Shown piece after piece: positions 1 to 38,521 of a stretch of DNA of 38,521 bases. The position numbers were made by a program, and so were the translations under genes. The stretch covers positions 1-38,521 of IMG/VR virus record IMGVR_UViG_3300018411_000009. One strand, written 5' to 3'. The notes under the pieces were generated by a model, which saw nothing but the letters and a program-made list of their open reading frames with translations, did no database searches and had not been told where the DNA came from. Origin of the DNA: a virus. Position 1 is the stretch's first letter; the number at the start of each line of letters is the position of its first letter.

Positions 1-112
1 AAGCGCACCGGTAAAGCCTTCTTGCATGAAGCCTGCCCGGCGTCCTGTTACCTGGCCGTTGATACTGGTACCAAACATTCGGTGCATATTGTCGTTCTGG
101 TCATGGTACTTC
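1..112. repeat. Terminal direct repeat, copy 1 (circular overlap)
   Basis: These 112 bases are identical to 38410-38521. They lie inside the coding sequence of the large terminase, and joining the ends at this overlap restores one open frame of 540 codons. The overlap therefore most likely comes from a circular map opened at an arbitrary point, as expected for a circularly permuted headful-packaged phage. It is probably not a true terminal repeat of the virion DNA, since a physical end would not normally lie in the middle of terL. Confidence 0.95.
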
Positions 113-579
113 CAGTCACTCTTGCCCTTGGTGTCCTTGCTTTGCCTCATAGGCCACAGTGATTGAAATTCCTCACTGTCGATAATCTCTTTCACCCTGG
201 CGCTATTCTCTGTTACCAGGTCATCAGAATAGCTAAGCGGTAGCCACCTGGTTGAGCGACCTTCCTTGATACACTGGATGATGCACCACACAGGCCAGTG
301 TATTGACCATATCTCTGTCTTGGTTGAGCCTGGCGCCACATTCACAATGCCGCGCTTAATCTTCCCTTGGTAAACCTGCTCAGCAAGCTGGCACTCATAA
401 GTGTGGTGCCAGTTCTTCCTGAAGTATTGGCCCTGCAATAGCTGAAACCAGATACGCATAAAAGCCTCAAAAGAGGCTTCACTCATCACCTTAACGGCTA
501 TCTTCTCCGCGTCCGTCATATCCTCCCACTTCAATAAGCGGATAGGCTGCCCGTTCGGTAGGTGCTCAAGATCACTCAT
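1..579 (-). CDS. terL: Large terminase subunit, N-terminal part (gene continues at 38409)
   Basis: This is the ATPase half of the motor that packages DNA into the prohead. The ATG at 579 gives a protein beginning MSDLEHLPNGQP, and the frame stays open to base 1. It continues from 38409 down to 37366, for a total of 540 residues. A Walker A-like loop APGSTKT lies at residues 82-88. The Walker B strand (LILDD, about 193-197) falls right at the join. The start overlaps the stop of the small terminase gene by four bases (ATGA), so the two subunits are probably translationally coupled. The terS-terL-portal order and P22-like neighbours suggest headful packaging. The split here is only a result of where the circle was opened; the gene itself looks intact. 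Confidence 0.93.
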   Translation of the reverse strand, partial: MSDLEHLPNGQPIRLLKWEDMTDAEKIAVKVMSEASFEAFMRIWFQLLQGQYFRKNWHHTYECQLAEQVYQGKIKRGIVNVAPGSTKTEIWSIHWPVWCIIQCIKEGRSTRWLPLSYSDDLVTENSARVKEIIDSEEFQSLWPMRQSKDTKGKSDWKYHDQNDNMHRMFGTSINGQVTGRRAGFMQEGFTGAL

Positions 580-1199
580 AGGCGCTCAAGTACCTTGTTG
601 ATAGCCTCTGCAATGTCAGGTGACTTCACATCAGCCTGTATCTGCAATGGCTTACCATCCTTGCCGGTTACTTCATGCTTACTTGGCGCGTTCCATCCTT
701 CCAGGTCTGCAATCTGCTTGATGGCGCTATGCGGATCATGCAATTCAAGCTTTGGCCCAAACTTGGTGGCTGTAACAGACTTGATTGCCGCTGCCGCTTC
801 AGGCGTGAGCTCATCACTGTTCTTGATTCGCCACACTGTTTGCTTTACCGGGTTGCCATCTTCATCTTCACCAACAACCTGCTCAGCAAATTCAGCAATA
901 TCTGTCATCGTGACGCGTGCTGCACGCGTGAGCCTTTCGAGCGCCTCCTGTCTTGTCATTACTGCATCACTGGCGGCCGCATTCATTAGTGACTCATAAA
1001 ACTTCTTCACCTTAGCGTCAGTTAGCATACGACTAACTATTGCATCAGCTGATTTCTCGCTCTTTGTCTTGCCACCAGCTGCGTAATACGCCTCACGCTG
1101 GCTCATCTTCCCTGTAGCCAGGTTGATAACAGTCTTACGCTGAAGCGGTGTCAGCTTACTGCCAAGCTCAAGCTGTTCTTCTGTCAGCGTTACACTCAT
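576..1199 (-). CDS. terS: Small terminase subunit
   Basis: This is the DNA-recognition subunit that selects phage DNA for packaging and hands it to TerL. The 207-residue product has the N-terminal helix-turn-helix layout of the Terminase_2 small-subunit family: a segment LTPLQRKTVINLATGK followed by an AYYAAGGK-type stretch at about residues 17-45. A helical oligomerisation region follows, and then a C-terminal part that ends in residues for TerL contact. The start has an AGGA-type Shine-Dalgarno site close upstream. The gene sits between the holin (4 bp away) and terL (4-bp overlap). In P22 the pac site lies inside this gene. Here the gene carries a pair of ACGCGT hexamers at 913-929, whose role is unknown. 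Confidence 0.88.
   Translation of the reverse strand: MSVTLTEEQLELGSKLTPLQRKTVINLATGKMSQREAYYAAGGKTKSEKSADAIVSRMLTDAKVKKFYESLMNAAASDAVMTRQEALERLTRAARVTMTDIAEFAEQVVGEDEDGNPVKQTVWRIKNSDELTPEAAAAIKSVTATKFGPKLELHDPHSAIKQIADLEGWNAPSKHEVTGKDGKPLQIQADVKSPDIAEAINKVLERL
913..929. repeat. ACGCGT pair at 11-bp spacing, inside terS
   Basis: ACGCGT occurs at 913-918 and 924-929 with GCTGC between, giving a palindrome ACGCGTG-CTG-CACGCGT. The spacing of 11 is not a multiple of three, so the two copies are read in different codon frames and cannot reflect a repeated peptide. It is one of six exact pairs of this kind in the genome. Confidence 0.8.
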
Positions 1200-1202
1200 G
1201 TC

Positions 1203-1598
1203 CTAGTCCTTCTTTGTCGGATATTCCTCATCATCCTTACCGGTACTGAATGGCGCTTGGCCGTTCTCTGGCTTCCAGTACAAACGATGTTGGAACCACT
1301 TTTCCATAATGAAGATTGCCCGGCCTCCCATGTGGCCGCTAATCCCGGTTAATGCTGCTGTCATGTAGAAGCTCATACCCATTTCAGCGCAAAGATACGC
1401 GGTAATGAGTCCAGCAAAGCCACTTATGGCCCACTCGCCAACAAGCTCAACCAGGGAAAATGGCGTTTTGGTTTTTCTGACTCGGTTAATGTAAGACACG
1501 GTGCCACCCCATATCGCAAGGAATATGAACCACAGGTACCCAAGGCCAGCATCAACCAGCATTTTGATAATGTTAGAACCGCCTTGACCGTCAGGCAT
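1203..1598 (-). CDS. Holin, LydA / holin superfamily III type
   Basis: This is a 131-residue membrane protein that probably forms the lysis hole or acts as a lysis-timing partner. Hydrophobic segments are visible at about residues 15-35 (LGYLWFIFLAIWGG), 53-70 and 75-90. Between the first two comes a short basic loop, YINRVRKTKTPFS. That is the pattern of the LydA-like Phage_holin_3 family (P1 LydA and relatives). The C-terminal tail is charged. The start overlaps the upstream nuclease gene by 8 bp and follows a GGGGGCGG stretch. It is the second holin-like gene in this lysis cassette. It could be an antiholin rather than the main holin; the sequence alone does not decide. Confidence 0.78.
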   Translation of the reverse strand: MPDGQGGSNIIKMLVDAGLGYLWFIFLAIWGGTVSYINRVRKTKTPFSLVELVGEWAISGFAGLITAYLCAEMGMSFYMTAALTGISGHMGGRAIFIMEKWFQHRLYWKPENGQAPFSTGKDDEEYPTKKD

Positions 1599-1935
1599 AC
1601 GCTACCGCCCCCATATTCCAGTTAGTTTTGACCTGGGCCGCCACCTTTCTGATCTCATTTACCAGGTTGATAGCCTGGTCAACGGTTTCAATCACAGTGA
1701 TAGCCCCCTTAAACCCTCCATGGAACTTCACTTGCGCCGGTGTCAGCTTGCGCTTGCTCGGAACTTTGTTCCCATCCTTCACTTCTACCAATACGGTAAT
1801 GCCACCATAGCCAACAACCAGATCGGTCATGCCATCATGGGCGCTGCTTGTGATCTCCACACTAACACCCATACCCCTCATAACTTCAACTAGCTCCTGC
1901 TGGTTCGCGTCAGTCTTTGCTGCTCTGCGTGCCAT
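1591..1935 (-). CDS. Small PD-(D/E)XK (VRR-NUC-like) nuclease
   Basis: This 114-residue protein has the core of the restriction-endonuclease fold. A DGMTDLVVG segment carries Asp at about 38, and a strand with EVK (Glu51, Lys53) follows. A helix with TPAQVKFH comes after. This matches the D...ExK...Q layout of the VRR-NUC / phage resolvase-like nucleases. It probably cuts branched or single-stranded DNA, perhaps resolving packaging or recombination intermediates. It sits between the two holin genes, starting directly after the stop of the first one and overlapping the second by 8 bp. That location near the terminase genes would suit a packaging-associated job, but this is an inference from context. 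Confidence 0.72.
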   Translation of the reverse strand: MARRAAKTDANQQELVEVMRGMGVSVEITSSAHDGMTDLVVGYGGITVLVEVKDGNKVPSKRKLTPAQVKFHGGFKGAITVIETVDQAINLVNEIRKVAAQVKTNWNMGAVAYA

Positions 1936-2355
1936 TTATTGTTCCCTTGCCTTACCCTTCAGCTTTTCGTATGTGCGCAAGCCTCCCATACCAAGCATGG
2001 CGAGGATGAGCTCGAAAAGGTTATCTGTTGGGATTGTTGGCACCGTTGCTACAGCGCCAGTGGTGGATATGATGAATGTTGCTACCGGGTACCCGACAAA
2101 CTGCCAGAATACGCCTATACCGCAAGTCCATCCAATGAATGGGCGCCAGCCTGCTACAAATAAAGACTTATGCGCCGCTTCCTGCTTGTTAATGTCGGCC
2201 TGGGCCTTATTGAGCTCAACCATTGCATTAAGCTCTGCCAGTTCGCCATTCTGTTGCAACTCAATAAGCTTGAGTTTTGCTTTTTCGGCTGCTTCCTTAT
2301 CCGGTATCAGCTTATCAATGATACTTGTCACTGGACCTATCAATAAATCAAGCAT
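1936..2355 (-). CDS. Holin, GTA/3TM family
   Basis: This 139-residue protein has an N-terminal amphipathic stretch (MLDLLIGPVTSIIDKLIPD), a charged helical coil, then the motif AHKSLFVAGWRPFIGW. Hydrophobic segments follow at about residues 78-105 and 115-135. This is the layout of the GTA_holin_3TM family (PF11351), often found beside M15-type endolysins. I chose the ATG at 2355 because a GGAGG site lies 7 bases upstream; the frame is open further upstream but only as overlap with the endolysin gene. The start overlaps the endolysin stop by 8 bp, which implies coupled translation. It is probably the main lysis holin, letting the signal-less endolysin reach the periplasm. Confidence 0.82.
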   Translation of the reverse strand: MLDLLIGPVTSIIDKLIPDKEAAEKAKLKLIELQQNGELAELNAMVELNKAQADINKQEAAHKSLFVAGWRPFIGWTCGIGVFWQFVGYPVATFIISTTGAVATVPTIPTDNLFELILAMLGMGGLRTYEKLKGKAREQ

Positions 2356-2776
2356 TGATAACCTCCATGTGCGGATAGTCCCAACCATGGAAAGAGCGGC
2401 CTTTGTTTCCAAACGTGCCGCCCCATCGTAGTGAAATTGTGATCTTGCCTTGCGCTTTTAATCGCTCAGCTGTTGAAAGGATTGTTGCGGCCACCATTGC
2501 CAGGTGAACCTTATCCCAACTTGCCGAACCATTAAGGTAGGCGTAGAAGTCCAGTGCATTACCAGACTGGTGATTGCTTAGCTTGTTGTAACCATCGGCC
2601 TTGCTCTTGTTATCCAGGAATAGCGAGTGCTGTTCTTCCGCACTCCTTAAACCGCCATACTCAGGTATACCAAAGTCGATAGGTGATACAGCTAAAGCTT
2701 CGTGAAACACCAAAACAAGCTCAGGATGAACGCCGGCCATCCTGCTCTTGCTTCTTTCACTAAATTTGAACGCCAT
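2348..2776 (-). CDS. Endolysin, M15-family L-alanyl-D-glutamate peptidase type
   Basis: This is a 142-residue zinc peptidase expected to cut the peptide stems of peptidoglycan. The zinc site is clear: SNHQSGNALD gives His69 and Asp76, and WDYPHMEV gives His136, with Asp133 as the likely catalytic residue. This pattern is typical of the VanY/T5-endolysin group (Peptidase_M15_4). There is no signal peptide, so export should depend on the downstream holin. The ATG at 2776 is preferred: it follows GGGGTG and gives the usual length, whereas the longer frame needs a TTG start. The gene is the first of the lysis-terminase group and lies directly downstream of the probable promoter at 2811-2838. Confidence 0.9.
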   Translation of the reverse strand: MAFKFSERSKSRMAGVHPELVLVFHEALAVSPIDFGIPEYGGLRSAEEQHSLFLDNKSKADGYNKLSNHQSGNALDFYAYLNGSASWDKVHLAMVAATILSTAERLKAQGKITISLRWGGTFGNKGRSFHGWDYPHMEVINA

Positions 2777-2810
2777 AGAACACCCCGTTTTTATTGTCAA
2801 TACAGGGTTG

Positions 2811-2838
2811 ATTATAAACCAATGTCAATATAAGTCAG
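2811..2838 (-). promoter_or_regulatory. Probable leftward promoter for the lysis and late genes
   Basis: Read leftward, a perfect TATAAT lies at 2811-2816. A CTGACT hexamer (four of six matches to TTGACA) lies 16 bases upstream at 2833-2838. Two perfect TTGACA hexamers also lie in this gap, at 2796-2801 and 2823-2828 on the minus strand, so the exact start is uncertain. This 182-bp gap between SSB and endolysin is the longest non-coding stretch on the leftward side. It marks the step from DNA-metabolism to lysis and packaging genes, so a separate promoter is expected here. Confidence 0.5.
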
Positions 2839-2889
2839 CCTCTTTATAATCGGTTTCGCTGGCGGTCTATTTTCACAGCTAACAAGTTA

Positions 2890-2928
2890 ACGCGTGCCTC
2901 ACGCGTGAAGCACGCAACAATAACGCGA
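2890..2928. repeat. Four-unit 11-bp repeat array (ACGCGT / ACGCNN)
   Basis: Four hexamers lie exactly 11 bp apart: ACGCGT at 2890, ACGCGT at 2901, ACGCAA at 2912 and ACGCGA at 2923. The five-base spacers differ (GCCTC, GAAGC, CAATA). The array is in the non-coding gap between SSB and the endolysin, about 50-90 bp upstream of the probable lysis promoter. The 11-bp step puts each unit on the same face of the helix. It resembles an iteron or a tandem operator; the binding protein is not known. Confidence 0.8.
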
Positions 2929-2958
2929 CTATCTTTAATGACCGGCCACGCAACGGTC

Positions 2959-3459
2959 TTAATCAAAAGGGATGTCATCATCAAAGTCCATTGGCGGCTC
3001 ATTGTACTGAGGCGGCGCACTATGCCTTTGGCTTGTTCCCTGTTTGGCCTGGGCATAACCTCCACTTTGCTGCCCCTGGTACTGCCCGGTATTACCGGAT
3101 TGTTGCCCTTGTGGTTTACCATCAAGCATCTGGAACTCACCACCGGGGCCAACAACAATCTCAGTGGTGTACTGATCTTGACCTTGCTGGTTCTGCCACT
3201 TGCGCGTGCGCAACTTGCCTTCAATGTAAAGCTTTGAGCCTTTGCGCGTGTACTCGCCGGCAACCTCTGCCAACTTCCCGTACAACACAACACGGTGCCA
3301 CTCGGTTTTTTCTACCGGCTGCCCTGTCTGCTTGTCTTTGTACTGCTCACTGGTGGCAATGCTTAGATTTGCCACGGCGGTACCGTTAGGCATATACCTA
3401 ACTTCCGGGTCCTGGCCTAAGTTGCCGACAATGATTACCTTGTTAATTCCGCGTGCCAT
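2959..3459 (-). CDS. ssb: Single-stranded DNA-binding protein
   Basis: This 166-residue protein coats single-stranded DNA during replication and recombination. The N-terminal OB fold (about residues 1-110) is easy to recognise: [18 protein letters not shown] at the start, then [17 protein letters not shown] and [14 protein letters not shown] glutamine/glycine/proline-rich linker follows, and then an acidic tail. The tail reads DFDDDIPFD: it matches the protein-docking tail of host SSBs but has one extra Asp after the final Phe. A GAGGTG Shine-Dalgarno precedes the ATG. It closes the left early/middle operon and works with the Rad52-like protein and exonuclease upstream. Confidence 0.95.
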
Positions 3460-3467
3460 ATTTCACC

Positions 3468-3863
3468 TCACGATAGGGCGTGAACTATAGACCTGAAAAT
3501 ATAATCTTTGGCCTGTTGTTCTTTTGGAAGCTGATCGAATGGAACCATGCAAGGATGGGTTTTTGCTTCAGGATCTTTAACATCACCATAAATCCAACCA
3601 TCAGCCTCTTTCTCGGCCATCCAGCTGTTGTGTGAGGCTTCAGGCCCTGCGCCTTTATTGACGATATGAAAAGCCACCCCGTTTATAGCGCTTTTCACTT
3701 GCCAGTCTGGCGCATCTTCCCATGATGGCTGCGAGTCATCACCCATTGCCTGGCAGTACGCTCTGTTTGCCTCATGGCATGTTTTGGCAATAAGTATTAG
3801 CTTTTGTTCTTCAACTCGCTTTGCTCTTTGCCGATCGGTTAAGTTACTTGAGAATTTACCCAT
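3468..3863 (-). CDS. RyR-domain protein
   Basis: This 131-residue protein has a helical N-terminal half (MGKFSSNLTDRQRAKRVEEQ onwards) and a C-terminal RyR domain. The domain is visible as ASHNSWMAEKEADGWIYGD, then DPEAKTHPCMVPFDQLP and EQQAKDYIFRSIV, at about residues 78-127. RyR domains occur as ligand-sensing modules in phage and defence proteins; the ligand here is unknown. The ATG at 3863 is chosen because GGAG lies 8 bases upstream and the start overlaps the stop of the coiled-coil gene by 8 bp. The next gene is ssb. A nucleotide-sensing role is only a suggestion from the family. Confidence 0.8.
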   Translation of the reverse strand: MGKFSSNLTDRQRAKRVEEQKLILIAKTCHEANRAYCQAMGDDSQPSWEDAPDWQVKSAINGVAFHIVNKGAGPEASHNSWMAEKEADGWIYGDVKDPEAKTHPCMVPFDQLPKEQQAKDYIFRSIVHALS

Positions 3864-4143
3864 TAGCTTTCTCCAAAGTTTGCCAAGCTTCATCTTCAGC
3901 GCTGATAACACCATGCTGGCGGTCAACGCATTCACCCCTGGCTTGTTCAATTACCTGGTCAAACGCCTTTATCAACTCTTGCGCCTGCCCGTTTATTTCG
4001 CCGTTCATGTGCTTCTCGTACTTCTGAGCCAGTGATCCATATTCACGGCGCGACACATCAAGCAATTCCACCAGCAATTCAATGTTGGCTTGCTGCATCC
4101 GTATTAACTCGTTGGCTTTGTGAAGGTCTTTGATTTCTTCCAC
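3856..4143 (-). CDS. Small coiled-coil protein, GTG start
   Basis: This is a predicted 95-residue, almost wholly helical protein (EEIKDLHKANELIRMQQANIELLVELLDVSRREY...), rich in Glu, Leu and Gln with heptad-like spacing. No known family was recognised. The start is set at GTG 4143 because a perfect AAGGAGG lies five bases upstream. ATG codons further upstream (such as 4218) have no Shine-Dalgarno and fall within the terminator region. It overlaps the RyR-domain gene by 8 bp, so the two products may act together. It lies just after a strong terminator, so it may be read from its own promoter or by readthrough. Confidence 0.62.
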   Translation of the reverse strand: MEEIKDLHKANELIRMQQANIELLVELLDVSRREYGSLAQKYEKHMNGEINGQAQELIKAFDQVIEQARGECVDRQHGVISAEDEAWQTLEKANG

Positions 4144-4148
4144 TGTTA

Positions 4149-4155
4149 CCTCCTT
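4149..4155 (-). promoter_or_regulatory. Shine-Dalgarno site that fixes a GTG start
   Basis: AAGGAGG on the minus strand, five bases before the GTG at 4143. It is a near-perfect match to the anti-Shine-Dalgarno sequence and decides the start of the small coiled-coil gene. Confidence 0.8.
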
Positions 4156-4170
4156 TCCAGCTGCTGCGTA

Positions 4171-4187
4171 TGCCACTTTAAATGGCA
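4171..4187. promoter_or_regulatory. Palindrome, possible operator
   Basis: TGCCACTTTAAATGGCA is a 17-base palindrome with one mismatched pair. It lies between the terminator at 4222-4246 and the GTG-start gene at 4143. The position suits an operator controlling whatever transcription enters the RyR/ssb genes, but no convincing promoter pair was found beside it. Confidence 0.3.
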
Positions 4188-4219
4188 CCCCCAACTGAAG
4201 CATTGTCATTATTGGCATG

Positions 4220-4246
4220 AAACAAAAGCCCGGCACTTGGCCGGGC
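4220..4246 (-). terminator. Rho-independent terminator after the DUF2303 gene
   Basis: Read leftward: GCCCGGC, a five-base loop CAAGT, GCCGGGC, then TTTTGTTT. The seven-pair GC stem and T-rich tail make this a classic intrinsic terminator. It lies 9 bases past the stop codon at 4255. Leftward transcription must pass it, by leakage or antitermination, or restart, to reach the coiled-coil, RyR and ssb genes. Confidence 0.85.
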
Positions 4247-4254
4247 CTCCCCTG

Positions 4255-5076
4255 TTAAGCGCTGAACTTACCTAAGTAAGTGATCAGCTCATAATCTTCA
4301 AAGCTGTCGTTCAACAACTCCATGAACTCTTGGCCCATTTCTTCCTGAACTGCTTCAAGGCGTTTAATTCGAGCCACCAGCGCCGGCGCTTCACCGCCAG
4401 TCAGCACAGATAGACGCAATTCAAAACTTCGTCCTGCCAAGCCGTTGTAAGGTATACAGGTGAAGCGGAACCCTGAAGGCATACCGTGATCGCTGCGCGC
4501 TTCAACATTTTCCAGGGCGCTACGGCTTGCCTTGAAGTCCTGAACTTCGTGATCTTCCTTACGGCTTGATTCGATAGTCAGGCGGCGCACTGCGCTGATT
4601 GCCTTGGTTAATGCAATAGCATCACCTTCAGCATTGTATGCCTGGATATGATCACCCCAATCTTCCAAGAACTCTGCCAGCGTCTTTTGGCTCATCTTGC
4701 TGCCATCAACACCAAGCACAGCGCGATACTCCGCTGTTTTCTGAAGCTGAAGCTTGGCGGTGTAGTCTGCATGGCCTGGCTGTTCTTCTGTGCCAAGGTT
4801 GAACACTGTCACCGCATTCATAGCTTCAGGGTCAACGAAGCACGCGGCACCAGTGCGGTCATGGTCAGTACAGTAGCGCACAAAATCTTCAGGGCTGATT
4901 GTGCTCATATTGCCACGATATCGAACGCGGCCAGCCAGGTAGCGCTCAAGGTTCTGAATGTCGAACTTTTCAGGCGTCACAACTACTGGCGTTTGAAGGT
5001 TAACTTTATCCAATGCAGCCTGTACTGCCTCTGCTGTTTGGGCCTGTTGGATCTGTTCGATTGCTGATTTATCCAT
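4255..5076 (-). CDS. DUF2303 (YfdQ-like) protein
   Basis: This 273-residue protein matches the DUF2303 / YfdQ family of phage and prophage early genes. The central part has the family feature of a HADYTAKLQLQKTAEYRA segment (about 100-118). A helical region KTLAEFLEDWGDHI follows, and then a C-terminal stretch GMPSGFRFTCIPYNG and SFELRLSVLTGG. The biochemical role is unknown; members usually sit in early operons near recombination genes, as here. The ATG at 5076 has only a weak AAAGGTA site 11 bases upstream. It is followed closely by a strong terminator, so it is the last gene of the first transcription segment of the left operon. Confidence 0.8.
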   Translation of the reverse strand: MDKSAIEQIQQAQTAEAVQAALDKVNLQTPVVVTPEKFDIQNLERYLAGRVRYRGNMSTISPEDFVRYCTDHDRTGAACFVDPEAMNAVTVFNLGTEEQPGHADYTAKLQLQKTAEYRAVLGVDGSKMSQKTLAEFLEDWGDHIQAYNAEGDAIALTKAISAVRRLTIESSRKEDHEVQDFKASRSALENVEARSDHGMPSGFRFTCIPYNGLAGRSFELRLSVLTGGEAPALVARIKRLEAVQEEMGQEFMELLNDSFEDYELITYLGKFSA

Positions 5077-5111
5077 AATATTTTTTACCTTTAAGTAAGA
5101 TTTTTTACATA

Positions 5112-5128
5112 GGGCGCACCAGGCGCCC
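5112..5128. other. Intercistronic GC hairpin
   Basis: GGGCGC-ACCAG-GCGCCC lies between the small hypothetical gene (stop at 5134) and the DUF2303 gene (start at 5076). There is no T tract on the leftward transcript, so it may be an RNA stability or processing element rather than a terminator. Confidence 0.5.
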
Positions 5129-5133
5129 GGCTA

Positions 5134-5502
5134 TTAGTTGACTTTCTTGGTGTTCGGGAAAGCGCTCACTTTGTCTGAAGGTTCGCCTTTCTTATCGAAC
5201 ATTTGCCCCTGATTCTCAGGGAAGAACGAAAGCGCACCACGGGTGCCAACGTGCATTGGCGTGCTGGTGGAGTTGTCCTCACTGATTGAACCTTTTGAAG
5301 TTGGGCGCTTGTACTTCAGTACATGGTCAATCTGTACCTGGTGACTACTACCGATCTGCTTAATATCAAGCGTGATACTGACAGTGCCCTTTTTGCCATG
5401 GTCAATCACTGACGCGGCAACATCACTAAGGATTGCTGAAAGCTTTTCCTCGAATACGCCGCCATCAAGGTCGGCAATAAATTGGTCTACTTTGGTGCTC
5501 AT
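5134..5502 (-). CDS. Conserved hypothetical phage protein
   Basis: This is a 122-residue protein of unknown function. The N-terminal half is a helical segment (VDQFIADLDGGVFEEKLSAILSD), then alternating strands with GTVSITLDIKQIG and VQIDHVLKYKRP. The C-terminal half is a loose, polar tail containing a FFPENQGQMFDK segment. Proteins of this shape are common directly upstream of DUF2303 genes in phages, and that is the arrangement here. The start overlaps the upstream gene stop by four bases (ATGA). It may work with the DUF2303 product, but that is inferred only from the shared position. Confidence 0.6.
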   Translation of the reverse strand: MSTKVDQFIADLDGGVFEEKLSAILSDVAASVIDHGKKGTVSITLDIKQIGSSHQVQIDHVLKYKRPTSKGSISEDNSTSTPMHVGTRGALSFFPENQGQMFDKKGEPSDKVSAFPNTKKVN

Positions 5503-5906
5503 AGGTCCACCCCATAAATGATTGATTCAAGCTCCTGTGACGCTTTAAGGCTTATGCCATGCTTGTCACACCATTCCGCAAGGTTATCCAGCGTTTGCAG
5601 CTGGCACTTCAAGCGGTACCCTTCAAGGCGCCATAACTCTTTGCGCGCCGATTCTTCAGCATTCTGCTTGGCTATTTTCATTCCAAGCTCTGCGTCAAAG
5701 TTTTCAGGACTGGCACACGCGCTTATCTCGGTCGCCACACTAAAGCCATTGCTCAAGAATGCCGTTGCCACTGTTGTAGTAGTGCCAGGCACCACATAAC
5801 AATGGACGTTAAGATCAGCAACCAGGCTATCAATGCGAGCCGGCGTAATTCGCGGCGCTGTCAAACCCTTGTCCTGGATCTCTTTTTCTACTGCGTTATC
5901 ATCCAC
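5499..5906 (-). CDS. Phage gp49/gp66-family protein (N4 gp49 / Sf6 gp66), GTG start
   Basis: This 135-residue protein carries the signature of the Phage_gp49_66 family. It has a basic [12 protein letters not shown] segment near the N-terminus, then [19 protein letters not shown] and a C-terminal [10 protein letters not shown], all in the family order. The function is unknown. The frame is open up to 6008, but the upstream part only mirrors csrA in another frame. The GTG at 5906 follows AGGAG by seven bases and overlaps the csrA stop by 8 bp, which makes it the natural start. It is part of the tightly packed left early operon. Confidence 0.75.
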
Positions 5907-6084
5907 GGTTTTTCTCCTGTTGGATTCTGTCGTAAATTTCCTCGCGGTGTACTTCAACCTCACGCGGGGCGTTAACTCCCAGCTTAACCTGGGAACCATT
6001 GACGCCAAGCGGGACTATCTCAATCACTTCTCGCCCGGTGTCGATGATTAATTTCTCACTAATACGGCGCGTTAGTATCAGCAT
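5899..6084 (-). CDS. csrA: CsrA, carbon storage regulator homologue
   Basis: This is a 61-residue RNA-binding post-transcriptional regulator, the same length as the Escherichia coli protein. The first strand (MLILTRR) and the final strand/helix ([17 protein letters not shown]) are nearly identical to bacterial CsrA. They keep Leu4, Arg6 and the RNA-contacting Arg in VHRE (here residue 47). The fold should therefore be intact and able to bind GGA in hairpin loops or over Shine-Dalgarno sites. A GGAAG site precedes the ATG, which lies inside the end of the exonuclease gene. The gene is well integrated in the operon, with overlaps on both sides. It may reprogramme host metabolism or time phage translation. 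Confidence 0.93.
5914..5918 (-). promoter_or_regulatory. Shine-Dalgarno site that fixes a GTG start
   Basis: AGGAG on the minus strand, seven bases before the GTG at 5906 and inside the end of csrA. The longer sequence context reads CAACAGGAGAAA, which also resembles a CsrA binding core. Confidence 0.65.
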
Positions 6085-6682
6085 TGGCTTCTTCCTTATC
6101 CTTCAGGTCCTGCATTGCCCAATACACTTCCATGCACGCTTGCGCATCTGCTAGTGCTGTGTGAGCGTTCTCAAGTTTTTTGCCAGTGAAATACTCATAG
6201 GCTTCTTCAAGCTTTGGACTCTTGAATCCATATTTGTTTTTGGGCAAAAGCTGCATGATAGGCTTGGCCATAAGCATGGTGCATTCATGGCTGTCTTTAT
6301 CTGCCCATTCATCCATTAGCGTTTCAGGATGGCCGTAACGCTTCAGGCCAATACGGATAATGCGCTGATCAAACGTCTTATTGTGAGCAACACGCTTTGC
6401 ACCGCCCCACATTTGAGTAAACAGCACAATGGCATCTTCTTCGTTAACGCCAACCTGCTTGGCAACATCTTCAGTGATACCGTGAATTTCTGACACTTCA
6501 GCCGGGATAGCCCAACCATTTGGCGCAATTATCACATCAAGCGTGCTGATAACCTTGCGGGTTTCTTCATCAGCCAGGATTGCGCCCAACTGAACCATGT
6601 GAGGCTGGTGCTCGCTATCGCTTGGCACTTTCCAGTCTGGCAAGCCGGTTGTTTCTGTGTCGTAAAAGATAATTGGTTTCAT
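6059..6682 (-). CDS. DEDDh 3'-5' exonuclease (DnaQ-like)
   Basis: This 207-residue protein has all three exonuclease motifs of the DnaQ/RNase T superfamily. FYDTETTG near the N-terminus gives Asp8 and Glu10. AHNKTFDQ gives the second acidic site, and HTALADAQ near the C-terminus gives the His and final Asp of the DEDDh type. A likely job is trimming 3' ends in recombination or recycling nucleotides, beside the Rad52-like and SSB genes. The ATG at 6682 is chosen over an upstream in-frame start because AGGAG lies just before it. Its 3' end overlaps csrA by 26 bp. Confidence 0.9.
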
Positions 6683-6695
6683 GATTTCTCCTAAT

Positions 6696-6713
6696 GGCGG
6701 CACTATGGCCGCC
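6696..6713. other. Intercistronic GC hairpin before the exonuclease gene
   Basis: GGCGGC-ACTATG-GCCGCC lies between the stop of the coiled-coil gene (6720) and the Shine-Dalgarno site of the exonuclease gene. There is no T tract on the leftward transcript. It may shield the 3' end of the upstream message or tune translation of the next gene. Confidence 0.5.
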
Positions 6714-6719
6714 TATGGT

Positions 6720-7874
6720 TTATTTAACTGTCACTACAAAGCCGGTGAACTCATCACCAACAATATCAACCGCGTACTGATCCATAAGCAGGCTTAAAAT
6801 TGCGCTGCTGTTTGAACTGTCGCACACAGCCTTAATGGTTACTTCGCGGTCCTGCTCTGGTTCTTCTTGTTCTGGTGCAACCTCCTTGGCTTTCGCCTCT
6901 TGCTTATGGTGAATCGCGTCAATATCAACGCCTGGAAACTTCTCTTTGCGCTCAGCCTCAGCCTTTGCCGCCTGTTCAGCTGCTGCTTCTTGCTCAGCTG
7001 CTTGCTTGGCCGCTTCTTCTTCAGCTTTCTTGGCCTCTGCCTGCTCAACCATTTCAGCCTGCGCCGCCATGGTTTCAAGCTGAGTGATTACCTGCTTATG
7101 CGCATCAAGCGCCTCTTGGTGACGATCGCCAAACTCTGCTGACGGTGGCTCATAGTTTCTCAAGCTTGCAATCTTGGTTAGTATTTCAGCTGCCTTCTTG
7201 CCCATTAAATCCATTGGGATCATGCGTAGCTTGTTGATACGATCACCAATCTGCTGTTGAAGCTCCATAGCCTTGCGCGCTTCCTCGGCCTGCTTGCGCT
7301 CCTGCTCTGAACGCTCAAACGCCAGGCGCTCGGTGTACATTTCATTAAGGCGCTCAAGTGTTTCGTTTTTGGCTTCAGCGGCTTCCTTGCTTAGCTCAAA
7401 GAAGTCCTCAGCTATATCAATGCTGTCAACTTCCTCAATCATTTCAGCAATAGTGGCGCTTTGCTGGTTGCGAGCCCGTACCACCCAAGAACGGATACCT
7501 TCAATTTTGGTGCGCAAGCGTGCAAGGCGTTCTTCCTTCATGCGCTTTTCGCGGTCATCAAACTCTTTCTTGGCATCCTTCATTGGCGTTTCTAGCTCAA
7601 CCAACGCTTCAGTAATGCGCTTTGCTTCTGCATCAATGATTCGCCCGGCATCTAGGTATGGCTGCTTAATGCGCTTACGCTCTGCATCAAGCGAAGTACG
7701 CAAACTAACAAGCTCTTTCAAGCCATCCTTCACAAAGTTGTAGCCTTCCTCGGTATCAAGGCTTGGAACAACACCATAGCGCTCACGCAATTCAGCAAGC
7801 GCCGCTTCAGTCTTGTTGAAAACTTCTACTTCAACTTTTCCGGTTTCAATGTTAACTTCGTTTAGTGAAGTCAT
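6720..7874 (-). CDS. Long coiled-coil protein of the recombination module
   Basis: This is a 384-residue, mostly helical protein. After a short N-terminal part (to about residue 30) it has long charged helices, including an EKRMKEERLARLRTKIEG segment. A second coiled-coil region near residues 270-320 is very rich in Ala, Glu, Lys and Gln. A small C-terminal globular part, beginning near VTIKAVCDSS, ends in FVVTVK. No catalytic motif was seen. Similar proteins sit between annealing and exonuclease genes in other phages, and a scaffolding or partner role in recombination is plausible. A strong AAAGGAG lies before the ATG. Confidence 0.62.
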   Translation of the reverse strand: MTSLNEVNIETGKVEVEVFNKTEAALAELRERYGVVPSLDTEEGYNFVKDGLKELVSLRTSLDAERKRIKQPYLDAGRIIDAEAKRITEALVELETPMKDAKKEFDDREKRMKEERLARLRTKIEGIRSWVVRARNQQSATIAEMIEEVDSIDIAEDFFELSKEAAEAKNETLERLNEMYTERLAFERSEQERKQAEEARKAMELQQQIGDRINKLRMIPMDLMGKKAAEILTKIASLRNYEPPSAEFGDRHQEALDAHKQVITQLETMAAQAEMVEQAEAKKAEEEAAKQAAEQEAAAEQAAKAEAERKEKFPGVDIDAIHHKQEAKAKEVAPEQEEPEQDREVTIKAVCDSSNSSAILSLLMDQYAVDIVGDEFTGFVVTVK

Positions 7875-7907
7875 AGGGTTTCTCCTTTTGGATCACTGTC
7901 AATTTAG

Positions 7908-7925
7908 GCCCGGATTATTCCGGGC
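7908..7925. other. Hairpin over the stop codon of the annealing gene
   Basis: GCCCGG-ATTATT-CCGGGC spans 7908-7925, and the TAA stop of the Rad52-like gene (7915-7917) is in the loop. On the rightward strand a TTCTTTTT tail follows, but no rightward gene ends here. On the leftward transcript it has no T tract. Confidence 0.5.
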
Positions 7926-8736
7926 TTCTTTTTCCGCCACATTCAGGGCACTTACTATCTGGCTTGCCCTTTCCGACAACACCACAATCCGCACAAACCA
8001 GGTCAACGTCTGGCGCTATTTCATCCATGCGAGCCTGGAAGGCATCAACAAACGGCTTTTTCGCCTTTTCTTGGTCAATGCCAAGCACCTGGCACTGTCT
8101 GGCAATCTTCTTCAGGTGGCCCTGGTGAACTGTGCGCAAGGCCGCCTTGTTAGGTATTTGCCCATAGGCTTTAAGCTCGCCTTCTGCCCACTCGCCAAAC
8201 TCCTGGCGCTGCTTAATGAGCTCGGCGTCTGCATCATCAGCCTTTTTCACCGACTCTTTAACGCGTGCTGCCTCAACGTATGTCTGATCATCAAACAGGC
8301 CAAGGTACACATCAGCACTAAAGCCAAGCATGGAAAGGCACTTCTTGATTGCATCTGTCAGGCTTTTCTTTGGCGCATCAAAGTCAGTCATTGAGCCATA
8401 GTGAGTGCCAAGCACATAGGGCGTGTGACCAAAGTGGCTAACTTCTCGGCGTTCGCCTTCTTCATCCAGGTACCAAAGCGTTAGCTTAATGGTGTGCATG
8501 ATTGAGTTACCAAGCACATTACCGTTGTGGATGATAGGGCCGCCCTGGTCAAAGCGTTCTTCTGTGATTTCATAGCCCCAACCTTTACCTACTGGACCAA
8601 AAACCTCAGTGGCTCGCTTAACCATGTAAGTGCCGTTAATGCTGGTGACAATGCGCCCATTAAGCTCAGAAGGTTTTGTATAACCTGGCGCCGTTTCTTC
8701 AACCTGCTTCCAGATAGATAGGTTTTTATCACTCAT
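7915..8736 (-). CDS. Rad52-like single-strand annealing protein with zinc ribbon
   Basis: This is a 273-residue recombinase expected to anneal complementary single strands. The N-terminal domain has a KRATEVFGPVGKGWGYEI segment, a beta region around the GNSIMHTIKLTLWY stretch, and the key DAIKKCLSMLGFSADVYLGLFDD motif at about 130-152. All are typical of Rad52/Sak-type phage proteins. The C-terminus carries a zinc ribbon, CADCG...CPECG. The ATG at 8736 is chosen because AGGTGA lies 7 bases upstream and it overlaps the upstream stop by 8 bp. It should work with the downstream exonuclease and SSB to repair and join phage genomes. Confidence 0.85.
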   Translation of the reverse strand: MSDKNLSIWKQVEETAPGYTKPSELNGRIVTSINGTYMVKRATEVFGPVGKGWGYEITEERFDQGGPIIHNGNVLGNSIMHTIKLTLWYLDEEGERREVSHFGHTPYVLGTHYGSMTDFDAPKKSLTDAIKKCLSMLGFSADVYLGLFDDQTYVEAARVKESVKKADDADAELIKQRQEFGEWAEGELKAYGQIPNKAALRTVHQGHLKKIARQCQVLGIDQEKAKKPFVDAFQARMDEIAPDVDLVCADCGVVGKGKPDSKCPECGGKRSPE

Positions 8737-9028
8737 TGTCATCACCTGGTTTGTACTCAAGCGCTTTCAATGACTGAATGCGGTCATCAATCGTTTTAAG
8801 TTTGGCGTGAGTGTCAGCTTTGATTTTATCTGCTGTCTTTTCCAGCATTTCAATCTCAGCCAGCACGCGGTCAGTTTGAGGAACAGCAACGATCACTTCA
8901 TCAGTGCCAAGAGGAATATAACCATACTCGCTCATGTCAGAAGTAAACGCTTGAGGCTCATCGGTATGCGGTGAAACTTGAATGTACACTTTCACCTTAA
9001 TTGTTTCGGGTAGGGTATTAGCGGTCAT
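8729..9028 (-). CDS. Small hypothetical protein
   Basis: This is a 99-residue protein of unknown function. The N-terminal half looks like a small beta fold (TIKVKVYIQVSPH, then YIPLGTDEVIVAVP); the second half is a coiled coil (RVLAEIEMLEKTADKIKADTHAKLKTIDDRIQ). The ATG at 9028 follows a GGAGAG site. The frame is open further upstream, but that part only shadows the membrane protein gene. It overlaps both neighbours: 11 bp with the upstream gene and 8 bp with the annealing gene. It is presumably co-expressed early. Confidence 0.62.
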   Translation of the reverse strand: MTANTLPETIKVKVYIQVSPHTDEPQAFTSDMSEYGYIPLGTDEVIVAVPQTDRVLAEIEMLEKTADKIKADTHAKLKTIDDRIQSLKALEYKPGDDNE

Positions 9029-9206
9029 TGCCACTCTCCTTATCGCAGTTTGTTTCAGGGTTGAAGTTTGGCCAGTAGCCTTGCTCGACCATCTGGCAGT
9101 AATGCGCCTCCTGATCAAGTTGGTCCTGGTAATCCATGGAACCAACCAGACCAAAAAGCCCAATCATTGCAGCCACTAACGCGGCAGACTTAATTTTCTT
9201 CTTCAT
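9018..9206 (-). CDS. Small membrane or exported early protein
   Basis: This 62-residue protein has a basic N-terminus (MKKKIKSA), one hydrophobic segment (AALVAAMIGLFGLVG, about 8-22), and a polar C-terminal part with two Cys residues (AHYCQMVEQGYW and ETNC). It is either a signal-anchored inner-membrane protein or a secreted peptide. Small proteins of this shape open the leftward early operon in other gammaproteobacterial phages. As the first gene after the divergent promoters, it would be among the earliest products made. Its function is unknown; membrane modification or superinfection exclusion is possible. Confidence 0.65.
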   Translation of the reverse strand: MKKKIKSAALVAAMIGLFGLVGSMDYQDQLDQEAHYCQMVEQGYWPNFNPETNCDKESGNDR

Positions 9207-9230
9207 AACGGCTCACTCTCCGTATCAGCG

Positions 9231-9257
9231 TTGAGTTGAAATTTACAGCCATATAAT
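9231..9257 (+). promoter_or_regulatory. Rightward early promoter
   Basis: A perfect TATAAT lies at 9252-9257, with TTGAGT at 9231-9236 (15-base spacer, slightly short). It drives the operon that starts with the Cro-sized HTH gene at 9344. Its -10 lies inside the spacer of the leftward promoter. Confidence 0.5.
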
Positions 9258-9268
9258 ACAGGTGTCAA
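9240..9268 (-). promoter_or_regulatory. Leftward early promoter
   Basis: Read leftward: TTGACA (9263-9268), a 17-base spacer, then TAAATT (9240-9245). The -35 is a perfect match and the spacing is ideal. It lies 34 bp upstream of the first leftward gene and overlaps the rightward -10, so the two promoters should compete or share control. Confidence 0.65.
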
Positions 9269-9343
9269 TAGTAATGTTTGCTTTTTTTAATTTCTCGTTG
9301 TAGCATTCACTCGAATCATAAAACCACCAATGAGGAATAGAAC

Positions 9344-9559
9344 ATGAACATTGGCCGCTCAGTAAAGGTAGCCCTGGCACAACGCGGTAAGACCGTGACC
9401 TGGCTATCTGAGCAACTTGGCATAAGCCGCACGCGCACCAGCACTATTGCGAACTCTGAACGGGTGAGCCTGGCAAACATTGAAAAGCTGGCTGCAATCT
9501 TTGAGCTCACTGCATCTGAATTTATTGCATTGGGGGAACAGGACTACAACAAGGAATAA
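9344..9559 (+). CDS. Cro-like HTH transcription regulator
   Basis: This is a 71-residue DNA-binding protein of the XRE/Cro fold. It has an N-terminal helix (SVKVALAQRGKT), the recognition unit TWLSEQLGISRTRTSTIANSE (about residues 18-39), then NIEKLAAIFELTASEFIALG. A GAGGA site lies just before the ATG. Its size and its place as the first gene of the rightward operon, beside overlapping divergent promoters, fit a Cro-type repressor that tunes early transcription. No CI-like partner gene is present, so it probably acts in lytic timing rather than a lysogeny switch. Confidence 0.78.
   Translation: MNIGRSVKVALAQRGKTVTWLSEQLGISRTRTSTIANSERVSLANIEKLAAIFELTASEFIALGEQDYNKE
9549..9555 (+). promoter_or_regulatory. 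CsrA-like motif over the Shine-Dalgarno site of the replication gene
   Basis: ACAAGGA, seven bases before the ATG at 9562. It equals the core ACARGGA known from CsrA targets and includes the Shine-Dalgarno AAGGA. If the phage or host CsrA binds it, replication protein synthesis would be repressed. Confidence 0.35.
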
Positions 9560-9561
9560 CC

Positions 9562-10455
9562 ATGGCACGCATACGAACAGTAAAGCCTGACTTATTCAGG
9601 CATGAGGACCTACACGACTTAGAACTAGAAACCGGCTTACCGGTTCGCCTGGCCTTCATCGGCTTGTTCTGTGTTTGTGATAAAGCCGGGCGCTTCCGCT
9701 GGCGCCCTAAGCAATTAAAGCTGGATATATTGCCCTATGATGATCTCGACTTTGAACGCGTAATTGACGCGTTAGCATCGCGTGACTTTCTCGTTAAGTA
9801 CGAAGTTGAAGGTGAGTTTTATGGCTGCATTCCTACTTTTACGCGCCACCAGCACATAAACAACCGGGAAAGTGAGTCAACGCTGCCTGATATGTCAGTT
9901 GGTACCCTCACCAATGAGGGAGCCAAGCCTGAAAGCCCCGCAATTACTGAGCCTGAGCAAATAAGTAACACTGAACTTGTCACGCGTGAACCACGCGTAG
10001 AGCACAGCACAGAAGGGGAAAAGGAAAGGGAAAAGGAAAGGGAAGGGGAAAGGAATAATATGTCGCGCCAAACACGCGACCAGGTGAAAGAAGTTTTCGA
10101 CCACTGGATCACAACCATGGGAAAAACCTCACAAGCCAAACTTACCGACAAGCGCAAGAAGTGCATTGAGGCAAGGCTGAAGGAAGGTTACACGGTTGAC
10201 CAGATCAAGCAGGCAATCGAAGGTTGTGCAAAGTCACCTCACCACATGGGGCAAAATGACTCAGGCACTGTTTACGATGATCTGACTTTGATTTGCCGGT
10301 CTGGTGACAAGGTTGAGCAATTCGCCAACAACGTAGCCAAGTTCCAACCAACCTACCTGAACGGGCCAGGCACAGAAACCCTTGAGCAATTTGAAAGCCG
10401 CGTAAGAAACCAGGCCGATAGAGCCAGCGCGATGATTGACGACTTACCAGACTAA
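9562..10455 (+). CDS. O-like replication initiation protein
   Basis: This 297-residue protein begins MARIRTVKPDLFRHEDL and continues with a winged-helix-type N-terminal domain (about 1-110), including RLAFIGLFCVCDKAGRFRW, typical of phage replisome organisers. A middle, highly charged linker (EGEKEREKEREGERN) is encoded by a polypurine tract. The C-terminal domain (about 165-270) has EVFDHWITTMGK, a KRKKCIEARLKEGY helix and SGTVYDDLTLICRSGDKVEQF, the conserved C-terminal module of phage replication proteins. It should bind the origin and recruit the host helicase. As in lambda O, the origin may lie within this gene. Confidence 0.82.
   Translation: MARIRTVKPDLFRHEDLHDLELETGLPVRLAFIGLFCVCDKAGRFRWRPKQLKLDILPYDDLDFERVIDALASRDFLVKYEVEGEFYGCIPTFTRHQHINNRESESTLPDMSVGTLTNEGAKPESPAITEPEQISNTELVTREPRVEHSTEGEKEREKEREGERNNMSRQTRDQVKEVFDHWITTMGKTSQAKLTDKRKKCIEARLKEGYTVDQIKQAIEGCAKSPHHMGQNDSGTVYDDLTLICRSGDKVEQFANNVAKFQPTYLNGPGTETLEQFESRVRNQADRASAMIDDLPD
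9756..9783. repeat. ACGCGT three-unit array at 11-bp step, inside the replication gene
   Basis: ACGCGT at 9756-9761 and 9767-9772, then TCGCGT at 9778-9783, each exactly 11 bp after the last. A weaker TCTCGT falls on the same register at 9789. Confidence 0.75.
9982..10079. other. Candidate replication origin inside the replication gene
   Basis: The region holds an ACGCGT pair (9982, 9993; 11-bp step), then a 45-base pure purine run (10011-10055) with a 12-bp tandem repeat GGGAAAAGGAAA. A short AT-rich patch (AATAATAT) follows, and then a second, degenerate pair TCGCGC/ACGCGA (10063, 10074; again 11-bp step). Iterons beside a strand-asymmetric, easily opened tract inside an O-like gene recall the lambda origin. 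No experimental or database support is available. Confidence 0.45.
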
Positions 10456-10465
10456 GGACAAACCC

Positions 10466-10879
10466 ATGACAGTGATTTGTGACTACTGCGGTAATGCCGC
10501 AAACCTTGTGACAGGCGAAGTGATATACCCGCACCGGCGCGACCTGTATCACCTGAAATTCTGGCATTGCGATAACGGGCACCCTCCTGCATACGTTGGA
10601 TGCCACAAACCAGGCAATGGCCAGGGTGACGGCGATAAGCCACTTGGAAGGCTTGCCGATAAGGTTTTACGAAAAGCCAAAGGCAATGCGCACCAGGCTT
10701 TTGACTGGCTTTGGCAAGATGGAATTATGCAACGCAATGAAGCTTACGCCTGGCTTGCTGAGCAATTAGGAATTAACCAAGAGGATTGCCATATCGGAAT
10801 GATGGACGTTGCTACCTGCAACCGTGTGGTTGATCTGTGTATGAAAAAACTTGAGGACCACCGCAATGCAAAAGTCTGA
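10466..10879 (+). CDS. DUF3268 zinc-binding protein
   Basis: This 137-residue protein opens with a CDYCG zinc knuckle (Cys5, Cys8), followed by VIYPHRRDLYHLKFWHC, AYVGCH, then PLGRLADKVLR and AHQAFDWLW. The last part contains AYAWLAEQLGI and CHIGMMD. This order of motifs is that of the DUF3268 family. The function is not known; the Cys/His set suggests nucleic acid binding in early replication. The ATG at 10466 follows AAGGA by eight bases; the frame is open earlier only as overlap with the replication gene. It overlaps the next gene by 14 bp. Confidence 0.8.
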   Translation: MTVICDYCGNAANLVTGEVIYPHRRDLYHLKFWHCDNGHPPAYVGCHKPGNGQGDGDKPLGRLADKVLRKAKGNAHQAFDWLWQDGIMQRNEAYAWLAEQLGINQEDCHIGMMDVATCNRVVDLCMKKLEDHRNAKV

Positions 10880-11510
10880 CTTCCCTAACTTCACCGCCGT
10901 ATGGTCTGCAACCTGTGAGCTATACGGAAAACAACCAAGTGACGCCGCGCTTGGCATGGCCTTTCGTGCGCTGTATCGCTATGACCTGGCAGACGTTAAG
11001 CGCGTCCTGGATGCGCATATCAATGATCCAGGTGACGGTAGATTCATGCCTAAGCCTGCCGACCTGGTTAGACACATTGACGGTGATCCAGAAAGCCGAT
11101 CACTACAAGCATGGTCAAAGGTTGAAAACACCATTGAGCGCATTGGTTCATACGGGACAGTGGTATTTGATGAGCCAGCAATCATGGCGTGCATTGAGGA
11201 TATGGGCGGCTGGATAGAACTCTGCAAGATCACCAATGATGAACTCCCATTCAAGCGCAATGAGTTCACCAAGCGCTACAAGGGATACTTGAACCGACCA
11301 CCTGAGCGGTACCCATCAAAACTAATTGGCGTTACTGAGGCGTCAAACTCACGAACAGGCCACATGGACGCAATGCCTGAGCCGGTCCTTATCGGTGACA
11401 CTCGCCAGGCTTTACTGGTCCATCAATCTGGTTCAAACCAGAAGAAAGGCCCGGTATCAATCAGCCAGGCCATGGCAATGATGCAACTTGAACACAAGGA
11501 ACAGGAATGA
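10866..11510 (+). CDS. DUF6475-like replication-associated protein
   Basis: This 214-residue protein begins MQKSDFPNFTAVWSATCELYGK and has a helical N-terminal domain (about 1-90). Features include a DLADVKRVLDAHINDP segment and FMPKPADLVRHIDG. The second half contains SYGTVVFDEPAIMACIEDMGGW and a FKRNEFTKRYKGY stretch. The pattern is that of the DUF6475 group, often placed after the initiator gene, and it may act as a helicase-loading or replication helper. The ATG at 10866 has GAGGA nine bases upstream. The stop overlaps the methyltransferase start (ATGA). Confidence 0.65.
   Translation: MQKSDFPNFTAVWSATCELYGKQPSDAALGMAFRALYRYDLADVKRVLDAHINDPGDGRFMPKPADLVRHIDGDPESRSLQAWSKVENTIERIGSYGTVVFDEPAIMACIEDMGGWIELCKITNDELPFKRNEFTKRYKGYLNRPPERYPSKLIGVTEASNSRTGHMDAMPEPVLIGDTRQALLVHQSGSNQKKGPVSISQAMAMMQLEHKEQE
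11494..11506 (+). promoter_or_regulatory. Double CsrA-like motif before the methyltransferase gene
   Basis: ACAAGGA followed directly by ACAGGA, ending at the base before the ATG at 11507. The first equals the CsrA core ACARGGA; the second has one base less. The AAGGA at 11496-11500 probably serves as the Shine-Dalgarno site, so CsrA binding would block initiation. Confidence 0.35.
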
Positions 11511-12040
11511 AAAATTACAATTCAAACACTCCAATCAGCGAGAAGGATTGCGCGCAAACTCCACCATGGTTCATTGCCTCACTTGAAGATCTAATGGCAA
11601 AAGAGTTTGACCTTGACGCTTGCGCGCTACCCCAAACAGCCAAGGCTGAAAAATTTTACAGCCTGGAAAATGATCAGAATGGGCTTGAACTGCCATGGGC
11701 GCCTTTGACCTGGTGCAATCCTCCTTTCAGTGATATTCAGCCATGGCTTGAGAAAGCATGGCGAGAAGCTGAATATGATGGCAATACTACTTGCGTAATA
11801 ATGCCTGATAACACTGAAACAGGATATTCACGTTACGCCTTGGAAAAGGCAGACACAATAATCAGGATGCCTTTCAGGCTTCAGTTTTTGCGGCCTGACG
11901 GTACCAGGTTTTTAGATAAAAAAGGAAAACCACAAAGCCCACAATTCCCATGCCAGGTAGCGATATTCACAGCGCTTGGAAACTATGCGCCAACTCGCCA
12001 GTTTTATCACGACTTCAGGGTAGGTTTTTATGGCAACTGA
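11507..12040 (+). CDS. Dam-like DNA N6-adenine methyltransferase
   Basis: This is a 177-residue methyltransferase of the phage Dam family (PF05869). The N-terminal QTPPWFIASLEDL and FDLDACA segments are diagnostic. The catalytic NPPF is at residues 71-74 (WCNPPFSDI), followed by CVIMPDNTETGYS and a conserved RFLDKKGKP loop. It methylates adenine in DNA, probably in GATC, though specificity cannot be read from the sequence. Likely roles are protection from host restriction or strand marking. It starts within the stop of the preceding gene and overlaps the next gene by 11 bp. It is the second adenine methyltransferase in this genome. Confidence 0.88.
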   Translation: MKNYNSNTPISEKDCAQTPPWFIASLEDLMAKEFDLDACALPQTAKAEKFYSLENDQNGLELPWAPLTWCNPPFSDIQPWLEKAWREAEYDGNTTCVIMPDNTETGYSRYALEKADTIIRMPFRLQFLRPDGTRFLDKKGKPQSPQFPCQVAIFTALGNYAPTRQFYHDFRVGFYGN

Positions 12041-12632
12041 AATAACACTGGTGAAGTGCCAGGACGGATCATTGCGCCCGGTAACACAAACAGATCAGGA
12101 CCTGGTTAAATCCTGGAAGCTTGGCCAGGGCGTGCGGGTGAAAGCTGTCATGCTAAAGCCGCGCTCGATACAGCACCACCGGCTGTATTGGGGCGGCCTG
12201 CTTGAACTGGCTTTTGAGTATTGGGAACCACAAGGCGGCCTTATCAGCGCCAGCGAAAAAGGCACACTTCTGAAGTTTTCAGACTGGCTTGATCGGCAAG
12301 GTGGCAATTCTGGCGCCATTCGCCGCGCCTGTAAGGCGTTCTTGACTGAGTTAAGACAAAGACGCGCCCAACACATAGAAGCGCCTGAGAAGTCAAAACA
12401 GGCCCTTCACGAATGGGTAAAGATTGAAGCCGGCTACTTCCGCTATGAAGTAACGCCTACCGGGTTGCGCAAGGTGCCGCTATCAATCAACTTCAACGCC
12501 ATGGACCAGGATGAGTTTACCAGGTTCTACAAGGCCGCCTTCAGCGTTGTCTGGAAGTTTATCTTATCCAGGACCTTTGAGAATGAAGCGCAAGCTGAGC
12601 AAGCCGTTAACCAACTACTGGCAATGGGGTGA
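12030..12632 (+). CDS. DUF1367 protein
   Basis: This 200-residue protein starts MATEITLVKCQDGSLRPVT and contains GQGVRVKAVMLKPRSIQHHRLYW and LAFEYWEP, the signature of the DUF1367 family of phage early genes. The C-terminal part (KVPLSINFNAMDQDEFTRFY) is also typical. The role is not established; members lie among lambda nin-region-type recombination genes, next to YbcO/NinB-like nucleases, as here. Overlaps of 11 bp upstream and four bases downstream place it firmly in the rightward operon. Confidence 0.78.
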   Translation: MATEITLVKCQDGSLRPVTQTDQDLVKSWKLGQGVRVKAVMLKPRSIQHHRLYWGGLLELAFEYWEPQGGLISASEKGTLLKFSDWLDRQGGNSGAIRRACKAFLTELRQRRAQHIEAPEKSKQALHEWVKIEAGYFRYEVTPTGLRKVPLSINFNAMDQDEFTRFYKAAFSVVWKFILSRTFENEAQAEQAVNQLLAMG

Positions 12633-12634
12633 TC

Positions 12635-12952
12635 ATGAAAATCGAATCCAAGAAACTACGTGATAGCGCCAGGGATGAGGAATGCACGCTGCAAATTGTC
12701 GGCGTGTGCAACTTCAACTGGCAAACTACAATCCTTGCTCATTTGCCTGACGAATCAAACGGCATGAGCACCAAGTCAGACGATATTAGCGCGTGCTATG
12801 CGTGCCACGCTTGCCATGATGCGATAGACAGGCGAAACAATGACGCGTCAATGACAGGTGAAGAACGCGAGTGGTACATGCGCCGGGCAATGGTTCGCAC
12901 ATGGCGCCGGCTAATTGAGAAAGGGATAGTTACCATTAAAGGAATGAAATAA
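12635..12952 (+). CDS. YbcO-like (DUF1364) nuclease
   Basis: This 105-residue protein begins MKIESKKLRDSARDEECTLQI and carries Cys17, Cys25, His36 and then CYACHACHDAIDRR (Cys54, Cys57, Cys60, His61). It is the metal-binding pattern of the DUF1364/YbcO family, whose Escherichia coli member is a DNA nuclease of the lambdoid nin region. It probably processes branched recombination intermediates. The ATG at 12635 is preferred, but a GTG at 12629 (overlapping the previous stop) is also possible. It is the last gene of the rightward operon and is followed at once by a terminator. Confidence 0.82.
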   Translation: MKIESKKLRDSARDEECTLQIVGVCNFNWQTTILAHLPDESNGMSTKSDDISACYACHACHDAIDRRNNDASMTGEEREWYMRRAMVRTWRRLIEKGIVTIKGMK

Positions 12953-12972
12953 GGCCCCGAAGGGCCTTTTTT
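12951..12972. terminator. Terminator between the converging operons
   Basis: AAGGCCC-CGAA-GGGCCTT followed by TTTT forms a seven-pair stem with a tetraloop at 12951-12968. It starts inside the stop codon of the rightward nuclease gene and ends just before the stop of the leftward tail fibre gene. It is a strong intrinsic terminator for rightward transcription and, with a weaker T-rich tail, probably also stops leftward late transcription. Confidence 0.9.
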
Positions 12973-12973
12973 A

Positions 12974-15900
12974 TTACAGTGAGCTCGTTATCTTGTATCG
13001 GTATCTGTTGAAAATAACCGCACCGGTACGAATCTGAGTGAACCCCTGACGGAAGTACATTTTGTTGTATGCACTCGAATCTGCCTGGAAGAACATTTCA
13101 TTAATAGATGGACTGTACTCAGTATTATCAGGATCCTGCTCGTTATATCCCTCAATAAACTCAGCCTCATAGAACACGCCGCCGCCCCAAGCTATAGCGC
13201 GCTTAACATTGTCAATGTAGTTGCGAGCATGGTTTCTTGGAATGAGATCAACCGTCTCATACTTAGGATATTGAGCACCATACTGTGACGTTGTTGCCTC
13301 GTTGTTTACATCCTCATTTCGAGCGATAGTAAGGAAACAGTTATAGAAGCTGTCAATGTTAGCATCACGCTCGAACTCTGATTGCTGAGTAATTTCAACA
13401 CCATTAAGACCGAACTGCCAAGACTTGTATGCCTTAAACCAGTTTACGGTAGCCCCGGTACCTTCCTCATAGCATTGACTTACCTGCTGGACGCGCAAAC
13501 CCTCGCCCTGGTAAACACCAGCAACCGCTGGATCTAGCACTTCACCATCCAGGTGAAACACTACCGATAATGTTTTTTCATCACCATGAGCGGTACCACC
13601 AACAAAGTCAGCCTTTCCGGACTCTTTAATTGCCGTTTCAATTTCACCGCCCGTAAGAACCTCAAGAATTGTTGAGCTAAGCGCGTTGTTTACTACCCAT
13701 GCCTTCTGAACATGCCACACATCAGAGTTAATGCCTGGATTGTTAACACGCTCAAAGCGCCAGCGAATATAACGGCCATTAGGGTTTCCATCATCACGGA
13801 TATGAACATCCATGCGCTGAGTGTCAGCTGTTGGAGCATAGACAACAACAACAACTGGCGCCGTATTACCATCTTGTGGAACACCAACAATATCAGGCTG
13901 AGGAAAACCCGACATTGGCCCATATTTACCACCTGAATACCAGAAAAGCGGGATTTGATCAGGGTTTGCGTAATAGCGGTCGGTTCCTGTGTAGTACCGA
14001 CCAGACTTAATGCACAGCGAAGCTGTTGCATTATTCCAGTCATTTACATCCTTCAACGATAAATAGCATGTCTGCAAATCATTACCATCTGGGAATGTAA
14101 ATGAACCAGCATTAAGGCGAAGCCTGTTGCCACCGCGGTAAAGAAAGTAAATATCACCAGTCCATGAAAGCGTGCGAGTTGACGCATCAAAGGTAATAGT
14201 ACAGTTGCCCCATGGAATAATTGAACCGCCTAAGCCCTCTGTAAATCTTGAGTTTTCAAGCAAAGGTCCACCGCGAAGCGAGTTGCTTCCATTAAATAAC
14301 AGCGGATATTTGCCATCCTTAACGAAAGCACCAGTACCATTGGCAATAGTCGAAACATAACCGCCACTTGTTACTTGTGCCGTATATTTACCGTCACCAT
14401 CAGGGCCAGCATCAAGATCAACGTACAAGCACTCATTGATAGGTATTTGCTGGTTGGTTTGCGACCTTATTGCAAGCGGCACTTGACCTGTTGAGCCTAT
14501 AAAAAGCTGAAGCTCAGGATAGGTTACAGAAACAGTGTTTCCGGTATCTGTTACTGTGCCATAAGAAGTTAGACCGCCAAGAAGCTGGTACCTGGCAATG
14601 TTTGATATGCGCGAACCATCTATCTTACCTACAGCACCAAAATTTATGGCCCCACCTATGGTTCCATAATAGTTTGTAAGTAAGAACATTTTGTTAAATA
14701 AAGTAGGATCTCCGTAAGAAGAATGCGAATACCAGGGGTCAGCCACCGTGACAACCAAATCACCATTCCCATCAGTTGCCGCATCAAAATCCACAAGTAA
14801 AGCCGCCGTAGCAGGCACAACCAAATCAGTTACAGGCTGCACCTTTTTAAACCCACCTGAAGCTGTGTCTTTTATGCGAATAGCTCCCCAGCTAACAATC
14901 AACTCCTGAGAATCTGCTGGGTTTCGGATAAGCTTGCTTGGCTCACCAAGCACAATGTAACGCGAGCGCCTGCTGTTATCGTAACCGCTTGATGCAAGTC
15001 CCTCTGTTACATCAAAGCGATCACTTATTGATTTCATGTTTGCAATTGGAGGAATAATCCCACCAACAATATCGTTGCTACATGAGAACAAAACATACTT
15101 ATCTTCTGACGCCCAATTACCTGTGCCAATTGTGGCAATTTGCGGAATGTAAGCGCTGCTACCATCCTGAGAACCGTTTACCGGGTCAACATAAAGCACC
15201 TGACCATTGGTGATAGTCACATCAGTTTGCGTTGCAATTGATATGGTCCCTGAGTCGGTCAAAATGTACATGCGGTTATTGCTTAGCAAATAGTTGTTTG
15301 CTGCAACTCGCTCACACTTAGACCATTCACCAAGCACCAGGTATCGACCTTTCTTGCTGTTGGCAAGCGCCTCTTGGTATCGGTCATAACTTGCTATTGT
15401 CCAACTGCCGGTACCTGACGCGCCGTTTTTAAGATAAACACCGTTATATTCTGCTGTTGGGTCAAGGTAAACCTCTGCAACTGTGTCAGCATCGTGTGCC
15501 AAATCAGCAAACAAATCAGCACGCGTGCGGTATGTCAGTTTATTTCCAGACGTTATTGCTCCCTGAAGCTGGATAATCTCAGCATTGATATTCGCGTGCT
15601 CTTGGGCGTTTGCTGTTTCATTATCAACAATATCCTGAGCGTTTGCGGCAATTGCAGTGGTGTGCACATCAATCTGATCTTGAAGGTTTTGATCTTCAGC
15701 ATCCTGCTCATCAATCTTTTCAGTCAACGTCTTATCTGAAGCGTACTTGATATAATCGGTACCCTGATCGCCTTGTAGGTTTTCAAGATATTTGTTAGCC
15801 GGTTGAGCTCCATTTACCGCGCTAATAATACCAACGTAAGCTTGATTCAAGTTTGCGGTCATGCTGCCACTATCAAGAACAACCTCTACAACGGTAAAAC

Positions 15901-16336
15901 CTTGACCATCGTAATACGACTGAACAATATCGCCGTAAAGATACCCGGTATCATCAAGCTTCACACGGCGCCCAGGATGAAAGCGATCAACCTGGTTATC
16001 GTTGACCTTAAACTTGTTAACGTCATACTTCTCTGCCGGCGTTGGATGCACCCACTCATTACCAACTGTTGTAATGTCGGTAACTGGATCAGCGGTCCAC
16101 ACTTCAACGTCATCCTCATCTTTAACGACAACTTTGTAGCTGCCATCAAGATAAATATCGGCATAGCCTTCAGCATTAAGAATGACCGGGTTCGGGTTAA
16201 CAACGGTTTCATCTTCGCTGGTGTATGTCGGTTTTGGAATGTTGGTACCTGCGGCATAGGTGTACACCTTACCGAAGGCCAGCGGTTTATCTCCGTTCCA
16301 TGCCCGGAACTTCGGATTCACTAATGCTGTTGCCAT
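12974..16336 (-). CDS. Tail fibre / tailspike protein
   Basis: This is a 1,120-residue receptor-binding protein. The N-terminus (MATALVNPKFRAWNGDKPLA, then VYTYAAGTNIPKPTY and the SYKVVVKDEDDVEVWTADPV stretch) is the head- or tail-attachment domain common to short-tailed phage fibres. A coiled-coil stretch lies near 205-260. Three repeats of about 126 residues follow, starting near 327, 454 and 579. Each has an R-Y-x-x-LG start and an acidic LYVDxxxG..DG..Y turn. The last 400 residues should hold the receptor-binding tip. No hydrolase site was recognised. The gene is last in the late operon and has its own probable promoter. Confidence 0.82.
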   Translation of the reverse strand: MATALVNPKFRAWNGDKPLAFGKVYTYAAGTNIPKPTYTSEDETVVNPNPVILNAEGYADIYLDGSYKVVVKDEDDVEVWTADPVTDITTVGNEWVHPTPAEKYDVNKFKVNDNQVDRFHPGRRVKLDDTGYLYGDIVQSYYDGQGFTVVEVVLDSGSMTANLNQAYVGIISAVNGAQPANKYLENLQGDQGTDYIKYASDKTLTEKIDEQDAEDQNLQDQIDVHTTAIAANAQDIVDNETANAQEHANINAEIIQLQGAITSGNKLTYRTRADLFADLAHDADTVAEVYLDPTAEYNGVYLKNGASGTGSWTIASYDRYQEALANSKKGRYLVLGEWSKCERVAANNYLLSNNRMYILTDSGTISIATQTDVTITNGQVLYVDPVNGSQDGSSAYIPQIATIGTGNWASEDKYVLFSCSNDIVGGIIPPIANMKSISDRFDVTEGLASSGYDNSRRSRYIVLGEPSKLIRNPADSQELIVSWGAIRIKDTASGGFKKVQPVTDLVVPATAALLVDFDAATDGNGDLVVTVADPWYSHSSYGDPTLFNKMFLLTNYYGTIGGAINFGAVGKIDGSRISNIARYQLLGGLTSYGTVTDTGNTVSVTYPELQLFIGSTGQVPLAIRSQTNQQIPINECLYVDLDAGPDGDGKYTAQVTSGGYVSTIANGTGAFVKDGKYPLLFNGSNSLRGGPLLENSRFTEGLGGSIIPWGNCTITFDASTRTLSWTGDIYFLYRGGNRLRLNAGSFTFPDGNDLQTCYLSLKDVNDWNNATASLCIKSGRYYTGTDRYYANPDQIPLFWYSGGKYGPMSGFPQPDIVGVPQDGNTAPVVVVVYAPTADTQRMDVHIRDDGNPNGRYIRWRFERVNNPGINSDVWHVQKAWVVNNALSSTILEVLTGGEIETAIKESGKADFVGGTAHGDEKTLSVVFHLDGEVLDPAVAGVYQGEGLRVQQVSQCYEEGTGATVNWFKAYKSWQFGLNGVEITQQSEFERDANIDSFYNCFLTIARNEDVNNEATTSQYGAQYPKYETVDLIPRNHARNYIDNVKRAIAWGGGVFYEAEFIEGYNEQDPDNTEYSPSINEMFFQADSSAYNKMYFRQGFTQIRTGAVIFNRYRYKITSSL

Positions 16337-16366
16337 CTTTCTTCTCCTATGTTTGCAACTTTAATC

Positions 16367-16372
16367 ATTATA
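16367..16372 (-). promoter_or_regulatory. Probable promoter (-10) for the tail fibre gene
   Basis: A perfect TATAAT read leftward, 31 bases before the fibre ATG, in the context CGTTATAATG. The same ten bases occur upstream of the scaffold gene at 35253-35262. No good -35 was found; the -35 region is occupied by a hairpin. Confidence 0.45.
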
Positions 16373-16373
16373 A

Positions 16374-16399
16374 CGCTCTCGCCCTATTGGGAAAGAGCG
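16374..16399. other. Hairpin over the stop codon of the giant gene
   Basis: CGCTCT-CG-CCC-TATT-GGG-AA-AGAGCG: an outer six-pair stem and an inner three-pair stem. It includes the stop codon of the giant gene (16384-16386). Read leftward, TTATAATG follows directly. It may be a terminator joined to a promoter. Confidence 0.55.
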
Positions 16400-19300
16400 C
16401 TTTCAACTTGTTCCAGGGCCTTGTTGGCCTGTTCATAGAACTGCGCAAGAGCATTGTTCTTCTGCTGGTACCAGTTTTCTATTCTCCTTTCCTTCTCATC
16501 CCTGGTTAGGTCCGGGTTGTACTTGATTGCTGCAAGAACCGTTTCCTGGTCCTTGAATGCGCTATCAATCTGTCTAAAGGCGTTATCCATGCTGATAAGC
16601 AACTGGTTAACTTTGTCTGCTGAAAAGTCTTTCATTGGCTGCTGATCGCGTATTGCTTGTGCGGTCAGTAGGTCAAATGCAGACTTAGCGCCGGCTGCCT
16701 TTTTCTTGAGCTCAAAATAACCTTCAGTCCATTTAGTTCGATAAGGAACGCGCTGCCCCTGGAATTGATAGGTCAAGTAATCAATCGGCTCTTTAACGAA
16801 TGGACGCGCCCCCCACTCTTTTTCATTCCACAGCAAGGCTTCACTGCCATCTGAGATATACGCCTCAACATAACGCAAGTAGCCTTTCATGTAATGCTCA
16901 GCCACCAATGGCGACACACCAAGCGCCTCACCAAGATTGCGGTACAGCTGCGGCGTGCGATCAGTGAATTGATACTCATTAGGAACGTGCATCAACCTTT
17001 CAGGGACGATAGGCGAGCCGGTAAACTTCTTATTCCTTGCCACCTCAATCATTGGCTGGAATATGCCAGGGTAATCGCCAACGCCAAGCGTATTAGCAAA
17101 GGTCCACGCCAGCGTCTGCGCTGCCTCTTTACCATCACGCTCCTTGATATAGTCAAGGCTAACTTCTGGTATGGTTGCGAACAAATGCCCTATATCGTAT
17201 GGACGCGGAATTTTAAGAGGCTTCTCTGCACCAGGAAGGAAGATCCACCAGAAGCGCGCCTTTTGGTCTGGCGTCAATGCCTGGTACCGGTCATCATCCT
17301 CATTCAGCAACCATAAGATCACTGTCATAAGTGTAAGCACGCCACCAGCCGCCAGGAATCGCACCTTCGCATCATCAAGTTTTGCCAGGTTGCTACCCTT
17401 CATTTCACCGCGCAACTCAAATATCTCTCGCGCCGTTTTATCCAGGCCCTGGATACCGGCATTCATAAACGGAACTGTCCGAAGGAACTTGGCCCACAAC
17501 TCATTGCGCCCCATCTTGCTAAAGTCTGTTGCAACTTCCCTGGCCTCCCATGCAGCCTCAAGTGCATTCTTTCCAGCTTGGCGGCCACGGCGATAATCAC
17601 CAAGGCGGCTACCATACTCAAATGCACTAGCAAAGCGGTCATAGCCAGCCAGAAACTTGGCTGCGGTATCCCACATATTGCGGCTTGGCAGATCAAGCTG
17701 CCGGCGCTTTCTGGTTTCCTCTGTTCTTGCCTCGATACGGGTACCATAGCCGCCACCATGCAAACGAAACTCACGGTAAAGCTTGGTGTGGAATATGGCG
17801 TGCCCCATACCAATCAAGGTGTCCCATACCGGAATGAACTTGTTTTTGCTGATCACAAAGGCGCTAAGCGTATCGCGCACAGCGTTTGGACCAAGGAACT
17901 GAAGCATTGACGTTACAGTGCGAGTTTGCAGGTTCTTCACGCGGAACATGGCATTAAGCAACGCGCCAGACTTGAACCCTCTCATACCGGTTAGCATGTC
18001 CACCAGCAATGGGTTGCGAACCTCAAACCAGGTGCGCTTACCATCAATGATGGCGCTATCAACGTATGTTTCTGCTGTCGTTGGCTTGTGCCCAAAGGTC
18101 CAGAAGTTAAGCAGATCAGGGTTAGACTCAAGAGCCTGGGCAATATCATCAACATCAGTGATCTGCGCATCAGGATCGCCGGCCATAATCATTCCATCTT
18201 TACTTACTGTTAGGCCAACATCAGCCATGGCTTCAGCAATTTTTGCTGCCATCTGAGTTTGCTCGACCTTAACCAGCTTGCTATCTGGCGACAACTTAAC
18301 AGCAAACAGTGATCCATCCTGGCTAGTCATAATATCCCGGTATAGCGTCTGCTTGGCCCTGGCAATCAATGCTGCCCGGATATTTGAGTAAAGGCCCTCA
18401 ACAATGTTTTCAGCAATGTCGCGCACGTTCTGAGTACCGCCACTTAGGCGCTTGCCGATTGACGTTGTTCCAGCCTGATCACCATCTTCAAGGCGTTCTA
18501 TTACCCGGTGGAATGGAACATAGTTTTTGTTGGCATCAGCAAAGGCTTGCTTCTGCTTCCCATCAATCAGACCCATCTGCTCGTAGAAGTCCAGCATTCG
18601 CTTGTTGAACTCCTGATATTCCTTAAACACATCACGGAACTCAGGGTATGTAACACCAAGCTTTAAACCGGCCTCAATCTCTTGCTTTGTGAACAGCCTT
18701 TCACGGCCCTGCTTCATAAGCTCATTGGCCCGGCGAGCCTTGAAGTAATCCATAAGCAAGTCAAAACGCTTCCAGCCATGTTTTGATACCGGCCAAAACA
18801 CCTGGTTAAGCCCCTTTCCGTTAAACTCAAAGGTTCCATCTTCAGCAAGTGAAGGTGTGCCATCTTTCAGGATCGCTTCATGTAACGACTCCGCACCATT
18901 GATAAGCTGGAACTGCTTAAATGGGCTTAACGCTGCATCACGAACCTCACCATGAAGCGTGCGCTCAACCACCTTTGCAGCATGGATCTTATCAATCACT
19001 TCCTGGCGATAGCGCTCAAGTGGGTATGACTGCATGTACTGAATGATCTGCTGAGACTGACTCAACTCCTTACCAGACTTAGCGCGCAACTGAGCGCGAG
19101 CGCCTTGCAGGTACCACCGGTGCATTTCATCCTGCAGCTTAACCATTTTCTTGTTGAGTGTTGAATCCTCAGCAAGCACTTGCTCAAAGCGCTGAGTAAA
19201 CAATGGCGCCGCCGCTTTTACCTCTGCATAGTTGGTAAGCCATAGGCGCACAAATTCAGCAAAGCCTTCCTTAAACTTCAGGTTTTTCTGGCTTGTGTAG

Positions 19301-22300
19301 CTCAGGCTGGCAACCTCATCACGATACTTGGTGTCCTTGTATGCCCTAGTAAAGCGCTTGTTGTAGCGGTAGTGCATATCAAGGTAGTGAGCCATTTCAT
19401 GGGCCATCACCTCAACATCATCATAATTGGCAACACGAACCTCACTGTTGTTCTTACGGTAGAAGCCAAGCTTTGACTTGCCTTTCACTTTGCCCTGATA
19501 AAGCCTTGGGCCTATAACATCCTCAACCATGACGCGCACACCCTCACGGCGAGTTGGCTGATCCTCTGGCTTTAACTTCACAGTCCGATCGCCAATAGCA
19601 AACTCATCACCTTCAGGGCGCTTAGGTACACCAGCCTGGCGATATGTTGGACGCCAGTTAGGCATTGGAACATCGGCACCGGCGTTATACATCATGGCGC
19701 TTGTACCGTCCTGTTCAATTTCCTCCTGGTCCTTGTTCTTTGGCTTTAGCTCAGCAATAACCAAGGCATGACGCGCCTTAACCTTTGCAAGCTCATCAGC
19801 CTGTGACCAATCAGCGATTTGCCCTTCAAGGTCTGGTATATCTCGCTCAGCTTGCTTGATAAGCTCTGCTTCATTCTTGGCATCTGCACTAATGCGCTTC
19901 ACTGTGTTGGTGATTCGCATAGCCAAGCCAGTAGGATCAGCTTCAGCAATATCTGGAATGTCTACCTGATATTCCTGCTCACCCTCTATGGTGATCACGA
20001 ACTCAGCACCACTGATATTATCCAGGCGCAATTTAAAGCCTGCATACTCACCAATAGCCTTTGTTTCCTGGCCTGCATCAGCCATCTTGTTTGCTGCCGC
20101 CAGCAATGCCTGGCCAGCCTCCTTGTGCTTGTCGTACTTTCCGCTGTTGATCGTGATCGCAAAGTCCTTTGGCGCCTTCTCGGCCTGTTTTGCGTCACGC
20201 GTGAACTTCAGCATTCTATCCTTGCCGGTTTCAATGCGTAGCTTCAGGCGGCGCACCTGGTCACGAATACGGAACTGCTCGCGGTCATGCTCATCTTCAA
20301 GCTGTTCAAGCTTTCTGATTTTCTGGCGCAAGTCCATTTCTTCCAGGATAAGAGGATTACCACTTGAAGCCGCTTTCATTTCAGCTGCGTTACTTGCTTC
20401 ACCGCCAACGTCCTCAATTTCTCGCGTCTTTGTATTGCCTTTACGGACCTGCTCAATGAATCGCGCCTTGGTTTCAATGGTCTGCCACATACGGCTATCA
20501 AGCGTTTGCTTGGTTGCATAGCGGTTAATCTCCACCTCAAACCCATCAGGATCGCGCTCATACAGCTTGTTGCCCTGGCGAATAATACGGCCTTCACGCT
20601 GCTCAAGGTCTGAAGGCCGCCATGGTGCATCCATGTGGTGTAGAGCAACTAGGCGCTCTTGGACGTTCATGCCTGCGCCCATCTTTGCGGTAGAGCCAAA
20701 CAGCACACGAATGCGGCCACTACGCACCTTGCCAAACAATTCTTCTTTCTGAAGCTCGGTATTGGCATCGTGAATAAATGCTATTTCCTGCTCAGGAATA
20801 CCCTTATTGATCAGCTTTTGGCGCAAGTCATCGTAAACACTGAAATCACCGTCAAGCGCTGACAATTCATCAGGGCTCATCTTGTCGAGCTCATCCTGGG
20901 CACGCTCATCACCGTTATCTGCTTTTTCAATCAGATCGCGGATTCTGGCCGCCTCTTTTGCCTTAGCTCCTTTCGGTGTGCTCAGATCAATGAATACCAG
21001 CTGCGCGCCTTTGTCTGTACTCCACTGGTCGTAAATGCGCTTAATGTTGTCTGCCGCCTGATTTACCTTGCTGCCTTCGTAGTCACCGTACATGGCCGGG
21101 TCTATCATGCGCATATCAAGCGCCGCCTTCCTGGCGTCACTCATAATCTTCAGCATGTTATCCGCGCCCTTTTCAGGCTTCTTAGGCAAGTGCTCAGCAC
21201 GCCAAACAAGACTTCCTTCAGGGTATGACTCGCGGCCATTCTCATCAGTGACAGGTTCACCGATATAAGCGGCCTGATCATCACTGCGAGTAACCACAAC
21301 ATTCTGAGGCTTGCCGCCTTTAACCTTTGGCACTGGTAGGCGCTTGCCCTGGGCTGCCAACTGGCGGTTAATGTCATCACGGTTGATAACATCACCAAAC
21401 GATAGGTAGCGCTGCATAAGCTCAGGGATATTCACGAACTTACTGAAGCGGCTGTTTAGCTTATAGGTGCCTGAAGGTGACAACTCCCAATCAGTAACAA
21501 CCTCGCCATACATGCGCGCCCATGCGTCAAAGTGTGCAATGCCCTGGTCCTGTAGCGTCTGGTAATCAAGATAACGCTGCATGGTGTACATTTCAGCCAT
21601 GGTATTGCTGATCGGCGTACCGGTAGCAAATACCACGTTATTGCCGCCAGTCTTTTCCAGGACAAACTGAGTTTTCATAAACAGGTCTGCCGCCTTCTGG
21701 CTGCCTTGCGGATTACCAAGGCCGGCAACGCGGGTCATGCTGGTGGCAAAGCCAAGGTTCTTAAACTCATGCGCTTCATCCAGGAATAGAGCGTCAACAC
21801 CAAGCTCACCAAAGGTTAGGTTGTCATCCTTGTTTTCTGCATCAAACAGCTTCTTCAGCTTTTCCTGAAGGCGCTCTTTCTGCTTCTCAATCTGCTTAAT
21901 GCTTCGTGACTTCTGCCCATCCTGGGCCCGGATATTCTGGATAGCCTCATCAATGTCACGGATCTGCTGATTGATAAATCGCTCCTGGAACTCCTTATCC
22001 ATTTCCACTTTACCGAACGATGAGTGAGCGACAATAACAGCATCCCAATCACCGGTGGCAATGCGCGCAAATAGGCGCTTGCGGTTTCCTTTCTCAAAGT
22101 CCTTCTTGGTGGCTGCCAGCACATTAGCGCCAGGGTAAAGCTTGGTAAAGTCCTCTGCCCACTGGCCAACAAGGTGATTAGGAACAACAAACATAGGCTT
22201 TTTAGCTCGGCCCATGCGGCGCATTTCCATAGCGCCAGCAATCATAGTGAACGTCTTGCCGGCACCAACAACGTGATCCAGTAAGGTAGTTCCAGACTGC

Positions 22301-25300
22301 ACGATACGCCAAACTGCATTAGCCTGGTGTGGGCGCAACTTGATAATGTCATCACTTACTTTGCCAGGGAATGTAAGATGGCCACCGTCAAACTCTCGCA
22401 AGCGATCAGTATTAAAGGTGTCGTTATAAATCCTGGTCAACCGACTACGGCGCGCATCGTCCTGCCATACCCAACGGCGAAACTCAGCCTTTAAGCGCTC
22501 AACCTTTTCATTGGCCGCATTGGTAGCTGCCTCATTCACTCTTGTTGTGTTTTCGTCAATGCGATCACGCACAACAATCTGCTTCTGGTTTGCAGCTGCT
22601 GCCACAATATCAGTCACCTGCACGCGGTCAGTACCCCAACGCGAGCGCGCTGCTTCTGTAGGCACACCATCAATAGACCACTTAGCATTGGTCGGAATAT
22701 ACACGGCCTTACCGCTTTCATTGCCAAGCACATGATCCACAAAAGACTTCATATCTTCACGCGGCAACCAGTGAGCGCCAGGCTTAACATCAATGTCAAC
22801 GGCCTCAATATCTTCAGGCTGGACCGCCTCAAGCGCTTGCACGTTGCGCTTGTACTTACTGTCTACCTTGGCAAGCTGCCTTGCCTGGGCAAGCTTCTGC
22901 TTAACATTGCCGCTAAGGTATTGGTCACGCGTTTCAAATCGGCCAGGCTCAACCTCATACACAAGATCACCAAGCTCATTGGCAATGTATCCTGGCGTCT
23001 TGTTGTAAAGCTTCGCCATGTAATCCATATCAATGGCGCCATACTCTGAAAGACTTGCCGCCATTGCATCCTTGGCGGTTGCCGCTTTGGTAGGCGCTTT
23101 ATATGGTGACTGAGTACGCTTGAAGAAAATTGCAGCCTTGCTTGCGCTTGGCTTGCGCGATTGCTCGCCGGTTTTCTTTGCCATTGCAGGCGTAATGCCT
23201 TTATCGAATGATTCTTCCAATGCTGCAATCTGCGGCCAGGTGGGATCATCACGGAATAAGCGCTTGTTGGCATCTGAGTTTATTGGACCATGCGCCTTAA
23301 CAAACGCGTCATACTCACGATTAAGACGCGTGCGCAACGCGTCAAGCGCAGCATCTTTCACGCCTTCAGTAAGCTGGGCCTTCCTCAAGTCCGTGAACAC
23401 ATCACGAACCTTGATCATGCCCTCAACGCGCTGGCGCGCTTTGTCGCTGGCAAACTCAACCGGCTCAGCCTGAATACTACCAAGCTCATTATCCTGGCGA
23501 ACCATCACCTTGCCGCCATCAATGAACATGCTACCAACTTTGACGTTATCAACGCTGGTGGATAGCTTCACTTCTTCTTTTGCCGGCGCCGCTTTTGACT
23601 CTGCCATAATCCCTTTTGGTAACTTAGCCAATGCCTCACGCAACAATGCGCCAGTGTCCTGACCTTCACGCGCAACAAGCGCCGGGTCATTAGGTCCATA
23701 CATTGAGCCGTATGCACCCCATTCACCAAGCATCATGTCGGGATTCTTTACAAAATATTCATTCAGTGGTGTTTCAATGCCGTTGGCGTCTTTCACTGAT
23801 TCAGTACGCTTCCATGAAGTACCTTTACGCGGCGTGCCTTCCTCTCGCTTCTGAAGGAAAACAATGTCAGTGGTAACTTCTGTGCCGGCATTCTTTAGGA
23901 ATGCGTTATTAGGCAACCTGACCGCACCAAGGAAGTCTGCGCGATTAGCCATGTACTCACGCGCTGCCTGATTGCTTTGACCATCCATAAGGCGGTTAGA
24001 GACAACCATTGCAAGTACGCCGCCAGGCTTCAGGCCATCCAGGCTTTTTGCAAAGAAGTAGTTGTGAATGCTGAACTTAGATAAGTCTTTGCGCTTACCG
24101 TCATATAGCTTCTGGCTCCCAAATGGCGGGTTCCCTATTGCCAGATCAAAGTAACCATCAGGCATAGTGAAGTCTTGAAAGCCCATTGGCGTTTTAATGT
24201 TTGCGCCTGGGTAAAGGTGTGAAGCAATCCCGCCTGTAATATGATCAAGCTCTACGCCGGTGATCTGGCTTTTTCCTCGAACACCTGCCGGCATCATCCC
24301 TAAAAAGTTACCAGTACCAACTGAAGGCTCAAGCACTCGGCCACCAGTAAAACCCATATCCTTAACAGCCTTCCAGATTGAAGTAACAATCTCCTGGCTT
24401 GTGTAGTGGGCATCCTGCGTGCTTCGGCGCGCTGCATCATACTCAGCATCTGTAAGCAACTCTTTAAGCTGTGCCGCCTCTTTCTCCCACCCCTTTGATA
24501 CTTTACCTGCATCACCATAGAACGCTTGAGGAATACCGCCCCAACCAACATAACGCGCAAGCGCTTGCTGTTCTTCTGGCGTTGCCTGGCGTCCTTCAGC
24601 CTCAAGAGACTTCAGGATCTTGATTGCTTCAAGGTTGTTCTTGAATTTAGTTTTCTGGCCACCTTCACCAATTCCCATATCTGGCGTAATGGTAAACATC
24701 TTGGCCGGGCGATTATCTGCACTAACTGCCTGCTGAGTTGTTTCACCAACTGGCGCCGGCGCTTCTTCTGCCGCCTTTTCCTCAGCCTGGATTAATTCTG
24801 CATCCCCTCTTGATACTGGTCGGCCTGCATCACTCGGCTTTTCATCTGCAACGCTTCCTGGTACATCGGTGCCGCGTTGCTCGCCTCGTCCGGTTCGCTC
24901 TGCTCCGCTGGTGGAAACAGGTGATTCTCCCTGACCATCTGAAACGCCTCGTCCGGTTGATACCCCTGGCTCTCCAATTCGCTCACCTCGGCCAGCGTCT
25001 GCTCTGCCGCTTGCTTCAGGGCTAAGTCCAGCGCCCCCTGTTTCTTCAGCGCCTGGTACTTGCTCGGCTGGAACTCCTGCCAGTGCTTCTTGGCTTGGCT
25101 GATCCAATTCTGTAGGTTCATTGGTTTGCTCCTGTGCTTGCTCTGGTTGCCAGGCTGCTTGTAAATCGGTAAGTAGCTTTTGCTTTTGCGACTCTGGTAA
25201 ATCAGATCGCTCAATGACTCGCTGAGCGGCCATACCCTTTGACTGTCGGTTTTCCGCACCTGGTTCACTGGCAACATTGTTAATACGCCCTTCAATATCT

Positions 25301-27348
25301 CTGCGCACCTGGCGCTGCTCTGGCGTCAAAGTGGCATAGTCAATTAAATTGGTTAACGCTTCCGCGTCATTCCACACTTGGCGAGCCGCATCACCATCAA
25401 GCTTTCCTGCTTGGCGCAACTTGTTGGCATAATCTCGCGCCTTCATTAAATCGTTTCGCCACTCAGCTTTAGGTGTCAGTGCATCGTCAATTCGCTCTGC
25501 GGTGTCTGCCACAGGAATATTCTCTGAGCCGCGCTTTCCAGGCTCTGAGGCAATATCACTAGGTTGCTGCTGTTGCTGTGCTGGCTCAGGTACTCGTCCA
25601 GGCTCTTGGCTTCGCTGCTGCTGATCACCTTGTCGTTCAACGCCTGCTGTATCCACTCTTGCATTTTCTTCACTCCGATTCTGGTTGTACTCCTGAATGC
25701 GGTTATCACGAATGAAAACACCCCCATCCTTTTTGAAGGCATAAGGGTCAATCTCTTTGGCTTGATCCAGCGTCATTTCACGATCAATGACGCCAGTTAA
25801 TTCCTTTCCACGCTTGGTTGTGTGCTGAACTCTCTCAACGCCTTCGCCATAGACTGGCGCCGCATCCGTTGGTTGTGCTTCATCTTTCGCTTGTTCTTCA
25901 GTTGGCGCTTCTTGCTTGGGCTCATCTTTGACCTGCTCCTTAGCTTGTTCTTCAACAACCACTTCCTGAGTAGGTACCTCAAGCGGCACATCAATATTCT
26001 CAGGCATTGCTTGCTGCTTCGGTGCGTAGTCAACCACTGGAGCCGGCTTAACTCCGCGCTGCTCAAGCTTTTCAGCAACAAGTTCTGCCATGCTCTTACG
26101 CTGTGCTGGCTGCTGTTGCTGCTGTGCATTTGCAGGATCAAAAGCCTGCGCTGCTGCCTGCTCTGCCGGTGCAAACTGAGTTGCCTCAACCTGCTGATTA
26201 AGAGCAATACCAAGCTGGCGCTCTGGCGCGTTAAGTGCCTGGTCAATCTTCTCTTGTGCCTTAACGACTGGATGAGCAACACCGCTCATCATTGGACCAG
26301 CAAGACCACCGATAATACCGGCATCAATTAGGCGCTGGCGCGCTTCTGCCCAAGTCATATCCGGGTTAATCATCTGCTGATCAAGCCCGGTTTGAATGGC
26401 CTCGGTTAGCACTTCCTGGGCTGATTCTGCCAAGGCACCTTTAAGCACGCGCTTAAAGAAGTTCTGGCCTGGCTTCATAATCACACTAAGCGGAATATAC
26501 TCAGGGATTGCTTCTGCTGCAGCATTGGCTACTGCGTAGAATTGAGCCTCATCAGGCGATAATCCTTGCTCGCGACCTTCAGCATAAGATTGACCACCTA
26601 CCTGGCCGGCCATTAGGCGCATACCTACACTTGGATTGCGAGTAAGAATACTGCCAAGCAATGCAGGCCCCATTTCAGCAACACTACCAATGGCTGCACT
26701 ACCGTAATAAGCGGCACTTCCAGGCTCAGCGTTTACCGGCTCCATGGTTTTCTGAGTTTCTTCACGCCAATACTTTGCAAAGCCGGCGATCTCATCAGGG
26801 TTGATAATGCCCATATCTGCAACTTGCTTCAGTTGCTGGTCATTAAGTGAGCCAGTCACATTGCGCTTAATGTAATCAAGCGCTTCAGGAATAGGCGTCT
26901 TAGGATCAACAAGACCTTCATTGCCTGCCCATGCCAGTAACTTGTAATCGCCTGGCGTAATACCAAGACGGTTAGAAACAATAGCGATATGGCGCTCACG
27001 TTCCTGCCCCATATCCTCGCCAAGCATCTGAATGAGCCCGGCTGCTGATTGCTGAAAACGCTCAGGAACATTGCGAACAGCTTTCCCGGTGGCGGTCACA
27101 AAGCTGTCGTATTCTTGCGGTGCCTTCTGCATTGCACCGGTAAAGCCATCTATTTCAGGCTGTTCATCGGAAGTGAAAAAAGACTTAGCCTGGTCAATAA
27201 GTCCAGGCTGCTCTGGTTCTTGCTTTGGTCCGTAAAGCTCATTGTGCCAGGCGGCCAACTCCTTGGCGCCCTGGGTATCCCCTGAAAGGTGTGCTTTCTC
27301 AAGTGCTGTTAGCAACTGATCCTTTGTAGGTTGTTGGTTCTCTGCCAT
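16384..27348 (-). CDS. Giant polyvalent virion protein: adenine methyltransferase, SNF2-type helicase, HExxH peptidase motif
   Basis: A single intact frame of 3,654 residues, 28% of the genome. Domains in order: helical N-terminal part with a hydrophobic Ala/Gly-rich region (about 210-350); disordered Gln/Pro/Glu-rich linkers (about 390-880); N12-class adenine methyltransferase with VLEPSVGTGNF near 1003-1013 and NPPF near 1073; SNF2-like helicase with GAGKT near 1695, DEAH near 1857 and QREGRIIRQG near 2250; HEMAH zinc-peptidase motif at about 2650; C-terminal helical region resembling large polyvalent-protein-associated domains (LPD38-like, about 3115-3320) and one membrane-type segment near 3330-3345. 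The methyltransferase-helicase pair recalls P1 DarB, a virion antirestriction protein. The gene lies where P22 has ejection protein gp16, so it is probably injected with the DNA. Confidence 0.85.
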   Translation of the reverse strand: MAENQQPTKDQLLTALEKAHLSGDTQGAKELAAWHNELYGPKQEPEQPGLIDQAKSFFTSDEQPEIDGFTGAMQKAPQEYDSFVTATGKAVRNVPERFQQSAAGLIQMLGEDMGQERERHIAIVSNRLGITPGDYKLLAWAGNEGLVDPKTPIPEALDYIKRNVTGSLNDQQLKQVADMGIINPDEIAGFAKYWREETQKTMEPVNAEPGSAAYYGSAAIGSVAEMGPALLGSILTRNPSVGMRLMAGQVGGQSYAEGREQGLSPDEAQFYAVANAAAEAIPEYIPLSVIMKPGQNFFKRVLKGALAESAQEVLTEAIQTGLDQQMINPDMTWAEARQRLIDAGIIGGLAGPMMSGVAHPVVKAQEKIDQALNAPERQLGIALNQQVEATQFAPAEQAAAQAFDPANAQQQQQPAQRKSMAELVAEKLEQRGVKPAPVVDYAPKQQAMPENIDVPLEVPTQEVVVEEQAKEQVKDEPKQEAPTEEQAKDEAQPTDAAPVYGEGVERVQHTTKRGKELTGVIDREMTLDQAKEIDPYAFKKDGGVFIRDNRIQEYNQNRSEENARVDTAGVERQGDQQQRSQEPGRVPEPAQQQQQPSDIASEPGKRGSENIPVADTAERIDDALTPKAEWRNDLMKARDYANKLRQAGKLDGDAARQVWNDAEALTNLIDYATLTPEQRQVRRDIEGRINNVASEPGAENRQSKGMAAQRVIERSDLPESQKQKLLTDLQAAWQPEQAQEQTNEPTELDQPSQEALAGVPAEQVPGAEETGGAGLSPEASGRADAGRGERIGEPGVSTGRGVSDGQGESPVSTSGAERTGRGEQRGTDVPGSVADEKPSDAGRPVSRGDAELIQAEEKAAEEAPAPVGETTQQAVSADNRPAKMFTITPDMGIGEGGQKTKFKNNLEAIKILKSLEAEGRQATPEEQQALARYVGWGGIPQAFYGDAGKVSKGWEKEAAQLKELLTDAEYDAARRSTQDAHYTSQEIVTSIWKAVKDMGFTGGRVLEPSVGTGNFLGMMPAGVRGKSQITGVELDHITGGIASHLYPGANIKTPMGFQDFTMPDGYFDLAIGNPPFGSQKLYDGKRKDLSKFSIHNYFFAKSLDGLKPGGVLAMVVSNRLMDGQSNQAAREYMANRADFLGAVRLPNNAFLKNAGTEVTTDIVFLQKREEGTPRKGTSWKRTESVKDANGIETPLNEYFVKNPDMMLGEWGAYGSMYGPNDPALVAREGQDTGALLREALAKLPKGIMAESKAAPAKEEVKLSTSVDNVKVGSMFIDGGKVMVRQDNELGSIQAEPVEFASDKARQRVEGMIKVRDVFTDLRKAQLTEGVKDAALDALRTRLNREYDAFVKAHGPINSDANKRLFRDDPTWPQIAALEESFDKGITPAMAKKTGEQSRKPSASKAAIFFKRTQSPYKAPTKAATAKDAMAASLSEYGAIDMDYMAKLYNKTPGYIANELGDLVYEVEPGRFETRDQYLSGNVKQKLAQARQLAKVDSKYKRNVQALEAVQPEDIEAVDIDVKPGAHWLPREDMKSFVDHVLGNESGKAVYIPTNAKWSIDGVPTEAARSRWGTDRVQVTDIVAAAANQKQIVVRDRIDENTTRVNEAATNAANEKVERLKAEFRRWVWQDDARRSRLTRIYNDTFNTDRLREFDGGHLTFPGKVSDDIIKLRPHQANAVWRIVQSGTTLLDHVVGAGKTFTMIAGAMEMRRMGRAKKPMFVVPNHLVGQWAEDFTKLYPGANVLAATKKDFEKGNRKRLFARIATGDWDAVIVAHSSFGKVEMDKEFQERFINQQIRDIDEAIQNIRAQDGQKSRSIKQIEKQKERLQEKLKKLFDAENKDDNLTFGELGVDALFLDEAHEFKNLGFATSMTRVAGLGNPQGSQKAADLFMKTQFVLEKTGGNNVVFATGTPISNTMAEMYTMQRYLDYQTLQDQGIAHFDAWARMYGEVVTDWELSPSGTYKLNSRFSKFVNIPELMQRYLSFGDVINRDDINRQLAAQGKRLPVPKVKGGKPQNVVVTRSDDQAAYIGEPVTDENGRESYPEGSLVWRAEHLPKKPEKGADNMLKIMSDARKAALDMRMIDPAMYGDYEGSKVNQAADNIKRIYDQWSTDKGAQLVFIDLSTPKGAKAKEAARIRDLIEKADNGDERAQDELDKMSPDELSALDGDFSVYDDLRQKLINKGIPEQEIAFIHDANTELQKEELFGKVRSGRIRVLFGSTAKMGAGMNVQERLVALHHMDAPWRPSDLEQREGRIIRQGNKLYERDPDGFEVEINRYATKQTLDSRMWQTIETKARFIEQVRKGNTKTREIEDVGGEASNAAEMKAASSGNPLILEEMDLRQKIRKLEQLEDEHDREQFRIRDQVRRLKLRIETGKDRMLKFTRDAKQAEKAPKDFAITINSGKYDKHKEAGQALLAAANKMADAGQETKAIGEYAGFKLRLDNISGAEFVITIEGEQEYQVDIPDIAEADPTGLAMRITNTVKRISADAKNEAELIKQAERDIPDLEGQIADWSQADELAKVKARHALVIAELKPKNKDQEEIEQDGTSAMMYNAGADVPMPNWRPTYRQAGVPKRPEGDEFAIGDRTVKLKPEDQPTRREGVRVMVEDVIGPRLYQGKVKGKSKLGFYRKNNSEVRVANYDDVEVMAHEMAHYLDMHYRYNKRFTRAYKDTKYRDEVASLSYTSQKNLKFKEGFAEFVRLWLTNYAEVKAAAPLFTQRFEQVLAEDSTLNKKMVKLQDEMHRWYLQGARAQLRAKSGKELSQSQQIIQYMQSYPLERYRQEVIDKIHAAKVVERTLHGEVRDAALSPFKQFQLINGAESLHEAILKDGTPSLAEDGTFEFNGKGLNQVFWPVSKHGWKRFDLLMDYFKARRANELMKQGRERLFTKQEIEAGLKLGVTYPEFRDVFKEYQEFNKRMLDFYEQMGLIDGKQKQAFADANKNYVPFHRVIERLEDGDQAGTTSIGKRLSGGTQNVRDIAENIVEGLYSNIRAALIARAKQTLYRDIMTSQDGSLFAVKLSPDSKLVKVEQTQMAAKIAEAMADVGLTVSKDGMIMAGDPDAQITDVDDIAQALESNPDLLNFWTFGHKPTTAETYVDSAIIDGKRTWFEVRNPLLVDMLTGMRGFKSGALLNAMFRVKNLQTRTVTSMLQFLGPNAVRDTLSAFVISKNKFIPVWDTLIGMGHAIFHTKLYREFRLHGGGYGTRIEARTEETRKRRQLDLPSRNMWDTAAKFLAGYDRFASAFEYGSRLGDYRRGRQAGKNALEAAWEAREVATDFSKMGRNELWAKFLRTVPFMNAGIQGLDKTAREIFELRGEMKGSNLAKLDDAKVRFLAAGGVLTLMTVILWLLNEDDDRYQALTPDQKARFWWIFLPGAEKPLKIPRPYDIGHLFATIPEVSLDYIKERDGKEAAQTLAWTFANTLGVGDYPGIFQPMIEVARNKKFTGSPIVPERLMHVPNEYQFTDRTPQLYRNLGEALGVSPLVAEHYMKGYLRYVEAYISDGSEALLWNEKEWGARPFVKEPIDYLTYQFQGQRVPYRTKWTEGYFELKKKAAGAKSAFDLLTAQAIRDQQPMKDFSADKVNQLLISMDNAFRQIDSAFKDQETVLAAIKYNPDLTRDEKERRIENWYQQKNNALAQFYEQANKALEQVESALSQ
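23304..23342. repeat. Four-unit array at 11-bp step inside the giant gene
   Basis: ACGCGT at 23304, a degenerate TCACGA at 23315, then ACGCGT at 23326 and 23337, all on one 11-bp register. It lies in the coding region between the methyltransferase and helicase domains. Confidence 0.7.
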
Positions 27349-27355
27349 CCCCGCC

Positions 27356-28243
27356 TCACTGTGAATACATTTCAAGTAATTTGTTGCGGTCTATATTACC
27401 ACTTTGCCCCAAATCTTGAACCTGAATACCAAGCTTTCTCGCTGCTTGTGTTACAGCTTGCGAGCGAGTAACGCCACCTTGGCTATAAATTTTAGCCGCT
27501 TCAGTTGCGATAGACTGGACCTTGCCGCGTGTGGCCGGGTCAAGGTTTTGAAGGTTGCCTTGCTGATCAAACAAACCACCAAGCAACTCACCAGCCTGAC
27601 GATACATCAATGACTCATCAGCTGACTTTAGACCGCCATCGCCACTGGCACGCGTTAACGCGTTTTGCCGACTTGTCTGGCGGTCAAGCTCTTGACTGCT
27701 TGTTGTACGTTCGATAACGCGGCCATCCTTATACAGTCGGTCCTCTGTGCCAAACGTCATGCGCTCAGGGTTCTGTAGCAACTCATCAACCTGGCGAGCT
27801 CTGGCAAGCTGCATTTGAAGGAAGTTAGGGTCGTATTGCTCAGGCATCTTTGCTGCGAGCTCTGGTGATACGCTTTGCCTGGCAAGCTCGTATGCCTGCT
27901 CAGGGTTTTCAGACTGAAGAACATAGGCTGACATTTTTCCGATCGCATCAATGTTCTCTTGTGTCTGCTGGCGCTGGCGATCATCCATCTTACTTAGTGA
28001 CTCAAGCATCTTCTTAGCTTCTTCAGGGTCAAAAGCGTTTAGCTCCTGCATAGCCTGAGGATCACCAGCTGACGCCTTTGAGCGCAAATCAGCAAGAGCG
28101 TTACCTCGCTGGCGCGCTGCCTCGCGGTCCTCTTTCTTCCAGTCCATCATTAACGCGTTCTGCTCGCGAGACTGACGCGCACCCTTAACTGCCTCTGCGG
28201 TCCGGTAAACCTGGCCCAAGTCAATTCCAAAAGCATTAGCCAT
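27356..28243 (-). CDS. Probable ejection (internal virion) protein, gp20-like position
   Basis: This is a 295-residue, strongly helical protein rich in Gln, Ala and Arg. It has an N-terminal GIDLGQVYRTAEAVKGARQS, a charged middle (KKEDREAARQRGNALADLRSK) and a C-terminal GVTRSQAVTQAARKLGIQVQDLG. No enzyme motif was recognised. By position between a gp7-like protein and the giant protein, it matches P22 gp20, one of the internal proteins ejected before the DNA to build a channel across the cell envelope. The Shine-Dalgarno GGGAGG lies over the stop of the upstream gene, and the next gene starts seven bases after its stop. Confidence 0.65.
   Translation of the reverse strand: MANAFGIDLGQVYRTAEAVKGARQSREQNALMMDWKKEDREAARQRGNALADLRSKASAGDPQAMQELNAFDPEEAKKMLESLSKMDDRQRQQTQENIDAIGKMSAYVLQSENPEQAYELARQSVSPELAAKMPEQYDPNFLQMQLARARQVDELLQNPERMTFGTEDRLYKDGRVIERTTSSQELDRQTSRQNALTRASGDGGLKSADESLMYRQAGELLGGLFDQQGNLQNLDPATRGKVQSIATEAAKIYSQGGVTRSQAVTQAARKLGIQVQDLGQSGNIDRNKLLEMYSQ
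28153..28180. repeat. Degenerate three-unit array at 11-bp step
   Basis: ACGCGT (28153), TCGCGA (28164), ACGCGC (28175): CGCG cores exactly 11 bp apart inside the ejection-protein gene. It is weaker than the other arrays, as only one unit is exact. Confidence 0.45.
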
Positions 28244-28245
28244 GA

Positions 28246-28932
28246 TTAACCTCCCATCATGCTGTAAAGAAGATAGTTCTGCATACCCTGGTTTGCTGCC
28301 TGGGCATACCCCTGATAAGCCTGCGACTGTGCGTTACCCTGGTTAATGGCGTTTTGAGCAAGCGCATTGCCAGTTGCAATCGTACTCTGAGTGACATTGT
28401 TAGCCATGTTAGTTCGCGCATTGGCGTCTGCCTGGTTTGCTACCTGTCCAACATTTGACAATGATGCAAGCTGGTTGAAGTTCATGGCCTTAGATCCTGC
28501 ATTGCGAGCATAGGCATTTGCATACTCATTGCTGGCAAAATCTTGCCCAAATCTGGTAAGCGCCTTTTGCTGAGCTCCTGACTGAAGCTTTCCTCGCGCA
28601 GAAGCACTAGCGTCAAGCGCATTAACACCTTCTTGCAGCCTGAATTGATAACCGGGATCCGCTTCAAACTTAAAATTGCTTGGGTCAAACTCTCCTGAAG
28701 CAATACCTGCCTGAAGCTGACCAAGGGCCTGCGTACCAATCTCACGCCATGGGGCGTTATCTTCACGCTGCTGATCAAAAACCTCTCGCTGAAACTCAAT
28801 GGTTTCGCGGTTAGCTTGCACTTGAGCATCACTTGCTTGTTGTGACGCCTTTGACGCCGCCTTGCTAGACTTGTTTGCTGAATACGCGCCAACAACGGCG
28901 CTACCAACTACTGCTGCTGCAACAACTGACAT
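28246..28932 (-). CDS. DNA ejection protein, P22 gp7-like
   Basis: This 228-residue protein has a hydrophobic, small-residue N-terminus (SVVAAAVVGSAVVGAYSANKS), a helical coil (VQANRETIEFQREVFDQQRED), then WREIGTQALGQLQ and the conserved DPGYQFRLQEGVNALDASAS (about 90-110). The C-terminal third is an Ala/Asn/Gln-rich helix. This pattern is shared by gp7-type DNA transfer proteins of P22-like and other short-tailed phages. It is packed in the head and ejected with the genome. The start overlaps the upstream cupin-like gene by 25 bp and follows an AGGAG site. Confidence 0.78.
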   Translation of the reverse strand: MSVVAAAVVGSAVVGAYSANKSSKAASKASQQASDAQVQANRETIEFQREVFDQQREDNAPWREIGTQALGQLQAGIASGEFDPSNFKFEADPGYQFRLQEGVNALDASASARGKLQSGAQQKALTRFGQDFASNEYANAYARNAGSKAMNFNQLASLSNVGQVANQADANARTNMANNVTQSTIATGNALAQNAINQGNAQSQAYQGYAQAANQGMQNYLLYSMMGG

Positions 28933-29402
28933 GGCTCATTCTCCTGTTCGTTTGGTAGCGCTGCACGCTCGCCAGGCGGTAACTCCCGGAATTGAGCCAT
29001 GCTGAATACCGTTAAAATATCTTCAATGCCTTCAGGGCTTGTGGCATCCGTTTTATGTACAGTGATCCAGTGCGTATCTTCGTGAGCATATCCAGCACGC
29101 TTGCGACCTGGTACGCCTTCCATGATATTCACACCTGTTAAACGCTTTACACCATCAGGCGTTGCAACTGTAATATCACCACTAAGCATAATATCCACAT
29201 AACCAAACTTGTGAACGCGCCCTGTAAGTAGCGTGCCTTTTGGAATAGTTATCTCACGTGCATACATGCCATTTACAAAGCGGTGCTCTACTGGCATTTC
29301 AACCTGCTCATGATCGAGCATGACTTCTTCCATGGCCTCTATTTTTTCGTTTACCTGCTCTGCCAATAGCTGGTGGACCTGCGCCGGCGTTAACTCATCC
29401 AT
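28908..29402 (-). CDS. Cupin-like structural or accessory protein
   Basis: This is a 164-residue protein with a helical N-terminus (about 1-35) and then a run of short beta strands: VEHRFVNGMYAREITIPKGTLLTGRVHKF, DIMLSGDITVATPDGV, and ITVHKTDATSPEGIEDILTVF. This is the layout of a cupin/RmlC-type jelly roll, of the kind found in small phage virion-associated proteins. It lies at the position of P22 gene 14, whose product helps head assembly, but sequence similarity to gp14 is not evident. The start shares one base with the preceding stop (TAATG). Confidence 0.55.
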   Translation of the reverse strand: MDELTPAQVHQLLAEQVNEKIEAMEEVMLDHEQVEMPVEHRFVNGMYAREITIPKGTLLTGRVHKFGYVDIMLSGDITVATPDGVKRLTGVNIMEGVPGRKRAGYAHEDTHWITVHKTDATSPEGIEDILTVFSMAQFRELPPGERAALPNEQENEPCQLLQQQ

Positions 29403-29746
29403 TAAAAGACCTCCACGCCAGAAGCTGCCACTGCAACCTTGTTTTCCCCATTGGCATCAGTATTCATATAGAGCATATCGCCTGATCGCATGGTAATGCC
29501 TTCAAGGCTGTATGCACTCCATGACTCATTAATATCAAGAAGCTTTGCCGGTAACACTTTGTTTGTGTCATCAGGTGCGCCACCAGCTGGAACAATATGA
29601 GCCGTTACAGTTACCGCTTGTGCCGCTGTATTACCAAAAGTAACCTTGCTGATAATTGTTTTCTTGTTTGCCGGGCTCTGGTAAAGCATTTGAGCCGTTT
29701 GCGTTAGCGCTTGGGGCGCAATCATTTGAATCGGTACTGCCTGCAT
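29402..29746 (-). CDS. Small beta-rich virion protein
   Basis: This is a 114-residue protein with a pattern of beta strands: KKTIISKVTFGNTAAQAVTV, TAHIVPAG, SAYSLEGITMRSGDMLYM and NKVAVAASGVEVF. It resembles small immunoglobulin-like or head-tail accessory proteins found between tail genes in many phages. No enzyme motif is seen. It probably decorates the capsid or the tail hub. An AAGGAGA site precedes the ATG. It lies between the collar-domain protein and the cupin-like protein, with a gap of 10 bp upstream. Confidence 0.5.
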   Translation of the reverse strand: MQAVPIQMIAPQALTQTAQMLYQSPANKKTIISKVTFGNTAAQAVTVTAHIVPAGGAPDDTNKVLPAKLLDINESWSAYSLEGITMRSGDMLYMNTDANGENKVAVAASGVEVF

Positions 29747-29756
29747 GGCGTTCTCC

Positions 29757-30458
29757 TTAAAGTTTCATTATAAATGCCAGCGCATAATATGGCGGCAATG
29801 TATCAATTGTCTCTGAATGCTGGTGCCCTGGATCGCTTAGCGTTGCGCTTGTTAGCGCATCAACTCCTGTTCCTGGTGTGCCAACTGGCTCCACCTCACT
29901 TGTTGCTGTAGTGACGCTGGCACCTGTACCCTGGCTTCCTGTGTTCCCTGTGAATTGACTACTGCCGCCTGTATCTCCTGGTGAGTATGAACCACCAGCG
30001 CCAACAATAAACACATCAGTTAAGTCTGGTGTACCGTTGCTGCCATTACAAAGAGCCCATCCACTTGGTATATCTGCCACAGCGCCAGACCACATTATGA
30101 TCCCGCCTGCTGGGACCTTTGCGCCATCAGCACGCTTCACCTGATCAGGGTCAACGCTTGTACGCTTATTCATTATCGCCATCATCTGAGCAATGCTCGC
30201 GGCCTCACCTGCCTGAGCAATGCCAGAAGGCGTTGGTGGCTGGTGGATATATCGCTCACCAACTTCCTGTTCTGGCGGCTTTGGGTTCGGATACCGGCCA
30301 CCAGTTAGCAACTTCAATATGAAGTCGTCATTATCATCAGCCGCACCTGTTCTTTGCCACATCAAGTGAAGAAACTCGACAAGCACACGAGTTGGGTACC
30401 CATTGGCATCAACTACGGGAACATTTAGCGGCGGCTGACCTATTTGAACACCTGACAT
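29757..30458 (-). CDS. Tail collar-domain protein at the needle position
   Basis: This 233-residue protein has an N-terminal part common to short-tailed phage baseplate or needle genes (MSGVQIGQPPLNVPVVDANG, then VLVEFLHLMWQRTG). A phage tail-collar domain follows from about residue 118: GIIMWSGAVADIPSGWALCNGSNG, then TPDLTDVFIVGAGG. Near the C-terminus DPGHQHSE is typical of the metal-binding or trimer region of such fibres. It lies directly after the gp10-like gene, where P22 encodes the gp26 needle, and is of the same length. It may close the tail and touch the host surface. The start overlaps the previous stop by one base. Confidence 0.75.
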   Translation of the reverse strand: MSGVQIGQPPLNVPVVDANGYPTRVLVEFLHLMWQRTGAADDNDDFILKLLTGGRYPNPKPPEQEVGERYIHQPPTPSGIAQAGEAASIAQMMAIMNKRTSVDPDQVKRADGAKVPAGGIIMWSGAVADIPSGWALCNGSNGTPDLTDVFIVGAGGSYSPGDTGGSSQFTGNTGSQGTGASVTTATSEVEPVGTPGTGVDALTSATLSDPGHQHSETIDTLPPYYALAFIMKL

Positions 30459-31834
30459 TAAACCTCCATCCAGGCTGCAATTATCGCAACCGGCACAGGA
30501 TCAGTAATAACCACACGCCACGTTCTTTGTCTAAACCGTCCAAGTCGATTCCATTTAACGCGTGTAAGGTATTGCCCAATCTTCCCTATTGGCGCCCAAT
30601 GCTCATTACTCCATGTATTACCGCCATCATCAGACCACTGAAGCATTGCTTGAGGATCATCACCCTGACCAGTTGGCAGTCCTAATCCGCTTTCCATATC
30701 CAGCTCGAAACTGTATGCGGTTATGCGCTCTCTGCCGGCGTGAGTAATTGCCGATTGCGCAACGCGGCGAATTGCCAGGCCATGATCTGTTTTGGCATCC
30801 ATGGCAAGCTCATAAACAAATGGCGCGCTAAAGTCACCGACAAGGTTTCTTTCCTTCCAGTTAATGCAGCAATTAGCTACATGGCGGCCATGCGTAATAT
30901 GCTGGCGCTCATGCCACATGCCAGTAGCAAAATCAAAAGACCAGGTAAGCTTTGCTGTTGGGAAGGTGATCATATAGAACACATGACCTTCCTCGCTGTA
31001 CCACCAAGCAAACGCATCATCTTTTCTTACCGCTTGGTCTATCGAGTATTCAACCGCGTGCGTGCTGATCCGTTGAGGCTGGTACCCAACGGCGGCATAA
31101 ACAATACCGTCATCACCAAGCCAAACCATCTGGCCATTAACTTTGATGATTGATTGCGGCGCCAAAGTGCCGCGTTCTATAAATGCACCCTGCATACGGT
31201 CAAAGGCAAAATCAACATTCCCGCTGTTGTACCAAATTTCAACTGACTTCTTACCAAACACCCATAACTCACGGTAATTACTGATAACTGCAACCGTGTC
31301 GTCTGGCGCGCCTTCAGCTGTAGCAAACGCCAACGGATCAAACTCTGTTGATAAAAGCTTGCTTGTGAAAAACTGGCCTGTCCCCGCCCTGTTGAATATG
31401 AAATACCCATCCTGGAAGGTAACAGTGTTTGCCGGGTACCAACCATCACCAACAATCTTTTCTACACTGCCGCCATCAGTCCACTTCCAGCCTTGGTATC
31501 CATCCACAAAAACAAGATCAAATCCATTATCGGCAATGCTTACTCTACCAGTAGGCGCACAGTCACCAAGGCGTTCAAGCTGATAAGTCCCTGTCATCCG
31601 ATAAAGCGACTTCTTAGTGACAATGAATAACTGCTCATTCATCACATGAAGGCCAAACACAGGCCCCTGGTCTATTTCACAGAAACGCGAAAGCCCTGGC
31701 GTACCATAAAGCACTGCCTGGGCTTTTGCTGAAGGTGGCTGCTGCTCAGCAAACAGATTTATAAGGCGCTCTGTATTTGTCGCCTTGCTTCGGCCCTCAT
31801 TGGTGCCTACCGCAAAAAGTACAGGTTGCTTCAT
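30458..31834 (-). CDS. Tail factor, P22 gp10-like (packaged DNA stabilisation)
   Basis: This is a 458-residue protein with the signature of the Phage_stabilise / P22 gp10 family. The start is MKQPVLFAVGTNEGRS, followed by ERLINLFAEQQPP, a YGTPGLSRFCE segment, and repeated beta-propeller-like strands (LFIVTKKSLYRM, DLVFVDGYQGWKW, GELWVFG-type segment near 175). It forms the tail hub below gp4 and plugs the DNA-filled head. Length is close to P22 gp10. The ATG overlaps the gp4-like stop by four bases. Confidence 0.88.
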   Translation of the reverse strand: MKQPVLFAVGTNEGRSKATNTERLINLFAEQQPPSAKAQAVLYGTPGLSRFCEIDQGPVFGLHVMNEQLFIVTKKSLYRMTGTYQLERLGDCAPTGRVSIADNGFDLVFVDGYQGWKWTDGGSVEKIVGDGWYPANTVTFQDGYFIFNRAGTGQFFTSKLLSTEFDPLAFATAEGAPDDTVAVISNYRELWVFGKKSVEIWYNSGNVDFAFDRMQGAFIERGTLAPQSIIKVNGQMVWLGDDGIVYAAVGYQPQRISTHAVEYSIDQAVRKDDAFAWWYSEEGHVFYMITFPTAKLTWSFDFATGMWHERQHITHGRHVANCCINWKERNLVGDFSAPFVYELAMDAKTDHGLAIRRVAQSAITHAGRERITAYSFELDMESGLGLPTGQGDDPQAMLQWSDDGGNTWSNEHWAPIGKIGQYLTRVKWNRLGRFRQRTWRVVITDPVPVAIIAAWMEV

Positions 31835-32535
31835 AGTGGTCCATGGTTAATGTCATACCCGCTCTTTCGTATCAAGCCTGAGTCTACCTCTACGGTACCC
31901 ATGCGCGTTTTGCTATTGGTGCGCTTCAGTACCATGATCGCCTGGCGATAACCAGCCGCAACCGCTGCGGAAATTTCAACGCCATACTCTGGCGCAAGCT
32001 CAATAGCAAGGCCAAGGCGAATAGCTTTGTCATAACCTGGCGGGAACTGCACAGACTCGGTAAGCGCCGGTAACTCGGTAATAGGCTTGGTTGTGACCAG
32101 CTTCAGCGTATCACCAGCTGTAGGAATGCAGCTGAACTCAAGGCGGCCAAGTGGGTATTCTGGTTCGTAGTAAACGTAATCGGGCGTATTTACCACAGTA
32201 TCCTTCAGGCTAATATTTGCCCAAAGGTTAAGACTGGCAATACTGACCGGCGTTTCAAGATTGCCGGCATCACGAATACGCACGTTCTCAATGGTAGTGG
32301 GGCGCACTGTGTCAAAGTCACCACCAGGACCAATGGTATAGGTTCGCTTGCTGCTGAGTGTGAATGACTCATGCGTTAATGCAGGAACAAGCAAGCCCTC
32401 ATTACTCCAACTATCCAGCATCTGCTTGGCATATTGGAGTGCATCTTGTGCTTCTGAAGGCTTCGCCTGTTCACCACTGGCAAGCACGCCGATAGTGCGC
32501 AAGGCACCATCAATCAGTTGCTTGGTCGTTGCCAT
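31831..32535 (-). CDS. Head-to-tail adaptor, P22 gp4-like
   Basis: This is a 234-residue protein starting MATTKQLIDGALRTIGVLASGE, followed by EAQDALQYAKQMLDSWSNEGL, TYTIGPGGDFDTVRPT and a conserved GYDKAIRLGLAIELAPEYG helix. This is the pattern of P22 tail accessory factor gp4, which caps the portal after packaging and receives gp10. It is longer than P22 gp4 but matches other family members. The start overlaps the small upstream gene by 26 bp. Confidence 0.85.
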   Translation of the reverse strand: MATTKQLIDGALRTIGVLASGEQAKPSEAQDALQYAKQMLDSWSNEGLLVPALTHESFTLSSKRTYTIGPGGDFDTVRPTTIENVRIRDAGNLETPVSIASLNLWANISLKDTVVNTPDYVYYEPEYPLGRLEFSCIPTAGDTLKLVTTKPITELPALTESVQFPPGYDKAIRLGLAIELAPEYGVEISAAVAAGYRQAIMVLKRTNSKTRMGTVEVDSGLIRKSGYDINHGPL

Positions 32536-32863
32536 TCAGCTTCTCCTGGATCTTGGCAATCAAGGTTTCTTCCTTCCAGGCTTTCATTAACTTCAGGCCA
32601 AGACCTTTACCAAGTTCAACGTGTTCGTCTTTGGTAAGGCTCTCAGGATTTTCCTGGAATGCACTTAACAGGCCCTGCTGTTCAGCTGTGAGCTCTGCAC
32701 CACCTTCATCACTTGATTCTTCAGCCTGCTTGAACTCTGCCGGCGAGTCGCGCCAACCTTGTTGTTCAAGATCGTCAATGTCGGCTTCATCTTCAAAGGT
32801 GAACAGTTTTGCACCCTTCTCAGGATGATAAAGCCACATACGCTTTGGTTTGTTCTCTGGCAT
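32510..32863 (-). CDS. Small acidic protein after the coat gene
   Basis: This 117-residue protein begins MPENKPKRMWLYHPEKGAKL and then FEDEADIDDLEQQGWRDSPAE. A long acidic linker follows, and then a C-terminal helical part with LGKGLGLKLMKAWKEETLIAKIQEKL. The C-terminus is reminiscent of HeH/LEM-type helix-extended-helix modules found in small phage head genes, but this is uncertain. Such proteins often lie between coat and adaptor genes. Function unknown. Confidence 0.6.
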   Translation of the reverse strand: MPENKPKRMWLYHPEKGAKLFTFEDEADIDDLEQQGWRDSPAEFKQAEESSDEGGAELTAEQQGLLSAFQENPESLTKDEHVELGKGLGLKLMKAWKEETLIAKIQEKLNGNDQATD

Positions 32864-32882
32864 TGTGTTTCTCCGTCAATGG

Positions 32883-32906
32883 TAAAAGGGCGGCACTAGG
32901 CCGCCC
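32883..32906 (-). terminator. Terminator-like hairpin after the coat gene
   Basis: Read leftward: GGGCGGC, loop CTAGT, GCCGCCC, then TTTTACC. The stem is strong but the T tract is short. It is 12 bases past the coat stop codon. It may be a partial terminator that keeps coat messages more abundant than the tail genes downstream. Confidence 0.6.
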
Positions 32907-32917
32907 GGTGAACTATC

Positions 32918-34177
32918 TTAGCCTGCTGCTGACCACATGCGGTGAGCAAGTTCAGGATAGATAAGGTGAGTACCCCATACCGCATCAATACGGGTGATCT
33001 CAGTTTGCTGGTTAATGTCGTATGCACCAGTCATACACAGTGACAAACCAGAATCAGGATCGCGCACGCGTGATTTAACGGTAGCTGACTGAGGCAACTC
33101 AAGGTCAACCATTGCCAGGGCACAAGCATCACGGTGGAACAGGAAGTTCTGACGGTAGCTTGTATCTGCGGTACCCAACACAGTGATAGCCGCACCATCT
33201 GCTGGCGCTGCTGACACGTTCTGGAATGCAGAAAGGCTAACAGTGTTACCTTCAGCATCCACAGTGGTCAGTGTGCCATCGTTGATAGCAGGACTTACCG
33301 GGATAGTCGCATTGCCAGTACCGTCACTGTTCACATCAGCTGTTACAACAAAGTGCTGTAGGCGGCCAGTTGACTGGTAGCTTTGCGGGTTGATCTCATA
33401 GACGCCAGCAAAGGTAATAACATCACCCTCTTTAAGCAATCCAGTTACGCCAGTATCCCAACCATCGGTCACAATGCTTGAGCCGGTCTGGTCTGCACCA
33501 TTAGTCAATGGAGTACCACCATGCGCACCAACGGTATGAACAGGAATGTTCGCAGACTCAAACAAGTCAAAGCCTGCCAGTGGGCCCATGTAACCCTTCT
33601 GCAATGCACCTTTCACCATTGCTTCATTGTACTTGTTGCTGATCGCGTCACTGATTTCAGCGCCATCCAGCATGCTCAAGATACAACGGCGCATACCGTC
33701 ATCAGGCACAGCCACGTTACCCATGTAGGCTTTCGCCAGGTGGAATGACTTGGTGCCGATCGCAGTACCTGGCGTGCCTGAACTGAAAAACGCTTTCTTC
33801 ATTTCAAGCAGGATAGAGCGGTCAATCACGTTGGCCAGCTGGATAATACCAGACTTCAGGTAACGCTCTGAGAACTGCTCAATGCTCAGCGTGCGGTCAC
33901 GCATGGTTACTTCCAGACCAAAGTGCTCTTGGCGGTTAATCTGGAATGGGATTGTCTGATCGACCATTGGTTGCTTCTGCAACACGCGGCCAGACGCGGT
34001 TTTAGTACGGAAAGGCTTTTTCAGGCTGATAGTGTCGCCAACCTTAGCGAAACGCTTTTCCAGGTCACGGTAAACAAGCGGTGCTGTTACCAAGTTGTTT
34101 TTAAGAAGGCGCAATGCCTCTTTGATGATAATGTCATCCGTTAAGATGCGATTGCCTTTTTCACCTTGTACGCTCAT
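32918..34177 (-). CDS. Major coat protein, P22 gp5-like
   Basis: This is a 419-residue protein matching the P22 coat family. It starts MSVQGEKGNRILTDDIIIKEALRLLKNN, followed by LEKRFAKVGDTISLKKPFR, a GLEVTMRDRTLSIEQFSERY segment and IQLANVIDRSILLEM. A central insertion (about 225-345), rich in Gly, Thr and Ser with a TGNATIPVSPAINDG stretch, is at the place of the P22 telokin-like I domain. The C-terminus has SRVRDPDSGLSLCM and ITRIDAVWGTHLIYPELAHRM. It builds the icosahedral shell on the scaffold encoded just upstream. Confidence 0.9.
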   Translation of the reverse strand: MSVQGEKGNRILTDDIIIKEALRLLKNNLVTAPLVYRDLEKRFAKVGDTISLKKPFRTKTASGRVLQKQPMVDQTIPFQINRQEHFGLEVTMRDRTLSIEQFSERYLKSGIIQLANVIDRSILLEMKKAFFSSGTPGTAIGTKSFHLAKAYMGNVAVPDDGMRRCILSMLDGAEISDAISNKYNEAMVKGALQKGYMGPLAGFDLFESANIPVHTVGAHGGTPLTNGADQTGSSIVTDGWDTGVTGLLKEGDVITFAGVYEINPQSYQSTGRLQHFVVTADVNSDGTGNATIPVSPAINDGTLTTVDAEGNTVSLSAFQNVSAAPADGAAITVLGTADTSYRQNFLFHRDACALAMVDLELPQSATVKSRVRDPDSGLSLCMTGAYDINQQTEITRIDAVWGTHLIYPELAHRMWSAAG

Positions 34178-34200
34178 GGCTTAATACTCCAAAGTTTCTG

Positions 34201-35187
34201 TTACCAAAAGCCTCGGCCACCACGTTGTTCCTTTTCGTTCTGAGTGCGCTCGTATTCAGCAAAGTCCATATCTTGTGGAGCCTTACTGGTTGAGTCGCTT
34301 CCCTTAACTGGATCAATCGGGTCCGGGGCGCTAGTTGTCTTTTTACCGGGCTGTTGCGGTTTAGCTGCAAGCTTTGCTTCGATTTTGCCAATCTCCTTTG
34401 CCTGAGCAATGGGTGATAGCTTCGCAATGCGTGCGGCCTCTTGCTTGTTCTTACCAAGGTGGTAGGCGATTGCACCAGGATCTTCAGAATCAGCCATAGC
34501 GATAACCATATCGCGGGTGATTTGTAGGTCCTGCTGTCCGATTACTTCATCAAAGTCCTTGTGGCTTTTGCGCGTTTCGCTGAACGCGTCCTGTACATCT
34601 TCAAGGGCTTCAGTGAACTCAGTGTCCTGGTCGTCTTTGTTACTGCCGTTGTCATCATCGGCTGCGGCCTTGTCGTCCTTCTTGCCTTTGGCGCCAATCT
34701 TCTGATCAGCTTTCCAATCGGCCAGGGCATCAAGGTACTCGTCATAGCTATCAAAGTCTGACGGATCAGGTTCACCTTCATCGTCCTGGGTTTCAGGCTT
34801 AGCCTTACTACCCTTCTTGCCTTCAGCTTCTTGCAGTTTACGCTCTGCCTCCTGGGCTCGGCGCTCTGCTTCAGCTGCACGCTTGGTCAAGCGGTCAATG
34901 CGCTTCTGAAAACGGCCACGGCCTCGGCGGTGGTTCGCTTCCTCGCCGGCATCGTCATCGGCGTTTTGTTCATCGGCATCATCCTTGCCACTATCCTTGT
35001 CATCATCCTGGCCTTCCTGCTTGCCTTCGTCCTCATTTTGGGCGGTGGCCGATTCATCACCCTCAGTGTTTTGATCCTGGGCTTGCTCATCTGCCTTTGC
35101 TGGCTCTTGTGCTTGCTCAGTCTCTGCGGCCTCGGTAGTAACAACCTCAAAGTTGTCGGTATCAGTGGCTTTGTTTTCGTCTGCCAT
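34201..35187 (-). CDS. Scaffolding protein
   Basis: This is a 328-residue protein, very acidic in its first part (DDDKDSGKDDADEQNADD-type runs at about 45-85). A basic stretch follows (NHRRGRGRFQKRIDRLTKRA, about 84-103) and then a coiled coil. The last third holds helices such as IARDM/ITRDMVIAMADSEDPGA and IAYHLGKNKQEAARIAKLSP, typical of short-tailed phage scaffolds. It should guide coat assembly and leave the prohead before packaging. The ATG at 35187 follows GGAGAG; the earlier in-frame start at 35223 has no such site. Position between portal and coat equals P22 gene 8. Confidence 0.85.
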   Translation of the reverse strand: MADENKATDTDNFEVVTTEAAETEQAQEPAKADEQAQDQNTEGDESATAQNEDEGKQEGQDDDKDSGKDDADEQNADDDAGEEANHRRGRGRFQKRIDRLTKRAAEAERRAQEAERKLQEAEGKKGSKAKPETQDDEGEPDPSDFDSYDEYLDALADWKADQKIGAKGKKDDKAAADDDNGSNKDDQDTEFTEALEDVQDAFSETRKSHKDFDEVIGQQDLQITRDMVIAMADSEDPGAIAYHLGKNKQEAARIAKLSPIAQAKEIGKIEAKLAAKPQQPGKKTTSAPDPIDPVKGSDSTSKAPQDMDFAEYERTQNEKEQRGGRGFW

Positions 35188-35253
35188 GCGCGCTCTCTCC
35201 TGTCGCGGATTGTTTAACCCCATGAAGCCATGGGTAGCTTATAACTACTTGAC

Positions 35254-35281
35254 ATTATAACGTGAAAATACTAATGAGCAA
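35254..35281 (-). promoter_or_regulatory. Probable promoter before the scaffold gene
   Basis: Read leftward: TTGCTC (35276-35281), 16 bases, perfect TATAAT (35254-35259), in the context CGTTATAATG. It lies about 67 bp before the scaffold ATG, in the 99-bp gap after portal. The same ten-base context precedes the tail fibre gene. Confidence 0.45.
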
Positions 35282-35288
35282 TCACGTT
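35259..35288. other. Inverted repeat over the portal stop codon
   Basis: AACGTGA (35259-35265) and TCACGTT (35282-35288), with 16 bases between. The portal stop codon (35287-35289) lies on one arm, and on the leftward strand the repeat runs directly into ATAATG. It is either an operator around the promoter or a weak hairpin. Confidence 0.5.
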
Positions 35289-37353
35289 AAGCATTCCCTT
35301 GGCTCTGAGCCATTAACTCGGCCATAGCCTCAGCAACCAGGTTACGCACTGTATCTTCCAATGTTCCAGGACCTGCCATCATGGCCGCCTGCTCTATTTC
35401 TGCCAACTTCGCTTGTGCTTCAGCTGTCTTAGCTTGTGCCATTGCCATATCGGCCTGGGCTTTCGCTGTGTCTGCCTTGGCTTTCTCCATATCGGCTTGA
35501 GCCTGTGCCATATTGGCTTGCTGCTCTGGTGACGGTTGAGGCGGTTCAATACCTGCTTCCTCCATTTCATCCTGATCAAGAATGCCAGGCGGCAATGTTT
35601 TCTGTAGTCGGCGTGCAATATCCTGCGCGCCAGGCCAATCCATATTCTTGGCGATAAGATCAAGGACCACGCCACCAGCTGCCGGCACAGCCTGAACAAA
35701 CTGCATTAAACTGTCTGCTGCTTCCATGCGCTGTGTTTGATAGCTTGGGCCAGCCTTCACAGTCACATCAAACTTACCTGCTGCAATATCGTTAACCAGG
35801 ACCGGCTTCTGTGTTTCCTCATCCATGACCATCTGATTTATCTGAACCCAATCACCTTCACCATCCTGGAAGCGCAAGCGCAACACTCGTTCGCTGTCAT
35901 ACACTCGCGGGATAAGCTCAATCAGGATCTGCCCAACACGGCGAATAGCCCGGCTCAGGTTGTCGATATAGGCAAAGGTACCGCGATCACCCTGGCGCTG
36001 GCGCGCAAGAATAGCCTTGCCGCTTTGCTCATTCCCTTGTGCGCCAACGCTGGCATCATACAAGCCAATAGTTGCTTTCATTTCATCGGTAGCGCTCAAT
36101 GCAAGCTGAAGCTCTGCCGCTGGCATACTGGCCGGCATATCACGCTGAGGACGGTCAACACCTGGTAAAGCGTTATAGCGTAGAACGCTCATGTTCTTGC
36201 GGTTTGCCTGGTTCCATTCTTCCTCATAGCCTTCAATGGATTCTGCTGGCGCTACCCATGGGGCCTTTGGTGCCAATGCAACACGCTCTGTTGCTGCTGT
36301 CATCCAGTAGTTGTGCATACGCTGGGCATCCTTACCAAAGCGAATCAGACCACGGTAATAGGTCTTGTCACCGATAACCATTTCCTTACCAAGCACAGGT
36401 GCCACAGGAATGGTTGAGCCAGGCCAATCAACCGGGCCTTCTAGCACATCGTATGCAGTAACCTTCATCCATTTAACTTTGTAGGTTTTGACGCGTCTTT
36501 CACGCGTGACTGTCGTGCCAAGCTCGCGCAACTCGTCAAGCACATCCTTTACTTCATCTTCCCACACGGTACGGCCATCACTGAGCAATAACAGCTTGCG
36601 AGTTACCGGTTCACGGTAGAAGTATTCAGATACACGCACACCTTCTTCATTGGTCCACCAGCTGTACTCACCACGCTCAGCATCACTCAGATCACCAACG
36701 GCTTTTCCTGGGTACCGCTTTTTAAACTCTGCCTTGCTCATGCGCTCGCTGATAAAACACCAGTTTGCATCACTGTAGTCTGGCTCTGTTGCGTCCGGGT
36801 CCATCAACACAGCAAAGCGGTTGTGAATACTCTTGATGCACAGGTCAAGGTCAAAGGCATCATCAGCGCTGTACTTGGTGAGAACGCGCAACCAACCAAA
36901 GCCACCTTCAACGGCGTGCTGGAATGCGTTGTCATAGTGCGCTTCTGCGTTGCTGGTGTACTCGATGTTGCGGATCAGGCTCTCATACACTTCTGCCAGG
37001 CTGTAATCAGAAGTGCCGGCCACGTTTGGCACCTTGCTGGTATCCTTGGTGGCATTGGCTTCGACTGGATGCACCTGGATTGCAGGGCGATTCTGGCGCT
37101 GATCACCCAATACCTGGTCAACGTATTGAGGCAACTTGTTCAGCGTCAAGCATGGGCGGCCCTCGTCCTCACGTTCCTTGCGCACAGACTCAGGCCATTG
37201 TTGACCGGCCAGGAATGAAATATCTTCCTGGGCTGCATCAAAGTTATGCTTCCAACAAGTAACAGCGTGCGCTGCTCGCTCTCGTATTTCCTGAAGTATT
37301 GCCTCTTGGCTGTCATCATCCCTGGTCTTAATTGGTTCATTACCTGGTAGCAT
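35287..37353 (-). CDS. Portal protein, P22 gp1-like
   Basis: This is a 688-residue ring protein at the DNA entry vertex. The N-terminal region (about 15-90) has HNFDAAQEDISFLAGQQWPE and PCLTLNKLPQYVDQVLGDQRQN, characteristic of the P22 portal family. A middle crown/wing part has GEYSWWTNEEGVRVSEYFYRE, and then GLIRFGKDAQRMHNYW at about 345. The C-terminus (about 590-660) is a long Ala/Gln/Lys coiled coil with repeated MAQAQADMEKAKAD-like units, matching the helical barrel of P22 gp1. The gene carries an ACGCGT pair at 36491-36507. Confidence 0.9.
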   Translation of the reverse strand: MLPGNEPIKTRDDDSQEAILQEIRERAAHAVTCWKHNFDAAQEDISFLAGQQWPESVRKEREDEGRPCLTLNKLPQYVDQVLGDQRQNRPAIQVHPVEANATKDTSKVPNVAGTSDYSLAEVYESLIRNIEYTSNAEAHYDNAFQHAVEGGFGWLRVLTKYSADDAFDLDLCIKSIHNRFAVLMDPDATEPDYSDANWCFISERMSKAEFKKRYPGKAVGDLSDAERGEYSWWTNEEGVRVSEYFYREPVTRKLLLLSDGRTVWEDEVKDVLDELRELGTTVTRERRVKTYKVKWMKVTAYDVLEGPVDWPGSTIPVAPVLGKEMVIGDKTYYRGLIRFGKDAQRMHNYWMTAATERVALAPKAPWVAPAESIEGYEEEWNQANRKNMSVLRYNALPGVDRPQRDMPASMPAAELQLALSATDEMKATIGLYDASVGAQGNEQSGKAILARQRQGDRGTFAYIDNLSRAIRRVGQILIELIPRVYDSERVLRLRFQDGEGDWVQINQMVMDEETQKPVLVNDIAAGKFDVTVKAGPSYQTQRMEAADSLMQFVQAVPAAGGVVLDLIAKNMDWPGAQDIARRLQKTLPPGILDQDEMEEAGIEPPQPSPEQQANMAQAQADMEKAKADTAKAQADMAMAQAKTAEAQAKLAEIEQAAMMAGPGTLEDTVRNLVAEAMAELMAQSQGNA
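36491..36507. repeat. ACGCGT pair at 11-bp spacing, inside the portal gene
   Basis: ACGCGT at 36491-36496 and 36502-36507 with CTTTC between. A weak third unit TCGTGC falls on the same register at 36513. Confidence 0.75.
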
Positions 37354-37365
37354 GGTTATCTCCTG

Positions 37366-38521
37366 TTACGCGCCCATCCAGCCACCGGTACCCATAGGCA
37401 TTGGCTTGGCTGGCTTCTTCGGTTCTTTGTCTTTCCAATGCAAGCCCATCTGCTGGATTGCATCAGTGTAGTTAGTTGCCCACTTAGGCCCGGTCTGGTC
37501 CTTGAAGGTTTCATTGTCGTGATCCCACTCACGGCGCAATGCCTTGAGGCCATCCCATCCCTTTTCACACCTGGCGTTATCAATCCAGATACGCGGGAAT
37601 AGCATCTTCAATGCGTTGATACTGTCTCGCTTACTCTTGCATCGTTCAACCAGGGTGAACTTGATACCCATGGTCTTGGCTACCTCAATGCGGCTGCGCT
37701 TGGTCATCAGATCACGCACTGCCAGATCGTGAGGCCCTAAGTGCTCAGCGTATCGAATACCGTACTTGTCGGCAAAGTCATGCAGCCAGTTGATATAGTG
37801 CTCCATGCCTTCGTTGTTGTTGCCATAGCAGGCAATCATGCGTAGCTCTTTTCTGTGCGGCTGCATAAGCCACACAACCATATCGTCATTGATACCAAGA
37901 TCCCAAAACGTGTAAACCGGCAATGACTTCTCAACCGGTATGGCACAGTAGCGACCTTCTTCAATGAGTAGTTCAACCTCTTTCTTGTACACAACGCCTT
38001 CAGCCAGGGCTTCATCAGGGTTTTGCTGGTACTGCGAGCTAAACATATACGCGTCTGCTTTCTCCATGGCGAGTAACACCTCTGTTGGTTCTTTGTCTGG
38101 CCAGTAGCTGGTGCGCTTACCGGTGAACTTGGTGTCATTGATACACGCCTCGCGCATATCTGCCGGCAACGAATCCAGGTATTCCCTGTCAATGAGCGCC
38201 GGGACCTTATACACAAGGTAGTCATCCGGGGCCTTGTCACTTAATAGGAAGTCGGTGCTATCACCTTTACCAATGCGCTGCTGAACCATAATGATAGACA
38301 CACCATCATGTGCCAAACGTGAGCGCACGACTCGGTTCAGCTGCTTGTTGCCCTTATCCATCACCTTTGCACTGTTCTGGTCTTTAGGTGGCATGGGATC
38401 ATCAAGGATAAGCGCACCGGTAAAGCCTTCTTGCATGAAGCCTGCCCGGCGTCCTGTTACCTGGCCGTTGATACTGGTACCAAACATTCGGTGCATATTG
38501 TCGTTCTGGTCATGGTACTTC
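37366..38521 (-). CDS. terL: Large terminase subunit, C-terminal part (gene starts at 579)
   Basis: This part completes the terminase begun at 579; bases 38410-38521 repeat 1-112, so unique coding runs from 38409 to 37366. It opens with the Walker B strand ALILDDP, then LNRVVRSRLAHDGVSIIMVQQRIGKGD, the coupling motif of the ATPase. The nuclease domain begins near YTFWDLGINDDMVVWLM, where Asp is the first metal ligand of an RNase H-like fold. HLGPHDLAVRD and KTMGIKFTLVERCKSKRDSINALKMLF follow. The C-terminus is Pro/Gly-rich. The portal gene starts 12 bp after the stop. Confidence 0.92.
   Translation of the reverse strand, partial: KYHDQNDNMHRMFGTSINGQVTGRRAGFMQEGFTGALILDDPMPPKDQNSAKVMDKGNKQLNRVVRSRLAHDGVSIIMVQQRIGKGDSTDFLLSDKAPDDYLVYKVPALIDREYLDSLPADMREACINDTKFTGKRTSYWPDKEPTEVLLAMEKADAYMFSSQYQQNPDEALAEGVVYKKEVELLIEEGRYCAIPVEKSLPVYTFWDLGINDDMVVWLMQPHRKELRMIACYGNNNEGMEHYINWLHDFADKYGIRYAEHLGPHDLAVRDLMTKRSRIEVAKTMGIKFTLVERCKSKRDSINALKMLFPRIWIDNARCEKGWDGLKALRREWDHDNETFKDQTGPKWATNYTDAIQQMGLHWKDKEPKKPAKPMPMGTGGWMGA
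38410..38521. repeat. Terminal direct repeat, copy 2 (circular overlap)
   Basis: Identical to bases 1-112. It shows that the sequence closes on itself. The unique genome ends at 38409. Confidence 0.95.

Follow-up and report, generated by a model that had tools for sequence, protein, structure and literature searches.

The ACGCGT arrays of this phage, built of units at an 11-bp step, appear from their sequence and placement to mark the replication origin within the phage's own replication initiator gene, rep, and the extra copies in unrelated genes are perhaps control points of genome copying. The DNA analyzed, the whole of which we call the window, is a 38,521-nt phage sequence (IMGVR_UViG_3300018411_000009) close to Vibrio phage VvAW1. 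The arrays and the features beside them are listed in Table 1.

Table 1. Arrays and associated features, in window coordinates
Feature	Position	Strand	Details
Off-origin pair	913..929		In small terminase gene (576-1199, -); second unit is ACGTGT in VvAW1
Off-origin four-unit array	2890..2928		Intergenic; exact at 2890 and 2901, degenerate at 2912 and 2923
HTH_26 (Cro/C1-type) regulator gene	9344..9559	+	Just before rep; Pfam PF13443, E 5e-07
rep, replication initiator, 297 aa	9562..10455	+	PHROG 16167 'replication initiation protein', E 5e-115
Putative origin array 1	9756..9783		Exact at 9756 and 9767, TCGCGT at 9778; rep nt 194/205/216
Putative origin array 2	9982..9998		Units at 9982 and 9993; rep nt 420/431 (to 436), in linker code
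Polypurine tract	10011..10055	+	Directly after array 2; longest purine run 48 nt (one pyrimidine allowed)
Off-origin degenerate array	12843..12870		In HNH gene (12629-12952, +); 6/4/5 of 6 matches
Off-origin array	23304..23342		Four register positions; exact at 23304, 23326 and 23337
Off-origin degenerate array	28153..28180		In gene 27356-28243 (-); 6/4/5 of 6 matches
Off-origin array	36491..36518		In portal gene (35287-37353, -); two units exact, the third weak (3/6)

An earlier sequence-only reading had counted by eye about 25 ACGCGT hexamers, with 8-9 expected from composition, and six exact ACGCGT-N5-ACGCGT pairs. Both observations were reproduced. The window holds 25 exact copies, where 9.0 would be expected on base composition, 6.1 under a first-order Markov model and 21.7 under a maximal-order model that uses the counts of ACGCG and CGCGT, and the six pairs begin at 913, 2890, 9756, 9982, 23326 and 36491. 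The same reading had named a codon-preserving shuffle as a check on the pattern, and 3000 such shuffles reached neither number: copies averaged 12.3 (maximum 23), and pairs averaged 1.016 (maximum 2), exactly 1 of which is the intergenic pair at 2890 that the shuffle leaves untouched. When all hexamer and spacing combinations were ranked (spacing 6-40), ACGCGT at 11 topped the list for both the window (6) and VvAW1 (4), with runners-up at 2 each at best. Three-unit clusters, in which 15 or more of the 18 bases had to match (a threshold below which the pairs at 913 and 9982 fall), numbered six at step 11 (2890, 9756, 12843, 23304, 28153 and 36491), whereas the remaining 23 steps between 7 and 30 together gave one. 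The unit is a perfect palindrome, and ACGCGT was the most over-represented palindrome in the window by z-score, in a sequence where palindromic 6-mers are scarce (417 vs a Markov expectation of 638).

The surplus of ACGCGT resides in the arrays and not in isolated copies. By our own count, arrays account for 15 of the 25 and the other 10 are isolated, a number near the shuffle expectation. The isolated copies look like background: 5 of their 18 third codon positions vary compared to 38% of background positions, with no clear difference, and 1 of 14 vary when the non-conserved singles at 27658 and 30558 are left out (the copy at 15521 was not alignable in relatives). With 5 of 18 variable over all ten, we rejected isolated copies as functional sites. 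A single function shared by all copies is accordingly not supported.

Rep is 92.9% identical to VvAW1 gp33. Its AlphaFold2 model contains a predicted winged-helix domain, a low-confidence linker and a helical C-terminal part, and gave Z scores of 5.3-6.4 to many winged helices, including entries titled initiator and Rep-DNA complex. In sequence and fold libraries, window Rep had no Pfam match above a curated cutoff, RepA_N was absent for window Rep (E up to 0.1) and for 49 Rep family members (E up to 0.01), the Rep profile run against PDB sequences returned two matches, both to an unrelated protein (E 0.19-0.2), and Foldseek returned nothing at E <=0.001. Array 1 (rep nt 194-221) overlaps the codons of predicted helix 64-73, within DNA-binding-domain code. 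Array 2, retained in four relatives, encodes residues 141-146, which lie within the low-confidence stretch of the model (about 121-165). AT content beside the rep arrays is ordinary (0.55-0.575).

The same arrangement recurs in other genomes. Three ACGCGT units at the 11-bp step matched at least 120 viral contigs, and a control motif of the same composition matched 5. Among the matches listed, which were selected by the motif itself, 105 of 120 viral contigs encoded a Rep homolog and the remaining 15 loci had no Rep match; of 117 genome loci that carry the three units, 79 likewise had none. Also among the matches listed, 100 of the 137 homologous loci whose start was located had the first triple at rep nt 194/205/216, a linker pair or triple was present in 91 of 100 loci with an exact array-1 triple, and a polypurine run of at least 15 nt was found in 120 of 145 homologous loci. 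A search starting from the protein gave a similar picture: of the homologs outside the window clade, all nine with at least about 60% N-terminal identity have the first triple together with two or more units in the linker, although three of the nine are motif-scan contigs (L106, L115 and L126) and one (L354) resembles L080. Among homologs below 60% identity, 3 of 17 had linker arrays. The window itself has arrays at the family's rep positions, followed by the polypurine tract. Because this layout is shared between Rep homologs and the window, the units are best read as in-gene origin iterons; it is very probable, judging from the sequence, that the arrays are bound by Rep and act as its origin. 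No paper joining ACGCGT with iteron was found in the literature searched, and a search for ACGCGT with phage replication origin found none on such arrays, judged by title. The Rep relatives P12026 and 24E30.2, and BA3 (an HTH relative with no Rep N-terminal match), each contain one cluster of tandem 7-bp repeats; this is a different repeat and was set aside. A near-identity plasmid search with window positions 1-20000 had no match.

The arrays outside rep are conserved in place. Related phages had been suggested as a further check on the pattern, and 20-21 of 24 alignable ACGCGT sites are kept in four of them (VvAW1, G002, G004 and G006). This conservation is high, although exceeded by that of GTTAAC (9/10, VvAW1) and TGCGCA (13/15, G006). 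All four relatives keep the three exact units of the 23304 array, which lies within a giant DarB-like gene (16384-27375, -), and both exact units of the 36491 array. The 2890 array, flanked by ssb (2959-3459, -) and the endolysin gene (2348-2800, -), is beside ssb in relatives too; its first unit is TCGCGT in G004, and G002 aligns there without an exact pair. In the cores of the dispersed arrays, 3 of 22 third codon positions vary compared to 38-40% of background, in a test that is small and uses related genomes and degenerate units chosen by eye. Together with the motif's position inside rep in the viral loci listed, this supports the DNA-level role first proposed, and of the roles then named, iterons and replication fit a motif within a homologous replication initiator gene. 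Ribbon-helix-helix tandem operators, also suggested, found no support: Rep is a predicted winged helix, and the family-library scans, which covered some of the window ORFs, named no such family. In the sister phages G005 and G018, the HTH gene and Rep are both missing and there is no ACGCGT; we dropped this absence of the motif as stand-alone proof, palindromic 6-mers being below expectation in 4 of 4 genomes tested.

Off-rep arrays kept in this way in the VvAW1 clade are unusual among ACGCGT-Rep phages. In 28 other ACGCGT-Rep records (1.2 Mb; 32 less L084, L093, L125 and L142, in which no Rep start was located), one off-rep pair was found, and in two plasmid-like relatives with an ACGCGT Rep (54,159 and 46,622 bases) pairs are confined to rep. 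As far as these records show, such arrays are therefore not needed by Rep as such. The unrelated phage MW202482 has an off-origin array between genes, immediately before its large terminase gene.

On balance we favor, with somewhat better than even confidence, an account in which Rep iterons form an origin in rep and act as barriers or switches elsewhere. Rep would bind the ACGCGT units side by side on one helix face, and the rep arrays with the polypurine tract would form the origin. In the VvAW1 clade, Rep would also assemble on arrays outside the origin, which is likely given that motif and step are the same. Arrays so bound would stall or reset replication forks and aid the switch from theta replication to recombination-dependent concatemers, as proposed for G38P at SPP1 oriR. 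That the off-origin arrays act as fork barriers or as a replication switch is a tentative part of the account, drawn by analogy; it is the likeliest use we see for them, but we give it clearly less than an even chance. Only slightly better placed is the suggestion that, in a small group of Vibrio-type phages, the arrays spread through the terminase, portal, giant and other genes form an initiator-bound network of control points kept by selection on synonymous codons. Such a network, whether of fork barriers, switch sites or both, would, with similar reserve, extend the oriL/oriR idea of SPP1 to many sites.

According to the available parts of two SPP1 sources, the initiator G38P (gp38) has oriL inside gene 38 and a further site, oriR, where a fork barrier or replication switch has been proposed (PMC6316719, PMC3485210). 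SPP1 and the window phage both have direct repeats, initiator-binding in SPP1 and probably so in the window, within the initiator gene together with distant sites, and both are headful phages that make concatemers. In SPP1, however, there is a single distant site, which includes an AT-rich part, whereas the window has about six off-origin arrays, mostly intragenic, none with a polypurine tract. Lambda O, in the part of the lambda source available, resembles Rep in having tandem iterons inside the initiator gene, between the codes for functional parts, with a special tract adjoining; in lambda ori the iterons are four in number, 18 bp each, and the AT-rich part is 38 bp long (PMC3349717). The window differs from what that text describes in its short palindromes, 11-bp pitch, polypurine tract and off-origin copies, and in a second array placed in DNA-binding-domain code. 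The available portion of a pSK41 account describes a Rep of the RepA_N type with a winged-helix N-terminal domain that binds boxes centrally in its own gene, an origin that encodes the linker and a separate C-terminal domain, all of which have predicted counterparts in the window, and that portion describes no off-origin boxes for RepA_N plasmids (PMC5703833). Window Rep departs from RepA_N in lacking a Pfam match to it, and the structural similarity is middling.

Dispersed sites are also found in phages with other functions. In mycobacteriophage L5, a single phage protein has numerous sites across the genome, the stoperators; they are asymmetric repressor sites, mostly between genes. The window arrays are instead symmetric, tandem, mostly intragenic and share their motif with the putative origin, and stoperators of the L5 type were rejected since a palindromic unit is not an asymmetric site oriented with transcription. 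Dispersed partition sites of the N15 type go with phage-encoded ParA/ParB-like proteins, and none were named among the window proteins scanned.

Other roles for the off-origin arrays were weighed. They could titrate or handcuff Rep and so limit initiation, for example during persistence as a plasmid, which we consider unlikely. In VvAW1 an integrase was not found and its authors suggested plasmid replication (PMC3558961), the lambda work, in its available part, discusses extra origin iterons competing for O (PMC3349717), and the lack of polypurine tracts is as expected of pure binding sites. However, the plasmid-like relatives carry pairs only in rep, the lambda authors argue in that same part that handcuffing does not account for their inhibition, and titration requires no fixed places, yet the array places are kept. 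A near-identity plasmid search with window positions 1-20000 had no match.

Two further possibilities are each less probable than titration. Rep at some off-origin arrays could control transcription, above all of late genes; this would be suited by the location of the 2890 array, which has ssb on one side and the endolysin gene on the other, by a -10/-35-like minus-strand site at 2838-2811, and by the location of the array in MW202482. Against it, the promoter scan found 2 sites compared to 1.2 in shuffles, five of six off-origin arrays are intragenic, and the sequence from the array to the lysis genes differs in VvAW1 and G006. Some arrays could also be additional complete origins. Eight arrays were tested for AT content nearby, and for that at 2890 the most AT-rich stretch of 80 nt is equaled or exceeded at 2.6% of random positions; however, this flank is not kept in VvAW1 and G006 (two of four relatives) and was dropped as an element, polypurine tracts are missing, and GC skew in the window was uninformative, with no readable second turning point.

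Binding of the off-origin arrays by some other protein, such as the HTH_26 regulator or one from the host, is improbable. In the genomes compared, the HTH gene is present or absent jointly with Rep and the motif, but the motif tracks Rep homologs across many phages and exact ACGCGT is absent from the HTH promoter region (9207-9343). The HTH repressor is disfavored as binder because seven phages with HTH homologs (37-49% identical) lack ACGCGT arrays at step 11, although its specificity may have changed. Chance or codon usage, with which the background-like isolated copies would agree, is extremely improbable given the codon-preserving shuffles, the step scan, the site conservation and the recurrence of the array at one rep position in many phages.

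Taken together, these data predict which DNA site is recognized, and where the origin lies, in a widespread family of phage initiators that Pfam scarcely covers. An array within the codons of a predicted DNA-binding helix is a clear overlap of protein and DNA codes. If Rep binds the off-origin arrays, the VvAW1 clade would allow a direct test of whether an initiator stationed away from the origin controls how early phage replication gives way to late, as has been put forward for SPP1 (PMC6316719, PMC3485210).

All 25 ACGCGT hexamers and six ACGCGT-N5-ACGCGT pairs that the sequence-only reading had reported in the window were recovered at their positions. Across 3000 codon-preserving shuffles, the ACGCGT count averaged 12.3 (maximum 23) compared to 25 in the window, and the mean number of 11-bp pairs was 1.016 (maximum 2; the mean includes the intergenic 2890 pair, which shuffling left in place) compared to six. 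The ACGCGT/11 pair ranked first among all hexamer/spacing combinations in both the window and its close relative, Vibrio phage VvAW1. Three-unit clusters at step 11, with degenerate units allowed, numbered 6 in the window, 7 in VvAW1, and 6, 4, and 6 in clade members G002, G004, and G006; each of the remaining 23 steps (7 to 30) gave 0 or 1. CGCG recurred at +22 seven times in the window. The DNA-level role proposed in that reading also fared well when the same places were compared in relatives: alignable ACGCGT was kept at 20/24 sites in VvAW1, 21/24 in G002, 20/24 in G004, and 20/24 in G006, against a background in the same four of 53-63% for all palindromic 6-mers and 57-71% for all 6-mers. 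GTTAAC (VvAW1) and TGCGCA (G006) had higher retention than ACGCGT. Contig G001, identical to the window over the aligned length at printed precision, was excluded as a relative.

Features of the window
Feature	Position	Remarks
rep, replication initiator gene	9562-10455 (+)	Rep, 297 aa
Array 1, in rep	9756-9783	rep nt 194/205/216
Array 2, in rep	9982-9998	linker-code pair
Off-origin arrays	913, 2890, 12843, 23304, 28153, 36491	
Longest gap between genes used	2801-2958	158 bp; holds 2890 array
RyR-domain ORF	3468-3950	160 aa; Pfam PF02026, E 4e-11
DNA methyltransferase-type gene	11507-12040	PHROG 111, E 3e-42; falls in stretch 11499-12026 without VvAW1 alignment
Two ACGCGT 8 bp apart (ACGCGTTAACGCGT)	27650-27663	second one not kept in the four relatives

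Scanning viral_contigs for three exact units at the 11-bp step returned at least 120 stretches, and the control AGCGCT in the same pattern returned 5. Among the matches listed, tblastn placed a match to the window Rep at 105 of the 120 viral loci and at 38 of 117 genome loci with the motif. Units in the Rep-homolog gene lie at nt 194/205/216 and then mostly again at about nt 310-430. The first triple was present in 100 of 137 loci with a located start codon, and those 100 carried a linker pair or triple (91), a linker single (6), or neither (3), again among the matches listed. Linker ACGCGT units favored C or G on both sides and avoided T (406 units, 148 distinct proteins), and a purine run of at least 15 nt followed the linker array at 120/145 loci; that of the window spans 48 nt with one pyrimidine allowed. 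Behind several genome matches was a palindromic repeat family, GGTTAGCGACGCGTCG...CGACGCGTCGCTAACC, of an Isosphaera assembly (L207, L209, L215, and other PNKH01 contigs), which looks unrelated.

Searching by protein yielded five IMG/VR Rep homologs (46-47% identical at full length and 72-74% N-terminally) and four from the plasmid collection (61.8-65.1%). In all 9, the first triple was present along with two or more linker units; three of the five IMG/VR homologs (L106, L115, L126) overlap with the motif list, and unit positions in L354 are the same as in L080. Below 60% identity, linker arrays occurred in 3 of 17 homologs examined (1.176.O, 1.131.O, and MW202482), several of the 17 being near-copies of one another. 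The rep of MW202713 is without ACGCGT and has a different 11-bp repeat, as judged by eye. Single clusters of 7-bp tandem repeats were seen in 24E30.2, P12026, and BA3 (GGAATCA-, GGAACAG-, and AGAACCA-like; L057, L059, and L061).

The sister phages G005 and G018, with portals 76% identical, have zero copies of ACGCGT in 38.7 and 39.1 kb, and tblastn with the window Rep and the HTH_26 regulator encoded just before it found no match in either. G005 instead encodes a DnaD-like/O-like Rep together with another HTH, and its own tandem repeats (18866-18924) lie inside the linker code of that unrelated Rep; these and the repeats at G018 24941-24998 are built around ACAACAG, with 12-bp steps first and then 11-bp. 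At off-origin array places, the sister phages have other codons and partly other residues. Because palindromic 6-mers are generally under expectation in the genomes compared, missing ACGCGT by itself is weak evidence; what counts is that Rep and motif are replaced jointly.

In the AlphaFold2 model of Rep (43 sequences; mean pLDDT 82.4, pTM 0.48), residues of about 15-96 form a winged-helix-like domain predicted with confidence and those of about 121-165 a linker of low confidence; the remainder of the chain is helical. Judging from helix order, predicted helix 64-73, encoded by the DNA of array 1, would be the recognition helix. VIA-align matches to model residues 6-107 scored Z 5.3-6.4, values insufficient to place the Rep family; they comprise winged helices along with others, including the entries 'Structure of initiator' and 'Structure of Rep-DNA complex', which are staphylococcal RepA_N plasmid proteins.

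Three lines argue that the arrays in rep are the origin: they lie inside the gene of an initiator, they recur in distant phages, and such an arrangement has precedents. Lambda ori lies within gene O (PMC3349717), SPP1 oriL within gene 38 (PMC6316719, PMC3485210), and the pSK41 Rep boxes within rep (PMC5703833). The arrays in rep would be largely explained as in-gene iterons of known architecture; no description of ACGCGT as an iteron sequence was found in the literature searched.

The unusual part is the genome-wide dispersal. Window-clade genomes have 3-4 pairs outside rep per ~38 kb, plus degenerate arrays; 28 other ACGCGT-Rep records (1,204,275 bases) had one (L113), and five of six further named records had none. 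The sixth, MW202482.1, has a second, intergenic array at 37460-37510 (L357), about 7 kb from rep and just before the large terminase gene. In ACGCGT cores of the five in-gene off-origin arrays, 3/22 third codon positions varied among five genomes, compared to 38% in background genes (one-sided Fisher p 0.013) and 40% within 300 bp (p 0.008), in a small test on related genomes with degenerate units chosen by eye; spacer positions varied like background (6/17). The 2890 array beside ssb is kept, and its lysis side differs in VvAW1 (annotated gp20 there) and G006.

The off-origin arrays may titrate Rep or may control late genes; a hint of late-gene control is that the window and MW202482 each have one such array ahead of late genes. 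The off-origin arrays have no polypurine tracts, and no AT-rich flank is kept beside them, which argues against their being complete extra origins.

The ACGCGT arrays are real, replication-related, and largely explained. For those outside rep, the closest parallel is SPP1 oriR, at which G38P has been proposed to block forks and trigger the change to concatemer synthesis (PMC6316719, PMC3485210). The window encodes SSB, exonuclease, and NinB-type genes, and the phage DNA would likewise be permuted and redundant if it is like that of VvAW1.

Follow-up and report, generated by a model that had tools for sequence, protein, structure and literature searches.

A phased ACGCGT array between the ssb and endolysin genes of a VvAW1-like phage, a probable initiator-type iteron array outside the putative origin

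The origin of phage lambda lies within the gene of its own initiator: the O iterons are found inside gene O, in the DNA coding for the linker between the DNA-binding and the loader-contact parts of the protein, and they are followed by a strand-biased tract. Sites for an initiator can also be placed outside the origin, and incA of P1 is an example known from iteron plasmids. In Bacillus phage SPP1, G38P binds both oriL (located in the initiator gene) and oriR, and at oriR it has been proposed to block the fork, from which recombination-dependent synthesis of concatemers would start (PMC6316719, PMC3485210). RctB, the initiator of V. cholerae chromosome 2, has six sites within 74 kb of DNA located 40 kb away from ori2, and its sites outside ori2 lower initiation via titration and handcuffing (PMC6090056). 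In the case of the RepA_N initiator of PLE, the N-terminal domain and the iterons are swapped together, with the C-terminal part remaining stable (PMC8263062).

The window (the whole stretch of 38,521 nucleotides analysed here) is closely related to Vibrio phage VvAW1; in its first 13 kb, 86% of the sequence matches that phage at 92%. The VvAW1 type is a P22-like podovirus encoding a giant protein of the DarB kind; in the window this DarB-like antirestriction ORF (16384-27375) has 3663 aa and takes up more than a quarter of the record. The window also encodes an RNA-binding regulator of the CsrA type, at 5899-6084 (Pfam E 3e-19). The VvAW1 genome is linear, circularly permuted, and terminally redundant; the phage gives turbid plaques, has no recognised integrase, and its authors suggest a possible plasmid-like lysogeny (PMC3558961). 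A close plasmid form of the phage was looked for and rejected, with no plasmid match to 28000-38521 and no close match in genome contigs.

The array and its surroundings

The array lies between the ssb and endolysin genes and consists of four units (Table 1). Both the units and their exact 11-bp steps, described in an earlier note made from the letters of this DNA, were borne out on reading the sequence. The pair ACGCGT-N5-ACGCGT has six exact occurrences in the window (913, 2890, 9756, 9982, 23326, and 36491), while ~0.016 exact 11-bp pairs are expected from 25 scattered ACGCGT hexamers at any one spacing, and the Poisson probability of at least four such pairs is ~3e-9. The shuffled sequences contained no exact pair, and each of the other ACGCGT spacings up to 200 bp is represented in the window by one pair at most. 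Two Janthinobacterium genomes (6.4-6.5 Mb) provide a natural yardstick: three exact pairs are found in each at the prophage initiator gene, and only two in total outside the prophage initiator genes. On these figures the pattern does not arise by chance. The array is real and phased, and of a protein-binding type. In respect to regularity, the array had been described as the most regular of its family, but the four-unit scores of the arrays at 9756 and 23304 are equally high.

Two other origins of the pattern were considered and rejected. A restriction-site or base-composition effect does not apply, as ACGCGT is not over-represented in the window (25 observed vs 21.7 expected from the Markov model). 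A terminator or RNA hairpin was dismissed as well; units 1 and 2 are able to pair as a 7-bp stem, but a T-run is absent, the scan made no terminator call, and the spacers differ between the copies.

Table 1. Coordinates of the array, its neighbours, the initiator gene with its putative origin, and the off-origin copies in the window
Feature	Position	Strand	Remarks
Four-unit array	2890..2928	.	ACGCGT 2890, ACGCGT 2901, ACGCAA 2912, ACGCGA 2923; 11-bp steps
Array core ACGCGT-N5-ACGCGT	2890..2906	.	Sole part surviving in all 7 aligned records
Endolysin gene, M15 peptidase type	2348..2800	-	First minus-strand gene past the gap
ssb	2959..3459	-	Minus-strand gene immediately preceding the array
AT-rich conserved low-stability block	2775..2855	.	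Hexamers resembling promoters on either strand; may be a late promoter or an unwinding region
TATAAT (-10-like)	2811..2816	-	CTGACT 16 bp upstream
Replication initiation protein (phrog_16167)	9562..10455	+	Profile match; structure prediction
Putative origin iteron cluster 1	9756..9783	+	ACGCGT-ACGCGT-TCGCGT, 11-bp steps, inside the initiator gene
Putative origin iteron cluster 2	9982..9998	+	Inside the initiator gene, linker-coding DNA
All-purine tract, 45 bp	10011..10055	+	Immediately follows cluster 2; presumed side of strand opening at the origin
Off-origin pair in terS (576-1199, minus)	913..929	.	Exact
Degenerate off-origin pair, HNH-type gene	12843..12859	.	2 mismatches here; 1 in VvAW1, G003, G008
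Off-origin array, DarB-like gene	23304..23342	.	ACGCGT, gap, ACGCGT, ACGCGT; core pair 23326-23342
Degenerate off-origin pair	28153..28169	.	2 mismatches here; 1 in G001, G003, G008
Off-origin pair in the portal gene	36491..36507	.	Identical in all VvAW1-clade relatives checked

The position of the array is kept in VvAW1 and in two further relatives (G001 and L178), and a 2-unit remnant is present in two others (G003 and G008), where TCGCGT-N5-ACGCGT is retained amid otherwise diverged DNA. Conservation does not extend to units 3 and 4, which are both altered in VvAW1 and absent from G003 and G008. The array borders a variable spot within the VvAW1 clade, at which gp20 is either present or absent. 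In VvAW1, G001, and L178 the whole of this small gene separates the array from the AT-rich block and its TATAAT; in the window it is deleted beside the array (2817-2889), and its last codons are left as a remnant.

A promoter-like neighbourhood had been claimed for the array, and the conserved AT-rich block beside it was confirmed by alignment, stability, and hexamers. For stability, the block is in the bottom 0.1-0.2% of all windows in the record. The perfect TATAAT was found at the place given in the earlier note and reads on the minus strand (2816-2811), but the array starts 73-74 bp and ends 112 bp away from it, not at the 50-90 bp given there. Within the block, at 2804-2830, TGTCAATA occurs twice ~19 bp apart, and TATAAT-like hexamers are present on both strands; this may be a site for a regulator.

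The array had been read as a control site for the late switch, either for an activator or for a repressor or loop. In its fullest form, this reading has an activator, the initiator or some other protein, occupying 2890 and acting on the adjacent promoter, so that lysis and packaging are turned on and late transcription is perhaps coupled to replication. The conserved block does hold a late-strand TATAAT with CTGACT 16 bp upstream, but the promoter scan is weak (2 promoter-like sites vs 0.4 in shuffles), and the distance between the array and the TATAAT is 73, 222, 264, 264, 56, and 83 bp across six records. This range of 56-264 bp arises because gp20 can intervene, as it does in three of them, and the fixed spacing required of a late-promoter activator array is therefore not found; in addition, units 3 and 4 are gone in G003 and G008. 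The array is the sole exact pair outside genes, in which sense the claim that it is the only non-coding copy stands, but the five remaining exact copies (in terS, the DarB-like gene, the portal gene, and two in the initiator gene) lie deep inside genes, and promoter control makes little sense for them. Initiators can act on promoters, as in the autorepression by RctB (PMC6090056), and the earlier note recognised no Q-like gene. With most copies intragenic and the distance to the promoter variable, it is possible but less likely that the array controls late transcription directly, and the motif matches the iterons of the initiator (see below). The late-switch function in its fullest form is considered improbable, with a secondary effect of the array on late transcription being possible.

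The initiator gene and its iterons

The predicted structure of the initiator comprises a winged-helix N-domain (aa 1-110), a disordered linker (~aa 124-164), and a helical C-terminal part. The winged-helix prediction has pLDDT values mostly >90. A fold search with the N-domain returned mostly winged-helix DNA-binding proteins, all of the matches being weak and none significant, and no sequence relatives of this domain were found among solved structures. The initiator gene contains direct repeats, clusters 1 and 2, in the layout of lambda O and SPP1 oriL. Because the 11-bp steps shift the reading frame and cluster 2 encodes the disordered linker, the repeats represent a structure at the DNA level and do not result from protein conservation. 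We infer that 9756-10055 is a putative replication origin similar in kind to lambda O or SPP1 oriL, and that the initiator would bind its ACGCGT iterons.

An unrestricted scan of IMG/VR with ACGCGT-N5-ACGCGT-N5-ACGC gave at least 120 loci. Among the 120 listed, the array is inside a homologous initiator gene in at least 95, as identified by a profile search with the N-terminal part of the window initiator. In those 95 listed loci, 294 of the 297 exact pairs fall within the initiator gene, and the pairs form two clusters, 150-250 and 300-450 nt from the gene start, in the same layout as clusters 1 and 2 of the window. The arrays are followed in many listed loci by a purine tract of the GGGAAGGGAAAGG type, with similar tracts seen in relatives. 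For the remaining 25 listed loci, six ORFs over the array were tested, and all of them match other replication-initiation or primosomal families. A related initiator is also encoded by a circular 54-kb plasmid of Endozoicomonas that carries genes for phage structural proteins, and the arrays on this plasmid are found at the initiator gene only.

Arrays of ACGCGT with 11-bp steps were also observed in distant initiator families (phrog_9474, 2447, and 9327 types; loci L057, L060, L083, L088, L101, and L160), several of them preceding short tandem repeats. Phages may share this hexamer very widely as an origin iteron, and ACGCGT every 11 bp would offer a simple way to locate phage origins in raw sequence. 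Since the motif at 2890 matches the in-gene origin arrays of many phages, the array is interpreted as a set of off-origin initiator iterons, and on this comparison its assignment to the initiator type is very probable.

The association of the array with the N-domain was examined in an initiator-based sample of relatives, chosen independently of array presence. The array is present in all 10 relatives in which aa 1-110 of the initiator are at least 70% identical, and in none of the 22 that share only the C-terminal part. It is likewise absent, in a separate sample, from the sister phages 1.211, X14, D478, and 1.183. The co-occurrence is partly built in, as cluster 1 lies within the DNA coding for the N-domain. 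Five diverged N-domains (L189 and L192-L195) are accompanied instead by the palindrome TCGCGA at 10-bp steps, also in two clusters and in comparable places, which suggests that the iteron and its spacing changed together with the DNA-binding domain. An exception is ct7QV12, which has an N-domain 52% identical and is without ACGCGT arrays. GAAGCAAC-like repeats are seen before a purine tract in this phage (L231, MW202713.1, 1201-2100). Several named phages with N-domains 31-42% identical have no ACGCGT pairs, and Vibrio phage 1.176 (43%) has three units adjoining a purine tract.

Dispersed operator-like sites are known from other phages, namely the stoperators of L5-type phages and the ParB sites of N15, and the sites in the window could be bound in a similar manner by a different protein, e.g. 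a Cro-like HTH regulator, as stoperator-like or partition sites. A Cro/C1-type HTH gene is indeed located next to the initiator gene (9344-9559), but relatives of it occur in few array-bearing loci, compared with the initiator N-domain in at least 95 among the 120 listed, and no ACGCGT pair is found beside the HTH gene, where its promoter and the divergent early promoter region lie. Binding by such a protein is highly improbable.

Off-origin copies and their proposed role

Extra sites of the initiator type, as known from titration and handcuffing systems, are found outside the putative origin at four places as exact pairs (913, 2890, 23326, and 36491) and at two as degenerate ones. The places are the same in VvAW1, G001, G003, and G008, either exact or with 1-2 mismatches, and the motif is absent from the homologous genes of relatives with other initiators. 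None of the off-origin copies has a purine tract beside it. Extra copies as a general feature of the initiator were rejected: in 27 of 28 larger records of other array-bearing phages, every pair is located at the initiator gene or adjacent to it, and the lone exception (G026) has one further array, in a coiled-coil-like gene. From this comparison, the spread of iterons outside the origin appears peculiar to the VvAW1 clade.

The off-origin copies could also be regarded as neutral leftovers, or as codon-level coincidences of TRxxRV codons. The terS and portal copies do read TRxxRV, as does cluster 2 in the initiator gene (TREPRV), but the homologous codons in relatives, even where the residues are similar, differ and lack the motif. 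Compared within the close clade, the coding copies show no higher conservation than the genes around them, and the test accordingly does not support purifying selection on each coding copy. One of the copies is, on the other hand, intergenic, and four exact off-origin pairs are found vs ~0.016 expected, so a neutral origin is quite unlikely.

The position of the array, with 2890 being ~6.9 kb from 9756, places repeats of the origin type far from the putative origin as in SPP1 oriR, and the array might be considered a second origin fully of this kind, at which the initiator would melt 2775-2855 and load the helicase. SPP1 has oriL in the initiator gene and an intergenic oriR in the late region (PMC6316719). 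In the window the repeats adjoin a stretch that is among the least stable in the record, but ordinary intergenic regions account for the other very unstable windows, and the AT-rich neighbour is located behind gp20 in VvAW1, G001, and L178. Moreover, the purine tract is absent at the 2890 array. A second origin is thus unlikely.

Taken together, the best explanation overall is that the array is an off-origin initiator site with a role in replication control, a reading that is likely on balance given the sequence comparisons; for a replication-control function of the 2890 array as such, the chances are about even. In the proposed mechanism, the winged-helix N-domain of the initiator would bind ACGCGT half-sites spaced by a helical turn of 11 bp. 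Theta replication would start at the iterons in the initiator's own gene (9756-9998), beside the all-purine tract, and the same initiator would also occupy the arrays at 2890, 913, 23326, and 36491, as well as weaker places. As the copy number rises, the outlying sites could soak up or pair the initiator (titration and handcuffing), and/or they could form a fork barrier, with the blocked forks leading to recombination-dependent concatemer synthesis as proposed for SPP1 oriR. A concatemer mode would be a requirement of the circularly permuted, terminally redundant genome. The sequence gives no choice between titration or handcuffing and a fork barrier, as the non-polar palindromic half-sites and their wide scatter suit both. 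More tentatively, the VvAW1-type phages might use a scattered network of sites, in packaging, capsid, injection, and intergenic DNA, which senses copy number or stalls forks and so times the theta-to-concatemer transition and the late functions. It speaks against replication control that most phages with such an initiator do without off-origin copies; with arrays only at the initiator gene in 27 of the 28, such phages do not generally need the extra sites.

Both iterons inside initiator genes and off-origin sites for initiators are already known, and four or more exact off-origin copies, mostly intragenic and limited to one clade, are new according to the open literature searched. The search of the open literature (subscription papers being outside its scope) for ACGCGT direct repeats in connection with a bacteriophage replication origin found none. 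The analysis offers the phage initiator as a concrete candidate partner for an otherwise unexplained repeat, and one small clade with iterons outside the origin would be a tractable case for the timing of the concatemer switch in phages.

Comparison with known systems

As in lambda, the iterons are located in the linker-coding DNA of the initiator gene and are followed by a strand-biased tract. The repeat of the window differs from that of lambda in being a 6-bp palindrome every 11 bp, in its arrangement in two clusters, and in the presence of off-origin copies. The likeness to SPP1 consists of direct repeats in the initiator gene together with a distant intergenic set near the late genes, which in the window, though not in the relatives with gp20, is directly beside an AT-rich stretch, and of a genome packaged from concatemers. 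SPP1 has, however, one extra site, whereas at least four exact ones are found here, mostly intragenic, and the two are likened by layout.

Putative initiator sites outside the origin are shared with RctB and P1 incA, although these belong to chromosomal or plasmid replicons, and plasmid replication of VvAW1 is only suspected. In respect to PLE, the same joint swap of N-domain and iterons separates VvAW1 from its sister phages, with the difference that the iterons of PLE are semi-palindromes of ~30 bp and are located in a non-coding origin.
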